Source: Flavobacteriaceae bacterium
GTDB lineage: Bacteria > Bacteroidota > Bacteroidia > Flavobacteriales > Flavobacteriaceae
Assembly: GCA_009886625.1 (NCBI GenBank)
Contig: QXZA01000029.1
Span: forward strand, 62,001 to 126,000
Reading direction: 5' to 3'
Length of the DNA: 64,000 bases
In this document: positions 1 to 64,000 of the stretch, one piece after another
Layout: each line of letters starts with the position of its first letter
Position numbering within the stretch: position 1 is the stretch's first letter
Program-made: the position numbers and the translations under genes
Notes under the pieces: generated by a model
Databases searched by the model: none
Told to the model about the DNA's origin: nothing
What the model saw: only the letters and a program-made list of their open reading frames with translations

Positions 1-1241
1 TCCCATATTCTCGCACCTCTGGTATCCATTTGCATGGAAACTGCTGCATTCCCTACTTGATCATAGGTTTGTAGTGCATCAACAACCACTCCTCCACTTA
101 AAGGAGCTTCGTTATCTCTGTTTGACTTCAATGCATATAATTCGATTACATCACTATTTGCTTCAGGTTTACCCCAAGCAAAGCGGATATATCTATATTG
201 AGTGGGTAATAATTTTCTAACATTCGGTTGGTTTAAATAATCCAAGATCAAGTCAGCATCTCGAGAAGCAAACTGAGCTAAAACAGGACCCCCTTGAAAA
301 CCTTGCCCAACAATTCGATCCAAAACAGGGTTAGTTGCTGAAGTAGATATAGAGTCTTGTGCAGACACATCTGCTAAAAGGTCATCAATCTCAGAGGACG
401 CATCTTTTTCTTCATCCACTGCTACCTTGGTTTCATCCATCTGTGTTTTGAGTAATTCATTGGCTTCGATTAAAAAGCTGATCAACTCATCATTCTTATA
501 AGTTTCCCAAAATTCTAACTGTGCAGTACTTTGTAATAAATTTTGAACACGTTCAACATCTTTCGCCCCTGGTAATTCAACTAAAATTCTCCCTGAAGTT
601 CCTAAACGTTGGATGTTAGGTTGAGTAACACCGAATTTATCAATACGCTTTCTTAACACTTCAAAAGCAGAAACAATAGACTCATCAATTTTTCTACGGA
701 CCACAACTTGTGTTTCTTGATCCGTCATTTCGAAATTGATCTCATCACTCAGTGTTCGGTTTGCAAAAATATCTGGAGAAGCAAGCTTCTCTCCACTCTT
801 CACTGCATCAAAGGCTTTAAAGAACGATTCTATGTAAGGTTCATCTGAAGATTTTTGAAGGATATCAGCTTCGTCTAAGGTTTTGTTGAAAGCTGGGTTT
901 CGCGTGTTTTCAGCTAAACCACTAAGTATATCGCGTATAGAAATTTGAAGAATAACATTGATTCCACCTTTTAAATCAAGCCCTTTATTGAGCTCTTTAT
1001 CTTTGGCGTCATTATAAGTTGTAAACCCATATAAACTGTTATTTCCTATAGAGTCTAAGTAAGCAGCTGCTTTCTGATCACGGACTTCTAAATAATTTGG
1101 GACCGCTTCAGAAATAGTTTGTTCGGCAAAGGAATCTGCTTGTTTTTCTACACTACTAGCGATGAATGTAAACGAGAGTTGGTAAATACTTACTAGTGCA
1201 AATAAAACACCGAAAACTCGAATTAAAGAATTGTTTTGCAT
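1..1241 (-). CDS. secDF: Protein translocase SecDF, N-terminal part (cut by window edge)
   Basis: This is the first 413 codons of a reading frame that runs off the left edge. It starts MQNNSLIRVFGVLFALVS, with one membrane helix at about residues 6-28. The SecD signature GLDLKGG lies at residues 87-93, and the P1-type periplasmic domain follows (stretches such as DEINFEMTD and RKRIDKFGVTQPNIQ, then LVELPGAKDVERVQ). In Bacteroidetes SecD and SecF are fused in one protein of about 1000 residues that uses the proton motive force to help pull secreted proteins through SecYEG. The fusion itself cannot be seen because the second half lies outside the window. The gene follows mdh and gyrB on the same strand, about 100 bases after mdh, an order common in Flavobacteriaceae. 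The identification is firm; only completeness is unknown. Confidence 0.93.
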   Translation of the reverse strand, partial: MQNNSLIRVFGVLFALVSIYQLSFTFIASSVEKQADSFAEQTISEAVPNYLEVRDQKAAAYLDSIGNNSLYGFTTYNDAKDKELNKGLDLKGGINVILQISIRDILSGLAENTRNPAFNKTLDEADILQKSSDEPYIESFFKAFDAVKSGEKLASPDIFANRTLSDEINFEMTDQETQVVVRRKIDESIVSAFEVLRKRIDKFGVTQPNIQRLGTSGRILVELPGAKDVERVQNLLQSTAQLEFWETYKNDELISFLIEANELLKTQMDETKVAVDEEKDASSEIDDLLADVSAQDSISTSATNPVLDRIVGQGFQGGPVLAQFASRDADLILDYLNQPNVRKLLPTQYRYIRFAWGKPEANSDVIELYALKSNRDNEAPLSGGVVVDALQTYDQVGNAAVSMQMDTRGARIW

Positions 1242-1340
1242 TTCAATTAAAATTTAAGCTCAATTAAGGCGTGCAAATATAGGATTAAACCAAAGAATTG
1301 ACAACTCTAAGGAGAATTAATGAATATGAAAATGAGTAAT

Positions 1341-2273
1341 TTAGAATATATCGCTCAATGCAGCCTTCATTGCTGATACTTTTTCAGCACTTTCGCTCAT
1401 CAATAGCTTCTCTTCAGCATTTAATTGAACATCTACAATCGATTCAACTCCATTTGCACCAATGATACAGGGGACGCCAATACAAATATCATTCAACCCA
1501 TACTCTCCCTCTAAGAAAACAGAACAAGGAATCATTCGTTTTTGATCGTTAAGAATGCTATCAACAAGATAGGCAACTGAGGCTCCAGGTGCATACCAAG
1601 CTGAAGTACCCAAAAGTTTTGTTAGTGTTGCCCCACCTACCATAGTGTCTGCGGCAACTTTTTCTAATGCTTGTTTGTCTAAATATTGAGAAACTGGTGC
1701 TCCATTATAACTGGCTAAACGAGTAAGCGGAATCATCGTGGTATCTCCATGACCACCTATCACCATACCTTGGATATCATTTGCTGGTTTGTCTAAAGCA
1801 AGAGATAAATAGGTTTTAAATCGTGAACTATCTAAAGCTCCTCCCATTCCAATAATTCGATTCTTTGGAAGACCTGTTGCTTTTAATGCTAAATATGTCA
1901 TAGTATCCATTGGATTGGACACTACAACAATGATGGCATTAGGAGAATGAGCCAAAATGTTCTCTGATACACTTTGAACAATCCCAGCATTAATACCAAT
2001 TAATTCTTCACGAGTCATTCCAGGTTTACGAGGAATTCCCGAGGTGATTACTACCACGTCACTACCAGCTGTCGCTGCATAATCATTGGTAACCCCTGTT
2101 ATGGATGTATTAAAACCTAAAGTGGTTGCAGTTTGAAATAAATCTAGTGCTTTCCCTTCAGCAAAACCCTCTTTAATATCAAGTAAAACAACTTTACTAG
2201 CAATACTTTTTTGAGCAATATATTCTGCACAAGAGGCACCCACATTTCCCGCTCCGACTATGGTAACTTTCAT
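1341..2273 (-). CDS. mdh: Malate dehydrogenase (LDH-like type)
   Basis: This 310-residue enzyme oxidises malate to oxaloacetate with NAD in the TCA cycle. The Rossmann glycine motif GAGNVGAS is at residues 7-14. Asp32 at the end of the second strand indicates NAD rather than NADP. The substrate loop GIPRKPGMTREEL supplies Arg82 and Arg88, Arg151 lies in the region ALDSSRF, and the catalytic histidine is His175 in GGHGDTTM. Length fits the LDH-like malate dehydrogenases of Bacteroidetes. Arg82 in place of the lactate-specific Gln supports malate as substrate. It starts only 18 bases after the gyrB stop codon, so the two are probably co-transcribed. Confidence 0.95.
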   Translation of the reverse strand: MKVTIVGAGNVGASCAEYIAQKSIASKVVLLDIKEGFAEGKALDLFQTATTLGFNTSITGVTNDYAATAGSDVVVITSGIPRKPGMTREELIGINAGIVQSVSENILAHSPNAIIVVVSNPMDTMTYLALKATGLPKNRIIGMGGALDSSRFKTYLSLALDKPANDIQGMVIGGHGDTTMIPLTRLASYNGAPVSQYLDKQALEKVAADTMVGGATLTKLLGTSAWYAPGASVAYLVDSILNDQKRMIPCSVFLEGEYGLNDICIGVPCIIGANGVESIVDVQLNAEEKLLMSESAEKVSAMKAALSDIF

Positions 2274-2291
2274 TTTTATTTTTTTAATTTA

Positions 2292-4262
<1,971 letters not shown>

Positions 4263-4386
4263 CTAACAAATATAACTATTCAGCTACTCAAAAATGACTC
4301 AAACCCCTATCAATAGTGATGAAGTTATCAACATTTAAGTGTGAAAAAAAAGTGTCTAATATCAATTTAAGAGGAGGAATATAAAT

Positions 4387-6057
4387 TTATTCATTGTAGC
4401 CTTTTTCATGCACTTTTGCAACCGCTCTTCCACTTGGATCATTTTGATTTTGAAATGCAGCATCCCAGGCTAATGCAACAGGCGTACTACACGCCACAGA
4501 AGGCACTGAAGGTACACTTAGGGCTGCAACATCACTAGGGAAATGAGATTCAAATATAGTTCTGTAATAAAATTCTTCTTTGTTTTGTGGAGATTGAACG
4601 GGGAAACGATAATGTGCGTTGTTCAATTGTTCATCAGTAACCTCTTTGTCCACCACTTCCTTTAAAGTATCGATCCAACTATAGCCTACTCCATCAGAAA
4701 ACTGCTCTTTCTGACGCCAAGCAACACTTGCTGGCAAGTAGTCTTCAAACGCTTTTCTCAATACCCATTTTTCCATACGTTCTTCAGTAATCATTTTATC
4801 CTTAGGATTTAAACGCATTGCGACTTCAATAAACTCCTTGTCTAAAAACGGTACACGTCCCTCAATTCCCCAAGCAGCTAGAGACTTATTTGCTCTCAAG
4901 CAATCGTATTGGTGAAGTTTGTCCAGCTTTCGAACGGTTTCTTCATGAAACTCTTTTGCATTTGGAGCTTTATGAAAGTATAGATAACCCCCAAATAACT
5001 CATCAGCTCCTTCTCCTGATAAAACCATTTTAATCCCAAGGGCTTTGATCGCACGAGCCATCAAAAACATTGGAGTGGACGCTCTGATAGTTGTGATATC
5101 ATAGGTCTCAAGATGGTAAATAACCTCACGAATAGCATCTAAGCCTTCTTGTATGGTGAATTTTATTTCGTGATGAACAGTCCCAATATGCTCTGCTACT
5201 TTTTGAGCCGCTGCTAAATCTGGCGAACCCTCAAGACCTACTGAAAATGAATGCAATTGAGGCCACCAAGCCGATTGTGTATCATCAGACTCCACCCTTT
5301 TTGCAGCAAACTTTTTTGCCAATGCCGAAGTAATTGAAGAATCCAAACCACCAGAAAGCAAAACACCATAAGGAACGTCACTCATTAATTGGCGGTGTAC
5401 TGCATCAGACAATGCGTCGTGTAATTCTTCAATTGAAGAAGGATTATCTTTTACCGAATCATAAGTAGTCCATTCAGGCTTATACCATTTTGTTGGTGCC
5501 TCATCTTTGCTGTGTATGTAATGTCCAGGTGGGAATAGTTCTATTTTTGAACAAATGCCTTCTAAAGCTTTCAATTCAGAAGCTACGAAGAAAGTTCCGT
5601 TAGCATCCCATCCCATATAGAGTGGAATAATTCCCATATGATCTCTTGCAATAAAAAATTCATCTTTAGACTCATCATATATTGCAAAAGCAAAAATACC
5701 ATTCAATTTATTTACAAATTCTTTCCCTTCCTTTTCATAAAGTGCAAGAATTACTTCACAATCAGATTGTGTCTTAAATGCATAACTTGACTCATAAGGA
5801 GCACGTAATTCACGGTGGTTGTATATTTCACCATTAGCCGCTAAAATCAAATTTCCTGATGGACTAATCAAAGGTTGTTTTCCTGAGGTAGGGTCAACAA
5901 TAGCCAAACGCTCATGTCCTAAAATAGCGTTTTTAGCATCATAAATACCGCTCCAATCTGGACCTCGGTGACGAAGTCGTTTTGACATTTCTAAAATCTG
6001 AGGTCGCACTTCGACTGAAGGCTGCTTTAAATCAAAAGCACATACAATTCCACACAT
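4387..6057 (-). CDS. asnB: Asparagine synthase B (glutamine-hydrolysing)
   Basis: The enzyme makes asparagine from aspartate, glutamine and ATP. The start at 6057 is chosen because it gives MCGIVCAF, in which Cys2 becomes the N-terminal nucleophile of the class II glutaminase. A longer in-frame start at 6075 would bury this cysteine behind six residues. The glutaminase domain covers about residues 2-190 (RHRGPDWSG, NGEIYNHRELR). The ATP-pyrophosphatase synthetase domain follows with the PP-loop LLSGGLDSSITSALA and the downstream SGEGADELFGGY motif. Total length is 556 residues, normal for AsnB. It is probably transcribed alone, because a terminator-like hairpin lies just upstream after the neighbouring amidohydrolase gene. 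Confidence 0.95.
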   Translation of the reverse strand: MCGIVCAFDLKQPSVEVRPQILEMSKRLRHRGPDWSGIYDAKNAILGHERLAIVDPTSGKQPLISPSGNLILAANGEIYNHRELRAPYESSYAFKTQSDCEVILALYEKEGKEFVNKLNGIFAFAIYDESKDEFFIARDHMGIIPLYMGWDANGTFFVASELKALEGICSKIELFPPGHYIHSKDEAPTKWYKPEWTTYDSVKDNPSSIEELHDALSDAVHRQLMSDVPYGVLLSGGLDSSITSALAKKFAAKRVESDDTQSAWWPQLHSFSVGLEGSPDLAAAQKVAEHIGTVHHEIKFTIQEGLDAIREVIYHLETYDITTIRASTPMFLMARAIKALGIKMVLSGEGADELFGGYLYFHKAPNAKEFHEETVRKLDKLHQYDCLRANKSLAAWGIEGRVPFLDKEFIEVAMRLNPKDKMITEERMEKWVLRKAFEDYLPASVAWRQKEQFSDGVGYSWIDTLKEVVDKEVTDEQLNNAHYRFPVQSPQNKEEFYYRTIFESHFPSDVAALSVPSVPSVACSTPVALAWDAAFQNQNDPSGRAVAKVHEKGYNE

Positions 6058-6133
6058 GATAATAATTTTCATCAAATATAACTATATGTGATAATAATTA
6101 TAGCTGTAACATATATTTGCTACATGATATAAA

Positions 6134-6167
6134 CTAAAAATAGCTAAATAGTATAAATTATTTAGCT
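6134..6167 (-). terminator. Rho-independent terminator after the amidohydrolase gene
   Basis: A perfect 9-base inverted repeat (AGCTAAATA at 6142-6150 and TATTTAGCT at 6159-6167) with an 8-base loop lies between the amidohydrolase stop and asnB. Read on the minus strand, the stem is followed by ATTTTTAG, a short U-rich tail. The stem is AT-rich, so termination strength is uncertain. Confidence 0.55.
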
Positions 6168-6209
6168 CTTTAGTGTAATGTAAAAGATTTTATGAAAGTT
6201 ATTCGTTCT

Positions 6210-7847
6210 TTAGCGAAAACGATTACTATATACCACATTACCGTTTAATATAGTAGCTACAATTCTAGCTTTAAGTATTCTTCTTTCACTAACTTTTATG
6301 ATATCGCGATCCAACATGATAAAGTCAGCATTTTTACCTACCTCTATGGATCCTTTTTCATCCTCTTCAAAGTTGGCGTAAGCACCCCAAATGGTCATTC
6401 CTTTTAGAGCTTCCATACGGGAAAGCTTATTTTCTGATAAATATCCGTCTTCGGGAAACTGCTCACTATCTTTTCTTGCTACAGCTGCATAAAAAGTTTT
6501 AATTGGACTTACTTCTTCTACAGGAAAATCTGTACCTAGGACAATTCTACCTGATTGTAACAATAATGCTTTATTTGCATATGCGCCGAACAAACGCTCT
6601 GATCCCAAACGTTCTTCAGCCCAGTACATATCACTTGTAGCATGAGTAGGCTGAACCGAAGGAATAATCTTTCTATTGAATAACTTGATATCAGCGGTAT
6701 CGATGATTTGAGCGTGTTCAATACGCCATCTCGGATCATCAGAAAAAACTAGTGCTTTTCTATAGGCCTCTAGCACCGCATTATTTGCGTCATCCCCTAT
6801 GGCATGTGTGTTTAATTGAAATGGGGTTGTTGCAAGTTTGTAAGCTAGTTTCTCAATAGAATCTTTAGAGGTTATAAATTCTCCTTTATGTCCTTTAAGA
6901 TCAGTATAGGCTGTTTTTAAAGCTGCACCACGTGAACCAAGTGCTCCATCTGCATAAACTTTAAATGAGCGAACGTTCAATTTGTCTGTTTTGATTGGAC
7001 CAGCTTTCAGAAAATAGTCCATGTTCTCCTTGGTATTGGAAATCATGGCATACACGCGCATAGTCAAAAGTCCCTTTTTTTGAAGGCTGTCTACTAAAAA
7101 GATATCGTCTTTATTCAACCCAGCAACAGAAACAGAAGTCAAACCGTTTTCGAAACCTATTGCTTCAGCCTCCTGAAGGGCTTTCACTTTATCCTCTATT
7201 GTTGGTTGTGGAAGTATCTTTTCAACCAAGCGCATAGGTGCATCCACAAGAACTCCTGTGAGCTTTCCTTTTACTTTTATTATGGTTCCACCTTCAATTT
7301 CAGTTTCTTCTGTAATTCCAGCAAGGTCTAATGCTTTTTGATTCACTAACAAAGCATGTCCATCAATACGTCTAAGCGCTACAGGTGTTTCTGGAAACAA
7401 TTCATCCAATTGTTCTTTGTTAGGTAATTCTTTTACGTCCCAGTCATTCTGATCCCAACCTCTTCCGATGATGGCTTTCACTTTTATACCTGCTGTAGCT
7501 TCTTTCAATACCGAAATTACCTCATCATAGCTTTGGGTTCCTTTTAGATCAATCTGCTGAAGGTTTAGACCTAAACTTAAAAAATGACAATGCGAATCAA
7601 TTAAACCAGGGTATACAGGTAAATTTTGAAGATTTAATACCTTTCTGGCACTATACTTTTCCAATAATTCTTCTCCACCTACTGCAATGAACTTACCTTG
7701 ATCCACAACAAAAGAAGAAGCAACTGTCCCCTTCACATTCATCGTATACACAACAGCATTATGAACTAAAAGGTCAACCCTATCTTGGCATGAGGTAGAA
7801 AGTAGTAGAACAAAAATAATAAAGGGTAAGCATAATTTTTTACTCAT
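6210..7847 (-). CDS. YtcJ-like metal-dependent amidohydrolase, lipoprotein
   Basis: This is an amidohydrolase of the YtcJ/NfdA-like group (Amidohydro_3). The start at 7847 is preferred because it gives a clean lipoprotein signal, MSKKLCLPFIIFVLLLSTSC, with the lipobox cysteine at residue 20; the longest frame (7904) adds 19 polar residues before it. Metal-site motifs are visible in order: DSHCHF, GRGWDQNDW, the NTHAIGDDAN block, EHAQIID and GTDFPVE. These fit a TIM-barrel hydrolase flanked by a small beta-sandwich. The family removes formyl or acyl groups from amides, but the substrate here cannot be read from sequence. It probably sits in the periplasm anchored to a membrane. No obvious pathway partner lies next to it. 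Confidence 0.85.
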   Translation of the reverse strand: MSKKLCLPFIIFVLLLSTSCQDRVDLLVHNAVVYTMNVKGTVASSFVVDQGKFIAVGGEELLEKYSARKVLNLQNLPVYPGLIDSHCHFLSLGLNLQQIDLKGTQSYDEVISVLKEATAGIKVKAIIGRGWDQNDWDVKELPNKEQLDELFPETPVALRRIDGHALLVNQKALDLAGITEETEIEGGTIIKVKGKLTGVLVDAPMRLVEKILPQPTIEDKVKALQEAEAIGFENGLTSVSVAGLNKDDIFLVDSLQKKGLLTMRVYAMISNTKENMDYFLKAGPIKTDKLNVRSFKVYADGALGSRGAALKTAYTDLKGHKGEFITSKDSIEKLAYKLATTPFQLNTHAIGDDANNAVLEAYRKALVFSDDPRWRIEHAQIIDTADIKLFNRKIIPSVQPTHATSDMYWAEERLGSERLFGAYANKALLLQSGRIVLGTDFPVEEVSPIKTFYAAVARKDSEQFPEDGYLSENKLSRMEALKGMTIWGAYANFEEDEKGSIEVGKNADFIMLDRDIIKVSERRILKARIVATILNGNVVYSNRFR

Positions 7848-7954
7848 TTTAATAATTTGCGATTGGGAAAAGTGGTATTTCATAATAATAAAATATTGTC
7901 GCAAATGTAATGAAAATGAATTGTTGATACCAACTAAATTTTAAAATGAAATTA

Positions 7955-9703
7955 TTAATACTGAAAATCAAACTTATAGGTCATTCCTGCCAAAAACAAG
8001 AATGAGGGTTCGCTATAATAAGACCAACGTCCGTGTATGCTCTCTGAATTCATTCTTAATTTGGCAAAAACATCAAATTGTTCCGAAAGCTTAAAGGTGA
8101 TATGTGAGGTTGTACTGACAAACAAAGGGATTTTTTCTTCTTGGTATTGTACATTCTCAACTTCTTGATCTAAAAATATTGGTCTAAAGGCAACCGTTCG
8201 ATCTCCTATTAGGTTTCCTTGAAACGTAAGCGTTACTCGCTCTTTCCATTTAAATTGGCCTTCCCAAATCATTTCCAAGGATGGGATATTCCAAAGACTC
8301 TGCGAATTAGCAGTTTCATAATAACTGTATTTAGTTCCAAAACGAACAAAATTATTTTTAGCCAAATCTATTTTTATATCCGCTTTAAATCCATATAATT
8401 CTAAATTTACATAACTATTATGGAATGCATTAGACAATCGGTAAGCAACATTGTTATTTCTGTTATCAAAGGGGAGTCGTTCAAATAACATGAAATTTTC
8501 AACTTGATCATAAACGATTCCAAAATTAAAATTCAAGATGGAAGATAAACTAGACCGCACCCCAAGCGTTGCGTTATATTTATTAAAGCTCGGATTTAAT
8601 GTTGTTGTTGGGGCAAGGTAGGGATTAACCGCTGAAAGAGACTGGTAACTATTCATTTTCACTCCACCCTGAGCGGATATATATGGAATCATTACAGCTC
8701 CTTTTTTCTGATAGGAAAGATCAATTTCTGGATAGTAAAGTAACTCGCTCGTAAACCCATCACTTTTTGTAGAATATGCTATTCCCGCTCCAAGTTTCAT
8801 TTTGAAAGCACCTGAAATATTTCGCCAATGAACTCCCATAGCAGCAATTCCCATCATCTCTTCTTGAGTTCCTCTTCCAAAAAACGCTTCTTCAAAAACA
8901 GTATTCAGTCCTTTTACGGAAGTTGTAGCGGATATTAATCCATTACCTAAGTCCACTTCAAAATCAGCTTTTAATTTTAATTGTTGTTCAGAAGTATTAA
9001 AATTATCAGAAGTCAAGTTCGCTTGAAACTCAATCCCCCTAACTATGAAGTCATACCAGTTCCAATGGGTTCTAATTTTAAATGAATTTCGCTTAATGGC
9101 CGGATCAACATTAAGAATTAATAAATTATCCCATTGTCTATCGTACAATCCAAAATAATTATGCCTGGTATTAGTAATCTGCAATAAGGTATTCGCATTA
9201 TATTCATTACTCCTCAAATTATGATGTACTCCAAACCGACTGTATTGTTGATTACTAGAAAGCAAAGTATTGGGAAGGTCAGCTCCAAATCCATCGCAAT
9301 AAATTTTCACTCCAAAACGCTGAGTACGATCTAACTCAATTACACTGGAAACATCTAAATAAAGTTGATTCTTCACACCAAAACCACCACTAAAAAGAGA
9401 ATTGTAAGGCGAACTAGAAGAACGTCGTTGTAACTTCAATGGAGTTGCCTTGTTTGGAACAAAAGTAGAAACAACTGGAATCGATTTAATCTTGAACTCA
9501 AGAACCTTATCAATAATCGACAAACTATCAGGTGAAGTTGGGCTTGAATTAATCTTAAAAGCATCCGATAAACTAGGTGTATATGATTTTATTACTAAAA
9601 CTTCTTGTGTCCCAATAGACTCTTTTTCATCTTGCTGTGAATACATAGAAGGTGAAAAAATACAGCTAATCAAAGCCCCAATAAAAGCAATCTTAGTTTT
9701 CAT
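7955..9703 (-). CDS. Outer-membrane beta-barrel protein (TonB-receptor-like porin)
   Basis: The protein begins MKTKIAFIGALISCIFSPSM with a signal peptide and is otherwise rich in alternating hydrophobic/polar, aromatic strands, ending in YKFDFQY with a terminal aromatic residue as in outer-membrane barrels. There is no recognisable plug domain or TonB box, so it is probably a porin-like barrel rather than a complete receptor. The start at 9703 is chosen over 9760 because the extra residues are charged and precede a normal signal peptide. It overlaps the stop of the upstream TPR gene by 11 bases, implying translational coupling. Function unknown; the tight pairing suggests that the barrel and the TPR protein work together at the outer membrane. 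Confidence 0.7.
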   Translation of the reverse strand: MKTKIAFIGALISCIFSPSMYSQQDEKESIGTQEVLVIKSYTPSLSDAFKINSSPTSPDSLSIIDKVLEFKIKSIPVVSTFVPNKATPLKLQRRSSSSPYNSLFSGGFGVKNQLYLDVSSVIELDRTQRFGVKIYCDGFGADLPNTLLSSNQQYSRFGVHHNLRSNEYNANTLLQITNTRHNYFGLYDRQWDNLLILNVDPAIKRNSFKIRTHWNWYDFIVRGIEFQANLTSDNFNTSEQQLKLKADFEVDLGNGLISATTSVKGLNTVFEEAFFGRGTQEEMMGIAAMGVHWRNISGAFKMKLGAGIAYSTKSDGFTSELLYYPEIDLSYQKKGAVMIPYISAQGGVKMNSYQSLSAVNPYLAPTTTLNPSFNKYNATLGVRSSLSSILNFNFGIVYDQVENFMLFERLPFDNRNNNVAYRLSNAFHNSYVNLELYGFKADIKIDLAKNNFVRFGTKYSYYETANSQSLWNIPSLEMIWEGQFKWKERVTLTFQGNLIGDRTVAFRPIFLDQEVENVQYQEEKIPLFVSTTSHITFKLSEQFDVFAKLRMNSESIHGRWSYYSEPSFLFLAGMTYKFDFQY

Positions 9704-12700
9704 CTTCTTTTTGTGTGATTGATCTATTTTCTTCTGCCGCTGATGCTTTATATGCATCAAGCAACGTCTGCGCTTCTTTCGTTAAATTAGAATAATCGCT
9801 GAAATTTTCAATAATAGATTCTAAAACAAAAATAGCTTGAAACGTGTCTTCTAGTGCATAATAATTTTTAGCTAAAAGCAATAATGCTTTAGCACTCCAC
9901 TCCCTTGACTGTCCACTCCCACCAGCTATATTCTCAATTACTGCAATGGACGCCTTGTATTGTTTTGTCTTCAAAAGAGATTCTGCTTTAAAGAACAAGG
10001 CTTCAGACGCATACTCTCTTTGTGTAACATTTTCCAGTTCCTTGTAGGCTGTAGAAGCTACTAAACTATCTTTAAGAACCAAGGCAGAACGGGCTTTAAG
10101 TAATGTGGCATCCCACTTAAGACTCTTCTCTAAGTTTTTGATTTCAAGAACTGTATTTGAGATTTCCAGTGTTTTTTCAAATTCATTTGAAGCATAGTAG
10201 GCTTGCATTAAATTTAATTTTGCAAAACGTTTATTTTCTTCAAATGATGCTATTTCATCTAGTTTTTCTAAATAACGAATCGCTTCAGATAAACGATCTT
10301 CATTTTTGAGAATACTAATGATTCGAACTAAAGATTTTTCTGTATGGCTAGAAATTTGTTGTTCAACGATCAATTGATAAAATGGAAGTGCCTCAACAAA
10401 TAGCTCTTTTTCAAAATATACTTCGGCCAAATAGAATTTTGAAGGAATCCCAAAAACACCTTCAGGATAGGTTTCGATATACTCTTTCAATAATTTTTCT
10501 GCAGTATTACTATTTCCTTCCAAAAATTGTTTCTCAGCGGAGGCAAAGGCTGTCTTTTCTAGTTCCACATCCGTAAAAGTATTTAATCTTTGTGCTTTTA
10601 CCCATTTAGCAAATGCATTAACCTCTGATTGATCTACTGCAATTTCTCTTAATGTTCTAACTGCTTGCTGAGCAACAGGATCAAGTCTGTATTTAATTGC
10701 TAAATCTTCCAGCACTTTCTTAGCTTCAGCATATTGTTCCTGGTTATACAATATCAATCCCTTGTTTAATGCTGCTCTTGGGGTATATGGACTATTTTTG
10801 AAATTTGTTAAAAAAAGGTTATACGAAGTAATTGCTTCCTCGGTATTCCCTTCTCGACTGAAGGAAGACGCCAATTCAAAAAGAGCATCATCTAACAATG
10901 AACTTTTTAAGTAGGTTTGAGTGAGCGCCACTAGGGTTTCAATTTTTTTATTATTACGATCAACAAAACCATAACTCATTCCTTTTTGAAACATGGGATA
11001 CACCCCTCGATCTGGATTTAAAGCAATGGCTGTGTTGTAAAACTCCATAGCAGGCCAATATTGTTTTAATGCAAATTGACAATCACCCATTCTTAAAAAA
11101 GTATCGTATTGGTAAGAAGAATCAAAACTGCTATTCACAGAATTGAATTCTTCAAAAAACGTTAAAGCATAGTCATATTCTCCCAGCTTAAAATAGATAT
11201 AAGCCATATCGTAAGGAAGTCTAGAAAATGCTTCTATTTGATTTTTTTTAGGATGTTTTTGAAATTTCTTAAAAGCATCTAATGCCTCATCAAATTGATT
11301 TCGTTCATAAAGGGATCTTCCGAGCCAATACAGACTAAAGGCTTCGAGCATTTTATCTTCTTTAACCTTAATCGCTTTCTCAAATGCCCTACTACTTTGA
11401 GTAAACAATCTATTTTTGTATTCCTCAACTGCTTTGAGAACTAATACCCGTTGTAGTGTTTTTTTATTTTTATATCCATTATTGTCTTCCAAAATTTTGA
11501 GTGCAGCACCATAGTTACCCGACTTTGTGTAAGAATTGATTAACAACTCACCTACGAGTTCTGCCTGATCATTTTTAGGGAAAGTCTCTAAGAAATTCAT
11601 TAAAACCTTAGGGGGTTCCTCGTATGGATTTCCTATTTTATAACTTAACTTAGCGTAATTTAACAGGGCATCTTCTTTAACCACAATGTCAAAGCTCATT
11701 CTAGACGCACTTTTAAATGCATTCTGAGCAGCTGCTTTTTGATTGGTTTCTAAATAACAATCTGCCAAGTAATAATATGCGTTTTGAGCTAAGGCATTCT
11801 TCTTTCCAATAATTTTATTAAACTGTCCGATTGCCTTTTCATAATTTTTCTGCTTGTAGTAGGCATAACCTAATTGATAAAAATCGATATTAGCCCAAGT
11901 TCCTTTTTTTCCTTTATAAGCCTCTAGATAAGGAACTGCTTCTTGATATTGTCCTAAATTAAAATAACTCTCTCCTATAATTTTTGAAATCTCAGAAAGT
12001 TCAGCATCTTTTGCAGAGGAAAGAAAAGGGGTTCCAAATTTAATTGCTTGTTCAAACCTACCTAATCTAAAATTCATATCCGCCTGAAAATAAGAAAGGT
12101 TCTCTTTCTGATTTGAATTAGAAATATTCCTAAATTGTGATTCAGCTTCATCAAAATCTTCTAATTGGTATGCTATATGTCCAAGATAATAATGTGCATC
12201 AGACTCAAAAACTTTATTGTTTTTTACTTTTTCCAGATAGGGTTTTGCCTGCTTGTAGCGCTTGGCTGAAAAAAGAGTGTAGCCTTTGTTAAAATTATAT
12301 TCTGGAAGATTTACTTTAGGTACTTCATTTTCTGAAACCCGAAGAAACCACTTTAAGGCATAACGGTACTTTTCGTTATTAAAATAATAGTTGGCCACAT
12401 CAAAATCTATACTAGAAGATTCTTGAGCATTGGGATAGTCCGTTTTATATTGACTCAACATCTTTTCAGTACCCACATAGTTCAATCGAAGCGCATTGGA
12501 AAGTACACCAAACTCAATATTTTGTTTTAACTCAGAGGAAGCGTAAGCATCTTGCAGAAAAAGATTGGTCTGCCAAGAGGTGGGAAAATATCCCATCCCA
12601 AAAAAATGAGTGGCATTTTCAGGGATCGTTTGTGAATCATACAACTGTCCAAGCAATAGGGAGGGAATCATATACACAAAGATCCATTGAATACGAAAGA

Positions 12701-12710
12701 TTTTCAACAT
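9693..12710 (-). CDS. Large tetratricopeptide-repeat protein, exported
   Basis: About 1005 residues consisting almost entirely of TPR-like helical pairs (for example YYLGHIAYQLEDFDEAESQF, YYLADCYLETNQKAA, FYLAEVYFEKELFVEALPFY). The N-terminus MLKIFRIQWIFVYMIPSLLLGQ looks like a signal peptide. Alternative in-frame starts lie at 12719, 12722 and 12767; the two nearest also keep the signal, the longest does not. TPR arrays are protein-binding scaffolds, and the predicted location is periplasm or outer membrane. The gene overlaps the following barrel gene and is divergent from ftsE with about 135 bases between them. No enzyme domain is visible. Confidence 0.8.
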   Translation of the reverse strand: MLKIFRIQWIFVYMIPSLLLGQLYDSQTIPENATHFFGMGYFPTSWQTNLFLQDAYASSELKQNIEFGVLSNALRLNYVGTEKMLSQYKTDYPNAQESSSIDFDVANYYFNNEKYRYALKWFLRVSENEVPKVNLPEYNFNKGYTLFSAKRYKQAKPYLEKVKNNKVFESDAHYYLGHIAYQLEDFDEAESQFRNISNSNQKENLSYFQADMNFRLGRFEQAIKFGTPFLSSAKDAELSEISKIIGESYFNLGQYQEAVPYLEAYKGKKGTWANIDFYQLGYAYYKQKNYEKAIGQFNKIIGKKNALAQNAYYYLADCYLETNQKAAAQNAFKSASRMSFDIVVKEDALLNYAKLSYKIGNPYEEPPKVLMNFLETFPKNDQAELVGELLINSYTKSGNYGAALKILEDNNGYKNKKTLQRVLVLKAVEEYKNRLFTQSSRAFEKAIKVKEDKMLEAFSLYWLGRSLYERNQFDEALDAFKKFQKHPKKNQIEAFSRLPYDMAYIYFKLGEYDYALTFFEEFNSVNSSFDSSYQYDTFLRMGDCQFALKQYWPAMEFYNTAIALNPDRGVYPMFQKGMSYGFVDRNNKKIETLVALTQTYLKSSLLDDALFELASSFSREGNTEEAITSYNLFLTNFKNSPYTPRAALNKGLILYNQEQYAEAKKVLEDLAIKYRLDPVAQQAVRTLREIAVDQSEVNAFAKWVKAQRLNTFTDVELEKTAFASAEKQFLEGNSNTAEKLLKEYIETYPEGVFGIPSKFYLAEVYFEKELFVEALPFYQLIVEQQISSHTEKSLVRIISILKNEDRLSEAIRYLEKLDEIASFEENKRFAKLNLMQAYYASNEFEKTLEISNTVLEIKNLEKSLKWDATLLKARSALVLKDSLVASTAYKELENVTQREYASEALFFKAESLLKTKQYKASIAVIENIAGGSGQSREWSAKALLLLAKNYYALEDTFQAIFVLESIIENFSDYSNLTKEAQTLLDAYKASAAEENRSITQKEDEN

Positions 12711-12844
12711 ATTGAGCATCATAGCAAAGGTAGAGGATTCATGACACCTTATTAACGCAAAAGACAATTGAAAACGTATATTTTATCAACAAAATATTCA
12801 AGAATTAATCAAATAACATACCTTTATCGAAAAGAACTTCTACT

Positions 12845-13525
12845 ATGCAAAATGCCATTGTCACTCTAGACAAAGCAACCATCATCAATGAAAAAAATGT
12901 CATTTTTTCAGAAATCAATTTCAATGTTGAAATTGGTGAGTTTGTCTTTTTAATAGGTAAAACTGGAAGCGGAAAAAGTAGTCTCTTAAAAGTACTTTAT
13001 GGTGACCTACCCCTTTCCAATGGTCATGGTGCTATAGTTGGGCATGATTTGAAACAACTAAAAGACAGGAACATTCCTCTCTTGAGAAGAAAACTAGGTG
13101 TGGTATTCCAAGATTTTAAATTACTTCCGGACCGAACTATTTTTGACAATTTAGAATTTGTGTTAAAAGCAACTGGATGGAAAGAAAAATCTAAAATTAA
13201 AGATCGAGTCAATGAAGTTTTAAAACTTGTAAACGTCCCCGCGGACACAAACAAGTTTCCGTTTGAGCTTTCTGGAGGTGAACAGCAACGCGTTGCAATT
13301 GCAAGAGCATTACTCAATCATCCAGAACTTATTATAGCTGACGAACCCACGGGAAATCTTGATCCTGAAACAAGCCAGGAAATAATGCAGTTGTTTAGAA
13401 AACTTCATACAGAAGGCATTAGTGTAATCATGGCAACACATGATTACAACATGATCATGAAATTTCCAGGAAAGATATTTCAATGTGATAACGGGAAGCT
13501 CAACGAAGTTGTCGCTAAAAAATAA
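12845..13525 (+). CDS. ftsE: Cell-division ATP-binding protein FtsE
   Basis: A 226-residue ABC ATPase. It has Walker A GKTGSGKSS, the Q-loop region GVVFQDFKLL, the signature LSGGEQQRVAIARALL, Walker B LIIADEPTGNLD and the switch histidine in MATHD. FtsE works with the membrane protein FtsX to activate peptidoglycan hydrolases at the septum. FtsX is not adjacent here, so a LolD or other small ABC ATPase is the alternative. The sequence FQDFKLLPDRTIFDN is typical of FtsE. It converges with typA, with only two bases between the stop codons. Confidence 0.88.
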   Translation: MQNAIVTLDKATIINEKNVIFSEINFNVEIGEFVFLIGKTGSGKSSLLKVLYGDLPLSNGHGAIVGHDLKQLKDRNIPLLRRKLGVVFQDFKLLPDRTIFDNLEFVLKATGWKEKSKIKDRVNEVLKLVNVPADTNKFPFELSGGEQQRVAIARALLNHPELIIADEPTGNLDPETSQEIMQLFRKLHTEGISVIMATHDYNMIMKFPGKIFQCDNGKLNEVVAKK

Positions 13526-13527
13526 AC

Positions 13528-15324
13528 TTAAGCCTTTTGACGTTTTCGCTCATTTTCATCCAAGAATACTTTACGTAATCGAATTGAATCTGGAGTAACT
13601 TCCACGTACTCATCTTTTTGTATATACTCCAAAGCCTCTTCTAGAGAAAACTTAATGGGTGGTGCCAATTTCACTTTTTCATCAGAACCAGAAGCTCTTA
13701 CATTTGAAAGCTTTTTGGTCTTAGTAACATTTACCACTAAATCATCTTGACGACTATTTTCACCTATTACTTGCCCTGCATAAATAGCTTCATTAGCAGG
13801 CACAAAAAACTTTCCTCTATCTTGAAGTTTATCTAAAGAATAAGGAATAGCAGATCCTTTTTCCATAGATATTAAAGAACCATTAATTCGTCCAGGTATT
13901 TCCCCTCTGTAAGGACTGAACTCTATAAAACGGTGGTTCATAATGGCTTCTCCAGCAGTAGCCGTAAGCAACTGATTTCGTAATCCAATAATCCCCCTTG
14001 AAGGAATCTTAAACTCACAAATCATTCTTGAACCTTTAGGATTCATGCTTAACATCTCCCCTTTTCTTAGGGTAACCATTTCAATAGCTTTCCCTGAAAC
14101 ATCTTCGGGTAAGTCTATTGTTAGCTCTTCCATAGGTTCCATTTTTTGTCCATCAACTTCTTTGATGATTACTTGAGGTTGACCTATTTGTAATTCATAA
14201 CCCTCACGACGCATTGTTTCGATTAGTACTGACAGGTGTAAAACTCCACGTCCAAAGACAATGAATTTATCTGAGCTATCCGTAGTTTCTAATCTCATTG
14301 CCAAGTTCTTTTCCAACTCTTTTTCTAGGCGATCACGAATGTGTCTAGACGTAACAAATTTTCCTTCTTGTCCAAAAAATGGTGAATCATTAATCGTAAA
14401 GAGCATACTCATAGTGGGCTCATCGATCGCAATAGTTGGCAATGCTTCTGGAGCTTCAATATCAGCAATAGTATCACCAATATCAAAACCTTCAAGTCCA
14501 ATTACAGCACATAAATCTCCTGCTTCAACTTGATCTACTTTTTTACGTCCCAATCCATCAAACAAATGCAATTCTTTTATCTTTGAAGCGATCTGTTGAC
14601 CATCTCGTTTCATTAAATTTACTCGCATTCCACTTTCTAATAAACCACGTTGTAATCGTCCAATAGCTATTCTTCCTGTAAATGAGGAAAAATCTAAAGA
14701 GGTGATTAACATTTGAGTATTTCCTTCTTTAATTTCTGGACTAGGTACATGTTCCAAAACCATATCCAAAAGGGGTTCAACCGAATCGGTTTGTGTTTTC
14801 CAATCCGTTCCCATCCAATTATTCTTTGCAGAACCATACACTGTTGGAAAATCAAGTTGCCACTCCTCTGCTCCAAGTTCAAACATTAGGTCAAAAACAG
14901 ACTCATGTACTAATTCTGGTGTACAATTTTCTTTATCAACCTTATTGATAACTACAATGGGTTTCAATTTTAGGTCAATAGCTTTCTTTAAAACAAAGCG
15001 TGTTTGAGGCATTGGTCCTTCAAAGGCATCCACTAAAAGCAAAACTCCATCAGCCATATTTAAAACACGTTCAACCTCACCTCCAAAATCAGCGTGACCA
15101 GGGGTGTCAATGATATTAATTTTTACATCCTTATAAACAACAGAAACGTTTTTAGAAAGTATGGTGATTCCTCTTTCACGTTCTAAATCATTATTATCCA
15201 AGATAAGGTCTCCCGTTGCTTCATTAGTTCGAAAGAGATTACAATGGTGAAGAATTTTATCTACTAGAGTTGTTTTTCCGTGGTCAACATGCGCGATTAT
15301 CGCGATATTTTTGATAGCTGTCAT
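13528..15324 (-). CDS. typA: Translational GTPase TypA/BipA
   Basis: A 598-residue GTPase of the EF-G family that binds the ribosome and supports subunit assembly and stress growth. G1 is AHVDHGKTT near the N-terminus, G3 is DTPGHADF and G4 is NKVD. Domain II, the EF-G-like domains (GRGVLHLSVLIETMRREGYE) and the TypA-specific C-terminal domain (PYSLDKLQDRGKFFV, RASGSDEKVKLAPP) follow in the expected order. Length is normal. It is apparently monocistronic, convergent with ftsE and divergent from ssrA. Confidence 0.96.
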   Translation of the reverse strand: MTAIKNIAIIAHVDHGKTTLVDKILHHCNLFRTNEATGDLILDNNDLERERGITILSKNVSVVYKDVKINIIDTPGHADFGGEVERVLNMADGVLLLVDAFEGPMPQTRFVLKKAIDLKLKPIVVINKVDKENCTPELVHESVFDLMFELGAEEWQLDFPTVYGSAKNNWMGTDWKTQTDSVEPLLDMVLEHVPSPEIKEGNTQMLITSLDFSSFTGRIAIGRLQRGLLESGMRVNLMKRDGQQIASKIKELHLFDGLGRKKVDQVEAGDLCAVIGLEGFDIGDTIADIEAPEALPTIAIDEPTMSMLFTINDSPFFGQEGKFVTSRHIRDRLEKELEKNLAMRLETTDSSDKFIVFGRGVLHLSVLIETMRREGYELQIGQPQVIIKEVDGQKMEPMEELTIDLPEDVSGKAIEMVTLRKGEMLSMNPKGSRMICEFKIPSRGIIGLRNQLLTATAGEAIMNHRFIEFSPYRGEIPGRINGSLISMEKGSAIPYSLDKLQDRGKFFVPANEAIYAGQVIGENSRQDDLVVNVTKTKKLSNVRASGSDEKVKLAPPIKFSLEEALEYIQKDEYVEVTPDSIRLRKVFLDENERKRQKA

Positions 15325-15491
15325 AGCATTTTTTAAGAGTGTGCAAATATATTATTAATTCTCAGTAGAGCGAGAAAACTAACCGATTATTAATCAAGTT
15401 TATAAGAGAATTGATTAATAAAATTATAATCGCATATGATTTGGCTCAATCTTTGTAAATTCGCAACCTAATTAGTTCATTGAAAATTCAT

Positions 15492-15887
15492 GGGGTCGTC
15501 TGGTTTTGACAGCAGGACGCATGAAAAGGTAAGCAAGTCGAGCGCTGAATTAAAGCTCGTAAATCTCATTGTTCACACTTTTAAATGGCGAGAATAACTA
15601 CGCTCTAGCTGCATAATTAACAGAATTATAGTACGTTAATGCCAAGTTCTGACTAGGTCGGAAAGCTGGATGTCTCTGAATAGCCCTTGTTGACGGCGAT
15701 TTATATTGAGGCACCATAAAAGTCAACATCGAAACACAAAAGCATCGGTTGTGTTTTTCAATAAAGATGATAAGGTTGGTTTGGGCAGATTTCGGTCAGG
15801 ACTAATTCGAAAATTAATCGAAATCTAAACTTGTAGAACGCTTTTTGATCGCTTGTTTGGACGCGGGTTCGACTCCCGCCGACTCCA
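15492..15887 (+). ncRNA. ssrA: tmRNA (ssrA) with tag GENNYALAA
   Basis: The 5' end GGGGTCG pairs with the 3' end CGACTCC (one G-U pair) to form the tRNA-like acceptor stem, followed by discriminator A at 15887. CCA is not encoded. The 3' T-arm reads GCGGGTTCGACTCCCGC. The resume frame at 15587-15616 encodes G-E-N-N-Y-A-L-A-A and then TAA. With the alanine carried by the charged tmRNA this gives (A)GENNYALAA, the kind of tag used by Flavobacteriales. tmRNA rescues stalled ribosomes with SmpB and marks the unfinished protein for proteolysis. A TCTTTGTAAATTCGC block at about 15450 resembles a Bacteroidetes -7 region, but no clear -33 partner was found. Confidence 0.96.
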
Positions 15888-15893
15888 CAATAT

Positions 15894-15940
15894 AAATCCC
15901 TATCATATTTGAAATCAATGTTTTAGGGATTTTTTATTTT
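15894..15940 (+). terminator. Rho-independent terminator of ssrA
   Basis: The arms AAATCCCTA (15894-15902) and TAGGGATTT (15924-15932) form a 9-pair stem, and the second arm runs into TTTATTTTATT. The long loop contains a second small ATTT/AAAT pairing. Its position seven bases after the tmRNA 3' end makes the assignment natural. Confidence 0.8.
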
Positions 15941-16099
15941 ATTATTGTACGGTATTTGTACTTCTACTCTATTTTAAAAGCTAAAAGTTTCTATCCAGCA
16001 TTATCCCAAACACAGGGGCATGGGTTTTAGTATGAGGTTTTTCTATTGGAACAGGGTGATGAGATTTGATATGTTATCCATTCTCTATATCTTATTAAC

Positions 16100-16396
16100 A
16101 TGAAAAAACTATTCTCACTATTTGCAATACTTCTAACAGCACTCCTTATCCTATATAGCTTCTCTGCAGAAGAAGAGGACAATACGCCTCCTCCAACAGC
16201 TCAATAGCCTACTCCTAAGCCTGAACCACAAGCTCCAACTCAATACATCTTAACAGTTACAGCAGAAGAAGGATGAAGTGTGTCTTCAGAGGGAGGAACT
16301 TATGATGAAGGGACAGACATTACAATAACTGCTACTCCAGATGAAGGATATAAGTTTATTGGATGGGAATGGAATGGGTCAAAGTATATAAAGTAA
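16100..16396 (+). pseudogene. Decayed surface lipoprotein with InlB-type repeat (two in-frame stops)
   Basis: The frame opens with a signal peptide, MKKLFSLFAILLTALLILYS, then an acidic-proline linker (EEEDNTPPPT), a TAG at 16205-16207, a second proline-rich linker, then YILTVTAEEG, a TGA at 16274-16276, and SVSSEGGTYDEGTDITITA followed by TPDEGYKFIGWEWNG. The last part is the hallmark of the divergent InlB B-repeat (Listeria-Bacteroides repeat) found in bacteroidete surface proteins. The frame is kept across both stops, so decay is by point mutation. The lipobox cysteine also seems lost (LILYS where LILC or LSSC would be expected). The final TAA at 16394 truncates the repeat. The remaining 256 bases up to 16652 hold no recognisable gene, and the stretch 15941-16099 is also empty. 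Confidence 0.7.
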
Positions 16397-16652
16397 GTCC
16401 TTAAAATTTTACACCAATGGATACTATCCAAATGCCCTTCTAATGCATTGATATCATTGCCTTAACATAAGATTCCTGTGTAGTGGTTTTAGAGGATGTT
16501 TGTTTGGGGGAAGTTTGTAGTGTGTTTATAATGTAATTAATTCCTGTACATTTAGCATATGAAAATTTATAATAACTATCCGTATTTTAATAGGTAATTT
16601 AAAATGTAAGTTGTTTTAGATAATTTTTTAGTTTGGTTATATTTAATATAAT

Positions 16653-17681
16653 ATGAGTGATTTTAAATACTTGTTTGCCTATTCTATTCCACTAATGACA
16701 TTAGTTTCCATTTCTTATGATGGCATTTTGACTTTTGCAACACCTCTTTATGCTTTTGTTTTTATACCAATATTAGAGGTGATTTTAAAAGATTATGACA
16801 AAGAGTATTCAGAAGCTCAGAAAGAAAAAAGGCTCAACAATATTATATTTGACATTTTACTTTATCTGAATATTCCCTTTGTATTTGGTCTTTTAGTCTA
16901 TGGGTTTTGGGTATTAGAAACAAAATCTTTAATGCCCGTTGAAATGGTTGGGATTGTTTTATCCCTTGGTATTTTATTTGCAACCAATGCGATTAATGTA
17001 GCTCATGAATTAGGCCATAGAAAGACTTTAGTAGAACGGACACTTTCAAAATTATTACTGCTACCTTGCCTTTACATGCATTTTTATTTAGAGCATAATT
17101 TTGGACATCACAAAAATGTAGCAACCCCAGAGGATCCTGCTACTTCAAAGAAAAACCAAAGTGTGTATCATTTTTGGATTAGTTCTGTTTTAAAGCAATA
17201 TAAGAATGCTTGGCAAATTCAAATTTCGATTCTTAAAAAAGGAAATTATACTTATTTTTCTATTAAAAACGACATGATGTGGTATTCCATCATTCAAGCG
17301 TGTTATTTGGCTATCTGCTTTCTCTTTTTCGGAATCTCTGGACTGCTTTTTGCATTGGCTACAGGGATTTTATCATTTATTTTTTTAGAAACAATCAATT
17401 ATGTAGAACACTATGGATTGGTTAGAAAGAAACTCGCTTCTGGGCGATATGAGCGTGTACAAACACATCATTCATGGAATTCTAATCACATCATTGGACG
17501 CATTGTTTTATATGAATTAACCCGTCACAGCGATCATCATTTTAAAGCATCAAAAAAATATCAAATTTTGGAAAACAAAAAGGAAAGCCCTCAACTTCCT
17601 TATGGCTATCCTACCTCTATCCTATTATCCTTAGTCCCTTGGCTTTGGTTTCGTATAATGAATTCCAGAATTCCAAAGTAA
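16653..17681 (+). CDS. alkB: Alkane 1-monooxygenase (AlkB-type di-iron membrane hydroxylase)
   Basis: A 342-residue polytopic membrane protein with the histidine boxes of the AlkB family: HELGH (from residue 118), HNFGHH (148-153) and, near the C-terminus, RHSDHH. The AlkB-specific motif NYVEHYGL lies shortly before THHSWNSNH. These ligands hold a di-iron centre that hydroxylates the terminal carbon of alkanes using O2 and electrons from rubredoxin. No rubredoxin or rubredoxin reductase gene lies nearby. A fatty-acid desaturase is the alternative, but the NYVEHYGL motif argues for AlkB. The substrate may be alkanes or another aliphatic chain. About 180 bases separate it from the CoA-transferase genes. 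Confidence 0.88.
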   Translation: MSDFKYLFAYSIPLMTLVSISYDGILTFATPLYAFVFIPILEVILKDYDKEYSEAQKEKRLNNIIFDILLYLNIPFVFGLLVYGFWVLETKSLMPVEMVGIVLSLGILFATNAINVAHELGHRKTLVERTLSKLLLLPCLYMHFYLEHNFGHHKNVATPEDPATSKKNQSVYHFWISSVLKQYKNAWQIQISILKKGNYTYFSIKNDMMWYSIIQACYLAICFLFFGISGLLFALATGILSFIFLETINYVEHYGLVRKKLASGRYERVQTHHSWNSNHIIGRIVLYELTRHSDHHFKASKKYQILENKKESPQLPYGYPTSILLSLVPWLWFRIMNSRIPK

Positions 17682-17858
17682 ATTTTTAAAAGTTTTGTGA
17701 ATGAAGATTTTAGCAACTATTTATCACTTTTGTTGTAAGAGTATTCAAAAAAAGGAAATATGCAATAGTTATTAATAATTGTATTAAAACAAAAAAATAT
17801 AAAAACGCTGTTTACCGCCCGTTTACAACTAAACTATGGATAATCGTAAATTTAAGTC

Positions 17859-18569
17859 ATGAATAAAAAAGTAAAAAATGCAGCTATAGCCCTAGAGGGA
17901 GTGAACCATAAGATGACACTCATGCTTGGTGGTTTTGGGTTGTGTGGAATACCTGAAAATGCCATTTCAGAATTAGTAAACAAAGAAATTGGAGGGCTTA
18001 CTTGTATATCAAATAATGCTGGAGTTGACGATTTTGGGCTGGGTTTGCTTTTAAAAAAACGCCAAATAAAAAAAATGATTGCTTCCTATGTGGGGGAAAA
18101 CAATGAATTTGAAAGGCAAATGCTTTCGGGTGAATTAGAAGTAGATTTAATTCCTCAAGGGACATTGGCTGAACTATGCAGGGCAGCACAATCAGGGTTT
18201 CCAGCAATTTTTACCCCGGCTGGATACGGAACAGAGATTGCTAAAGGAAAAGAAGTCAGAGAGTTTGATGAGAAAATGTATGTTCTAGAGCATGCCTTTA
18301 AAGCAGACTTTGCCTTTGTCAAGGCATGGAAAGGTGACAGTGCAGGCAATTTGATTTTCAAGGGAACTGCGAAGAATTTCAATTTTAATATGTGCGGTGC
18401 AGCCAAGATTACTGTTGCAGAAGTAGAAGAATTAGTCCCGCTGGGAGAATTACATCCAAATGAAATACATGTTCCTGGAATTTTTGTCCAACGTATTTTT
18501 CAGGGGAACAATTATGAAAAAAGAATTGAACATCGCAAGACAAGAAAAAAGAATAGCAATGTTAGATAA
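17859..18569 (+). CDS. scoA: 3-oxoacid CoA-transferase subunit A
   Basis: The 236-residue alpha subunit of succinyl-CoA:3-ketoacid (or acetoacetate) CoA-transferase. The N-terminal glycine-rich motif MLGGFGLCGIPENAI and the block LIPQGTLAELCRAAQSGFP are typical, and the C-terminus ends in the family sequence HVPGIFVQRIFQGNNYEKRIE. The enzyme moves CoA from succinyl-CoA to acetoacetate or a similar 3-oxoacid and so activates ketone bodies. The stop overlaps the subunit B start by 11 bases, so the pair is translationally coupled. The nearby alkB may indicate a link to fatty chain breakdown, but no beta-oxidation gene is present. Confidence 0.93.
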   Translation: MNKKVKNAAIALEGVNHKMTLMLGGFGLCGIPENAISELVNKEIGGLTCISNNAGVDDFGLGLLLKKRQIKKMIASYVGENNEFERQMLSGELEVDLIPQGTLAELCRAAQSGFPAIFTPAGYGTEIAKGKEVREFDEKMYVLEHAFKADFAFVKAWKGDSAGNLIFKGTAKNFNFNMCGAAKITVAEVEELVPLGELHPNEIHVPGIFVQRIFQGNNYEKRIEHRKTRKKNSNVR

Positions 18570-19212
18570 AACAAGTATTGCAAAGCGGATTGCCCAGGAA
18601 ATAAAAAACGGTTTTTATGTCAATTTAGGCATAGGGATTCCAACTTTAGTAGCTAATTATGTCAGGAAAGATATCGAAGTAGAATTTCAGAGTGAAAATG
18701 GGGTGTTAGGTATGGGTCCTTTCCCTTTTGAAGGAGAAGAAGATGCAGATATCATTAATGCAGGAAAACAGACGATTACTGCATTGCCTGGAGCCAGTTT
18801 TTTTGATTCTGCATTAAGCTTTTCAATGATACGAGGAAAACATGTAGACTTAACCATTCTTGGAGCGATGGAAGTTGCTGAAAATGGAGATATTGCTAAC
18901 TGGAAAATACCTGGTAAAATGGTAAAAGGTATGGGCGGTGCAATGGATTTAGTCGCGAGTGCAGAAAATATTATTGTGGCAATGATGCACACCAATAAAG
19001 CAGGGGAATCAAAGCTTTTGAAAAAATGCTCATTACCCCTTACAGGTGTTGGATGTGTAAAGAAAATCGTTACCAACCTGGCCTTTTTGGAAATTGTTGA
19101 GAAAGGGTTTAAGCTGCTTGAAAGAGCACCAGGCGTTAGCGTTGAATCTATCAGAAAAGCAACTGAAGGGAACCTTATTATTACGGGAGAGATTCCGGAA
19201 ATGAAAATTTAA
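18559..19212 (+). CDS. scoB: 3-oxoacid CoA-transferase subunit B
   Basis: The beta subunit, about 217 residues. The start at 18559 gives MLDKTSIAKRIAQEIKNG, the usual N-terminus, whereas the longest frame (18460) adds 33 residues read in another frame of subunit A. The motif VNLGIGIPTLVANYV and the catalytic glutamate in QSENGVLGMGP (the residue that forms the glutamyl-CoA thioester) are present, as is GGAMDLV. Together with subunit A it forms the active enzyme. Confidence 0.93.
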   Translation: MLDKTSIAKRIAQEIKNGFYVNLGIGIPTLVANYVRKDIEVEFQSENGVLGMGPFPFEGEEDADIINAGKQTITALPGASFFDSALSFSMIRGKHVDLTILGAMEVAENGDIANWKIPGKMVKGMGGAMDLVASAENIIVAMMHTNKAGESKLLKKCSLPLTGVGCVKKIVTNLAFLEIVEKGFKLLERAPGVSVESIRKATEGNLIITGEIPEMKI

Positions 19213-19515
19213 GAATAATTTTGTTTAAAACACACCACCTATACGATTCATCGATTTATCAGTAAACATTTCAGAAAAGATTAAAGAACCTTTATCTACA
19301 AAAATTCTTTATGAGAGTCATGACGAATGTACCGAAAACATGGGGAAAATTTTATTTGAAGAATTAAAGCCCATCGCTGTAAATAAGATTTCTAAAAAAA
19401 GAAAATCTAACTTCGAGATTACAAAACGCTATAAGCACGTACTTCAGAACATATTTATGAATCTCAAAATAAGTTATTCAAATAATTTTAAGACTATTGG
19501 CTTCATCGAAAAAAA
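19213..19515 (+). other. Gene-poor gap with an unassigned open frame
   Basis: This 303-base gap between two convergent genes has one frame open from 19229 to 19573. It has no ATG until 19340 and runs 58 bases into the end of the DUF1080 gene on the other strand. The translation is lysine- and isoleucine-rich (FIDLSVNISEKIKEPLSTK, then FEELKPIAVNKISKKRKSN) and matches nothing I recognise. It could be the tail of a lost gene. I do not call it a gene. Confidence 0.3.
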
Positions 19516-20460
19516 CTACTCAGGCAAACGTATAGAAATATTTCTATACTCAACCTTCCCATGGTCCCCTTGAAGCATTATTGGTCCAGGAAGTCCTTCA
19601 TGACTATCTATTGCCCCACCTGTGATGCCTGGAATAATTTGGTCATGAATGATGGTTTTTCCATTAATACTCACAGTGACCCTCCTACCGATTAGTGTAA
19701 TATCAAACTTCTGCCACTCTCCAGCAGGTTTTGCAGCCATTTGATTTGGAGTTAAAAACCCATAAACTGCGCCAAAAAGAATAGAACTTGGATCTTTTCC
19801 ATAACTATCTTCTACTTGAACCTCATATCGCCCCCTAAGATAAATTCCTGAATTACTTCCTTTGGGATAACGAACTTCCAATTGCAATTTAAAATCTTCA
19901 AAAACCTCAGTGCTGCATAAATTTTTACCTGAATATGGATTTTTTAAAATGCCTTCTTCTGCAATCCACTGAGTTTTTTGATCATCAGATTCAGAGCGCC
20001 AACCCTCAAGATTCTTACCGTTGAAAAGAGGTTTCGCTTTGCCAAAATTTACAACTTCTGTTCTTTTTAACTTAGGGGCTCTTTCGCCTTCAAAAGAATA
20101 AGCAATAGAATTACTTCCTAAGATTGTTCCTTTCAATTTTCCATTTTGTAATGTTCCAGAAAAGTGAAGGTCAGTATTTCCATTCCATTGAGGTGGAATC
20201 GTAAAATCAACTATCCCATCATGAAAGTGCACTTCTGAAATTGGACGAGCACTACCATTATACTCTACAAAATAACCAACTAAAGTAGTTCTTCCTGATA
20301 ATTTAACTTCAAGCCATGAAGGGGCAATTTTGTCTTCCATCTGAACATTTAAATCCCATTTTCCAATAATTGACTCCATTTCCTGAGCACCAATTGAGTT
20401 GCTCAACAAAAGAAAAAAAGCTCCAATAAAACCAATACATTTTGTTATTTTGTTTTTCAT
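19516..20460 (-). CDS. Exported DUF1080 (3-keto-disaccharide hydrolase family) protein
   Basis: A signal peptide (ending near IGAQE) is followed by a beta-rich domain of about 100 residues and then a DUF1080 concanavalin-like domain from about residue 130: PLFNGKNLEGWRSE, GSNSGIYLRGRYEVQVED, AGEWQKFDITLIG and the closing GKVEYRNISIRL. DUF1080 proteins have been linked to hydrolysis or elimination of 3-keto-glycosides made by Gfo/Idh/MocA oxidoreductases. It is the last gene of a minus-strand run that begins with the DUF4249/TonB pair (short gaps of about 30 bases throughout). This places it in the periplasmic part of a sugar uptake unit. The exact substrate is unknown. Confidence 0.82.
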   Translation of the reverse strand: MKNKITKCIGFIGAFFLLLSNSIGAQEMESIIGKWDLNVQMEDKIAPSWLEVKLSGRTTLVGYFVEYNGSARPISEVHFHDGIVDFTIPPQWNGNTDLHFSGTLQNGKLKGTILGSNSIAYSFEGERAPKLKRTEVVNFGKAKPLFNGKNLEGWRSESDDQKTQWIAEEGILKNPYSGKNLCSTEVFEDFKLQLEVRYPKGSNSGIYLRGRYEVQVEDSYGKDPSSILFGAVYGFLTPNQMAAKPAGEWQKFDITLIGRRVTVSINGKTIIHDQIIPGITGGAIDSHEGLPGPIMLQGDHGKVEYRNISIRLPE

Positions 20461-20492
20461 TCTTTTTTATTAAAAATTTATTCTTTATTGTG

Positions 20493-21200
20493 CTACAAGC
20501 TAAGGTAATCCGTTCCCAGGTATTTATCCTGCTGATTATAATACCAGGCTCTATCCTTCGGCATTTTTATTCCATATACTTCTATTTCATTTTCTAACAC
20601 TATGTACTCTCCATCGTTTTTTGTTTCATCATGGAAAAATTGATATTGTCGAAGTTTATAGGTGTTTTTATCAAAGTAAAAATACCAAGTGTCTCCTCCA
20701 GTATCTGGATCATAGGTTACTTTTAGAACCCAACATGAAACACCTGCCACTTCTTTTTCTGTAACCACAGGATTTAGTATTGTACCTGGATTTTTGAGTT
20801 TCATAGGAAGACCATACAAATAGGTGTAATAATCCTTATACATCATAGCGCGCTCACAGGTCAATCTATTTTTTTTGGCAACTTCTTCAGAAAAATCGCT
20901 TGAACCATTATATAACAAATCACATTCTTCATCTTTAAGTACTGATACCAATTCATTTCCTCCTGATTCTACAGTTAAGCGAAAAAATGACTTCATGAAA
21001 TCTAATTCGATTTTACTTTTACGAATTGGACGATTAGGGCTTTCCATAGTAACAAAAAAACTCCCTTCAAATTGCTCCCAAACTCCTTCGGGATCATGAT
21101 AAGCTATAGACTTATTTAACAACTCGGTTGCTGTGAATTTTTGTGCCTGTATTGAAACACAAATACAAAAGATAATTACTGAATAGATGTCTTTTTTCAT
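20493..21200 (-). CDS. Exported DUF6503-like protein
   Basis: A 235-residue protein with an N-terminal signal peptide (cleavage likely after CVSIQAQ). The body carries the sequence style of DUF6503 proteins common in Flavobacteriaceae: AYHDPEGVWEQFEGSFFV near the N-terminus, DPDTGGDTWYFYFDK and a C-terminal LGTDYL. The fold is probably beta-rich and similar to lipoprotein-binding or LolA-like proteins, which is inference. Function is not known. It lies between the PfkB kinase and the DUF1080 gene in the same minus-strand run. Confidence 0.7.
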   Translation of the reverse strand: MKKDIYSVIIFCICVSIQAQKFTATELLNKSIAYHDPEGVWEQFEGSFFVTMESPNRPIRKSKIELDFMKSFFRLTVESGGNELVSVLKDEECDLLYNGSSDFSEEVAKKNRLTCERAMMYKDYYTYLYGLPMKLKNPGTILNPVVTEKEVAGVSCWVLKVTYDPDTGGDTWYFYFDKNTYKLRQYQFFHDETKNDGEYIVLENEIEVYGIKMPKDRAWYYNQQDKYLGTDYLSL

Positions 21201-21227
21201 ATTATATTTTTAGGAAAACTAAAAAAA

Positions 21228-22115
21228 TTATTTAGGTCGTACAAAAGTTTCCAAATCGGATTTAGAAATCAATGGATTTGCTCCTGTATTTCCAGCAACA
21301 AGAGTACCCATACCACATGCTAAATCTAAAGTGGTTTGAATATCCTCACCCTTGACCAAACCTAAAACCAGAGTGGCTAAAAAAGAATCGCCTGCACCCA
21401 CGGTATCGACCACTTTAATTTTATATCCACTATTGTAATACCAAGATTTATTGTGGAGCAAGACGGCACCATGTGACCCTTTGGTTACGCATATAATGTC
21501 TGTATTCGTTTCTTGAGAAATATATGTAATATGTTGATCTAAAGAATGAAAAGGGGAGCCCATTTGCGTTGCAATCTCATAAATCTCATCGTCATTAAAT
21601 TTCAACATTTGAGATGCCTGCATTAATACCTTTAGTGTGTTAAGATCATAAAAGGGAGGACGGAGATTTAAATCAAAAACGCTAAATGTTGAAGCTTTTA
21701 ATAAAGATTGTAATGACGCTTTTGAACTTGCTCTTGCGACTAAACTCCCGAAAACAAACGCTTTTGCCTGTTTAACTTTTTCTATGGTACGTGCTGTTGC
21801 TTCAATAAAATCCCATGCAGCGTCTTCTGCAATTTCGTACTGAGCTGAGCCATTATCATCTAAAGTTACAATCACTTTTCCTGTTTCATGTAAAGGATCA
21901 GACTGCAAAAGTTCAGTAGAAATCCCTTGTCGAAGTACTTCTGACCGAATGTTTTTTCCCAATTCATCATCACCTACACGACTTATGAATTCCACATCCC
22001 CTCCTAATCCTTTTATAGAACTAGCAACATTGAAAGGAGCGCCACCCAACATTTTACCACTTGGAAATAAATCCCATAGGATTTCTCCAAAGCAAATTAT
22101 TGTTGTTGAATTCAT
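21228..22115 (-). CDS. PfkB-family carbohydrate kinase (fructokinase-like)
   Basis: A 295-residue ribokinase-fold sugar kinase. It opens with CFGEILWDLFPSGKMLGGAPFNVA, split as the usual GE and GG substrate motifs, and ends with the anion-hole and catalytic motif DTVGAGDSFLATLV, in which the Asp is the base. The sequence FGEILWD and the tract GSAQYEIAEDAAWDFI are typical of fructokinases. It sits third in a minus-strand operon behind a TonB receptor. The uronate pathway in this locus needs a 2-keto-3-deoxygluconate kinase that is otherwise missing, so that activity is a possible alternative, though the motifs look more like fructokinase. Confidence 0.82.
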   Translation of the reverse strand: MNSTTIICFGEILWDLFPSGKMLGGAPFNVASSIKGLGGDVEFISRVGDDELGKNIRSEVLRQGISTELLQSDPLHETGKVIVTLDDNGSAQYEIAEDAAWDFIEATARTIEKVKQAKAFVFGSLVARASSKASLQSLLKASTFSVFDLNLRPPFYDLNTLKVLMQASQMLKFNDDEIYEIATQMGSPFHSLDQHITYISQETNTDIICVTKGSHGAVLLHNKSWYYNSGYKIKVVDTVGAGDSFLATLVLGLVKGEDIQTTLDLACGMGTLVAGNTGANPLISKSDLETFVRPK

Positions 22116-22150
22116 TACTATTTTATCTAACCTATTTATAAGATTTAAAC

Positions 22151-24574
22151 TTAAAGAAATTTAAAGTTATACGCAATTGAAACTAAAGAACCTCTTAAAA
22201 CAGAAAGCTCATAGGATCCCAAAGGGCTACCTCCAAACACATCACCATCTTGAACACCGTTTCGCTGGGTATAATACACATTAAAGGGATTTCTTCTTCC
22301 ATATAAATTATATACCGTAAATGTCCAGTCTCCCTTAAAACGTTTATTTGGATCTTTTCGATAAGCTATTTTCCATGAAAAATCCAAACGATGATAAACG
22401 GGAAGGCGCCCATTGTTTCTTGATAAATAAATTGGAATGGTTACATTTTCTTGATTATAAACCCCATTTGACACTGTATACGGCCTACCCGTTTGTCCAG
22501 TAAAGTTGAAACTAAAAGCATTATAAGCATCACCCTCAAAATTTATTGTAGCATTGACGGTATGAGGTCGATCAAAATCTGAGGCAAACCAATTGTTATT
22601 ATTGATTCTGTTTTGTAATGCCAGCTCATTTGTTTTCAATAAGCTTCGAGACCAAGTGTAATTTACAAATCCATTTACTTTTCCTTTATTCTTACGTATA
22701 CTCATTTCTACCCCATAAGTTCTACCTTGGGCCTGTGTAACTTCTTGTTCCAAAAACTCAGAAAGAAAAAAATTAGCCCCAGGTTTGTAGGTCAAATTAT
22801 TTTCTGTTTTTCTGTAATATCCTTCAGAGGAAATCTCCAAACCGAGATCAGTAAGATTTTGGTACCAACCCAATCCGTAGGTATCATTTTTCTGAGGACG
22901 AATAAACGTATCAGATATTTTCCAGCGAGAAGTGGGTAAAGGTGTGGATGTATTATAAATGTTCTGTATATATTGATAGATTCTAGCATAGCTTGCTTTT
23001 ATCGCACTATTCTCCCCTACCCTATAGTTAATTCCTAAGCGAGGTTCTGGTTTGGAATAATTGACTACTGTTTCTGAACTAGAAAAATCTCTATCACCCA
23101 AAAAAGAGCCACTATCGTCATATTGTCCCTGTTTGAAAGGGCCAAGCAATGCAAAATGGGTATATCGAAGACCAGATGAAACAGAAAATCGTTCCGTTGG
23201 GTTCCAATTCAAATTTGCATAAAGAGAGAGTTCCCTACTCTTCTCATCTTTAAGATTGACAGCCAAAATTGAATTTCCTGAACCTGGATTCAAACTTCCC
23301 GGATTAATATTATATTGATTTAACTGAAGCCCTGCATAATAATTCAACTTTTCATTTCGATTATCTTTATATTCAAATTTAGCATTGGTATACTGTATCT
23401 GTGATTCGTATTTGATCACATTGGTAGATTCAATCTCAGGAAATAAATTTTTAGGTAAATAATTACTATGAACAAAAGTTCCAATAAGATTTGTAGTGTT
23501 ATCAAAACTATACAACCATTTTAATGTGTGGTTTGAGGTCCCAAAGTCATACTGATTTGAAGATGATACAATATTTTCTATAGATGAAATAAGATCCAAT
23601 TGATAAAAATCTTGCGAATAAAAATGAGTATAGGTCAATTGATTGTTCTCATTCGGGAGATACAGTAGTTTTACAGTACTGTCTTTAAAATTAGCTTTAG
23701 TGTTTTTTAATCTTGGTATCAATAAGGGAAACAAAAAGTCTGTAAATCCAATTCGTCCTCCAGCAAGAAGCATCAACTTATCTTTTATAATAGGAGTTGA
23801 TAATGACAGTCGACTTGAAATTACACCTACTCCTCCTTCAAGTCTGAATTTATCGGTATAGGGACTCTTTACTTTAATATCTACAACCGAGGCAATCCGT
23901 CCTCCATATTTTGCTGGAATATTTGCTTGATAAATGTTAACTCCATAAATCACATCGGGTGTGAATACAGAAAATAAACCAAAAAGATGGGTAGGATTAA
24001 AGACTGGAGCAGATTCAAAAAGCATTAAATTTTGATCTAAAGAACCTCCACGGATGGAAACCCCATTGCTTATATCTCCAGAATTATTAACTCCAGCCAT
24101 AAGTGTAATGCTTCTTAATACATCAAACTCGCCCAAAGCTGTTGGGATCTTGATCAAGTCTCTGGCATTCAATTCAAAAACACCCATTTGAGTACTTTCA
24201 ACATTTTGATTTCTTTTTTGAGCGAGTACTATAATCTCTGAGAGCTGTTCTTCTTCGGTCTCCATTGCAACATCAAGAGTAATATTTTTATCTAAAACAA
24301 CAGTAACGTCCTCTTTTTTATAGCCTAAATAATCTATACTTAAGGTGTAGGTATAAGCCTTTAAACGTTTAGAAAATATACCACTTGGATTTGATATCCC
24401 TCCGCAATTACAAGGGTCTATTATCACAGTAACGCTCCCTAAGGGATCTTTTGTTTCTTTATCGGAAACATTAAGCGTCAGTGAATACTCTTGACCATAT
24501 GCACTCATAGAGATGAATATCAATAACAAAGCATTTCCAACTAGCCTATTTGCAGTAATTATTACTCCTCCCAT
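22151..24574 (-). CDS. TonB-dependent outer-membrane receptor
   Basis: An 807-residue receptor: signal peptide (to about SAYGQ), a carboxypeptidase-regulatory-like beta-sandwich (TLNVSDKETKDPLGSVTV), the plug domain (ELNARDLIKIPTALGEFDVLR split over the usual motif, GVSIRGGSLDQNLMLFE) and a 22-strand barrel ending in SIAYNFKFL. It imports a ligand across the outer membrane using TonB energy. Its start overlaps the DUF4249 lipoprotein gene by 13 bases. The receptor is shorter than SusC proteins and is paired with DUF4249, not SusD, so this is not a standard polysaccharide-utilisation receptor. The ligand is unknown; context suggests a small glycoside. Confidence 0.9.
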   Translation of the reverse strand: MGGVIITANRLVGNALLLIFISMSAYGQEYSLTLNVSDKETKDPLGSVTVIIDPCNCGGISNPSGIFSKRLKAYTYTLSIDYLGYKKEDVTVVLDKNITLDVAMETEEEQLSEIIVLAQKRNQNVESTQMGVFELNARDLIKIPTALGEFDVLRSITLMAGVNNSGDISNGVSIRGGSLDQNLMLFESAPVFNPTHLFGLFSVFTPDVIYGVNIYQANIPAKYGGRIASVVDIKVKSPYTDKFRLEGGVGVISSRLSLSTPIIKDKLMLLAGGRIGFTDFLFPLLIPRLKNTKANFKDSTVKLLYLPNENNQLTYTHFYSQDFYQLDLISSIENIVSSSNQYDFGTSNHTLKWLYSFDNTTNLIGTFVHSNYLPKNLFPEIESTNVIKYESQIQYTNAKFEYKDNRNEKLNYYAGLQLNQYNINPGSLNPGSGNSILAVNLKDEKSRELSLYANLNWNPTERFSVSSGLRYTHFALLGPFKQGQYDDSGSFLGDRDFSSSETVVNYSKPEPRLGINYRVGENSAIKASYARIYQYIQNIYNTSTPLPTSRWKISDTFIRPQKNDTYGLGWYQNLTDLGLEISSEGYYRKTENNLTYKPGANFFLSEFLEQEVTQAQGRTYGVEMSIRKNKGKVNGFVNYTWSRSLLKTNELALQNRINNNNWFASDFDRPHTVNATINFEGDAYNAFSFNFTGQTGRPYTVSNGVYNQENVTIPIYLSRNNGRLPVYHRLDFSWKIAYRKDPNKRFKGDWTFTVYNLYGRRNPFNVYYTQRNGVQDGDVFGGSPLGSYELSVLRGSLVSIAYNFKFL

Positions 24575-25722
24575 AAAAGTGGTTTTACTTTAGTTTGATT
24601 TCGTTTCTCAACGCAAGGAGATTCATAGGTTATAGGATTTGGAAGAGGATCTCCTAAAAGTTCTGGTTGAGGGACTCTAAAAGAACTTACTGGTGCTTGA
24701 GAAATAGTGCCTCGCTTTATAAAAACAGACTTAGTTGTTGCTGCTGCTGCAGTAAAACGACCCAACACAGGGTCTTCCGTATCATTAGGGTTATAAAAAT
24801 TCCCTATCAATGCAGAGGGAAGTGGCGCATTGAATCCACTGTTGTTATCGACAATGTCCTTTAATGTTTTATAATATTTATGGGCCTCTTCAGTAATGTT
24901 CAATTGAAGAACCTCAACCAATACATCTTGCCTAGTGTTAAGAGGTAACCTCCCTACTAATAAATTTGAAATCGATTTTCCATTTGTAAAAGCATCATCA
25001 AAAAGAGAAATCTCTTGATTATATGTGATTTTCCAGCATGTTTGGTCACACAAATAAGTGTAATACTCTTTTGCTAAGGGATTATCAATTTGAGAAACAC
25101 ATTCTCCAAATCGTAGAACACCATTATTACATAGCGCACAATAAAGTTCTTTTTCGTAGGCTCTGTATTGAAAGTAATAAAAATTATCCTCCTCTGATGG
25201 TTCTTGAAAATCGATTTTAATCTCGTGTCCTGGAATGAATTTTCCTGACGCCTCGTCAAAAGCCATTTCTTTATTGTATGTATCTGAAATAGTTTCTATT
25301 GAAACTGCTGCTGGAACTTTTTCAGAAAGCGATTTGTAGGTTTTTCCAGAGGGAGTAAGCACCTCTAGCTCCCACTGCGAACCTTCTTGGACACTAAAAT
25401 CGGCAGAAACTAAATAATTCTCGCTCTCTTCGTACAATGGGACTTCCTCCTTAGTAACACTATTGATCAGTTTTACTTTACAGCCTGTAACGAAAACAGC
25501 TTTGTACATACCGAACTCTAAGAAAGTTTTTTTTACACTAACGAAAGTTGTACCAGGAACAGAAGACGCGATTGCATCTACTATAACCAAATCTTCTATA
25601 AAATCAAATTGAGGAACTACAGGGTCAATACAAGAATTGAAGAAAATTAATAATATAAACAAACTAGTTATATAGAACTTATTAATTGAGGCTAATTGAG
25701 TTGTTTTAAAAAATATTTTCAA
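24562..25722 (-). CDS. DUF4249 lipoprotein partnered with TonB receptor
   Basis: A 386-residue lipoprotein with a late lipobox in LLIFFNSCIDPVVPQ (cysteine near residue 31). After it comes a beta-sandwich region (VSVKKTFLEFGMY, LEVLTPSGKTYKS) characteristic of DUF4249, with a cluster of cysteines in the middle (LYCALCNNGVLRFGEC, CDQTCW). DUF4249 proteins usually sit beside a TonB receptor and are thought to be surface or periplasmic partners in ligand uptake. It is the first gene of a minus-strand run of five genes. A perfect 16-base palindrome lies 79 bases upstream, in the divergent promoter region. Confidence 0.85.
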   Translation of the reverse strand: MKIFFKTTQLASINKFYITSLFILLIFFNSCIDPVVPQFDFIEDLVIVDAIASSVPGTTFVSVKKTFLEFGMYKAVFVTGCKVKLINSVTKEEVPLYEESENYLVSADFSVQEGSQWELEVLTPSGKTYKSLSEKVPAAVSIETISDTYNKEMAFDEASGKFIPGHEIKIDFQEPSEEDNFYYFQYRAYEKELYCALCNNGVLRFGECVSQIDNPLAKEYYTYLCDQTCWKITYNQEISLFDDAFTNGKSISNLLVGRLPLNTRQDVLVEVLQLNITEEAHKYYKTLKDIVDNNSGFNAPLPSALIGNFYNPNDTEDPVLGRFTAAAATTKSVFIKRGTISQAPVSSFRVPQPELLGDPLPNPITYESPCVEKRNQTKVKPLLWEE

Positions 25723-25800
25723 TTAAATTTCTTTTTGACGTAGCAAATAAATTTATTAAGCTGTCTTTAAAGAACGTCAATTTTTTACAACAAACCAGGA

Positions 25801-25816
25801 TTTTATTTAAATAAAA
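25801..25816. promoter_or_regulatory. Palindromic operator candidate, copy 1
   Basis: TTTTATTTAAATAAAA is a perfect 16-base palindrome between the divergent DUF4249 operon and the TIM-barrel gene. Its 14-base core is identical to the core of the palindrome at 32256-32271, which also lies between divergent operons of this locus. Position suggests overlap with the -33 region of the plus-strand promoter. The binding protein is not encoded in the window as far as I can see. Confidence 0.5.
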
Positions 25817-25863
25817 CAGAGCATTGCCTTATCTTCATTAATTTCAATATAAAATCAATTTTT

Positions 25864-26700
25864 ATGATCAATTTTCCCATCCACAAAATCTTACTTGTTT
25901 TATTCGTTTTTGCAAGCATTCCAATTCAAGCTCAAGAATTTGGCATTCAACTATACAGCCTTAGAAACCAATTTAAAACAAATGTTGAACAATCTCTAAA
26001 AAAAATTTCAGATTGGGGAATCACCACAATTGAAGCGGGAGACACTTATGGAATGGAGGAAGAAAAATTTAGAGGCTTATTGAAAAAACACAATCTAAAT
26101 CCTGTCAGCATAGGAGCTAGCTATGAGGACCTTAGAGACAATCCAGCCGCAGTAGCAGAAAAAGCGAAACGATATGGAGCTAGCTTTGTGATGTGTTCAT
26201 GGATACCTCACCAAAAAGATAAATTTTCAATAAAAAACACTAAATCAAGTGTTGATGTGTTTAATCGAGCTGGGTCACTTTTAAAAAAGAAAGGGATCAC
26301 TCTGGCCTATCATGCACATGGATATGAATTCAAGCCATATGAATATGGAACCTTATTTGATTATATGGCTCAAAATGCAAAACACTTTTCTTTTGAAATG
26401 GATGTTTTCTGGGTTCAACATGGGGGTCAAGACCCACTAAAACTACTCGAAAAATATCCAGATTTTGTAGTAATGTTACATCTAAAAGACATGCAAAAAG
26501 GAGTAGTTGGAAATTTTAGTGGTGGAGAGGATGTTGAAACAAATGTTGCGCTAGGCAATGGTCAAATAGATATTGAAGGAATTGTTAAGAAAGCAAGTGA
26601 CTTGGGGGTTCAATATATGTTTATTGAAGATGAATCCTCAAAAGTACTAAACCAAGTACCTAAAAGCTTAAGGTTTTTGAAGTCAATTAATCTAAATTAA
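25864..26700 (+). CDS. Exported sugar isomerase/epimerase-like TIM-barrel protein
   Basis: A 278-residue protein with a signal peptide (cleavage likely after SIPIQAQ) and an AP-endonuclease-2/xylose-isomerase-like TIM barrel. Visible motifs are FGIQLYSLRNQF at the first strand, TTIEAGDTYG, YHAHGYEF, FEMDVFWVQHGG with metal-type Asp/His, MLHLKDMQKG and FIEDES at the end. These supply the usual Glu, His, Asp and Glu metal ligands. Related exported proteins accompany Gfo/Idh/MocA oxidoreductases and DUF1080 proteins and may act on keto-sugars by epimerisation or elimination. Here the gene stands alone on the plus strand, facing away from the TonB operon, with the palindrome upstream. Confidence 0.83.
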   Translation: MINFPIHKILLVLFVFASIPIQAQEFGIQLYSLRNQFKTNVEQSLKKISDWGITTIEAGDTYGMEEEKFRGLLKKHNLNPVSIGASYEDLRDNPAAVAEKAKRYGASFVMCSWIPHQKDKFSIKNTKSSVDVFNRAGSLLKKKGITLAYHAHGYEFKPYEYGTLFDYMAQNAKHFSFEMDVFWVQHGGQDPLKLLEKYPDFVVMLHLKDMQKGVVGNFSGGEDVETNVALGNGQIDIEGIVKKASDLGVQYMFIEDESSKVLNQVPKSLRFLKSINLN

Positions 26701-26823
26701 CGTTTAGATTATTCTTTATTTAAAGGCATGAAATAATAGCTTAGTATAAATGAAATGGGTAAAAACTCTATTTAGCCACTAACAATTATGCAAAAAAGAA
26801 GGTGAAATACACCGCATTTAAAA

Positions 26824-26851
26824 TTGACAATTAGAAGTTTTTATATCTTTG
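26824..26851 (+). promoter_or_regulatory. Bacteroidetes-type promoter of the inositol oxygenase gene
   Basis: TTG at 26824-26826 and TATCTTTG at 26844-26851 are separated by 17 bases, matching the flavobacterial pattern TTG-N17 to 23-TAnnTTTG recognised by the primary sigma factor. The start codon follows 22 bases later. A weaker relative of the locus palindrome (TTTATTTAAA, 26715-26724) lies about 100 bases further upstream. Confidence 0.6.
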
Positions 26852-26873
26852 ATTAAATCAACTTCACCGTATA

Positions 26874-27734
26874 ATGGAGAATAAAAACACAAACCCGCTA
26901 CAATCATTAGATCATTGGGAAGACGATCTTTTAGAACGTTATCCTGAAGCTAACAGTAAGTCAAAGGAAGAATATCGTGATTATGACACCTCTGATCGCG
27001 CTGAGGGTGTAAGAGCTTTTTATATGTTGAATCATGAATATCAAACTTATGATTTTGTATGTCAAAAGGAAAAAGAGTTTTTAGCCTTCAATAAAAGAGA
27101 AATGTCTTTATGGGATGCCGTAGATTTTCTCAACACCTTAGTTGATGACAGTGATCCCGATATCGATTTGGATCAGTTTCAGCATCTACTTCAAACTTCC
27201 GAGGCTATTCGTGCAGATGGGCATGAAGATTGGTTTGTATTGACTGGATTTCTTCATGATTTAGGAAAAGTACTTTGTCTCTTTGGAGAACCTCAGTGGG
27301 CTGTAGTTGGTGACACTTTTCCTGTAGGATGCAAATTTTCGGATAAAATTGTTCATCCTGAATTTTTTGAGCTAAATCAAGATTCCAAAAACCCAAAATA
27401 CAACACCCCCTTAGGGATATACACTAAAAACTGTGGGCTGGATAAGGTAAAAATGAGTTGGGGACATGATGAATATCTATATCAAATCTTAAAAGACTAC
27501 CTCCCAAAACCTGCCTTGTATATGATCCGCTATCATTCATTTTATGCTCAACACAGGGAAGAGGCTTACAATCACCTGATGAATCAAGAAGATCATGATC
27601 ACTTTGACTGGGTACGGAAATTTAATCCTTATGATTTGTATTCTAAAGCGCCTACTCCACCAGATGTCAAAGCATTACGGCCCTATTATGAAGAATTAGT
27701 CGCTAAATATTTACCTAAAACACTCCGTTTTTAA
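26874..27734 (+). CDS. myo-Inositol oxygenase
   Basis: This 286-residue HD-fold di-iron enzyme oxidises myo-inositol with O2 to D-glucuronate. By alignment from memory with human MIOX, all six iron ligands are present: His104 (FQHLLQTSEAIR), His128 and Asp129 (FLHDLGK), His198 (SWGHDEY), His221 (RYHSFY) and Asp254 (NPYDLY). The long conserved block LFGEPQWAVVGDTFPVGC is also kept. Length is almost the same as the human enzyme (285). MIOX is well known in eukaryotes and less common in bacteria. Its product is the substrate of UxaC, encoded 8 kb away on the same strand, which places it at the entry of the uronate pathway. It converges with the NIPSNAP gene, eight bases apart. Confidence 0.95.
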   Translation: MENKNTNPLQSLDHWEDDLLERYPEANSKSKEEYRDYDTSDRAEGVRAFYMLNHEYQTYDFVCQKEKEFLAFNKREMSLWDAVDFLNTLVDDSDPDIDLDQFQHLLQTSEAIRADGHEDWFVLTGFLHDLGKVLCLFGEPQWAVVGDTFPVGCKFSDKIVHPEFFELNQDSKNPKYNTPLGIYTKNCGLDKVKMSWGHDEYLYQILKDYLPKPALYMIRYHSFYAQHREEAYNHLMNQEDHDHFDWVRKFNPYDLYSKAPTPPDVKALRPYYEELVAKYLPKTLRF

Positions 27735-27742
27735 TTTTTATT

Positions 27743-28486
27743 TTATAACTGAGAATAAGCTAACGGTTTTAGGAAGGTACGTTTAATGTCAGATACTGTA
27801 TTTGCATATTCTGGGAGCACAGAAATACGTTTCCATTCGGGATGATTAATAAATGCTGACCAATTTGTATCGCGCTCTTCCATATCTTTAAAAGCAAGCA
27901 TATAAGTTAATGCCGGCATTAAGGGTCCAGATACTTGACTTCCAAAAAAGACAGAATGCAATCCTGTTTCCTCAAAAATGGAAAGCTCTCCATCATTAAA
28001 CATGGCTGTTTTTCGATCTACAGCATTTTCACTATATCCTTCATAAGTTCTCAATTCAAATAACATTGAGCCCTTTGCTGGTTTTACAAGTTGCGGTATT
28101 CCTTCAAAGGCAAAGTAGAACGAGCTACTAAAGCGCGTGTAGACTTTCTTGGACAATGGGAGCTCATCATATGCTTTTTTATTCTTTTGATAGTTTGTAT
28201 CCTTTTCTAATGCATTCAAGACTTTTTCGAAGTGAGCAACTCCTTTATAAGGGATCAAAAGCATTATCTTTTTTGGTGTGGGATCTCCAAGAGTCTCAAA
28301 AACACCAATATTTTCAACCTCATTTCGATTTAATGCAGGTAAAAGAGCATCTGACAAATACTCATGTAACACGGTTTCAGATCCATTAAAAGGAAGGGTG
28401 TACGTTCTTAATTCATAATATTCTTTTTGTGCTAAGACAAAAGTTGAAATTACAAGAAACAACGGAAGAAAATATTTTTTAAACAT
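27743..28486 (-). CDS. Exported NIPSNAP-family protein (two ferredoxin-like domains)
   Basis: A 247-residue protein with a short signal peptide (to about FVLAQ). Two related half-repeats follow: YYELRTYTLPFNG starts the first and LFELRTYEGYSE the second, each ending in a hydrophobic MLLIPYKG or MLAFKDMEER strand. This is the NIPSNAP arrangement of two dimeric alpha/beta-barrel domains. In bacteria such proteins often lie beside sugar-oxidation or Gfo/Idh genes, but a biochemical role is not established. Export to the periplasm agrees with the other secreted proteins of this locus. Confidence 0.82.
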   Translation of the reverse strand: MFKKYFLPLFLVISTFVLAQKEYYELRTYTLPFNGSETVLHEYLSDALLPALNRNEVENIGVFETLGDPTPKKIMLLIPYKGVAHFEKVLNALEKDTNYQKNKKAYDELPLSKKVYTRFSSSFYFAFEGIPQLVKPAKGSMLFELRTYEGYSENAVDRKTAMFNDGELSIFEETGLHSVFFGSQVSGPLMPALTYMLAFKDMEERDTNWSAFINHPEWKRISVLPEYANTVSDIKRTFLKPLAYSQL

Positions 28487-28534
28487 GCTGATTATTATTA
28501 ATTAAAGTAAATTTAAAGATAAAAATTTAGTCCA

Positions 28535-28975
28535 ATGAGAGTACTATTAATCCTAATACTTTTGCCCTTTATGTTGTTTGCACAACAAGAAGAGTTTAAA
28601 CTCACTTTTAATCATCAAGCTTTACCCGTAAAAAAACTTCAAGAAACAGGAGATTTTTATATTCATATTTTAGGATTCGAGGAAATGGAAGTTACTGCCA
28701 GTCAAGCCAATCCAAAAAGATGGATACGTAATCATGAAGGAAAACAATTACACCTAATTTCAAGTGAGGACGGCACTCCAAATACAATTGTTAATCATAT
28801 TGCATTTTCAACACATAATCTTGAGGCTGTAATTGCTCATTTAAGAAATAATAAAATAGATTACTGGACAGATGAAGGACAAAAAAATGTCATAAGAATC
28901 AGAAAAGATGGTGTTCGTCAAGTTAAAATACAAGATCCTGAAGGCCATTGGATCGAAATAAATGAGGCAAACTAA
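28535..28975 (+). CDS. Exported VOC (glyoxalase/dioxygenase-fold) protein
   Basis: A 146-residue protein that begins with a signal peptide (MRVLLILILLPFMLFAQQ) and then one vicinal-oxygen-chelate unit: NHQALPVKKLQETGDFYIHI, NTIVNHIAFSTHNLEAVIAH (motif separated by two residues) and the C-terminal VKIQDPEGHWIEI strand with its metal-type Glu. Members bind a metal and act as isomerases, dioxygenases or binding proteins. A signal peptide on a VOC protein is uncommon, so a periplasmic metal-dependent step on a keto-sugar is possible but unproven. Its stop overlaps the uxuA stop by four bases in convergent orientation. Confidence 0.82.
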   Translation: MRVLLILILLPFMLFAQQEEFKLTFNHQALPVKKLQETGDFYIHILGFEEMEVTASQANPKRWIRNHEGKQLHLISSEDGTPNTIVNHIAFSTHNLEAVIAHLRNNKIDYWTDEGQKNVIRIRKDGVRQVKIQDPEGHWIEINEAN

Positions 28976-30150
28976 AAGCCACTTCTTATAATTCCCATTG
29001 CTAACCCCCGTAGTTCTGCCAAACCTTTCAACCTTCCTATGGCTGAATATCCCGGATTGGTAAGCTTTTCTAAATCATCTAACATTTGATGTCCATGATC
29101 AGGTCGCATTGGAATTTCCCAGTCACTTCTTCCAGCCTCTTTTCTTCTTCTTTCTTCCGAAAGAGCAGCCTTGACCATTGCAAACATATCTACATCTCCT
29201 TCAAGATGATTGGCCTCATAAAAATTGCCTTTGTCATCTCTCTTAGTACTTCTAAAATGAAGAAAGTGTATTCTTTCTGCATGTTGAGTAAACATTTCCA
29301 AAAGATCATTGTCGGGCCTTACGCCAAATGAACCCGTACAAAATGTTAGGCCATTATTTAATGAGGGAACAGCACTGAAAAGTGCTTCAATATCTGAGGC
29401 AGTACTCACAACTCTGGGAATTCCAAAAAGGGAGTGAGGGGGATCGTCTGGATGAATGCACATATTCACACCAACAGCTTCAGCCGTCGGCATTAAGGCG
29501 GTTAAAAACTGAATCAGGTTACTACGCAGTGATTCCTCATTCAGATTAGCATAAGCTTCAATTTGTTCATTGAATTGCCGCACAGTATAGCCTTCTTCGG
29601 CTCCCGGTAAACCAGCAATTATACTTTTGGTTAAAGACTCTATCTCAAGAGGGTTGAGTCCTTCAAAGTAAGCCTTAGCATCATGAATTTCGTGTTCGGT
29701 ATAATCCTGTGCTGCTTTGGCTCTTTTTGCAAAGAAAAGATCAAACGCACGTAACGCATCAATTTCATATGACAATGCTGTAGATCCATCCTCCAACGGT
29801 TTATATAAGTGGGTTCTTGTCCAGTCTAAAACCGGCATAAAATTATAACAGACAGTCAGAATTTCACAATGTGCTAAATTCTCTAAAGTTGCTTTGTAAT
29901 TTTCAATATAAACTTTAAAATTTCCAGTACGTTGTTTGATCTCTTCATGAATCGGAACTGACTCAACTACTCCCCATTTTAATCCTGCATTTGCAATAAG
30001 TTTTTGATGTGATTTAATTGCATCAATACTCCATACTTCTCCGTTGGGAATCTCATGAAGTGCAGAAACAATAGTGATTGCTCCAGCCTGTCTTATTGCA
30101 GATAAAGGCACTGGATCTTTTGGACCATACCATCTAAACGATTCTTTCAT
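28972..30150 (-). CDS. uxuA: Mannonate dehydratase
   Basis: A 392-residue enzyme that removes water from D-mannonate to give 2-keto-3-deoxygluconate. The N-terminus SFRWYGPKDPVPLSAIRQAG is diagnostic. Further blocks are the NFMPVLDWTRT stretch, the metal-site MCIHPDDPPHSLFGIPR with its cysteine and histidine, and the C-terminal MRPDHGHQ. Length is close to E. coli UxuA. It is the last gene of a minus-strand operon (Gfo/Idh, SDR, uxuA) with gaps of about 10 bases. It acts after UxaC and the SDR in the glucuronate branch. Confidence 0.96.
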   Translation of the reverse strand: MKESFRWYGPKDPVPLSAIRQAGAITIVSALHEIPNGEVWSIDAIKSHQKLIANAGLKWGVVESVPIHEEIKQRTGNFKVYIENYKATLENLAHCEILTVCYNFMPVLDWTRTHLYKPLEDGSTALSYEIDALRAFDLFFAKRAKAAQDYTEHEIHDAKAYFEGLNPLEIESLTKSIIAGLPGAEEGYTVRQFNEQIEAYANLNEESLRSNLIQFLTALMPTAEAVGVNMCIHPDDPPHSLFGIPRVVSTASDIEALFSAVPSLNNGLTFCTGSFGVRPDNDLLEMFTQHAERIHFLHFRSTKRDDKGNFYEANHLEGDVDMFAMVKAALSEERRRKEAGRSDWEIPMRPDHGHQMLDDLEKLTNPGYSAIGRLKGLAELRGLAMGIIRSGF

Positions 30151-30159
30151 ATCTCTGTT

Positions 30160-30963
30160 TTAAACCCCTGAAAAAGCACTAAATCCACCATCAATTGGGA
30201 GCACTATTCCAGTTACAAAACTTGCGCTATCACTACATAAAAAGTGAATCGCTCCGTTAAGTTCTTCCGCTTTTCCAAACCGTTTCATAGGCGTCTTTCT
30301 AATAATTTTTTCGCCTCGTTCTGTCAAGCCTCCATCTTCATTTAAAAGCAATTTTTGATTTTGCTTACCAATAAAAAAACCAGGGGCAATGGCATTAACA
30401 CGGATCCCATCTCCAAATTTTAGTGCCATCTCAACTGCCATCCATCGAGTGAAATTCTCCATTGCTGCTTTAGCTGCTGAATAGCCTACAACTCTGGTGA
30501 GTGCCTGATCAACTGTCATTGAAGAATAATTAACAATGGCACCCTTCCCCTTTTCACTCATAGATTTACCAAAAACTAAAGAAGGCAAAACAGTACCTTT
30601 AAGGTTTAGATCCATGACTTCATCAAAGTCTGGCACAGACAGATCAAAAATGGATTGATCATAGGCAATTACAGCACCAGGAAGATTACCTCCTACTGCA
30701 TTGATTAATATATCAATATGACCGAATTGTTTTATAATTTGATTTTTTACCTCTTCCAAAGATTTTTTATCCAAGACGTCTACAACAAAAGCTGCACTTT
30801 CTGTTGAGGGGGAAATTTTGGTCAAAAGAGCATCCAAAAGAGATTGGTTTCGTCCTAAAATGACAATTTTTGCTTTGGCTTCAGTCAAACTGAGTACTAA
30901 ACTTCCTCCCAATGCTCCCGTAGCTCCCGTGAGTACAATTACTTTATTGTGTAATGAAAACAT
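30160..30963 (-). CDS. SDR-family oxidoreductase, probable fructuronate reductase (D-mannonate oxidoreductase)
   Basis: A 267-residue classical short-chain dehydrogenase. The cofactor motif TGATGALGG is at the N-terminus, NAVGG replaces the usual NNAG, and the catalytic set is Ser in VNYSSMT and Tyr/Lys in YSAAK. The C-terminal VTGIVLPIDGGFSAFSG closes the substrate pocket. Its position directly before uxuA, in a locus with UxaC but no UxuB-type long-chain enzyme, makes reduction of D-fructuronate to D-mannonate the most likely role. This SDR solution is common in bacteroidete uronate loci. The activity is inferred from context, the family from sequence. Confidence 0.85.
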   Translation of the reverse strand: MFSLHNKVIVLTGATGALGGSLVLSLTEAKAKIVILGRNQSLLDALLTKISPSTESAAFVVDVLDKKSLEEVKNQIIKQFGHIDILINAVGGNLPGAVIAYDQSIFDLSVPDFDEVMDLNLKGTVLPSLVFGKSMSEKGKGAIVNYSSMTVDQALTRVVGYSAAKAAMENFTRWMAVEMALKFGDGIRVNAIAPGFFIGKQNQKLLLNEDGGLTERGEKIIRKTPMKRFGKAEELNGAIHFLCSDSASFVTGIVLPIDGGFSAFSGV

Positions 30964-30974
30964 ATATTTATATT

Positions 30975-32168
30975 CTAAAAATTATAAGAGGGATCCCATT
31001 CAATGGTTTTATTTTGATCCATAGCACGAATTCCCATATCAATTGCATAAGACACCTTAGCGCCAGAAATAACATCGGACAAAGGAGGTATCCCTTTGAC
31101 TATGGAATCCCGAAAGTCCTCAAGTGCTTGCTGGGTAGGATCTATATGATCAAAGTCTAATGGTATTCCTTTCCCCGCTTCCCAATTTGTTGTAGCACCA
31201 GAAACTCCATCCACATCACCGTACTTTTTAGTATAAGATCCCTCTGGATAAAACCAAGCTTTCGCATAGTCAAGTACCATAGTGCCCTTATCCCCCATCA
31301 CATGTATTTTATAATCGTCCTTTGCATTTCCTGTCAAACACGTATAACTTGCTTTTACACCGTTTGGATATGCATAAATCACATGAGTGTTATCATAGGT
31401 CTCTCTGCCATCTTTCCAGTAGTCTATACCACCAAAACCCGTAACTTTCTCTGGATGAGAATCGAACAACCAATTAGCAAAATCAATTTGATGAGAACTC
31501 AATTCTGCAAGCAATCCGTAGGAATATTCTCGGTACATTCTCCAGTTTATTTGTCTTTCTAATGTTTGATCAGGAACAGGACGTCTCCAATTTCCATTTC
31601 GATTCCATTGGGCTCTTATACTATTAACTTTTCCAACTTTACCATCTTTGATGAGCTCTACTGCATGAGTATATAATCGAGAACTGTGATATTGATGCCC
31701 CGTTTGAAATATTTTTTTATGGCTTTTTAAAACTTTATTGACTAAGTCTTTTGTTTCCTTTGCCCCTTTTACCATTGTTTTTTCACAGTAAATATGCACA
31801 TTAGCATCCACTGCATCGGAAGCTATTTTTGCATGAGTATTCAAAGGAGTAGTGATGATTATTGCTTCAATATCTTTATTTTCAAGAAGCGCAATATGAT
31901 TTTTATACTTTTTAGCATTAGGTGAAATTTTAGAAGCATCTTTCAATCGAAAACTCAACGTATCGCACAAACCAATGATCTCTAAACCTTCTATTCTGTT
32001 AAGAATACGCATTAATCCCATCCCCCTACTTCCAGTACCAATAATCCCAATTTTAACGGTATTTACTTTTTTAAAGTTGATGATTGAAAAATTACTGCTT
32101 GGATAAGCCACCGAGGCAGATAATAGGGTTGCAGCTGTTCCCAAAAATTTTCTCCTATCTTTTTTCAT
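30975..32168 (-). CDS. Tat-exported Gfo/Idh/MocA oxidoreductase
   Basis: A 397-residue dehydrogenase with a twin-arginine signal (KKDRRKFLGTAATLLSASVA) followed by the Rossmann motif GIIGTGSRGMG. The catalytic dipeptide region reads YCEKTMVK (equivalent to EKP). The C-terminal beta-sheet domain follows. Export in folded form fits members that keep NAD(P) tightly bound, as in the periplasmic glucose-fructose oxidoreductase. In combination with DUF1080 proteins such enzymes are candidates for 3-oxidation of glycosides. It is the first gene of the minus-strand operon that also makes the SDR and UxuA, so it shares regulation with the uronate pathway. Confidence 0.9.
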   Translation of the reverse strand: MKKDRRKFLGTAATLLSASVAYPSSNFSIINFKKVNTVKIGIIGTGSRGMGLMRILNRIEGLEIIGLCDTLSFRLKDASKISPNAKKYKNHIALLENKDIEAIIITTPLNTHAKIASDAVDANVHIYCEKTMVKGAKETKDLVNKVLKSHKKIFQTGHQYHSSRLYTHAVELIKDGKVGKVNSIRAQWNRNGNWRRPVPDQTLERQINWRMYREYSYGLLAELSSHQIDFANWLFDSHPEKVTGFGGIDYWKDGRETYDNTHVIYAYPNGVKASYTCLTGNAKDDYKIHVMGDKGTMVLDYAKAWFYPEGSYTKKYGDVDGVSGATTNWEAGKGIPLDFDHIDPTQQALEDFRDSIVKGIPPLSDVISGAKVSYAIDMGIRAMDQNKTIEWDPSYNF

Positions 32169-32255
32169 TTGTTTTAGATATTTTGGTAACTATAAAAGTA
32201 TTAGAAATATTGGATTCCTCGCAACTTTAAAAAAGTTTATATTCGTAATCAAAGC

Positions 32256-32271
32256 GTTTATTTAAATAAAC
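32256..32271. promoter_or_regulatory. Palindromic operator candidate, copy 2
   Basis: GTTTATTTAAATAAAC is a perfect 16-base palindrome. It lies between the divergent Gfo/Idh-SDR-uxuA operon and the DUF1080-Gfo/Idh-uxaC-TRAP operon. The 14-base core equals that at 25802-25815. Such a site can govern both operons at once. Confidence 0.5.
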
Positions 32272-32306
32272 TTTAAAACAATACTTCGAAAAAATTAACT
32301 GTATAA

Positions 32307-33698
32307 ATGAAAAATACTCAAAAGAAATTGGCCATTATCACACTTCTACTCGTCCTGTGTAATCCTTTATTACCCAAAGCCCAAAACACCCCTTGGGAAA
32401 TACTTTTCGATGGAAGTAACCTCGACGTATTTGAGAAATTAAATGGAGATGCCTCTTATGAAATTGAAAATAATACACTAGTTGGGATTTCTAAACTGAA
32501 TACACCCAATAGTTTTTTGGCAACCAAAAAAAAATACACTGATTTTATACTAGAATTTGATGTAAAGATTGATAATGGACTTAATTCTGGTGTCCAATTT
32601 AGAAGTAACAGTTTTGCTGAATATCAAAACGGTCGAGTGCATGGGTATCAGTGTGAAATAGAAACAAGCGATCGACGATGGGCTGGAGGTATTTATGATG
32701 AAGCCAGGCGTGGATGGCTCTATCCTCTAACAAGAAATAAAACAGGTCAAACAGCATTCAGAAATGGTGACTGGAATCACTACCGCATTGAAGCGATAGG
32801 AGATCAAATAAGAACTTTTGTTAATGGAATTCAATGTGCAAATTTGGTAGACAACATGACTCCTGATGGGTTTATTGCTTTTCAAGTTCACAGCATTGGT
32901 AATAAAGAAGATGATGGAAAAAAAGTACGGTGGAAAAACATTAAAATTTTAACCCAATCTCTTGAAAAGTTTAGAAATCCAATCTCAACTTATGCTGATG
33001 AAATCAGTTACCTAGACAACACACTCACTCCTAATGAAATTCGCAAAGGGTATCGTTTATTATGGAATGGAAAAACCACCCTTGGTTGGGAAAGTGCCAA
33101 AGGAAAAATGTTTCCAAAAAAAGGCTGGAATATTTTAGAAGGAACACTGCAAGTTGAAGCCGCTGACGGATCAGAATCTGAAAATGGAGGCGATATTGTT
33201 ACCCTTGAAAAATTTTCAAACTTTGAATTAAGTGTTGATTTCAACTTAACAAAAGGAGCCAACAGTGGGATAAAATACTTTGTAAATACGGATTTGAATC
33301 AAGGAGAGGGATCGGCTATTGGATTGGAATTTCAAATTTTAGATGACAAAAATCATCCAGATGCAAAACTTGGGAAAAATGGAAATCGAACTGTTGGTTC
33401 ACTATATGATTTAATTCGTGCTGAAAACAGGACGACAGGAGGTAGAGGTAAAAATTTCAAAGGAATTAACACATGGAATAACGCAAGAATAGTGGTTAAA
33501 GATGGACATGTAGAACATTGGTTGAATCACGTAAAAGTTGTTGAATTTGACCGATTTAGTCAAGTTTTTGAAGCTTTGGTAGAAAAAAGTAAATATGAGA
33601 AATGGGAACAATTTGGGCGCTGGCCTGAAGGAGTAATTCTACTCCAAGATCACGGCGATAAAGTTTCTTTTAAAAACATTAAAATCAGAGAATTTTAA
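32307..33698 (+). CDS. Exported double-domain DUF1080 protein
   Basis: A 463-residue protein with a signal peptide (to about LLPKAQ) and two DUF1080 domains. The first, at about residues 30-215, starts [18 protein letters not shown] and includes [11 protein letters not shown] and [10 protein letters not shown]. The second, at about 245-463, starts [17 protein letters not shown] and includes [11 protein letters not shown] and ends [12 protein letters not shown]. Both keep the family's Glu/Asp-rich sugar-binding face, so neither is obviously dead. DUF1080 is associated with 3-keto-glycoside cleavage. It opens a plus-strand operon in which the next gene, starting three bases later, is a Tat-exported Gfo/Idh oxidoreductase. 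Confidence 0.88.
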
Positions 33699-33701
33699 AT
33701 T

Positions 33702-35033
33702 ATGAAAAATACAAGAAGAAATTTCATAAAGAAGACATCCCTTGGTACAGCTTCTGTAGTTGTGGGTGCATTAAGCCCAAACTTTATGATTGGTAGAAAT
33801 ATCCTTGGGGCAAATGATCGAATTAATTGTGCTATTGCTGGAGTAAGAAGTAGAGGAAAAGCTCATGCTGCCGCTATCCATCTTCAAAAAAATGCTAATA
33901 TAGTTTACAGTTGTGATGTTGATGATGAAATCATTGAAGAACACAACCTCTGGAGTAAAAAAAACTTAGGTTATATTCCTAAGGTTGAAAAAGATTTCAG
34001 GAAACTTGTAGAAAACAAAGACATTGATGCTATTTTTATTGCCTCACCAGAACATTGGCATGCCCCTATGGCTATCATGGCGATGCAAGCAGGTAAACAC
34101 GTCTACTTAGAAAAACCCTGTAGCCATAATCCTCATGAAAATGATTTATTAGTCGCTGCTCAAAAAAAATATGGTCTCAAAGTTCAGATGGGAAACCAGC
34201 AACGCTCTGCTGTCACAACTATTCAAGCGATTTCAGATATTAGAAATGGGATCATTGGAGAAGCTTATAAAGGAGAAGCTTATTATTCAAATAATCGAGG
34301 GTCTATCGGAATTGGTAAAGAAATTCCTGTGCCTGAAACTTTGGACTGGGAATTATGGCAAGGTCCAGCACCTAGAAAAAATTACAAGGATAATATTCAT
34401 CCATATAATTGGCATTGGTTCAGAAATTGGGGGACAGGAGAAGTTCATAATAATGGAACTCACGAAATTGACATTTGCCGCTGGGCTCTGAATGAGGAAT
34501 TGCCTGAAAGCGTTACCTCAGTTGGTGGAAAATACACTTTTCAAGATGATTGGGAATTTGTAGACAATCAACAGGTTACTTTTCAATATCCTAAAAATAA
34601 ATTTATCTCGTGGACTGGACATAGTCGAGGGTTAATCCAACCAAAACGTCCAGGGAGGGGAGTAACCATTTATGGTAGTAAAGGAGTTATTCAACTTGAT
34701 AGAAATTTTTATAAACTTTTCGACCTTGGAGGAAATCTAATCAAATCTGTATTTGAAAATGCTGTAAGTCAAACCACGGATACCCGAGGCCAAGGTCAGT
34801 TGGATGTGAATCATGTCGAAAATCTTTTTAATGCCATAAGAGAAGAAAAATCTTTAAATGCTGAAATAAAAGACGCTAGTATTTCAACTATGTTATGTCA
34901 TCTTGCCAATATGGCTCAGGATGCGGGAGAAACACTTCATATTGATCGAAAATCAGGAAAAGTTTTGAATAATGCAATGGTAATGAAAAATTGGAAACGA
35001 GAATATGCCATGGGCTGGGAACCAAAGATTTAA
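33702..35033 (+). CDS. Tat-exported Gfo/Idh/MocA oxidoreductase (second copy)
   Basis: A 443-residue protein with a model twin-arginine signal, NTRRNFIKKTSLGTASVVVG, and then CAIAGVRSRGKAHA as the nucleotide-binding turn. The catalytic stretch is VYLEKPCSHN (EKP motif), and the C-terminal domain carries the conserved NWHWFRNWGTGEVHNNGTHE block, here split by short turns. It is not a recent duplicate of the other Gfo/Idh protein: length and C-terminal motifs differ and match the longer bacteroidete/planctomycete subgroup. It probably oxidises a sugar hydroxyl in the periplasm. It is three bases downstream of the double DUF1080 gene and 20 bases before uxaC. Confidence 0.9.
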   Translation: MKNTRRNFIKKTSLGTASVVVGALSPNFMIGRNILGANDRINCAIAGVRSRGKAHAAAIHLQKNANIVYSCDVDDEIIEEHNLWSKKNLGYIPKVEKDFRKLVENKDIDAIFIASPEHWHAPMAIMAMQAGKHVYLEKPCSHNPHENDLLVAAQKKYGLKVQMGNQQRSAVTTIQAISDIRNGIIGEAYKGEAYYSNNRGSIGIGKEIPVPETLDWELWQGPAPRKNYKDNIHPYNWHWFRNWGTGEVHNNGTHEIDICRWALNEELPESVTSVGGKYTFQDDWEFVDNQQVTFQYPKNKFISWTGHSRGLIQPKRPGRGVTIYGSKGVIQLDRNFYKLFDLGGNLIKSVFENAVSQTTDTRGQGQLDVNHVENLFNAIREEKSLNAEIKDASISTMLCHLANMAQDAGETLHIDRKSGKVLNNAMVMKNWKREYAMGWEPKI

Positions 35034-35053
35034 ATAATAATTCAATTATTGTA

Positions 35054-36463
35054 ATGGACTCATCTCAAAAAAATTTTATTCATTCCGACTTTCTACTAGA
35101 GAGCAAAGAAGCTAAGGAGCTCTATCATAATTATGCCGCTCCGCTTCCAATAATTGATTACCACAATCACCTATCGCCCGAGGCCATTGCAAACAACACC
35201 TTATTCAACAATATTACAAAGCTATGGCTTGCTGATGATCACTATAAATGGAGAGCTATGCGGACATTAGGTATAAATGAGAGATTTATAACCGGTGATG
35301 CATCAGATAAAGACAAATTCATCAAGTTTGCTGAAGCTATGCCCTATATGTTAAGAAATCCATTGTATCATTGGACACATCTTGAACTAAGTCGATATTT
35401 TGGAATTAAGGAACAACTCTCTTTAAAAAATGCAGAAGCTATTTATGAAGAAACTTCTGCCTTAACACAAACAAAAGAATATTCAACGCAATCATTGCTT
35501 GAAAAAATGAATGTTGAAATGCTTTGTACAACCGAAGATCCTATTGATAGTTTACAGCATCATACATTTTTAGCAAAATCAGATTTTAATACAAAAGTTA
35601 ATACTGCCTTCAGACCCGATAAAACTTTATTCATTAATGGATCTTCGTATAACACCTATATTGATCAATTAGAAGAAGCCTCAAATGGTTCGATTGACAC
35701 TTATGAAGATTTATGCATCGCTTTACAAAAACAAATTACTTTTTTTCACAGTAAAGGCTGTAGACTTTCAGATCATGGCCTAGAATACATTCCTTTCCAA
35801 CTGACCGACCAAAAAGAAATTGACAGAATATTTAGAGCGAAAAGATCAGGTGAAAATATTAGCCCGTTAGAATCTGAGCAATTTCAAACAGCACTTCTGA
35901 TATTTTTAGGAAAAGAATATTCGAAACTGGGGTGGGTGCAACAATTCCATCTAGGAGCCATGAGAAATAACAATACCAGGATGCTAAATAAAATGGGGCC
36001 AGATTCCGGTTGGGATTCTATTGGTGACTATTCTATCGCATTCGGACTTTCACGTTATTTAGATTTGTTAGACAGTACCGATCAGCTTTCAAAAACAATT
36101 TTATATAATCTCAATCCTGCTGATAATGAAATCATGGCAACCATGATTGGGAATTTTAATGATGGAAGTGCTAAAGGGAAAATTCAATGGGGATCAGGAT
36201 GGTGGTTTATGGATCAATTAGACGGCATGTCTAATCAAATAAATACTCTGTCAAACATGGGATTGATTAGCTGTTTTATTGGAATGCTTACAGATTCTAG
36301 AAGTTTTTTATCTTTTCCAAGGCATGAATATTTCAGGAGATTATTGTGTAATATTTTCGGTCAAGAAATGGAAAAGGGGCTACTCCCTAACGACCCAAAA
36401 TGGGTAGGAAAAATCGTCTCTGACATATGTTATTACAACGCAAAAGAGTATTTTAAGTATTAA
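35054..36463 (+). CDS. uxaC: Glucuronate isomerase
   Basis: A 469-residue uronate isomerase that converts D-glucuronate to D-fructuronate (and D-galacturonate to D-tagaturonate). The start at 35054 gives MDSSQKNFIHSDFLLES, matching the family; an upstream in-frame ATG at 34991 lies inside the previous gene. Landmarks are PIIDYHNHLSPEAI with the metal-type His-x-His, the DHGLEYIPF block, WVQQFHLGAMRNNN and the closing RHEYFRRLLCNIFG. The enzyme links the MIOX product glucuronate to the SDR/UxuA steps. It sits between exported glycoside-processing genes and a TRAP transporter on one operon. Confidence 0.96.
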   Translation: MDSSQKNFIHSDFLLESKEAKELYHNYAAPLPIIDYHNHLSPEAIANNTLFNNITKLWLADDHYKWRAMRTLGINERFITGDASDKDKFIKFAEAMPYMLRNPLYHWTHLELSRYFGIKEQLSLKNAEAIYEETSALTQTKEYSTQSLLEKMNVEMLCTTEDPIDSLQHHTFLAKSDFNTKVNTAFRPDKTLFINGSSYNTYIDQLEEASNGSIDTYEDLCIALQKQITFFHSKGCRLSDHGLEYIPFQLTDQKEIDRIFRAKRSGENISPLESEQFQTALLIFLGKEYSKLGWVQQFHLGAMRNNNTRMLNKMGPDSGWDSIGDYSIAFGLSRYLDLLDSTDQLSKTILYNLNPADNEIMATMIGNFNDGSAKGKIQWGSGWWFMDQLDGMSNQINTLSNMGLISCFIGMLTDSRSFLSFPRHEYFRRLLCNIFGQEMEKGLLPNDPKWVGKIVSDICYYNAKEYFKY

Positions 36464-36498
36464 TTATATTTTCGATGGATCCGTTATTTTAAAAGATT

Positions 36499-37470
36499 AT
36501 GAAACAACTTTTAGCCCTAGTCTTAATCCTATTTATCACTTCATGTGATAATGAAAAGAAATTCCGCGTCATTCGATTAGGCCATGGATTAGACGTTAGT
36601 CATTCTGTTCATCAAGCTATGATAAAAGCGGATCAGTATCTTAATGAAATTTCTAGTGGTAAAATGCGAATACAGATCTATCCTAACCAACAATTGGGAA
36701 GTGAAAGAGAATGTTTAGAATTGCTTCAAATTGGAAGTCTGGACATGACTAAAGTATCTGGTGCAGTCATGGAAAATTTCGCACCCAATATGCGAATATT
36801 CGGTCTCCCATTTCTTTTTGATGATAAAGAACATTTATTTCGCGTTTTAGATGGTCCTATTGGAAAGTCTCTTCTAAAAGATGGAGAAGATTTTTGGCTC
36901 AAAGGTCTTGGTTATTATGATTCTGGAAGTCGAAGTTTTTATACACGTGATCGTCCAATCACCATCCCTAAAGATCTTGAAGGTTTAAAGATTAGAGTTC
37001 AAGAAAGTGCTTCAGCTTTTGAAATGGTAAAACAACTTGGAGGCTCCCCTACTCCAATTTCATGGGGAGAATTATACACTTCTATTCAACAAGGCGTGGT
37101 GGATGCCGCTGAGAATAATCCCCCAAGTTTTTATCTCTCTAGACATTACGAAGTGTGTAAATATTATAGCATAGATGAACACACCATGATTCCAGATATT
37201 CTTTTGGTAAGTACTCACTTGTGGAACCGTTTAAATATCCAAGAACAAGAATGGCTCCAAGCGGCTATTGATCGATCTGTCAAAGACCAAAGGGGATTTT
37301 GGACTATTTCTGAAAATATAGCGTTAGAGGCAGTAATAGCTGCGGGAGTAATCGTCAGTTATCCCAAGAAAGAACCCTTTCAAAAGGCAACTAAGGGAAT
37401 GTATGAAGAATTCAAAAAAGATTCAGTAATCGCATCTTTAATCAATCAAATTCAAGATGAAAAGAATTAG
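36499..37470 (+). CDS. dctP: TRAP transporter substrate-binding lipoprotein (DctP family)
   Basis: A 323-residue periplasmic binding protein with lipobox LILFITSC (cysteine at residue 16). The family blocks LGSERECLELLQIG, GLKIRVQES (arginine that binds the substrate carboxylate) and SWGELYTSIQQGVVDAAENN are present. The conserved arginine means an acidic ligand. Position immediately after uxaC points to a hexuronate such as glucuronate. It is followed by dctQ with a 14-base overlap. A lipid anchor in place of a free periplasmic form is a small departure from the proteobacterial type. Confidence 0.93.
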   Translation: MKQLLALVLILFITSCDNEKKFRVIRLGHGLDVSHSVHQAMIKADQYLNEISSGKMRIQIYPNQQLGSERECLELLQIGSLDMTKVSGAVMENFAPNMRIFGLPFLFDDKEHLFRVLDGPIGKSLLKDGEDFWLKGLGYYDSGSRSFYTRDRPITIPKDLEGLKIRVQESASAFEMVKQLGGSPTPISWGELYTSIQQGVVDAAENNPPSFYLSRHYEVCKYYSIDEHTMIPDILLVSTHLWNRLNIQEQEWLQAAIDRSVKDQRGFWTISENIALEAVIAAGVIVSYPKKEPFQKATKGMYEEFKKDSVIASLINQIQDEKN

Positions 37471-37915
37471 AACTCAAGTTGACACCTTGGTTGGCAAGAT
37501 ACTCATACTAATCCTAGGATTGATGGTGATAAATGTATTATGGCAAGTATTTAGTAGGTATTTCACAGACAGCCCAAGCTCTTTTACAGAAGAATTAGCA
37601 AGGTATTTAATGGTGTGGCTTGGAGTTTTAGGAGCAGCGTACGTTTCAGGTAGAGACGAACATGTTGCCATTGATTATTTTGCAAAAAAAAGTGGATCAA
37701 AATTAAAAAAATGGCTCAAAGATTTTATTTCGTTTAGTCTAATCACCTTTGCTGCTTTAGGATTTGTAATTGGAGGAGGACGTTTGGTTTTCATTACTAT
37801 GAAATTAAAGCAATACTCTCCTGCACTCCAAATTCCACTTGCCTTAGTTTATCTAATTATTCCAATTAGTGGACTACTCATTATCTTTTATGAAACAACA
37901 AAAAGCTCAAAATAA
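37457..37915 (+). CDS. dctQ: TRAP transporter small membrane subunit (DctQ)
   Basis: A 152-residue membrane protein with four hydrophobic segments, at about residues 11-33, 48-66, 88-110 and 127-147. SSFTEELARYLMVWLGVLGA is the characteristic DctQ stretch and RDEHVAIDYF follows it. It forms the Na+-driven TRAP transporter with DctP and DctM. Overlap with dctP and a three-base gap to dctM indicate coupled translation. Confidence 0.93.
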   Translation: MKRIRTQVDTLVGKILILILGLMVINVLWQVFSRYFTDSPSSFTEELARYLMVWLGVLGAAYVSGRDEHVAIDYFAKKSGSKLKKWLKDFISFSLITFAALGFVIGGGRLVFITMKLKQYSPALQIPLALVYLIIPISGLLIIFYETTKSSK

Positions 37916-37918
37916 GTC

Positions 37919-39217
37919 ATGGAATTTTTACCTGTCATAATACTCGTTTTAAGTTTTGTATTTTTTATATGTATTGGAACCCCAGTTGCATGGAGCATTG
38001 CAATCTCCTCATTATTAACTATCATTGTATCAATCCCCTTATTACCGGCAGTCACAACCATTGCTCAAAGAATGGCAACTGCGCTTGACAGTTTTGCATT
38101 GCTGGCCATTCCATTCTTTATCCTTTCTGGACAATTGATGACACAAGGAGGGATTGCAGATCGTTTAATACGCTTTGCCAAAACTATAGTAGGGGCACTT
38201 CCAGGTGGATTAGCCTTAATTAATATTATTTCCGCAATGCTTATGGGAGCAATTGCAGGATCTGCTATGGCATCGGCATCAGCAATGGGAAGCATATTAG
38301 GGCCCGAAATGGAGAAAGAAGGGTATGCAAAACAATACGGAGCGGCAGTCAATATAACCTCAGCAACTATTGGACTCATAATTCCACCAAGTAATGTGCT
38401 CATCGTTTACTCTCTAGCTAGCGGAGGAGTTTCTATAGCAGCATTATTTTTAGCTGGCTATATCCCAGGAATATTAACAGGTTTATTCCTTATGATTGTG
38501 GCAGGAATTTTGGCAAAAAAACATCACTATAAGACTTTCAAAAGAAGCTCTCTCAATGAAATAGTTCACTCTTTTCTAATTGCTTTTCCCAGTTTACTAT
38601 TACTTGTGATTGTGATTGGTGGAATCGTTGGTGGTCTTTTTACTGCAACTGAAGCCTCTGCAATTGCTGTTCTATATTCTGTTGTCTTAGGCTTTGTGTA
38701 TAAAGAAATTAAATTCAATGACATTCCTAAAATTTTGTTGGACTCTGCAAAAACAAGTGCAGTAGTCATGCTCCTTATAGCAGCTTCAATGGGAATGTCA
38801 TGGATTATGTCCTATGAAAACATCCCACAAAACTTAAGTGATTTTTTGTTAAACATAAGCGACAACAAAATAATCATCCTCTTTATAATCAATATTTTAC
38901 TTTTGTTTATTGGGATCTTTATGGACATTACACCTGCAGTATTGATTTTTACTCCTATTTTTTTGCCTGTAGTAAAAACCTTAGGGATTGATCCTATTCA
39001 ATTTGGTATCATGATGGTCCTCAATCTGTGCATAGGATTGTGTACTCCACCAGTAGGCTCAGTACTTTTTGTTGGTGTTGGAATTGCAAAAACTAGTATA
39101 GAAAAAGTTATACGCCCACTACTTCCAATGTTTTTTTCAATGATTTTAGCTTTGATTCTAATTACATTTATTCCACAAATCACCTTATGGTTACCGCGTA
39201 TATTCAATACCATTTAA
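37919..39217 (+). CDS. dctM: TRAP transporter large permease subunit (DctM)
   Basis: A 432-residue polytopic permease with about 12 membrane segments and the inverted-repeat motifs of the family (FFILSGQLMTQGGIADRLI, GAIAGSAMASASAMGSILG, IPPSNVLIVYSLASGG and the second-half NLCIGLCTPPVGSVLFVG). It carries the substrate and sodium ions. It ends the plus-strand operon that starts with the double DUF1080 gene. Confidence 0.95.
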   Translation: MEFLPVIILVLSFVFFICIGTPVAWSIAISSLLTIIVSIPLLPAVTTIAQRMATALDSFALLAIPFFILSGQLMTQGGIADRLIRFAKTIVGALPGGLALINIISAMLMGAIAGSAMASASAMGSILGPEMEKEGYAKQYGAAVNITSATIGLIIPPSNVLIVYSLASGGVSIAALFLAGYIPGILTGLFLMIVAGILAKKHHYKTFKRSSLNEIVHSFLIAFPSLLLLVIVIGGIVGGLFTATEASAIAVLYSVVLGFVYKEIKFNDIPKILLDSAKTSAVVMLLIAASMGMSWIMSYENIPQNLSDFLLNISDNKIIILFIINILLLFIGIFMDITPAVLIFTPIFLPVVKTLGIDPIQFGIMMVLNLCIGLCTPPVGSVLFVGVGIAKTSIEKVIRPLLPMFFSMILALILITFIPQITLWLPRIFNTI

Positions 39218-39345
39218 GAGAACTATGTAACCATTATTACAGAAAAAGAAAATTGATTCAATAGCATTGAAAAAAAATAACAATCAAGACATCAAAAATA
39301 CATAGTATCCTTTTCCTAAAATGCCCCAGATGCAGAGAGGGTCAA

Positions 39346-39675
39346 ATGTTAGTATCACAACCCTATGACTTGTCAAAGTTTAATAAAATTAGGGAACACT
39401 GTTCTCATTGTGAATTAAAATTCAAAATTGAGCCAAGTTTTTTCTATGGTTCAATGTATGTATCCTATGGCTTAGGAGTTGGGTTGAGTGTTTCTATATA
39501 TCTCTTTCAACTTCTTTTAGGTCTACATCTTGGAATGATTCAAGTGTTCTTTCTCATTACTGGACTCTTGATTTTACTAATGCCATATATTAATGCATTA
39601 TCTAAAGTGCTTTGGGCAAATTTATTTTTTCGATATGATCCAACTTTTAAATCCAAGCATAACAAAATTGATTAA
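39346..39675 (+). CDS. DUF983 membrane protein, start uncertain
   Basis: From the first ATG the frame gives 109 residues: a zinc-ribbon half (CSHCELKF), then FFYGSMYVSYGLGVGLSV and two membrane helices, all typical of DUF983. However, the same frame continues upstream to a TGA at 39268 and includes KIHSILFLKCPRCREG, the family's normal N-terminus with the first zinc-binding Cys pair. No ATG, GTG or TTG exists in that upstream part. Either an unusual start (ATA at 39277 or ATC at 39283) is used, or the start was lost. Function of DUF983 is unknown. It stands between the TRAP operon and a PLP decarboxylase. Confidence 0.6.
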   Translation: MLVSQPYDLSKFNKIREHCSHCELKFKIEPSFFYGSMYVSYGLGVGLSVSIYLFQLLLGLHLGMIQVFFLITGLLILLMPYINALSKVLWANLFFRYDPTFKSKHNKID

Positions 39676-39694
39676 TTTTGGGTTTTAAAAAAAA

Positions 39695-41167
39695 ATGTAC
39701 AAACAAGAAGATCATAATTCGTTTCAATTTGAAGAAGTAAATCATGAGATAAGCCAACTCATTGAACATTATATATCTGAAAGTAAAAACGGGAACACTC
39801 AAGTATTAAAACAACAAAGTCCCGAAAAAATAGCAGAGAAACTTGAAGTAGAGAAACATTTCAAAAAAGGATTTAATTCTGTTACATCAATTAAAGACTT
39901 TATTTCAAAATACTTAGAAAACACCAATCACCTTCGAAGCCCGAGGTATATGGGACATCAAGTTGCTGTCCCTCAAGATCTATCTGGAATCCCTGATTGG
40001 ATTCATGGCACCGTTAATAATCCAAGTTCATTGTATGAGATGGGACCCGCTGGGGCTACCCTAGAGGCTTTTATGATGAATTGGATGTTATCCAAATTGG
40101 GTTGGTTTAAAGGAGATAATTTACAAGATTTTACACTCCATAAAGATAGCGGTAGTGGAGTTTTAACCCATGGAGGTTCAATTGCAAACCTAACTGCTTT
40201 ATCTGCAGCCCGAGCGGCTATTGCACCAGAAGCTTGGACTGAAGGGTCTCCTAAAGATTTAGTAGTAATGGGACCAAGTACAGCCCACTACTCCATTGCC
40301 CGAGCAATCTCTATAATGGGTATGGGAAAGAATGCCTTCGTACCAGTTCCTGTCGATGAAAATGAAGTATTAATCACTTCCGCTTTAGAATCAGTATATC
40401 AAGAACAATTAAAAAAAGGAAAACGAGTGATGGCTGTTGTAGCCAATGCCTGTGCAACCTCTACAGGTTTATTTGACAACTTAGACGATGTGGCTAACTT
40501 TTGTGAAAAACACAGTTTATGGTATCATGTAGATGGAGCTCATGGAGCTGTAGCATTACTATCAGAAAAAGATAAAGAAAGAGTAGGAGGAATAGAACGT
40601 GCCGATTCTTTAATTTGGGATGCTCATAAAATGATGCGAGTATCTGCTTTATGTACTGCAGTTCTCTATAAAAATTACACATCTCAAGTCAACACCTTTC
40701 AACAGAAAGGAAGTTATGTTTTTCATGAAGGGGATGTCATAGGAATGGATTCTATGCCCTTTACAGTAGAATGCACAAAATCTGCTCTTGGATTTAAACT
40801 TTATTGGAGTTTTGCATTGGAGGGTGAAAAAGCTATTTCTGATTTTATTTCAAATAGTTTTCAGCAAGCAAAAGAACTCTATAACTACCTTAGAGAACGT
40901 TCAGACTTTCATTGTCCTTACAAACCGGAATCTAATATTTTATGTTTTCAATATCAACCTGAGATATTTTCTGATGAACAACAATTAAATTTACGTTATC
41001 GACTCATAGAAACTGGAGATTTCTACATAACTTCCTGCGAGGTACAAGAAAAAAGATATTTAAGAACCGTTTTGATGAATCCTTTAACCCAAAAGAAAGA
41101 TTTTATTGCGCTTGCAGAAAGAATTAAAACCATTGCTACTTCTATTATTAAAAGCGCTGTGAAATAA
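39695..41167 (+). CDS. Group II PLP-dependent decarboxylase
   Basis: A 490-residue enzyme of the glutamate/tyrosine/diaminobutyrate decarboxylase group. The N-terminal block reads HLRSPRYMGHQVAVPQ, the glycine/serine phosphate-binding region is GVLTHGGSIANLTAL, the cofactor aspartate/histidine site is YHVDGAHGAVALL, and the Schiff-base lysine is in SLIWDAHKMMRV. Substrate cannot be fixed: L-aspartate, 2,4-diaminobutyrate and aromatic amino acids all occur in this group. It is probably soluble. It starts 20 bases after the DUF983 stop and may be co-transcribed with it. Confidence 0.88.
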   Translation: MYKQEDHNSFQFEEVNHEISQLIEHYISESKNGNTQVLKQQSPEKIAEKLEVEKHFKKGFNSVTSIKDFISKYLENTNHLRSPRYMGHQVAVPQDLSGIPDWIHGTVNNPSSLYEMGPAGATLEAFMMNWMLSKLGWFKGDNLQDFTLHKDSGSGVLTHGGSIANLTALSAARAAIAPEAWTEGSPKDLVVMGPSTAHYSIARAISIMGMGKNAFVPVPVDENEVLITSALESVYQEQLKKGKRVMAVVANACATSTGLFDNLDDVANFCEKHSLWYHVDGAHGAVALLSEKDKERVGGIERADSLIWDAHKMMRVSALCTAVLYKNYTSQVNTFQQKGSYVFHEGDVIGMDSMPFTVECTKSALGFKLYWSFALEGEKAISDFISNSFQQAKELYNYLRERSDFHCPYKPESNILCFQYQPEIFSDEQQLNLRYRLIETGDFYITSCEVQEKRYLRTVLMNPLTQKKDFIALAERIKTIATSIIKSAVK

Positions 41168-41228
41168 AGAGTTAAAATAACTTTTGTATGCAACTCATAA
41201 AGGGACCAAAATTTTAAATATTGAAATT

Positions 41229-42473
41229 ATGTTAAAAATTATTGAATTATTCAGCTCAGCATTAACCAATCAGGGGTTTGGATTATTTTGGGCAGAATTG
41301 ACCAGTAGGGTCTTGCTAGTAATCATTTTCCTTGTGATGAGTAGTTTAATATACTGGGTTTCAAGAAGAGTAGTGCTTGGTCTATTCTATCGTATTTCTA
41401 GAAAAACAAAAACTCATTTTGATGACCTTTTGATAAAAAATAAAACGGCAAAACGTCTTGCATATTTATTTCCAATATTGTTCTTATATCAATTTCTTCC
41501 TGAAATTTTCTCAAATAATCAAACTGTTTTTGAACTCTTAAAAAACATATTAGAAGCGTTTTCTATTGTAATTATTATCAATTTAATTCGAGCATTACTC
41601 AAAACAATCAATGATTATATCAAAACAATTCCCTCTTTTAAAGATAAACCAATAGACAGCTATATTCAGGTGATCATGATTTTCCTTTGGTTTATTGGAG
41701 GAATCTTGATATTATCGGTATTGACGGGAAAAGATGTGGGTACATTCCTGACTACTTTGGGAGCTTTATCAGCAGTGTTGCTTTTTGTATTCAAAGACAC
41801 CATACTGGGTTTTGTGGCAAGTGTACAGATTACAGTAAATGATACCGTAAGAATAGGAGATTGGATTACCATGCCCGGAAATAATGCAGACGGAGATGTG
41901 ATTTCAATCAGTTTATCAGCAGTTCAAATTCAGAATTTTGATAAAACAATTACCTCTATACCTACTTATAAATTACTGTCAGACGCTTTTATCAATTGGA
42001 GAGGGATGAGCGATTCTGATGGGAGAAGAATTAAACGTTCACTCTTTATCAAAATCAGTAGTATCCATTTTTTAGAAGCTGAGGAACTTGTGGAGATTGA
42101 AAAAATTGAACGAATCAAACCCTTTATTGAAAAGAGAAAAGCTGAAATTGAATCGTCTAACCAGAGAGAAAAAAATGATAAAAAACTCCTGATTAACGGC
42201 AGAAACTTCACCAATCTTGGTTTGTTTAGAAATTATACAGAAGCCTATTTGAAAGAACATCCAATGGTAAACCCTAATATGACCATCATGTGTCGTCAAC
42301 TTTCTCCAACCGCTCAGGGGATTCCTTTAGAAGTCTATGTGTTTAGTGTGGACAAAGATTGGAAAAATTACGAGCATATTGCTGCAGATATTTTTGACCA
42401 TCTCCTTGCTGCAACTAAATACTTCAATCTGGAATGTTTTGAATTATCACCTAATTTTATTTCAAAAACTTAA
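41229..42473 (+). CDS. Mechanosensitive channel, MscS family (YbdG-like)
   Basis: About 414 residues, starting MLKIIELFSSALTNQG; the longer frame from 41184 has no support. Several N-terminal membrane helices lead to the pore helix and MscS beta domain: GTFLTTLGALSAVLLFVFKD, then GFVASVQITVNDTVRIGDWI. The stretch NNADGDVISISLSAVQIQNF and the phrase TSIPTYKLLSDAFINWRGM match the YbdG/MscM type, which has a distinctive insertion in the cytoplasmic part. It releases small solutes when membrane tension rises. A strong bidirectional hairpin follows the stop. Confidence 0.9.
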   Translation: MLKIIELFSSALTNQGFGLFWAELTSRVLLVIIFLVMSSLIYWVSRRVVLGLFYRISRKTKTHFDDLLIKNKTAKRLAYLFPILFLYQFLPEIFSNNQTVFELLKNILEAFSIVIIINLIRALLKTINDYIKTIPSFKDKPIDSYIQVIMIFLWFIGGILILSVLTGKDVGTFLTTLGALSAVLLFVFKDTILGFVASVQITVNDTVRIGDWITMPGNNADGDVISISLSAVQIQNFDKTITSIPTYKLLSDAFINWRGMSDSDGRRIKRSLFIKISSIHFLEAEELVEIEKIERIKPFIEKRKAEIESSNQREKNDKKLLINGRNFTNLGLFRNYTEAYLKEHPMVNPNMTIMCRQLSPTAQGIPLEVYVFSVDKDWKNYEHIAADIFDHLLAATKYFNLECFELSPNFISKT

Positions 42474-42491
42474 ATAGTTTAACTTCATAAA

Positions 42492-42521
42492 AAAAGGCTG
42501 TTTTTTCCAAAACATCCTTTT
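42492..42521. terminator. Bidirectional terminator between convergent genes
   Basis: AAAAGGCTGTTTT (42492-42504) pairs with AAAACATCCTTTT (42509-42521), 12 of 13 positions, around the loop TTCC. A-rich and T-rich flanks on both sides let it work for both the channel gene and the exported BNR protein gene. Confidence 0.75.
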
Positions 42522-42541
42522 CTATTTTATAACAATTCTTA

Positions 42542-45500
42542 TTAATTTATGCCTTGACCATTGATATATGGAGCTCTTGCCGCTTTCAGGGCATCTTCTA
42601 TAGGACCAAAAGAAGCATCAACGTCCGTTACTTTTCCTTTGATGTTTGCCAGCATTTTTTTAGCAATAGCAAAACTCTTTTTATGAACAGCTGTTGGACC
42701 ATAACTATTTTCCATGCCATTCATTGCATTGTATAAATAGTTCTGCATTCCAGCTGGATTCCGCTCACCAATTTCACTTCTGGAAGGACTTCCAGAAAGT
42801 ATTTTTTTTATTGCATCAATTTCTTTAGCTATAGCTGCCAATTGAGCTTCGGTGTCTCCTGGAGTGATATTTGTCCTTGACAAAGCTACTTTTAAAGCCT
42901 TATGCTTGTTTGTACTCTGATTAAGTACATCTTGAACAGCATTGATCTCTTTCAGCAAACTCGTAAGGGCAACCCGAAAAGAATCGTAATCCTCATAGCT
43001 AGCACCTTTCAACACTCCTTCTCTAATAGGCTTTACTTCAAATGATACTGGACCATCAAGTGGAGTAATCACCCCTTCTTTTTCAAAATGGAGTGAGGCA
43101 GAGTAATTTCCTGGAATAGCCAAAGCCCCTCCTCCTCCATAACGCCTTCTTGAAGAACCATTACTTGAAATTGCAAAAGGATTAAAATGAGTTAAATCCC
43201 AAACTATTCGATGACTTCCTTTACTCGCTTTTTGAGCAACTTTATTTATGATATTTCCACTTTCATCTTCTATTGTTAAGATAACTTGAGCAGCAGATTC
43301 CTTTGCTTCATCATCAAGCGCATCCCAACCTGGAAAGGGAATATTCTCTTTCTTAAGTTTCTTCTCACTACTAACTCTCAATTGCTTTTGAGTCTTATAC
43401 TCTTTCGATAAATGATAGGTAAATACTGCTCCATATTCAGGGTTTTTTGCAAAATAATAATCCGCTCCTGTATTTCCTGTATTACTTCTGGGTACAAACC
43501 ATTTTGCAGGACGGGGCGAAAATAATTTTCCTTCTTGACTTAAGTTACTTTCTGTGAATTCACGAAGAGCAGAATAATCATCTAATACAAAAAATCCTCG
43601 GCCAAATGATGCTGCAACCAAATCATTTTCACGCTTCTGTATTGTTAAATCCCGAATAGAAATTGTTGGTGTTCCTGGAAGTTTTTGCCAAGAGTTTCCA
43701 CCATTTAAGGAAGTATAGACTCCATATTCTGTAGCTGCAAAAAGTAAATTTTTCTTTACTGGATCTTGAACCATTCTCCAAATTAGAGTACGTTTTGGAA
43801 TTGTATTAGAAATTGACTTCCAAGTCAATCCTTTATCTGTACTCTTAAACAAATAAGGGTTAAAATCTCCTTCCTTATGATTGTCCAAGGCTACGTAGAC
43901 TGTATTGACATCAAACAAATCTGCCTTAATATCATTGACAAAAGAACGAGCAGGTAGTCCCAAGGCAGTTACTTGTATTGCACGCCATGTATCGCCACCG
44001 TTTTCTGAAACTTGAATAAAACCATCGTCAGTTCCAGCGTATAATAATCCTTCTTGAATTGGAGATTCTGCTAAAGAAGTAATGGTATTATAATTAGACA
44101 TAGCTCCTACATCCCAAGCGTTATCCCAACTTTGTTGGCGTCCCATGATCGGCAAAGTAATTCTATCTTCATTTCTAGTTAAGTCACCCGAAATAGCTTC
44201 CCAATCATCTCCTCTACTTTCTGATTTCCAAACACGATAGGAAGCAAAGTACAAACGAGCTGGATTGTGAGGACTCACTAAGATGGGTGCATCCCAATTA
44301 AAACGTTCATGTGGCTCTCCTACTCCTGCTTGAGGCTGGATAGAAACCTGTTCTCCTGTAGTTAAGTCAATTCTATGCAATCCACCCTGTTGAGTTTCAG
44401 CATAGATAATGTCATTGTAAACAGGATCTGTAGCTGACTGGTGTCCATCTGCAAATAAGGTTTTGTACCAATGCTTATTGGCAATTCCTTCACGCTCATC
44501 AGTTGCAGAGGGTCCACCTGCTGACCCGTTGTCTTGTGTACCACCAAAAATATGGTAAAAAGGTTCTGCATTATTTACAGCTACTTTATAAAATTGAGTA
44601 AGAGGCAAATTCTTTATATACCTCCATGTTTTGGCAGAATCAAAACTCTCATAGATTCCAGCATCTGTTCCTAACATGATATAGTTAGGATCGTCTTTTT
44701 TAAATACGATTGCATGATTATCTGAATGTTTTGCACGCTCTGGTAATTGGTTAAATGTCTTCCCTCCATCGGCTGAAGTCAACACCCTTACATTCATTAA
44801 ATACAATCGATCAAATTCATGTGGACTTGCATATAATTCTTGATAATAATGAGGTCCAGTCCCCCCAGAAACTGTGTCTGACATTTTAGTCCATGATTCT
44901 CCCCGATTTGTAGAACGATAAACAGCTCCTGTGGTTCGATCCAATTCTATTGCAGCATAAACAACGTCTGGCTGCTGTGGAGATAGTGTAATTCCGATTT
45001 TTCCCATATTTGATGAGGGTAGCCCACCACTTAGTTTTTTCCAAGTAACACCTCCGTCATCAGATCGATGGATTCCCGATCCAGGTCCTCCTCCCATTAA
45101 AGCTGCCACTGTTCGATGTCTGTCCCAAGTGGCTGCATACAAAATTTGAGGATTTCTAGGGTCTAGCATAATATCAGTTACACCCGTCCATTCATTATTT
45201 CCCAATACTTGTTTCCAGCTTTTTCCTCCATTAGTTGTTTTATACAATCCTCTTTCGCCCCCTTTACTCCAAAGTGGACCTTGAACCGCTACCCAAACAA
45301 CATCAGAATTGTCTGGATGAACAATGATTTCTGAAATGTGCTCAGAGTTTTTTAAACCCATGTTCTTCCATGTTTTTCCATCATCAGTACTCTTAAATAT
45401 ACCGTCACCGTAAGCAACATGACGTCCACCAACGTTCTCCCCAGAACCAACCCATACCGTAGAGGGATTACTTGGATCTAGAGTAATACAACCTGTTGAG

Positions 45501-45790
45501 TAAGTGGATTGATCATCAAAAATGGGATTCCAAGTGGTTCCTGCATTTTCAGTTTTCCAAACTCCACCTGAGCCAACTGCTACATACCAAACATTATCGT
45601 TTTCTGGATGAAAAACAATATCAGCAATCCTCCCAGACAAAAAAGCAGGACCCACATTCCTAAACTTAAAGGCATTTAAGGAAACTTCTTTTGCTTTTTG
45701 CTTCTGATTTTTCTGTTTACGTTGTGCTTCTATTCCCTGGAATGGAAAAAATAACAAGGCACATAAAGTTGACATCAATAAAGACTTCAT
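42542..45790 (-). CDS. Large exported VPS10/sortilin-like BNR-repeat protein
   Basis: A 1082-residue protein with a signal peptide (to about GIEAQ). Residues 40-700 form a beta-propeller with many Asp-box/BNR repeats, for example STDDGKTW, TTNGGKSW, SDDGGVTW, STNRGESW, SADGGKTF, SENGGDTW, STDKGLTW and SLNGGNSW. After it comes a beta-sandwich (VWDLTHFNP region) and a helical tail with a glycine-rich turn. Proteins of this build are often annotated as glycosyl hydrolase or sortilin-like, but Asp boxes are structural and no sialidase catalytic residues stand out. It is probably a secreted binding protein or peptidase partner. It is divergent from the metalloprotease gene, about 100 bases apart. 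Confidence 0.85.
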   Translation of the reverse strand: MKSLLMSTLCALLFFPFQGIEAQRKQKNQKQKAKEVSLNAFKFRNVGPAFLSGRIADIVFHPENDNVWYVAVGSGGVWKTENAGTTWNPIFDDQSTYSTGCITLDPSNPSTVWVGSGENVGGRHVAYGDGIFKSTDDGKTWKNMGLKNSEHISEIIVHPDNSDVVWVAVQGPLWSKGGERGLYKTTNGGKSWKQVLGNNEWTGVTDIMLDPRNPQILYAATWDRHRTVAALMGGGPGSGIHRSDDGGVTWKKLSGGLPSSNMGKIGITLSPQQPDVVYAAIELDRTTGAVYRSTNRGESWTKMSDTVSGGTGPHYYQELYASPHEFDRLYLMNVRVLTSADGGKTFNQLPERAKHSDNHAIVFKKDDPNYIMLGTDAGIYESFDSAKTWRYIKNLPLTQFYKVAVNNAEPFYHIFGGTQDNGSAGGPSATDEREGIANKHWYKTLFADGHQSATDPVYNDIIYAETQQGGLHRIDLTTGEQVSIQPQAGVGEPHERFNWDAPILVSPHNPARLYFASYRVWKSESRGDDWEAISGDLTRNEDRITLPIMGRQQSWDNAWDVGAMSNYNTITSLAESPIQEGLLYAGTDDGFIQVSENGGDTWRAIQVTALGLPARSFVNDIKADLFDVNTVYVALDNHKEGDFNPYLFKSTDKGLTWKSISNTIPKRTLIWRMVQDPVKKNLLFAATEYGVYTSLNGGNSWQKLPGTPTISIRDLTIQKRENDLVAASFGRGFFVLDDYSALREFTESNLSQEGKLFSPRPAKWFVPRSNTGNTGADYYFAKNPEYGAVFTYHLSKEYKTQKQLRVSSEKKLKKENIPFPGWDALDDEAKESAAQVILTIEDESGNIINKVAQKASKGSHRIVWDLTHFNPFAISSNGSSRRRYGGGGALAIPGNYSASLHFEKEGVITPLDGPVSFEVKPIREGVLKGASYEDYDSFRVALTSLLKEINAVQDVLNQSTNKHKALKVALSRTNITPGDTEAQLAAIAKEIDAIKKILSGSPSRSEIGERNPAGMQNYLYNAMNGMENSYGPTAVHKKSFAIAKKMLANIKGKVTDVDASFGPIEDALKAARAPYINGQGIN

Positions 45791-45894
45791 TTGCTAAATT
45801 TTATATTAAAAGAAACAATTTACACTTTTATTTATTGTGATCTTTTAATCTTTCTCATCTTTTTTTTAGAACTTGGATTTTTAATGTCTAAAAA

Positions 45895-48237
45895 ATGAAA
45901 TACTTTAAAGCCTTCTTATTATTATTATTTGTTCATATTGGATTCATTAGTTCAGCTCAAAAATCCAAAAGTGGAAATGAATTAAAATCCATTGATTCTT
46001 TGACGCAAAAGATGCAAAAAAAAGCAGGATTAATCACCTCCTATCACAAGGAAGATAAAATCTACTTTGAATTATCAGATTCTCTTTTAGAAAAGGACTT
46101 GCTAATGGTGACACGTTTTGTGAAATTACCCTCAAACTATCAAGCATATATTAATGCTGGTTCTAAGACAAGTCAACAACTCATTCATTTCAAGAAAAAA
46201 GGAAAACGAATTTTATTGACACAAGAAAGTTTTGTGAACGTAGCGGCAGAAGAAGATCCTATTTCTTTGAGTGTAAAATCAAATAATTTCCCTCCAATTT
46301 TGGCAGTATTTACCATTAATAATACTGAAGAGGATCGTTATTTAATTGATGTAAGCAGCTACTTTAACGATGATTCTCCTGGGTTTAATATTATTCGAAA
46401 AAGCATAAAAAAAGAATACAGCATGGGAAGCAATGACAGTAAAAGAAGTTTTGTGGATTCTGTAAAAAGCTTTCCAGAAAATATTGAGATAAGACATACG
46501 CTAACGTATAGCTTAGGTAATCCTCCAAGGGGTAACTATACCAATACAATGAGTTTTCAAGTCAACCACTCTATTATTGCTTTACCAGAAACTCCAATGC
46601 AAGTTCGCTATGTTGATAAGCGCGTAGGTTGGTTTAATTTAAAAAAATACAATTATAGTTCGGTTGCATTAAAATCAGACGACATTAAAGTCATCCGAAG
46701 ATGGAGATTGGAACCCTCCGATCTAGACGCCTATAATCGTGGTGAGTTAGTTGAGCCTATCAAACCAATTGTATACTATCTTGATCCAGCAACACCTCTA
46801 AAGTGGAGACCCTATTTCAAAAAAGGGATTGAAGACTGGGCAGCTGTATTTGAAAAAGCAGGTTTTAAAAATGCTATCCTTGCGAAAGATCCACCTAGCG
46901 AGGAAGAAGACCCTAATTTTAGTCCTGAAGACATTCGATACTCAACAGTACGTTATGTGGCTACTACAACCCGAAATGCTACTGGACCTAGCGTTTCTGA
47001 TCCCAGAAGTGGTGAGATCATCGAAAGTGATATCATTTGGTATCACAATCACCTGCGATCCTACAGAAATAGATATTTGTTAGAAACTGGAGCTGCAAAT
47101 CTGAAAGCGAGAAGCTTGGACACACCAGAGGAAGAAATAGGAGAAATGATGCGACGTGTAATTTCTCATGAAATTGGTCATGCTATCGGATTACCACACA
47201 ATATGAAAGCCAGTTCAGCTTATCCCGTAGATTCCCTCCGATCTGGAAGTTTTACCCAAAAAATGGGGATTGCTACCACCATTATGGACTATGCTCGATT
47301 CAATTATATCGCACAACCCGGAGATGAAAATATTCGCTTTGTACGTCAGTTAGGACCATATGATGATTATGCAATCGAATGGGGTTATCGCTATTTTTCC
47401 AATCAAACTCCAGATAGCGAGAAAGATCTTTTAAATAAAATGGTAGATCAAAAAAGTATGAATCCTATGTATATGTTTGGTTCAGGGGGAAGTGATCCTG
47501 ACACTCAAACTGAAAATATTGGAGATGATCCAATTAAAGCAAGCGAGTATGGATTGAAAAATTTAAAAATTGTTGTAAAAAACCTCGATAATTGGACTAC
47601 TAAGCAAGGGCAATCTTATGAAGATCTAAATGAACTTTACAATGAAATGATTGGAGTATACAGAAGATATATTTATCATGTTATTCGTATGGTAGGGGGA
47701 GTTTATGAAACACTTCTAAACAAAGGGCAGGAAAACATCCCATTTAAAAATGTAAGTGATCAAGAGCAAAGAGAAGCTTTAGCTTTTTTAGATTTCCATT
47801 TATGGTCTCCTCAAAACTGGCTATTACAAAAATCCTTGATTTCAAAAATCAAGGAGCAAGGTGCACTCAAACTAATTCAGAATTTACAATACAGTGCGTT
47901 GAACAGAATATTAAGTGTAAAAAACTTAAATCGAATCTTATCTTCACACACTACACTTATTGGGCAAGGTTTACATCCTGATGAAATTTTAGATCATTTC
48001 TTTTTTCAATTTATAGTGAAACCTTCTTCAATAGATGACTCTTTTAAAACACTTCAAATACGTTTTGCAGAACGCATCCTTGAACTTTCTGAAGAAAAAG
48101 ATTTAAACCCAAGGATAAAGACAAGCCTTGAAGCCTTTAAAAAAGAGATGTATAGAATTGCTAAGAAGAGAAGTAAATCAGGGACTGTTGCCGAGAAAAA
48201 TCATTATACCTACCTAAAAAAACTTTGTTCAATATAA
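45895..48237 (+). CDS. Exported zinc metalloprotease (metzincin-type, DUF5117/DUF5118)
   Basis: A 780-residue protein with a signal peptide (to about ISSAQ), a DUF5118/DUF5117-like N-terminal half (EDKIYFELSDSLLEKDLLMV, ADSGVFN-like strands, LDPATPLKWRPYFKKGIEDW) and a metzincin zinc site HEIGHAIGLPHN with downstream Met turn SSAYPV/TIMDYARFNY. The HExxHxxGxxHN spacing supplies three ligands and the catalytic glutamate. Members are widespread in Bacteroidetes and probably degrade extracellular protein, but substrates are unknown. It is shares its promoter region with the BNR protein, so a secreted pair is possible. Confidence 0.9.
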   Translation: MKYFKAFLLLLFVHIGFISSAQKSKSGNELKSIDSLTQKMQKKAGLITSYHKEDKIYFELSDSLLEKDLLMVTRFVKLPSNYQAYINAGSKTSQQLIHFKKKGKRILLTQESFVNVAAEEDPISLSVKSNNFPPILAVFTINNTEEDRYLIDVSSYFNDDSPGFNIIRKSIKKEYSMGSNDSKRSFVDSVKSFPENIEIRHTLTYSLGNPPRGNYTNTMSFQVNHSIIALPETPMQVRYVDKRVGWFNLKKYNYSSVALKSDDIKVIRRWRLEPSDLDAYNRGELVEPIKPIVYYLDPATPLKWRPYFKKGIEDWAAVFEKAGFKNAILAKDPPSEEEDPNFSPEDIRYSTVRYVATTTRNATGPSVSDPRSGEIIESDIIWYHNHLRSYRNRYLLETGAANLKARSLDTPEEEIGEMMRRVISHEIGHAIGLPHNMKASSAYPVDSLRSGSFTQKMGIATTIMDYARFNYIAQPGDENIRFVRQLGPYDDYAIEWGYRYFSNQTPDSEKDLLNKMVDQKSMNPMYMFGSGGSDPDTQTENIGDDPIKASEYGLKNLKIVVKNLDNWTTKQGQSYEDLNELYNEMIGVYRRYIYHVIRMVGGVYETLLNKGQENIPFKNVSDQEQREALAFLDFHLWSPQNWLLQKSLISKIKEQGALKLIQNLQYSALNRILSVKNLNRILSSHTTLIGQGLHPDEILDHFFFQFIVKPSSIDDSFKTLQIRFAERILELSEEKDLNPRIKTSLEAFKKEMYRIAKKRSKSGTVAEKNHYTYLKKLCSI

Positions 48238-48330
48238 AGCTTGAGAATAAATTTTTTAAAAAAGTACAGTTCAATTGCAACCTTTTATTAAAAAGGCACG
48301 TCTATTATAAGAGAAACGAAAAAACACCAA

Positions 48331-48703
48331 TTGAAAGTAAGGCCCTTGTATCCTGATGAAATTAAACTGATAGAGCATCTAGATCCAACAATAGGAGAGC
48401 TCAAAAGCATTTATACGACAACTATGCGCCCAAAATACTGAGTGTATGTAGTTATTATGTCAAAGATATTCATAATGCTGAAGGTCTTCTAATGCAAGGA
48501 TTCTTTAAGGCATTTACACATTTATATCAATTTGGAAGAACAGATAATTTTTAAGGTTGGTTAAGAAAAATAATGGTGCGTGAAGCCTTGAGTTTTTTGA
48601 GAAAAAAAATAGCCTCATCTTCAGCGATGAAGATTATATTTTCAAAGACCAAACCCATCTGCAACAAAATATATCCTTAGGATTCCGTTTTGATATCAAT
48701 TAA
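48331..48703 (+). pseudogene. Remnant of a sigma-70 (ECF-like) RNA polymerase sigma factor
   Basis: Reading across three frames recovers a bacteroidete ECF sigma factor. The first part, from a TTG at 48331, reads KVRPLYPDEIKLIEHLD. A frameshift near 48400 leads to QKHLYDNYAPKILSVCSYYV and KDIHNAEGLLMQGFFKAFTH (region 2). A TAA at 48552 interrupts the otherwise classic sequence before GWLRKIMVREALSFLRKK. A further frameshift at the A8 run 48602-48609 leads to SLIFSDEDYIFKDQTHLQQN. Region 4 is absent, and the relic stops at the arginase gene. It cannot make a working factor. The rest of the 458-base gap (48238-48330) is empty. Confidence 0.8.
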
Positions 48704-49634
48704 AAATAGCATCTATCACTTCAAAGGCAGCTTCAGCCATGCGGTTACCTTTATGATCTAACAAAGGATTAATTTCACAAACTTCAAGCGCGACAACTTT
48801 TTCAGTTGTTTGAATTCCTTTGATTATTCTTACAACCTCATCCACGTCAAATCCCTTGGAAACCGGAGTCCCAGTTCCATAAGAGATTAAGTCGCAGTCT
48901 AAAGCATCCACATCAAAGGTGATATAGATCATATCTACTTCAGACAACTTCTCAATAGCTTCCTTGATACACATTTCAAAACCTCGATGTCGCATTTCAT
49001 GTACCTTATAATTTTTGATTTTACAGCGTTCTATAATATCATCTTCTTGAGATTCAGTATCACGAACACCAAAATAAATCAAATGCTCTGGCTTTAAAAT
49101 TGGAGAAATCGATCCCATATTTTTCATTTGCTCCCAATCCGCTTGTGTTTCAGCACTTACACGGTTTATTTTTTGATTTATATTATCGTGTCCCAATGCA
49201 GCTGCTAGTGGCATCCCATGGACATTGCCCGAGGGAGAACTAAAAGGCGTATGCAAATCAGCATGGGCGTCAATCCAAACCACACCTAGAGTCTGTTCTG
49301 GAAAGGCACTCTTAATCCCTGCTAATGATCCCAAAGCAGAAGAATGATCTCCAGATAGAATTAATGGGAAGTTTGCCTCTAAAATGGTGGCTTTAGTAGC
49401 TGATTTCAATCGCTCACATTGTGTGGTAACGAAATTGATTCTCTTGGCTGTTGTATTTTTTACCTTATTATAAACTGTCTCATTATGAGTAGGGATATCT
49501 ATAAAAGGATGGCGATTAAAAAAATCATGCTCCTGATTTATGGCTGCAATTTCTAATGCATCTATACCCATGTCAGATCCTCGAGTTCCTGCTCCAATGT
49601 CTGATCTGTTTTTAAGGATTTTAATTGAGTTCAT
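48696..49634 (-). CDS. Arginase/agmatinase-family ureohydrolase
   Basis: A 312-residue enzyme starting MNSIKILKNRSDIGAGTRG; the 49667 start would add an unlikely hydrophobic extension. The manganese ligands are visible: His97 in SGDHSSALG, the triad Asp122/His124/Asp126 in WIDAHADLHTP, and the Asp pair in TFDVDALDCD. It hydrolyses a guanidino compound to release urea. SPSGNVHGMPLAAALG is the substrate loop typical of arginases (the SGNVHGMP pattern), so arginine is the best guess; formimidoylglutamate or agmatine are less likely. It runs against the dead sigma factor. Confidence 0.9.
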   Translation of the reverse strand: MNSIKILKNRSDIGAGTRGSDMGIDALEIAAINQEHDFFNRHPFIDIPTHNETVYNKVKNTTAKRINFVTTQCERLKSATKATILEANFPLILSGDHSSALGSLAGIKSAFPEQTLGVVWIDAHADLHTPFSSPSGNVHGMPLAAALGHDNINQKINRVSAETQADWEQMKNMGSISPILKPEHLIYFGVRDTESQEDDIIERCKIKNYKVHEMRHRGFEMCIKEAIEKLSEVDMIYITFDVDALDCDLISYGTGTPVSKGFDVDEVVRIIKGIQTTEKVVALEVCEINPLLDHKGNRMAEAAFEVIDAIFN

Positions 49635-49721
49635 AAAAATTAGATTAAGTTCAAAAAATACATTCAAATTTAAAACTTATTGCCAATTCCATTTTTTATA
49701 TTTGAAAAAAAATATTTTTAC

Positions 49722-50141
49722 ATGTCTTTTTCTGATTTATATACCCCCGGATTTAAATCTCGTAATCGAGATCATTTTGCTGCAATTGTTAGAATCGCTC
49801 TTGCCGATGGCGTTATTTCTTCCGAAGAAGAAGCTTTTATTAATCGTACTGCGATTAATTTAGAAATCGAAGATAACGAAGTAGCAGAGATAAAAGCGAA
49901 TATCAACAATTATCCTATCAATCCTCCTGCCACAGAACAAAGTCGGTTAGAACGCTTGTATGACTTAACACGAATGGTTGTTGCAGATCATATTGCTGAT
50001 GATGCAGAAAAGAAACTCATGCACCGTCTTATAATTGGTTTAGGTTTTTCTTCTGACAACACAACTGAAATCATTGAAAAATCAATCAATGAAATTAATA
50101 AAGGTAGTGACGAGGACGAATTTGTCGCTTCTTTTCTTTAA
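49722..50141 (+). CDS. TerB-like (tellurite-resistance family) protein
   Basis: About 139 residues, starting MSFSDLYTPGFKSRN; the longer frame from 49680 lies in the promoter region. It is an all-helical protein with the TerB hallmark ADGVISSEEEAFI (acidic, calcium-site-like) and ARMVVADHIADDAEKKLMHR-like second helix pair (here TRMVVADHIADDAEKK). TerB-like proteins bind metals or partners at the membrane. No other ter gene is near, so tellurite resistance is not implied. Its stop overlaps by four bases with the small membrane gene on the other strand. Confidence 0.8.
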   Translation: MSFSDLYTPGFKSRNRDHFAAIVRIALADGVISSEEEAFINRTAINLEIEDNEVAEIKANINNYPINPPATEQSRLERLYDLTRMVVADHIADDAEKKLMHRLIIGLGFSSDNTTEIIEKSINEINKGSDEDEFVASFL

Positions 50142-50350
50142 CGCTTAGGATTACTCATTTTTCCTTTTAAAACAATGGCTTCCCCTAAAAGGGCAATACC
50201 ACTATTGAATACTACCAGAGCAACTGTGCCCCAATAAAACCAATTAAAATCATTATTGAACTTGTATATAATGGCCTCCCCCAATAATGAGAGTCCAAAT
50301 CCAAGAAATAAAAGTCCTGTTACTGAATATATCCACCACTTCTTTTTCAT
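50138..50350 (-). CDS. Small two-helix membrane protein
   Basis: A 70-residue protein, MKKKWWIYSVTGLLFLGFGL at its start, with two hydrophobic helices (about residues 7-28 and 40-62) that share the pattern LLGEAI: FGLSLLGEAIIYKF and SGIALLGEAIVLKG. The internal repeat suggests a duplicated hairpin. I do not recognise a family. The clean start, compact size and position between annotated genes support it as real. Confidence 0.65.
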   Translation of the reverse strand: MKKKWWIYSVTGLLFLGFGLSLLGEAIIYKFNNDFNWFYWGTVALVVFNSGIALLGEAIVLKGKMSNPKR

Positions 50351-50448
50351 TTATTTAAGCTTTAATTTTTCACTAAAACATATACTTATTATCAATGGAT
50401 TAAAACCAACGAAAATGAATACTGTCTTTTATAAAAGTAATGTTTTAT

Positions 50449-50889
50449 TTAGTTTGGAATAAATTCAGTTAAGGTATATCCAATCTCTTCATCAGCAAGC
50501 ATTTCACTAATATCATAATAGATATAGGTTGGAAAACCGTAAGTTGGGTCAAATTCTAATGTTTCAACCACTGGGTTTTCCGCTTGTTTAGCTTTGATAT
50601 AATCAAAAAATTCATTCATAGTCATATAGGTTTCGTACTCCAATTCTTCGTATGCAATTCCATTTACAGATTGGATTTGATTGTTTCTAACCACTATAGA
50701 TTTTGGAAGTGTATAATCAACAATACAGAAACACGAGATTTGTAAGTTAAACTCATAGTCGGTAATCTTTTGCTTCTTCCACTTCTCTTCCTGCTTTAAA
50801 AGGTTATCATCTTGGGCTAATTCTGTGTTTTCTGTACAGGAGAGTAGGACATTAAAAAGAAATGTAAAAACTAAAAAATAGGGTTTCAT
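50449..50889 (-). CDS. DUF6174 lipoprotein
   Basis: A 146-residue lipoprotein with lipobox FNVLLSC (cysteine at residue 18). The body contains the DUF6174 features: EEKWKKQKITDYEFNLQISC, then FCIVDYTLPKSIVVRNNQI, and a C-terminal LEFDPTYGFPTYIYYD. Function is unknown; the family is found in many secreted small proteins. It is followed by the cytochrome c assembly gene 30 bases further along on the same strand (upstream), so it may be read from the same transcript. Confidence 0.82.
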   Translation of the reverse strand: MKPYFLVFTFLFNVLLSCTENTELAQDDNLLKQEEKWKKQKITDYEFNLQISCFCIVDYTLPKSIVVRNNQIQSVNGIAYEELEYETYMTMNEFFDYIKAKQAENPVVETLEFDPTYGFPTYIYYDISEMLADEEIGYTLTEFIPN

Positions 50890-50919
50890 AATTTTTATTT
50901 TAATGGTTAATCTTAAGAA

Positions 50920-53900
50920 CTAGGTGTTATTTTTTCCATAAAGTACTTTGGATTTAAAATACGAGGCTATCCCTAAAACTAAAATGAACGCAGCCGCATA
51001 ATATATAAAGATAGGAGTAATTATCTTATCTCCACTCGCGTATGAATGCAATCCTACTAGGTAGAAATTAACTCCAAAATATGTCATTAAAATACTCGCA
51101 AAAGCAACTACACTCATTAAATTAAATATCCATGCTCCACGTAATCCAGGAATAAGGCGCATATGAATAACAAAGGCATAGACCATGATGCTAATTAATG
51201 CCCATGTTTCTTTTGGGTCCCAACCCCAATATCGTCCCCAACTTTCGTTTGCCCACATACCGCCGAGAAAATTTCCGATGGTAAGCATGATTAAACCCAC
51301 CGTGATCCCAAGTTCATTGATGATGGTTAGTTCTTTTATCTGTAATTTTATTTTCTGCTTGTTCTTTTTATTTGCCACTAACATGAGTAAAAGTGAAACA
51401 CCTCCAATGATCATTCCTAAAGCAAAAGGACCATAGCTCCCCACAATCACCGCAACGTGAATCATTAACCAATAACTATCAAGCACGGGCACCAAATTAG
51501 CAATGGCTGGATCCATCCAATTCCAATGTGCAATCATTAAAATCATTCCAGCAACAAAAGCTGTTGATGCCATTGTTAAAGCGGACTTTCGACCAAAAGC
51601 CAAACCAAAAAACTGGGTCGCCCAGGCTACATAAATCATCGATTCATATGCGTCACTCCATGGAGCATGACCGGAAATATACCATCTTGCGATCAAACCT
51701 CCAGTATGCAATACAAAGAGCAGTACCAATATCACTTTAAAACTATTTACAAGAATAGAAATGAATTTGTTGGATTTAAAAATTTGTATGATTAATACAA
51801 TAAAAAACAGCGTTCCAACATAGATATACCAACTGTATAGTTTTTTGAATATGTCGTATTTATTGTAGGTGATTTCTGCTTTAATACGATCCTCTGAAGG
51901 CAATACAGCACTTCCAAACTTCTCTTGAAACCCGTGAATACTCTCCAATAGATTAGTTGCTTGATCATAGTCATTGTCTTGTTGTGCCAATCGCAAGGAT
52001 TGAAAATACAACGGCAATATATTTCTCACGTATAAAGAATCTTTTCCAGTAAAATTAGCTTCGTCGAGCTCTGGAAAGGAAACCCATTTGTTATTCTCAT
52101 CATTTGGCAAAGGAAATATTCGCATAATCTTTCCCTCCAAAGCAGAATATAAAAGATTCACTCTTCGATCAAGTTCTATAAAATCCTTTTGAAATTGATT
52201 GGGTACTGAAGCACGATAAGCTGCTTCAAGTTGAGAAGCAAGTTTGTAATTGCCTTGATTATCAAAAAAGGAAAGCAAAGGAGCGTATTTCGCTTTTATG
52301 CCTTGACCTGTAAGTTTACGTAAACTATCATTTCCTCGTTTTAAATAAATCATGGGTACATTATACCACACTGCTGGATTATTCATGATTGACAACAGTA
52401 CTTGATCTGAATTCAATCCTTTGTAAGTGTCACTTTTACTGACTTTACGTAACAATTCAGAAGAAAATGTATTGGCAGGTTTCATTCGTCCACCCGCATC
52501 TTGAATGATGAGTTGTCCAAATTTTTCAGCATGCTCAATAGAGAATGCATCTGCTTGAATAATGGAATCAAAATCAATTGCACTTTTCTGCTCATGGGCG
52601 TGATCTTGTGCATTCATTGGAATTCCATAAAAACCAAACAGAGCAATAAGTACCGTAAGTGATTTCTTCTTAATATTAATTTTTTCTAAGGAATTTGATA
52701 AATCTTTAAAACGTGTTTTTCCAATAAAGAATATTCCTATCATACTTAAATATAGCATCACATAGCCTGCATAGGTAATATACGTTCCCCATTGATCATG
52801 ATTTACAGAAAGAATAGTCCCTTTCTCATCGGGATTAAAAGATGCTTGAAAAAAACGATATCCACGATGATCCAAAACATGGTTCATATAAATATTATAA
52901 TCAAAAGGAGTTTGGTCTTCTACAGTAACTTTACTCATAAATGAGGAATAGCTCTTTTCAGTACCGGGATATTTTTCGGCAATAAAGTCATTTAATTTAA
53001 TTGCAAATGGAAGTTCTAAGGGTAAGGAACCAAATTGTAAATAAAAATCTAATCCTCCAAGACTCACTTTTTTTGGATCATTAGTTGAACCTTTTCCTCC
53101 CAATAATGTTATGATCTCCGTTTCCCCTTTAGATCCAATTTCTAGACGCAACGCATTTTGAATTGCCTCAACGGATTCCTCAGATTTCACAATATCAAAT
53201 TTTCCTCTCAAGGCCGGTTCGGGAATCACAAATTGAAAATTAGGCAATGTATACAAGGATCTTAATTGCAAAGGCATGTCAGTATCTGCTTTGATAGTTC
53301 CTTGAAACTGATCTGCCATTCTCATAAACTGTCCTGAAAAAGGAGAGTTAATCGTATAAACGCCCCCTTCTAATTGAATATTTATAGCACCTTCTTGTGG
53401 ACGATTGAGTGTAAATAAAATATTATGAATATTGGCAATATCCCCTTCTTTCAAATAATGGTCATGACGATTTCCATCTCCGGCTTCTACAATTTTTAAA
53501 TAACGTTCTCCTGTTTCGTCAAGGACTAAACCTTCAGTAGCATTTTCTAAAAAATCGACATACGAAATACTAAACTCTTGTCCATTAAAATCATTATCCC
53601 AACGGAAAGTATTGTCAACATGCTCAGAGAGAAGCAAGTCACTTTCTAATTTTTTTCTTCTTGGCTCACCATTAATTTCACCGTCCACAAAAATAGTGAG
53701 GTATGTTTTTTCTGATAAAAATTGACTCTCTGAAGCTCCTTCTCTAATTGGCATCATTCCTTCATATCCGATATATCGAGTGACAAAAGCTCCCAAAAGA
53801 ATTAATAAAAAAGAAAGGTGAATCATTAACACAGCCCACTTTTCTTTTCTCAACAATCGATATTTGAAAATATTTCCAATAAAATTAATGGCCATAAAAA

Positions 53901-54066
53901 CCATTAAAAGTTCAAACCACCACGCGTTGTAAATCCAAATTTTAGCAGTGTCTGTGCTGTACCAACTTTCAATAAAAGTTCCAAAAGCCATTGCTGTTGG
54001 GTACAGGATAAAAAGGAGTGCAGTAAGGCGGGTTGAAAAAAGAATTTTAAACACTTGGTCTCTCAT
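50920..54066 (-). CDS. ccsBA: Cytochrome c biogenesis protein, fused ResB (CcsB) and CcsA
   Basis: A 1048-residue fusion. The N-terminal part (about residues 1-450) is ResB/CcsB: membrane helices, MAFGTFIESWYSTDTAKIW and a large periplasmic domain. A middle periplasmic segment (about 480-730) carries the peptide SSELLRKVSKSD region. The C-terminal part (about 740-1040) is CcsA with the haem-binding WWD motif ANESWGRYWGWDPKETWAL and several helices. System II cytochrome c synthases like this transport haem and attach it to apocytochromes at the outer face of the inner membrane. The fused form is usual in Bacteroidetes. Both halves look complete. Confidence 0.93.
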   Translation of the reverse strand: MRDQVFKILFSTRLTALLFILYPTAMAFGTFIESWYSTDTAKIWIYNAWWFELLMVFMAINFIGNIFKYRLLRKEKWAVLMIHLSFLLILLGAFVTRYIGYEGMMPIREGASESQFLSEKTYLTIFVDGEINGEPRRKKLESDLLLSEHVDNTFRWDNDFNGQEFSISYVDFLENATEGLVLDETGERYLKIVEAGDGNRHDHYLKEGDIANIHNILFTLNRPQEGAINIQLEGGVYTINSPFSGQFMRMADQFQGTIKADTDMPLQLRSLYTLPNFQFVIPEPALRGKFDIVKSEESVEAIQNALRLEIGSKGETEIITLLGGKGSTNDPKKVSLGGLDFYLQFGSLPLELPFAIKLNDFIAEKYPGTEKSYSSFMSKVTVEDQTPFDYNIYMNHVLDHRGYRFFQASFNPDEKGTILSVNHDQWGTYITYAGYVMLYLSMIGIFFIGKTRFKDLSNSLEKINIKKKSLTVLIALFGFYGIPMNAQDHAHEQKSAIDFDSIIQADAFSIEHAEKFGQLIIQDAGGRMKPANTFSSELLRKVSKSDTYKGLNSDQVLLSIMNNPAVWYNVPMIYLKRGNDSLRKLTGQGIKAKYAPLLSFFDNQGNYKLASQLEAAYRASVPNQFQKDFIELDRRVNLLYSALEGKIMRIFPLPNDENNKWVSFPELDEANFTGKDSLYVRNILPLYFQSLRLAQQDNDYDQATNLLESIHGFQEKFGSAVLPSEDRIKAEITYNKYDIFKKLYSWYIYVGTLFFIVLIIQIFKSNKFISILVNSFKVILVLLFVLHTGGLIARWYISGHAPWSDAYESMIYVAWATQFFGLAFGRKSALTMASTAFVAGMILMIAHWNWMDPAIANLVPVLDSYWLMIHVAVIVGSYGPFALGMIIGGVSLLLMLVANKKNKQKIKLQIKELTIINELGITVGLIMLTIGNFLGGMWANESWGRYWGWDPKETWALISIMVYAFVIHMRLIPGLRGAWIFNLMSVVAFASILMTYFGVNFYLVGLHSYASGDKIITPIFIYYAAAFILVLGIASYFKSKVLYGKNNT

Positions 54067-54133
54067 CTAAATAAGCTTCATTAACGAAACAAAGATACGG
54101 CTTGTGAACTAAAATAGCACCCCCTTTTTTTGA

Positions 54134-54417
54134 TTAAAATGTCACATTATTTACCAATAAAATGAGCTCAATTAACATCCCATAAACAAAAAAACTAAAT
54201 GTAACTTTTCGAGGCATTTGACTCAATACAGCTGCAAGATATGCCATAGTAGCAGCTACACTTAGCGTAAGTTGAATAAAGTTAATGTTCCCAACTCTGA
54301 TTTGGTAAGATAATAAGCGGCAAAGGATCCGGTACAAGCCAATATTATAATCGCAGCAGGTATAAGAACATAAAATTTGCTGAGGTAAAAACGCTCTAAG
54401 GTGTCGTATAATTTCAT
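54134..54417 (-). pseudogene. Small membrane protein split by a frameshift
   Basis: From ATG at 54417 the frame reads MKLYDTLERFYLSKFYVLIP and continues as one membrane helix through YYLTKSELG, then goes out of frame and stops at 54262. From 54290-54292 (a GGG run on the coding strand) a second frame continues NINFIQLTLSVAATMAYLAA and ends in LIELILLVNNVTF. Adding one G would join them into a 94-residue protein with three helices. It lies 40 bases after the truncated haemoglobin on the same strand and may have been part of the same unit. I do not recognise the family. Sequencing error is a live alternative. Confidence 0.6.
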
Positions 54418-54456
54418 AAAGTAAGATTTGGTAGTTTTAAATTAAACATTTCAATG

Positions 54457-54852
54457 CTAACTTTTGGGTCTGGCTTCAAAAAGTTTTAGGTAGAGATGGC
54501 TTCCCATTTTCCTTGCTCGGTTTTTAGCCTCTTGAACACGCCCACCTTCAAAAAGAAAATCAATTGTTTCAAACCAATAATTTAGACATTTTCCAAAATT
54601 ATTCGCACGTATAGTATGATTCGTTTGATTATCAACTTCAACATGCTTTTTCAATGGATTTCCTTTAAACTTGGCAACAAAAAATAATTGTGTTTCCCAA
54701 AAGTCAGTAAGATGTTTCAAATGCTCTGGCCAATTTTTTATTGTGGCATTAAAAATAGGACCTAACAACTTATCGCTTCTAATTTTCTCGTAAAATTGAA
54801 TCACTAAAATCTTGACGTCTAATCGGTTTTCTATGTCTTTTATGGGAGGCAT
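54457..54852 (-). CDS. Group III truncated haemoglobin
   Basis: A 131-residue globin similar to Campylobacter Ctb. Tyr21 at position B10 lies in QFYEKIRSDKLLGPIFN, and the proximal His70 (F8) is in GNPLKKHVEV. The phrase WPEHLKHLTDFWETQLF is the E-helix region. The position that normally holds the conserved Trp G8 reads Cys89 (FGKCLNYW). Group III globins bind oxygen and nitric oxide and are linked to oxidative or nitrosative stress; a single role has not been proved. It is divergent from the DUF2520 operon and followed by the broken membrane gene. Confidence 0.9.
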   Translation of the reverse strand: MPPIKDIENRLDVKILVIQFYEKIRSDKLLGPIFNATIKNWPEHLKHLTDFWETQLFFVAKFKGNPLKKHVEVDNQTNHTIRANNFGKCLNYWFETIDFLFEGGRVQEAKNRARKMGSHLYLKLFEARPKS

Positions 54853-54994
54853 AATTATAATTTTTGGGGCTAATTACTTTCCAAAGCTATTACAAATCGT
54901 TGCAACTTGGTATTCTCAGATTGAAATTAACAAATAAAAAATTGAGAAATTACACCTTACTTTCTACAACCTCAACTAGGTTTAGTATTTTTAC

Positions 54995-55759
54995 ATGCAG
55001 ACAATGAAAATTATATTACTAGGTGCTGGAAAACTGGGAAAACAACTGTATCGAGCTTTTGTATGTTCCCCTGAAATTGATTTTGTTCAATGGTATGATC
55101 GATCTGCCAAAACTAAAATAAGCGATGAGGGAATCCCAATAACCTCTTCCCTAGCTGAAATCCAAGAGGCCGACCTATATCTTTTAGCTGTAAGTGATGA
55201 CGCTATCTCTGAAGTGGCAGTCAAATTACCGCACACCGCCTTTGTGGCTCATACTGCTGGTGGTGTTCCTATAAATGACATTCCTCAAAAAAGAAAAGGA
55301 GTCTTTTATCCCCTCCAAAGTTTTAGCAACAATCAAGAAATTGATTTTTCAACAGTTCCTTTTGGCATAGAAGTTTCAATCCAAGAAGATCAAGAACTCT
55401 TAATACAACTTGTCTCTTTGCTGGGAGCCTCATGTCAGCTCCTCTCTTCTGGTCAAAGAGAGACCCTTCACCTTGCTGCTGTTTTGGTTAATAATTTCAC
55501 CAATCATTTACTCACACAAGCTGCAGCTTTATGTAGATCACAAAAGTTACCCTTTAAACTTTTACAACCTTTACTTTTGGAAACAGTTCAAAAACAAGAA
55601 AAATTAACCCCTCGTGAGGCACAAACAGGACCTGCATTGAGAAAGGATCAAAAAACAATTAACAGGCATCTAAAGCTTATAGAAAATGAAAACTTAGAGA
55701 AAATCTATAAAACTCTAACCGCTTCCATCCAAAAATTTTATGAAAATGAAAAACTATAA
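54995..55759 (+). CDS. Rossmann-fold DUF2520 oxidoreductase-like protein
   Basis: A 254-residue protein with the nucleotide-binding motif ILLGAGKLGKQL at the N-terminus and the DUF2520 domain after it (HTAGGVPINDIPQKRKGVFY, then LAAVLVNNFTNHL and LTPREAQTGPALRKD). The fold resembles NADP-dependent F420 or pyrroline-5-carboxylate reductases, but the substrate is unknown. ATG at 55004 is an equally good start. It is the first gene of a seven-gene plus-strand run, overlapping kdsC by 20 bases. Confidence 0.83.
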   Translation: MQTMKIILLGAGKLGKQLYRAFVCSPEIDFVQWYDRSAKTKISDEGIPITSSLAEIQEADLYLLAVSDDAISEVAVKLPHTAFVAHTAGGVPINDIPQKRKGVFYPLQSFSNNQEIDFSTVPFGIEVSIQEDQELLIQLVSLLGASCQLLSSGQRETLHLAAVLVNNFTNHLLTQAAALCRSQKLPFKLLQPLLLETVQKQEKLTPREAQTGPALRKDQKTINRHLKLIENENLEKIYKTLTASIQKFYENEKL

Positions 55760-56270
55760 AAACCTACTCCCAAACATCAAGACTTTCATTTTTGATGTGG
55801 ACGGAGTCCTTACTGACGGTAAAATATTAATCACTAATGAAGGAGAACTTCTTCGTGCATTTGACACTAAAGACGGATATGCCATGAAATGTGCTTTAGT
55901 TCAAGGATACAAAATAGTAATCATTACTGGAGGTAGAAATAAAGGAGTAGAAGAACGTTTTAAAGAATTGGGTGTTTTTGATATTTATATGGGAGCTCAT
56001 CATAAAACTGAAGCGTACCAAGACCTTTTGGACAATTATGACTTAGATCCAGAAACCATTCTTTACCTTGGTGATGATGTCCCAGACATTCCCGTGATGG
56101 AAAAAGTAGGGTTGGGTTGTTGTCCTGCCGATGCCGTATCAGATGTAAAAGCCATGGCGGATTATGTTTCACATAAAAATGGCGGAGAAGGCTGTGTGAG
56201 GGAAATTATAGAACAAGTGCTTCGTGTTCAAGGAAAATGGCGTCTGGATTTAGGAGCAGGAAAAGCATAA
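55740..56270 (+). CDS. kdsC: KdsC-like HAD phosphatase (3-deoxy-D-manno-octulosonate-8-P phosphatase)
   Basis: A 176-residue HAD enzyme with the nucleophile motif FDVDGVLTDG, DTKDGYAMK, the TGGRNKGVEERFKELGV block and the acidic GDDVPDIPVM motif. This short, cap-less form is KdsC, which removes phosphate from KDO-8-phosphate on the way to lipopolysaccharide. Another small-molecule phosphatase cannot be excluded because kdsA and kdsB are not nearby. A second possible start lies at 55746. It is followed by maf after one base. Confidence 0.9.
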   Translation: MKMKNYKNLLPNIKTFIFDVDGVLTDGKILITNEGELLRAFDTKDGYAMKCALVQGYKIVIITGGRNKGVEERFKELGVFDIYMGAHHKTEAYQDLLDNYDLDPETILYLGDDVPDIPVMEKVGLGCCPADAVSDVKAMADYVSHKNGGEGCVREIIEQVLRVQGKWRLDLGAGKA

Positions 56271-56271
56271 T

Positions 56272-56856
56272 ATGGAAACTAAAGGGCTTAACATCATACT
56301 CGCCTCTGGCTCACCAAGAAGACAACGTTTTTTTGAAGAAATGGACATTCCTTTTTCACTAAAGGTAATTCCTGTTGTAGAAGAGTTTCCAGATAACCTA
56401 AAAGGAGCCGAAATTGCTCAGCATATAGTAAAACAAAAAGCAGCACCCTTTCAAGATCTTGTGAAAGATAATGAACTCATCATTACAGCAGATACCATTG
56501 TTTGGAACAAAAACCAATGCTTTGGGAAGCCTTTGGATGCGAAAAATGCTATGCAACTCCTTTTATCTCTTTCCAATACAACACATCAGGTAATCACCGC
56601 TGTGGGGTTTTTACAAAAACACAAATGGGAATGCATACATGAAATCTCTGAAGTAACTTTTGGACCTCTTTCAGAAACAGAGATACAAAACTATATTGAA
56701 ACAGGGTCACCTATGGATAAAGCGGGAGCCTACGGAATTCAAGACTCGTTTGGAACCTTAAATATCAGATCCATTTCAGGGAGTTACAGTAATATTATTG
56801 GTCTCCCCGTAACTCAAGTTTTAGAAAAAATCAAAGAAATCATTCAAGTACAATAG
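56272..56856 (+). CDS. maf: Maf-family nucleotide pyrophosphatase
   Basis: A 194-residue enzyme with LASGSPRRQRFFEEM, the ITADTIVW motif with its catalytic aspartate and the block GSPMDKAGAYGIQD. Maf proteins hydrolyse dTTP, UTP or modified nucleotides and have been linked to septum formation arrest. The set of motifs is the YhdE type. Start follows the kdsC stop by one base, so both are translated from one mRNA. Confidence 0.95.
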   Translation: METKGLNIILASGSPRRQRFFEEMDIPFSLKVIPVVEEFPDNLKGAEIAQHIVKQKAAPFQDLVKDNELIITADTIVWNKNQCFGKPLDAKNAMQLLLSLSNTTHQVITAVGFLQKHKWECIHEISEVTFGPLSETEIQNYIETGSPMDKAGAYGIQDSFGTLNIRSISGSYSNIIGLPVTQVLEKIKEIIQVQ

Positions 56857-56875
56857 CCCTAAAAACAATTAAATT

Positions 56876-57748
56876 ATGAAGTACTCTTTTATATTTATCC
56901 TACTCTTCATTTTGGGATGTCACTCCCAGAAAAAAGTTAAAACTAAACCACAATTTACCCTCTCCCAAGACTTTAAAAACTACTGGTTTGATGGAACTGC
57001 TGAGCTAAGCAGTTACCAATTAACACAGTCTCGTTATGGAGAAGCCAGAGAAGGTAAAGCTGTGTTAATATATGTGACCGAAGATTTTCTAAATAAAGAA
57101 CAGGTAAAAGCCAATCGTAAATCCAAAGTTTCTCAAACTGTGTTGAAACTAAATCGAACTAAAAAATTCAATACGGGAATCTATCCCTATTCTATTATGA
57201 CAAGTTTGTTTACTCGTTTAGGTCAAAAAAAGCCTTTAGCAAAGATTACCACTTCTGTTCAAGAATGGTGTGGACAAGCCTATACTCAATTAAATCGGAG
57301 AGAAGCATTACAAATCTCAAGTCATTCCTATTTTGAAGGAGAAGCAGATCAAGAATTAAAGCTTGAAGATGTTCTTACGGAAGATGAAATCTGGAATTGG
57401 ATTCGAACTCAGCCTGATCAACTACCGATTGGAGAATTCAAACTCCTCCCTTCATTTGAATTTATAAGACTAAAACACAAACCCATCAAACCTTATAATG
57501 CTATAGGAAAACTAGAAAAAAGAACCGAGTATGACACCTACCAACTCGTCTATCCTGAGTTAGATCGTCAACTTTCGATTTCTTTTTCCAAAGAAAATCC
57601 ACAACTCATTTTAGGTTGGGAAGAAAGGAATCTCAAAAATCCAAACCAAATCAATACGGCCAAAAGAATTAAAACTCTTAAATTACCCTATTGGAAATTA
57701 AACCATTTAGGAGATGAACGTTTTCGAGATACATTAGGTTTAAACTAA
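56876..57748 (+). CDS. Conserved lipoprotein of unknown function
   Basis: A 290-residue lipoprotein: MKYSFIFILLFILGC gives the lipobox (cysteine at residue 15). No enzyme motif is evident. Conserved-looking stretches are DGTAELSSYQLTQSRYGEAR, EWCGQAYTQLNRRE and WNWIRTQPDQLPIGEF. It is 19 bases after maf and six before the PIG-L gene, so it belongs to the same operon. Relatives are sometimes labelled Maf-related, most likely through neighbourhood alone. I cannot give it a role. Confidence 0.7.
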   Translation: MKYSFIFILLFILGCHSQKKVKTKPQFTLSQDFKNYWFDGTAELSSYQLTQSRYGEAREGKAVLIYVTEDFLNKEQVKANRKSKVSQTVLKLNRTKKFNTGIYPYSIMTSLFTRLGQKKPLAKITTSVQEWCGQAYTQLNRREALQISSHSYFEGEADQELKLEDVLTEDEIWNWIRTQPDQLPIGEFKLLPSFEFIRLKHKPIKPYNAIGKLEKRTEYDTYQLVYPELDRQLSISFSKENPQLILGWEERNLKNPNQINTAKRIKTLKLPYWKLNHLGDERFRDTLGLN

Positions 57749-57753
57749 ATACA

Positions 57754-60210
57754 ATGAAAAAAGCTACCTTTCTATTCTTAACCTTCCTACTTCAAAGCCT
57801 TACAGCACAAAGTAGCGCTGAAATATACAAGCAACTCAAAAAACTTAACACTCTTGGTTCTGTACTATACGTTGCCGCACATCCTGATGATGAAAATACC
57901 CGTCTGATTTCATTATTTTCAAATCAATATAACTACAGAACTGCCTACCTTTCCATGACTCGTGGAGATGGAGGACAAAATTTAATTGGCACTGAATTAA
58001 GGGAGAGTCTAGGAATAATTCGTACCCAAGAACTTTTAGAAGCAAGAAAATTAGATGGAGGTGAGCAATATTTCACCACAGCCAACGACTTTGGATATTC
58101 CAAACATCCAGACGAGACTTTAGCCATTTGGAATAAAGAAGAAGTTTTAGGTCAAATAGTATATCGAATAAGAGCGTTTCAACCTGATATTATCATCCAT
58201 CGTTTTGATCACAGAACGTCTGGAAGTACTCATGGGCATCACAGTAGTTCAGCGATATTAAGCAAACTTGCTTTTGAACTTGCAAGTAATCCTAATGCCT
58301 ATCCAGAACAACTTGAAAATGTTTCGCTTTGGCAACCCAAAAGACAATTCTACAACACCTCCTGGTGGGCTTATGGAAGTAGAGAAAAATTTGAACAAGC
58401 AGATAAATCAAATATGATTACCATTGAAAGTAATCCTGTAGATTTCCTATTGGGACGAACTAATGCCGAGGTAGCTGCTAAAAGTAGAAGTCAACATAAA
58501 TCACAAGGCTTTGGAAGTAGCCCCATTTTAGGGAGTCAGGAAGAATATTTGGAACTCATAAATGGAGCTGCACTAACAAACAATGATCCTTTTTCAGGAA
58601 TTGATACACAATGGAGTCGTGTTGCAAGCGGTGTCACTATTGGAAAAATGATAGGTCAAGTCCTCAAGGATTTTGAGATGGAAAAACCTCATGCGAGTGT
58701 TCCACAACTTTTAGCGATTTATAAAGAAATTGAAAACCTCAAAAACCCCCATTGGCGCGAAGTTAAATTGAAAGAAGTAAAAAGTATCATTCAAAACTGT
58801 ATTGGGCTTGAATTACAATTCAATAGCAGACAACCTTCAGGAGTTGCAAATACAAACTTGCCCGTTGTACTCAAGGCGCTCAATCCAAGCCCATTGGATA
58901 TAACCATTAATAAAATAGAAGTCATAACCTCCATAGACGTAAATGAAACGTTAATGACCAATCAAACTTGGGAAAAAAGAAAGTCTATTGAATTACCCAA
59001 TACCCAAACCACTCCTTATTGGTTATTGGAAAAAGGAAATATGGGCAACTTTAAAGTGAGTAATCCCTCTTTAAAAGGCCTTCCAGAAACTCCCAATCCC
59101 ATTCGCGCTATTTTTCATTTATCGGTAGAGGGAACTAAAATTGAATTGGAAGCTCCCCTCTACTTCAGAACTACTGATCGTGTTTCTGGAGAAGTGCTTG
59201 AAGATTTCCAATTAGTACCAAAGATAACAATTCAGCTCAATGAAAGTGTGGTCTTTTTCAATAAGGAAGGCAGTAAAAAAGTACGCTTGTCTGTTAAAGC
59301 GCATACCTCAAATACCAAAGGAAGTGTAACTTTATGTACCCCAGAAAACTGGAAAATCAATCCGAGTTCATACCTCTTTGATATTTCAATGGCGGGTGCT
59401 TCACAAGAATTTACATTTGAGGTAACTCCTCCTAAGGGAACAGCAACCGGATTTTTCAGTGCCCTTGCTACAATGAACGAAGAAAGCTATAGTATGCAAT
59501 TAAAAGAAATTGACTATCCTCATATTTCAAAGCAATATTTAGTGTCACCCAATGAGACTAAAGCGGTTAAAATTGACCTTGAAAGTAAAGTAAATCATAT
59601 TGCCTATCTCAGAGGAGCTGGAGATAAAGTGGCGGAAAATCTTCGTAATATAGGAATAGAAGTTACCGAATTTGATACCTCTGACTTACGTTTAGAAAAC
59701 ATAAGTAATTTCCCTGCGCTTGTTGTTGGAATTCGAGCCTTTAATGTCCATAAAGATCTCGCTTTTAAAAACAAAATTCTTTGGAAATACGTGGAACAAG
59801 GGGGTACCGTAATTGTTCAATACAACACCAGTCGTGGATTTGACGGAAAGATTGCAGGACCCTACCCCATTCAGTTTTCAAGAGATCGTGTTACCGATGA
59901 AAATGCTAAAGTCACTATTTTACAACCCCAGCATCCCTTATTTAACAGTCCTAATAAAATTACGGCTACCGATTTTGAAGGCTGGGTTCAAGAGCGTGGG
60001 TTGTATTTTTCAAATTCTTGGGATGCGGCCTATCAACCGCTTTTATCTATGCAAGACAAAGGAGAGTCTCCAAAACAAGGAAGTTTATTAGTTGCGGATT
60101 ATGGCAAAGGAAAATTTATTTTTACAGGGCTTAGTTTTTTTAGAGAACTCCCTGCTGGTGTTCCAGGAGCTTATCGTTTGTTTGCTAACCTAATTTCTTA
60201 TGGACAATGA
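57754..60210 (+). CDS. Exported PIG-L/LmbE-family deacetylase with C-terminal accessory domains
   Basis: An 818-residue protein with a signal peptide (to about SLTAQS). The PIG-L domain, about residues 25-300, has the zinc motif AAHPDDENTR and a distal STHGHHSSS. The central part (about 330-600) looks like beta-sandwich domains, and the end (about 600-818) is an alpha/beta region with FPALVVGIRAFNV and GGTVIVQYNTSRG, resembling a class-I amidotransferase-like fold without a clear nucleophile. PIG-L enzymes remove acetyl groups from N-acetylglucosamine-type sugars. Together with the next sodium symporter this suggests handling of an amino sugar outside the cytoplasm. The stop overlaps a 28-residue ORF by ATGA. 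Confidence 0.88.
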   Translation: MKKATFLFLTFLLQSLTAQSSAEIYKQLKKLNTLGSVLYVAAHPDDENTRLISLFSNQYNYRTAYLSMTRGDGGQNLIGTELRESLGIIRTQELLEARKLDGGEQYFTTANDFGYSKHPDETLAIWNKEEVLGQIVYRIRAFQPDIIIHRFDHRTSGSTHGHHSSSAILSKLAFELASNPNAYPEQLENVSLWQPKRQFYNTSWWAYGSREKFEQADKSNMITIESNPVDFLLGRTNAEVAAKSRSQHKSQGFGSSPILGSQEEYLELINGAALTNNDPFSGIDTQWSRVASGVTIGKMIGQVLKDFEMEKPHASVPQLLAIYKEIENLKNPHWREVKLKEVKSIIQNCIGLELQFNSRQPSGVANTNLPVVLKALNPSPLDITINKIEVITSIDVNETLMTNQTWEKRKSIELPNTQTTPYWLLEKGNMGNFKVSNPSLKGLPETPNPIRAIFHLSVEGTKIELEAPLYFRTTDRVSGEVLEDFQLVPKITIQLNESVVFFNKEGSKKVRLSVKAHTSNTKGSVTLCTPENWKINPSSYLFDISMAGASQEFTFEVTPPKGTATGFFSALATMNEESYSMQLKEIDYPHISKQYLVSPNETKAVKIDLESKVNHIAYLRGAGDKVAENLRNIGIEVTEFDTSDLRLENISNFPALVVGIRAFNVHKDLAFKNKILWKYVEQGGTVIVQYNTSRGFDGKIAGPYPIQFSRDRVTDENAKVTILQPQHPLFNSPNKITATDFEGWVQERGLYFSNSWDAAYQPLLSMQDKGESPKQGSLLVADYGKGKFIFTGLSFFRELPAGVPGAYRLFANLISYGQ

Positions 60211-60293
60211 AACGGTCTACCTACTTTATATTAATTCTGATGAACCTACTCTACTGGGTAGGATTTTATCAATTTATGTGTTCTTATAGCTAA
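60207..60293 (+). CDS. 28-residue membrane peptide coupled to both neighbours
   Basis: MKRSTYFILILMNLLYWVGF is the main part of this 28-residue frame, which ends FYQFMCSYS. It is one hydrophobic helix with a basic N-terminus. The start ATG overlaps the PIG-L stop as ATGA, and its TAA overlaps the symporter start as TAATG, so ribosomes can pass from gene to gene. Its precise fit between the two genes suggests it is translated. It could be a symporter subunit or only a coupling leader. Confidence 0.5.
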   Translation: MKRSTYFILILMNLLYWVGFYQFMCSYS

Positions 60294-61948
60294 TGCAATT
60301 ACTGGATTGGATCATATTGGGTGCCACCTTGGCTTTTATTGTGTTCTATGGCGTTTGGAAAAACAACAGTCATAAAAACATTAAAGAATACTTTAAAGGA
60401 GGCAATGAAGCCCGCTGGTGGACAGTAGGTTTATCTGTAATGGCCACACAAGCAAGTGCCATTACATTTTTATCCACACCGGGACAAGCCTTTCATGATG
60501 GAATGGGCTTTGTACAATTTTATTTTGGGCTGCCTTTTGCCATGCTCATCATTTGCCTATTTTTCATACCAGTTTACCACCGATTGAATGTCTATACAGC
60601 ATATGAGTTTCTAGAAAAACGTTTTAATCTTCAAGTACGTACCCTTACTGCTTTATTGTTTTTAGTACAACGTGGATTGGCAGCAGGAATTACCATTTAT
60701 GCCCCAGCCATTATATTGAGTGTGGTGCTGGGATGGGATTTAAAAATTCTCGTAGTCTTGGTGGGAACTTTGGTCATTACCTATACGATGATTGGGGGAA
60801 CTAAAGCAGTAAACGTAACTCAAAAACAACAGATGTTTATCATCTTTTTAGGTATGTTTATCGCTTTTGGATTCATCATTTACCGCTTCCCAGAAGGTAT
60901 TGGTTTTAACGAAGCCTTACACCTTGCAGGTAAAGCTGGAAAGTTAAATGTTCTTGATTTCAGTATCAATCTCAACAGTCGTTACACCTTTTGGAGTGGC
61001 CTAACAGGAGGGCTATTTTTAGCGTTATCCTATTTTGGAACGGATCAATCTCAAGTGCAACGCTATCTCTCCGGAAAATCCCTCAAAGAAAGTCAAATGG
61101 GCTTGATAATGAATGGAATCTTAAAAATTCCCATGCAATTTTTCATTCTTTTAGTGGGTGTAATGGTTTTTGTTTTTTATCAATTTGAACCTGCACCACT
61201 CCATTTCAACCCAAAAGCTGTTGCTGCCGTTCAGAATTCAGAATCTGCAGCAGATTTCAATCAATTAGAATTGGAGAATCAAAGCACTCAAAAAGATATC
61301 AAGACCTTACTCCTATCCTCCTCAGAGGAAGCTAATTTTCATGAGCAACTAAAACAACTTACCCAGACCGAAAAAGCTCAACGTAAACAAGCTAAAGATT
61401 TGATTACTAAAGTAGATCCTGCTCAAGAAACAAACGACAGGGATTATGTGTTTATCTCCTTTATTTTAGGCTATTTACCCACAGGACTAATTGGTTTATT
61501 ATTAGCGGTAATTTTTTCTGCTGCTATGAGTTCCACCGCTTCTGAACTAAATGCTCTAGCCGCCACTACAACTGTTGATTTATACCAACGAAATGTACAA
61601 GATAAGACCGCAGCTAACTATGTAGCCGCTTCCAAAATCTTTACTTTTATTTGGGGAATTATTGCCATTCTCTTTGCTAGTATTGGGAATTTGTTTGAAA
61701 ACTTGATTCAATTGGTCAATATTATTGGTTCAGTATTTTATGGAACAATTTTAGGGATTTTTTTGGTCGCTATTTTCATTAAATACGTGCAAGGAAAAGC
61801 GGTGTTTTGGGCGGCTCTCCTCTCTGAAACAATAATATTATGTCTCTTTTATTATGATGTTGTGAGTTTTCTTTGGTTGAATGTCATTGGTGCATTGCTA
61901 ACTGTGCTTTTTGCCATGGTACTGCAAATTGTAATGAAGGAAAAATAG
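60293..61948 (+). CDS. Sodium:solute symporter (SSS family)
   Basis: A 551-residue transporter with about 13 membrane helices. The start region EYFKGGNEARWWTVGLSVMA and the stretch SAITFLSTPGQAFHDGMGFV are typical SSS. The block LSYFGTDQSQVQRYLSGKS is the usual sodium-site and substrate region. Between about residues 300 and 385 there is a long hydrophilic insertion rich in Gln, Glu and Lys, which is larger than in simple members. Position behind the PIG-L deacetylase suggests a sugar-like or amino-sugar substrate, but other SSS substrates are possible. Its start codon shares one base with the previous stop. Confidence 0.9.
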   Translation: MQLLDWIILGATLAFIVFYGVWKNNSHKNIKEYFKGGNEARWWTVGLSVMATQASAITFLSTPGQAFHDGMGFVQFYFGLPFAMLIICLFFIPVYHRLNVYTAYEFLEKRFNLQVRTLTALLFLVQRGLAAGITIYAPAIILSVVLGWDLKILVVLVGTLVITYTMIGGTKAVNVTQKQQMFIIFLGMFIAFGFIIYRFPEGIGFNEALHLAGKAGKLNVLDFSINLNSRYTFWSGLTGGLFLALSYFGTDQSQVQRYLSGKSLKESQMGLIMNGILKIPMQFFILLVGVMVFVFYQFEPAPLHFNPKAVAAVQNSESAADFNQLELENQSTQKDIKTLLLSSSEEANFHEQLKQLTQTEKAQRKQAKDLITKVDPAQETNDRDYVFISFILGYLPTGLIGLLLAVIFSAAMSSTASELNALAATTTVDLYQRNVQDKTAANYVAASKIFTFIWGIIAILFASIGNLFENLIQLVNIIGSVFYGTILGIFLVAIFIKYVQGKAVFWAALLSETIILCLFYYDVVSFLWLNVIGALLTVLFAMVLQIVMKEK

Positions 61949-62004
61949 CCTAGCCCAAAAATAAGTATGTTTCAACCAAAGGAATCTCCTTACCTTAGCA
62001 AAGC

Positions 62005-63240
62005 ATGAAAAAGATGAAGAAAATTGCTGTAATTGGTGGAGGTGCTGCTGGTTTTTTTGCGGCTTTGTCTGCTAAATACCACCATCCTGAAGTTGCGGTG
62101 AGTCTCTTTGAAAAAACCTCGAAGGTACTCTCAAAAGTTAAAGTTTCGGGAGGAGGGCGCTGTAATGTTACTAATGCAACAACAGATATACCAACCTTGT
62201 GCAAGGCCTATCCTAGAGGTGGAAAACAATTAAGAAATCTCTTTTACCGTTTCAATACTACCGACACTCAAGCTTGGTTTGAAAGCCGCGGAGTTGCCCT
62301 AAAAACTGAGGCGGATGGAAGAGTATTTCCCGTCTCCAATGAATCACAAAGTATTGTTGATTGCCTCTTGAACGAGGCAGAAAATTTGGGAATAGATATA
62401 GTCTATCAAGCTGCTGTAGCTAACCTAAAAAAAATAGAAGATTCTTGGAGCCTCTCGTTTTTAAAAGAGGAAAAAGAACAACAGTTTGATACTGTAATCA
62501 TTGCAACTGGAGGAAGTCCAAAGCTTGAAGGATTCAGATGGCTTGAAACCTTAGAGCATACTATAGTTCCTCCCCTCCCATCCTTGTTTACATTCAATAT
62601 GCCCAAAGATCCCATTACGGAATTAATGGGAGTGGCCGTAGATCACGCCAAAGTGAAAATTAAAGATCATAATATAGAAACCGAAGGGGCTTTATTAATT
62701 ACGCATTGGGGTATGAGTGGTCCTGCCATTCTCAAGGCATCTGCCTTTGGGGCACCCACTCTTGCAGCGTGTCAATATAATTTTGAAATCCAAGTAAATT
62801 GGCTTGGTGAAAGAAATACCGAAATTCTTTTTAATCAACTACACAGCTGCGCCATTAAACACCCACAAAAAGCAGTAAGCAACCAAAAGGCCTTTCCATT
62901 GCCCCAACGTTTGTGGCAGTATTTGGTTGATAAAATAGGAATCTCTGCAAATAAGAAATGGATTGACTTGAGCAAAAAGAAAGGACGGCAATTGGTAGAA
63001 CTTCTTGCAAACGACACCTATGTCATTGCTGGTAAAACTACTTTTAAAGAAGAGTTTGTAACCTGTGGGGGTATTGCACTAAGTGCTGTTAATCTCAAAA
63101 CTATGGAAAGTAAAAGTCAAAAAGGACTTTATTTTGCTGGTGAAGTTCTCAATATAGACGCTTTAACAGGGGGCTATAATTTTCAAGCAGCATGGTCAAC
63201 GGGTTTTATAGCGGGGCAACTAAATAAAAACAGGACATAA
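62005..63240 (+). CDS. HI0933-family NAD(P)/FAD-dependent oxidoreductase
   Basis: A 411-residue flavoprotein with the FAD motif IAVIGGGAAGFFAA near the N-terminus, the family signature KVKVSGGGRCNVTN, PRGGKQLRNLFYRF, TGGSPKLEG, and the closing stretch FAGEVLNIDALTGGYNFQ, AWSTGFIAG. This is the HI0933/YhiN family, whose reaction is unproven. ATG at 62014 is an alternative start. It is downstream of the symporter by about 60 bases and may be a separate unit. Confidence 0.92.
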   Translation: MKKMKKIAVIGGGAAGFFAALSAKYHHPEVAVSLFEKTSKVLSKVKVSGGGRCNVTNATTDIPTLCKAYPRGGKQLRNLFYRFNTTDTQAWFESRGVALKTEADGRVFPVSNESQSIVDCLLNEAENLGIDIVYQAAVANLKKIEDSWSLSFLKEEKEQQFDTVIIATGGSPKLEGFRWLETLEHTIVPPLPSLFTFNMPKDPITELMGVAVDHAKVKIKDHNIETEGALLITHWGMSGPAILKASAFGAPTLAACQYNFEIQVNWLGERNTEILFNQLHSCAIKHPQKAVSNQKAFPLPQRLWQYLVDKIGISANKKWIDLSKKKGRQLVELLANDTYVIAGKTTFKEEFVTCGGIALSAVNLKTMESKSQKGLYFAGEVLNIDALTGGYNFQAAWSTGFIAGQLNKNRT

Positions 63241-63265
63241 AAAACCTCTCAATTTCTTGAAAGGT
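63239..63265 (-). terminator. Rho-independent terminator of tRNA-Met
   Basis: On the minus strand ACCTTTCAA-GAAA-TTGAGAGGT (63265-63244) forms a stem with one mismatch and a stable GAAA tetraloop, followed by TTTTT (63243-63239). It lies about 10 bases after the tRNA 3' end. Confidence 0.8.
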
Positions 63266-63274
63266 TCTTAAATG

Positions 63275-63348
63275 TAGCGAGAGGGGGGCACGATCCCCCG
63301 ACCTCCGGGTTATGAATCCGACGCTCTAACCAGCTGAGCTACCTCGCC
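63275..63348 (-). tRNA. tRNA-Met (anticodon CAT)
   Basis: A complete 74-base cloverleaf. The acceptor is GGCGAGG with TCTCGCT (G-U pairs at both ends), the D-arm is GCTCAGCTGGTTAGAGC, the anticodon loop is TTCATAA (anticodon CAT, complement of 63312-63314) and the T-stem is GGGGG/CCCCC. Discriminator A is at 63275 and CCA is not encoded. The lack of three G-C pairs at the base of the anticodon stem rules out initiator tRNA; elongator Met is most likely, with tRNA-Ile2 (modified CAT) the alternative. Confidence 0.93.
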
Positions 63349-63489
63349 ATTTCGGGTGCAAATATATAATAAAAACTGATAGAAAAAACTGAGCGTGTCT
63401 AACATTGGAAGGAATTTATTTTGTAAATAGCATCCTCAATTGTAATCTATCGTTATTAGAACGTAACCCATTGAAAAATAATGAAAACA

Positions 63490-63999
63490 TTAGTTTTCAG
63501 CTTTTCTTTCTTTTAACAAAGCAATAAATTTCTTACCGTAGATAGATCTTTTAGCTCTTTTGGAAAGACTCCCCGCAATCGAATCAAGTAATAAAATATT
63601 TGCATCACTCACTTTTGTGTAGGCCAAATAGGGTGCAATTTCGTAATCTGAATTTTTTATGACGAAATTAATGGTGTACAAATAGCTTTTAGTAAGTGTG
63701 CTATTAATTAACCGCTGAAAAGAATCTAATCTCACTTTGTTGTCATTCTCTAGAGCATATTTCTTTTCTAATTTTAATTGCTCTATTTTTAATTTAAACT
63801 GTTTTTCAAATTCCTGGTAATTAATCATTAATTTCTTGTTCTTTTTTCCTTTTACCAAATAGCTCCTTTTTTTGTTTAAGGAATTTTGTTGAATTCCAAT
63901 TGAGGTGTTGATGACAATGACACCTGCTGCACCTCTAGAACCATATTCAGCAGCCTCTGCATATTTCAGTACTTTAACTTCTCTTATAAATGGAGTAAG
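63490..63999 (-). CDS. TonB-plug-domain protein without a barrel, C-terminal part (cut by window edge)
   Basis: The frame enters from the right edge as VLKYAEAAEYGSRGAAGVIV and INTS, the typical end of a TonB receptor plug (YGSRGxxGVI). After the plug there are only about 140 residues, lysine-rich and coiled-coil-like (YQEFEKQFKLKIEQLKLEKK, then LDSFQRLINSTLTKSY), ending RKAEN. No barrel follows. The first ATG inside the window (63858) would drop the plug, so it is not the real start. Barrel-less plug proteins occur in Bacteroidetes, often with an upstream carboxypeptidase-like domain. The rest of this gene lies beyond the window. Confidence 0.75.
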   Translation of the reverse strand, partial: LTPFIREVKVLKYAEAAEYGSRGAAGVIVINTSIGIQQNSLNKKRSYLVKGKKNKKLMINYQEFEKQFKLKIEQLKLEKKYALENDNKVRLDSFQRLINSTLTKSYLYTINFVIKNSDYEIAPYLAYTKVSDANILLLDSIAGSLSKRAKRSIYGKKFIALLKERKAEN

Positions 64000-64000
64000 T

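Follow-up and report, generated by a model that had tools for sequence, protein, structure and literature searches.

A flavobacterial locus that may join periplasmic 3-keto-glycoside cleavage to glucuronate catabolism, with a side entry for myo-inositol

Positions 19516–39217 of the window, a 64,000-nt stretch of contig QXZA01000029.1 (GCA_009886625.1) from an uncultured flavobacterium, encode a real system whose combination of parts appears new though every piece is known. The explanation we favor, at slightly better than even chance, is that the locus serves glucuronide catabolism and that myo-inositol can join by a side route. Its core is uronate handling (UxuB-UxuA-UxaC-DctPQM) together with a DUF1080bb-Gfo2-Gfo1 module, and MIOX is a facultative part. 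The genes are listed in Table 1.

Table 1. Genes of the locus, in window positions
Feature	Position	Strand	Basis
DUF1080a, exported, N-terminal extension and one PF06439	19516..20460	-	Pfam; retained in several same-genus loci
DUF6503 exported protein	20493..21200	-	Pfam
PfkB-family sugar kinase	21228..22115	-	Pfam; best NCBIfam model fructokinase, under cut-off
TonB-dependent receptor	22151..24574	-	Pfam
DUF4249 protein, receptor partner	24562..25722	-	Pfam
APendo, exported TIM-barrel, proposed 3-keto-glycoside eliminase/hydratase	25864..26700	+	Pfam AP_endonuc_2; metal-ligand pattern
MIOX myo-inositol oxygenase	26874..27734	+	Pfam 361 bits; PDB 2huo alignment
NIPSNAP protein, exported	27743..28486	-	Pfam
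VOC/glyoxalase-fold protein, exported, facultative	28535..28975	+	Pfam
UxuA mannonate dehydratase	28972..30150	-	TIGR00695 above cut-off
UxuB-type D-mannonate oxidoreductase (SDR)	30160..30963	-	NCBIfam PRK08277 above cut-off
Gfo1, RR-motif exported Gfo/Idh/MocA, proposed 3-keto reductase or second dehydrogenase	30975..32168	-	Pfam; PDB profile search
DUF1080bb, exported, two PF06439 (3-keto-disaccharide hydrolase/lyase) domains	32307..33698	+	Pfam; PDB 4jqt
Gfo2, Tat-type exported Gfo/Idh/MocA, proposed glycoside 3-dehydrogenase	33702..35033	+	Pfam; TIGR01409
UxaC glucuronate isomerase	34991..36463 (frame opens at TTG 34991; likely start ATG 35054)	+	Pfam 662 bits; PRK02925
DctP TRAP binding protein, predicted uronate binder	36499..37470	+	Pfam; 4n91/4mhf matches; conserved residues
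DctQ, TRAP small membrane subunit	37457..37915	+	Pfam
DctM, TRAP large membrane subunit	37919..39217	+	Pfam

Every gene named in an earlier sequence-only reading corresponds to an open reading frame at the place given and scores above Pfam cut-offs; the DUF6503 gene was missing from that list. The three PF06439 (DUF1080) domains it assigned to two exported proteins are present, one in DUF1080a and two in DUF1080bb. Both Gfo/Idh/MocA proteins that it described as carrying Tat signals have RR-motif N-termini, but TIGR01409 matches only the second, Gfo2. As it had stated, a scan of 18 proteins from the interval turned up no glycoside hydrolase (PF06439 aside), no SusD, and no regulator family. 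With a TonB receptor and DUF4249 in place of a SusC/SusD pair and no glycoside hydrolase beside PF06439, the interval does not qualify as a SusC/SusD PUL. DUF1080bb, Gfo2, UxaC, and DctPQM follow one another on a single strand, separated by 3 to 35 bases or overlapping.

The grouping of these genes exceeds chance. Of 20 MIOX loci fetched from the same genus, 13 have MIOX beside UxuA, UxuB, and Gfo1, and these 13 block-keeping loci retain NIPSNAP in 12 cases, DUF1080bb adjoining Gfo1 in nine, and the VOC gene in five. Beyond the genus, Flagellimonas hymeniacidonis and two Allomuricauda carry the same gene set in another order, and three genomes (G238, G171, and G186) combine a uronate operon with the 3-keto module with no MIOX within the fetched stretch; both observations favor the glucuronide reading. 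Co-conservation of the neighbors, proposed earlier as a check on a single system, is thus largely borne out. Several findings weigh against the same reading. A Gfo2 ortholog (at least 76% identical) was found in only 12 of 23 same-genus genomes, and the MIOX-block genomes G005, G013, and G017 encode a Gfo2 homolog of just 37–38%; in G017 and G005, an aldo/keto reductase follows Gfo1 in place of DUF1080bb. Some of the gene order reflects synteny at large, because PLP decarboxylase and MscS, on the downstream flank, are syntenic too.

UxaC, UxuB, and UxuA each exceed curated cut-offs, as expected of a glucuronate route. UxaC scores 589.8 bits against NCBIfam PRK02925 (cut-off 387), and the SDR reaches 349.9 bits with PRK08277, a model of D-mannonate oxidoreductase whose cut-off is 281, and therefore supplies the UxuB step. 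Elsewhere in the genome are genes for Eda and a KDG-kinase-like protein, 71% and 79% identical to the in-operon copies of a relative, in keeping with the earlier proposal that products are routed into the uronate pathway. The relative's Eda is above the PRK07114 cut-off; its KDG kinase passes no model (222 vs 440 bits), so that this name rests on similarity and place. The PfkB protein was rejected as KDG kinase, its best model being fructokinase and the KDG-kinase-like ortholog lying at G000:C16 instead.

DctP is a predicted uronate binder. It matches PDB 4n91 and 4mhf, both described as D-glucuronate binders in the available part of PMC7660916, and R145, R166, N206, and D233 correspond to D-glucuronate-binder residues reported there, in line with the favored explanation. 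Distances from R166 to the other three are 21, 40, and 67 (20, 40, and 67 in STM3169), and DctP shares the two arginines and one asparagine of D-glucuronate binding proteins. The equivalents of STM3169 Asn35 and Gln36 are not conserved in the 4n91 alignment, which counts against the favored reading.

DUF1080bb matches PDB 4jqt over nearly its full length (562.6 bits) and adjoins Gfo2 in most loci of two fetched sets. Such pairing of a PF06439 protein with an exported Gfo/Idh/MocA dehydrogenase encoded next to it is the arrangement of BT2157-BT2158-type pathways. The best NCBIfam match of Gfo2 is BT_2158_fam "glycoside 3-dehydrogenase" at 159.5 bits; with Gfo1 at 93.2, both proteins fall far under the equivalog cut-off of 750, a point against the favored reading. 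BT_2159_fam was likewise not reached (43.7 and 24.6 vs 650 bits). A profile search with Gfo1 aligned 8tdi "P2B11 Glucuronide-3-dehydrogenase" over profile positions 36–377, fifth by score. The top scores, also unfavorable, went to 3ec7 "Putative Dehydrogenase" and 3cea "Myo-inositol 2-dehydrogenase" (N-terminal domain only).

The exported TIM-barrel protein APendo carries H150-x-H152, D180, H206, and E255, the HxH/D/H/E pattern of AtOGE, a proven 3-keto-glycoside beta-eliminase. The spacings (30/26/49 vs 31/26/44 in AtOGE) support the favored reading, and with a metal-site pattern of the eliminase kind APendo fits the TIM-barrel partner expected in an AtOGE-type pathway. Only three of the 13 block-keeping loci retain its gene; therefore, APendo cannot be the sole eliminase. 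With two Gfo/Idh proteins, DUF1080, and this TIM barrel, the oxidation/elimination parts envisaged by the sequence-only reading form a complete set on paper.

From these genes, we infer a substrate, the periplasmic reactions, and an order of steps. A glucuronic-acid glycoside would enter through the TonB receptor and be oxidized at C3 by Gfo2 in the periplasm. DUF1080bb and/or the TIM-barrel protein would then remove the aglycone by beta-elimination, with rehydration of the product, and Gfo1 would reduce the resulting 3-keto-glucuronate to glucuronate. After import by DctPQM, glucuronate would pass through UxaC, UxuB, and UxuA to KDG, from which KDG kinase and Eda would form pyruvate and glyceraldehyde-3-phosphate. 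MIOX would convert myo-inositol, whether released as aglycone or separately acquired, to glucuronate that joins the same route.

MIOX aligns with the inositol oxygenase PDB 2huo through the His/Asp motifs, whose residues we take to be the iron ligands. Two same-genus genomes that retain the uronate and DUF1080bb part, G003 and G007, yielded no MIOX, nor did G238, whose uronate-plus-3-keto operon is complete. Unlike in the earlier description of a locus for an inositol- or uronate-containing glycoside, the core is uronate and not inositol. The G003 and G007 blocks also lack the receptor and DUF4249, and G007 has a different Gfo at the Gfo2 place. G171 and G186 hold MIOX elsewhere in the genome, and the window locus has no inositol transporter; both count against the favored reading. 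With kinship ignored, no more than 30 kb separates clade-A MIOX from DUF1080bb in 7 of the 23 genomes holding both (0.47 expected; 6 of 22, 0.44 expected, when the one of these seven that belongs to the window's genus is left out), and clade-B MIOX in 1 of 29 (0.45 expected). The clade-A proximity favors the glucuronide reading. The presence of DUF1080bb, found in 23 of 27 clade-A and 29 of 30 clade-B MIOX genomes, is not clade-specific and speaks against it.

A narrower form of this explanation, possible but doubtful, takes the substrate to be a glucuronosyl-inositol headgroup, for example of glycosyl inositol phosphorylceramides (GIPC), predominant plant glycosphingolipids according to published abstracts. 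The 3-keto module would cut the GlcA-inositol bond, and the halves would pass to MIOX and UxaC. Family loci with the module beside GH92, GH115, PI-PLC, phosphatase, and MIOX suggest such headgroups. In G262 (L150/L151), a stretch of ~31 kb holds SusC, SusD, GH115, GH92, GH29, PI-PLC-C1, a metallophosphatase, MIOX, and a symporter; divergent to its GH/PI-PLC-C1/MIOX stretch runs DUF1080bb-Gfo2-Gfo1-UxuB-UxuA-UxaC-DctPQM. By sequence similarity, G243, G349, and G342 (the last without Gfo1) resemble this locus, and G070 and Maribacter polysiphoniae do so in part. PI-PLC-C1 occurs in all seven searched genomes of the G262 kind, four of them already known to show it. However, the window locus lacks GH92 and GH115, and PI-PLC-C1, the phosphoinositide phospholipase C looked for as a mark of headgroup use, was found in 0 of 17 window-genus genomes (the window's included) and 0 of 3 Flagellimonas/Allomuricauda genomes. 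The portion of PMC9113257 available names mannose-GlcA-IPC as the main species in Arabidopsis but calls GlcA-IPC plant-specific, and nothing in the analysis links the window genus to plants. Only tentatively, then, may Flavobacteriaceae own an undescribed GIPC-like headgroup system. Its full form would comprise SusCD, GH92, GH115, GH29, PI-PLC, phosphatase, MIOX, symporter, 3-keto module, and uronate operon. The window would be a reduced form, importing already released glucuronosyl-inositols and cutting them by oxidation/elimination in place of hydrolysis, with both halves converted to glucuronate.

The uronide substrate of the favored explanation is read from context, because DUF1080bb-Gfo2(-Gfo1) often stands without a uronate gene nearby: UxaC or UxuA accompanies it in 3 of 40 loci of one fetched set and, counting against that explanation, lies in the fetched stretch at 7 of 55 Gfo2 places in two pooled sets. 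It is a general module, not uronide-specific by itself. The earlier claim of an oxidative opening of an inositol or uronate glycoside is thus matched by the parts and the uronate route present, but weakened by this wider distribution. An unlikely alternative is that two systems adjoin here by chance or shared regulation, an ordinary inositol/uronate pathway (MIOX, UxaC, UxuB, UxuA, DctPQM) and a general 3-keto-glycoside module for neutral sugars. The module is also placed in GH78-type loci (L202, L206, L207, L210–L212), its Gfo2 ortholog is absent from the three MIOX-block genomes noted above, and the locus has a fructokinase-like PfkB. GH95 lies inside the block in close relatives, so that cleavage "instead of hydrolysis" is true of the window but not of them. 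Against two systems stand the single-strand run of DUF1080bb and Gfo2 into UxaC-DctPQM and the recurrence of the combination in other orders in several lineages. On the Gfo2 tree, the uronate-linked label changes 8 times (shuffled mean 17.6; 0 of 500 as low), which favors the glucuronide reading; at least five changes are forced by starred branches, and the linkage was gained or lost several times. Periplasmic conversion, by oxidation and reduction, of scyllo-, chiro-, or methylated inositols to myo-inositol for MIOX by the exported Gfo proteins is very improbable: 3cea ranks second among the PDB entries matched by the Gfo1 profile and MIOX is present in most same-genus blocks read, but both Gfo proteins are far under the IolG cut-off (83.4 and 77.2 vs 355 bits), the Gfo2-Gfo1-DUF1080bb-uronate set occurs in G238 and G003, where MIOX was not found, and the PF06439 domains would be left without a role. 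The canonical Iol pathway is not matched for IolE either (50.2 vs 290 bits).

If the glucuronide-catabolic reading is true, the non-hydrolytic 3-keto route would take in uronic-acid glycosides as well as neutral sugars, and bacterial MIOX would become a marker for glycan-degradation context. The locus also offers a concrete gene set in named strains for probing the use of glucuronides and inositol glycolipids by Flavobacteriaceae.

The BT2157-BT2158 3-keto-disaccharide pathway of Bacteroides thetaiotaomicron is reportedly the subject of a 2024 Nature study. As described in the accessible sections of PMC9007349 and PMC11300592, it likewise uses an exported Gfo/Idh dehydrogenase and PF06439 for C3 oxidation before cleavage, acting on disaccharides and similar neutral glycosides. 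In the window, by contrast, the module lies inside a uronate operon, accompanied by MIOX and a TRAP transporter of the uronate type, and the Gfo proteins score far under the BT_2158 cut-off. The Agrobacterium AtOGE/GlycDH operon shares oxidation, elimination, hydration, and reduction and the TIM-barrel HxH, D, H, E site; excerpts of PMC10628242 list GlycDH, one further Gfo oxidoreductase, and two TIM-barrel proteins, whereas the window has two Gfo/Idh proteins, one TIM barrel, and one two-domain PF06439 protein. The remaining seven of the 20 same-genus MIOX loci are of another type (L038, L046, and five others). They encode a MIOX homolog 72–74% identical (four aligned), after which come a Gfo/Idh that has no visible signal and an SSS symporter; DUF1080bb-Gfo2 is missing from these stretches. 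The glucuronate/mannonate route with hexuronate TRAP uptake, as described in PMC7660916, has the same UxaC, UxuB-type, and UxuA enzymes and transporter type; the window differs in that MIOX and a 3-keto module of the periplasm are coupled to this route.

The window locus, part of a 1.9-Mb draft genome, joins myo-inositol oxygenase (MIOX) and uronate genes (UxaC, UxuB, UxuA and DctPQM) to a 3-keto module made up of DUF1080bb, an exported protein with two PF06439 domains, and the exported Gfo/Idh/MocA oxidoreductases Gfo2 and Gfo1. The sequence-only reading had taken these genes for a single inositol/uronate system. Its observation of the locus is real, and open reading frames and domain scans recover every gene that it listed. 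Treating the locus as one system is better supported than not: the co-conserved set stands, but inositol loses its central place to uronate, with MIOX as an add-on. The explanation we prefer, probably correct if only just, is glucuronide catabolism by periplasmic oxidation and elimination, with TRAP uptake of the uronate and MIOX as a side entry for myo-inositol.

Positions and strands of the features discussed
Feature	Position	Strand	Remark
Window	G000:C22:62001-126000		G000, window genome
DUF4249-TonB receptor-PfkB-DUF6503-DUF1080a		minus	
TIM barrel (AP_endonuc_2 protein)-MIOX		plus	
Gfo1-UxuB-UxuA and NIPSNAP		minus	plus-strand VOC gene in between
DUF1080bb-Gfo2-UxaC-DctP-DctQ-DctM		plus	genes overlap or lie 3 to 35 bases apart
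DUF6503 gene	window 20493-21200		exported; accompanies the block in many same-genus loci
NIPSNAP gene	window 27743-28486		exported; accompanies the block in many same-genus loci
Box TANNTTTG	window 26844		single match upstream of MIOX (motif search)
KDG-kinase-like gene and Eda (L171)	G000:C16:80000-99900		window genome
Flavobacterium flevense two-domain gene	L094:12518-14446		after MIOX-symporter

The box TANNTTTG has no match by motif search in either divergent intergenic stretch of the window locus. A canonical Iol pathway is ruled out, as the curated cut-offs for IolG and IolE are not reached. PfkB is likewise excluded as the KDG kinase, because the ortholog of a relative's KDG-kinase-like gene sits elsewhere in the genome. 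The closest relative (G024) carries this gene and Eda inside the operon; their homologs in the window genome (79% and 71% identical, respectively) sit together outside the window locus. They are accompanied there by MFS-like and GntR-like proteins (judged by eye) and a SusCD-like pair, in what is perhaps an alginate or another uronate locus.

A search of 60 genomes, 37 of them from the window's genus, matched MIOX in 25, every one of that genus, and in none of the 23 genomes of other families. Twenty same-genus MIOX loci were fetched from the 24 relatives with a match (G019, G023, G025 and G026 were omitted). In relatives' loci throughout, genes are named by similarity to named proteins, with Pfam for part of them. 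A stretch of G019 (L068) holds a partial MIOX close to an SSS symporter. In 13 of the 20 loci, MIOX adjoins UxuA, UxuB and Gfo1; these 13 also include NIPSNAP (12), the receptor with DUF4249 (12), VOC (5) and the TIM barrel (3). DUF1080bb directly follows Gfo1 in nine, the contig stops at Gfo1 in two (L033 and L035), and other genes follow in the remaining two (L031 and L032, from G017 and G005). The other seven loci contain MIOX, a Gfo/Idh protein of 334-353 amino acids and an SSS symporter (Pfam on one). Within this second type (L046, L038, L041, L048 and three more), several loci run divergently to a Tat-like TIM-barrel gene; downstream come a protein of permease size and others similar to RidA, a D-amino-acid enzyme and a dipeptidase, all judged by eye.

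The main alternative places two systems side by side, an inositol/uronate pathway and a general 3-keto module, and we regard it as rather unlikely. Among 23 genus genomes searched, DUF1080bb is found in 19 (one a fragment) and a Gfo2 ortholog (at least 76% identical) in 12; in G005, G013 and G017 the best Gfo2 match is a mere 37-38% homolog. The missing Gfo2 orthologs, together with DctP positions that are not kept (Asn35 and Gln36 of STM3169, as numbered in excerpts of PMC7660916), weaken the glucuronide explanation and strengthen this alternative.

Gfo2 neighborhoods also bear on the two-system alternative. A non-random selection of 55 Gfo2 places comprised 15 (six chosen for nearness to MIOX and nine best-listed matches) and 40 more picked from the match list. 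UxaC or UxuA lies in the fetched stretch at seven of these 55 (G262, G238, G171, G186, G204, G310, with UxuA only, and G090). Many other places show GH78 or GH92 loci, or a recurrent chromosomal setting without uronate genes. That the 3-keto module is always uronate-linked is thus rejected, most Gfo2 places reading without UxaC or UxuA; it is a general module. The recurrent setting (L161, L163, L167, L174, L175, L178-L181 and others) places Gfo2 among unnamed genes of about 490, 195, 180, 302, 186, 319 and 290 amino acids; Gfo1 is usually there too, and DUF1080bb in many cases. This suggests a more general role for the Gfo2 module. A tree of 68 Gfo2 proteins covers 20 that are uronate-linked (eight from the window's genus), 11 from GH loci and 37 others. 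Eight changes suffice to explain the uronate label on it, at least five of them forced by well-supported branches, vs a mean of 17.6 under shuffled labels (0 of 500 shuffles as few as eight). Uronate linkage was therefore gained or lost repeatedly, which favors function over a single old neighborhood.

Family-wide linkage between MIOX and the module is consistent with the glucuronide explanation. A MIOX alignment scan of named genomes kept 80 places out of at least 573. In Flagellimonas hymeniacidonis (strain 176CP5-101, a compact operon at L132) and two Allomuricauda, UxuB-UxuA-MIOX-symporter-UxaC-DctPQM-DUF1080bb-Gfo2-Gfo1 lie on one strand, with a divergent LacI-like gene in front in two of the three (by eye). 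Two Maribacter have UxuB-UxuA-MIOX-symporter and, on the opposite strand, a 755-amino-acid protein, a Gfo2-like protein and DUF1080bb; the 755-residue protein of one of them was scanned and is GH78-type. A sample of 299 genomes from the family of F. hymeniacidonis (Flavobacteriaceae) yielded MIOX in 55 (E 1e-60), DUF1080bb in 105 and Gfo2 in 100 (E 1e-90). Among 23 genomes that have both DUF1080bb and clade-A MIOX (at least 71% identical to the Flagellimonas protein), seven place the two no more than 30 kb apart, vs 0.47 expected under uniform placement (tail 2e-7); in three the distance is at most 10 kb, vs 0.16 expected, a statistic that ignores ancestry. For clade-B MIOX, the control, a distance of at most 30 kb is seen in 1 of 29 genomes vs 0.45 expected. 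Clade B is 44-49% identical to Flagellimonas MIOX and occurs in 30 of the 299 genomes; most genomes with either clade also have DUF1080bb (23 of 27 clade-A and 29 of 30 clade-B MIOX genomes). G187 and G343 in this sample have MIOX coordinates matching those of same-genus G024 and G033, which places the window's genus in the family; removing G187, of the window's genus, leaves 6 of 22 vs 0.44 expected (tail 3e-6), ancestry again ignored.

Mere synteny of close genomes is rejected as the source of this conservation because other parts of the family have the same set with its genes differently ordered, with the caveat that the downstream flank of the block is also syntenic. Inositol is rejected as the core substrate, the core being present without MIOX in some genomes. 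In G003, DUF1080bb-Gfo2-UxaC-DctPQM and Gfo1-UxuB-UxuA-NIPSNAP are retained, along with GH95 and ThuA, in a stretch with neither MIOX nor receptor; G007 is similar, but a different Gfo replaces Gfo2, and neither genome has a MIOX match. The fetched Gfo2 stretches of G238, G171 and G186 also contain no MIOX; it lies elsewhere in the latter two genomes, and the 299-genome search found none in G238. The absence of a recognizable glycoside hydrolase, another point of the sequence-only reading, holds for the window locus but not for close relatives, which have GH95 (Pfam-confirmed in two relatives, by similarity in others).

Gene context points to a glucuronide as substrate. In G262 (L150/L151), about 31 kb carry SusC, SusD, GH115, GH92, GH29, PI-PLC-C1, a metallophosphatase, a large regulator-sized protein, MIOX and a symporter, joined to a divergent DUF1080bb-Gfo2-Gfo1-UxuB-UxuA-UxaC-DctPQM group. 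G243 and G349 match this arrangement up to Gfo1, G342 is similar but shows no Gfo1, and G070 and Maribacter polysiphoniae are partially alike. M. polysiphoniae DSM 23514 has MIOX, GH115, a GH92-like gene and PI-PLC, the last calculated to lie about 15 kb from MIOX. GH92, GH115, GH29, PI-PLC-C1 and the metallophosphatase occur together in L150/L151, L152/L153, L154/L155, L156/L157, L172 and L173, with MIOX, symporter and 3-keto module where the stretch reaches; these large loci are possibly for inositol-glycolipid utilization. In Flavobacterium flevense, GH92 lies near MIOX-symporter, followed by a NagB/PIG-L protein that combines a glucosamine-6-phosphate isomerase domain with a PIG-L (GlcNAc-PI de-N-acetylase) domain; a 642-amino-acid protein of the same size takes the same place in six further Flavobacterium loci, compared by size.

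Plant glycosyl inositol phosphorylceramide (GIPC) headgroups include mannose, hexosamine, glucuronate and inositol phosphate, according to excerpts of PMC9113257. PI-PLC-C1 was found in all seven G262-like genomes searched, four of which had already shown it, and in none of 17 genomes of the window's genus or three of Flagellimonas/Allomuricauda. On the 17 genomes searched, a PI-PLC-dependent lipid locus is rejected for the window's genus; the lipid-headgroup reading is therefore proposed at family level and reaches the window only by extrapolation. No description of MIOX with the 3-keto module, or of a bacterial GIPC locus, was found in titles and abstract openings, which leave the subscription literature mostly uncovered, and the excerpts of PMC9246714 and PMC11036162 mention neither.

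All periplasmic enzymatic steps of the system are inferred. DctP aligns with 4n91 and 4mhf, D-glucuronate binders in excerpts of PMC7660916, and has the two arginines, one asparagine and one aspartate identified there. The Gfo1 profile aligns over nearly the whole domain with 8tdi (PDB name: glucuronide-3-dehydrogenase), whose score ranks fifth; the four structures above it, including a myo-inositol dehydrogenase, cover the N-terminal part only. Excerpted sources describe BT2158 as a periplasmic glycoside 3-dehydrogenase (PMC11300592), cite the PF06439 protein BT2157 as a 3-ketotrehalose hydrolase and report that Caulobacter lactose use requires a PF06439 protein (both PMC9007349). In excerpts of PMC10628242, AtOGE is a TIM-barrel metalloenzyme that beta-eliminates 3-keto-glycosides, with ligands H132, D163, H189 and E233 and catalytic H134, in a pathway running from oxidation through elimination and hydration to reduction. 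The window TIM barrel (H150-x-H152, D180, H206 and E255) may share this metal site, as its sequence has the HxH, D, H, E pattern of AtOGE; the three other same-genus sequences and that of G238 retain the motif, and HxH is missing from the AP_endonuc_2 proteins at two loci of the second MIOX type.
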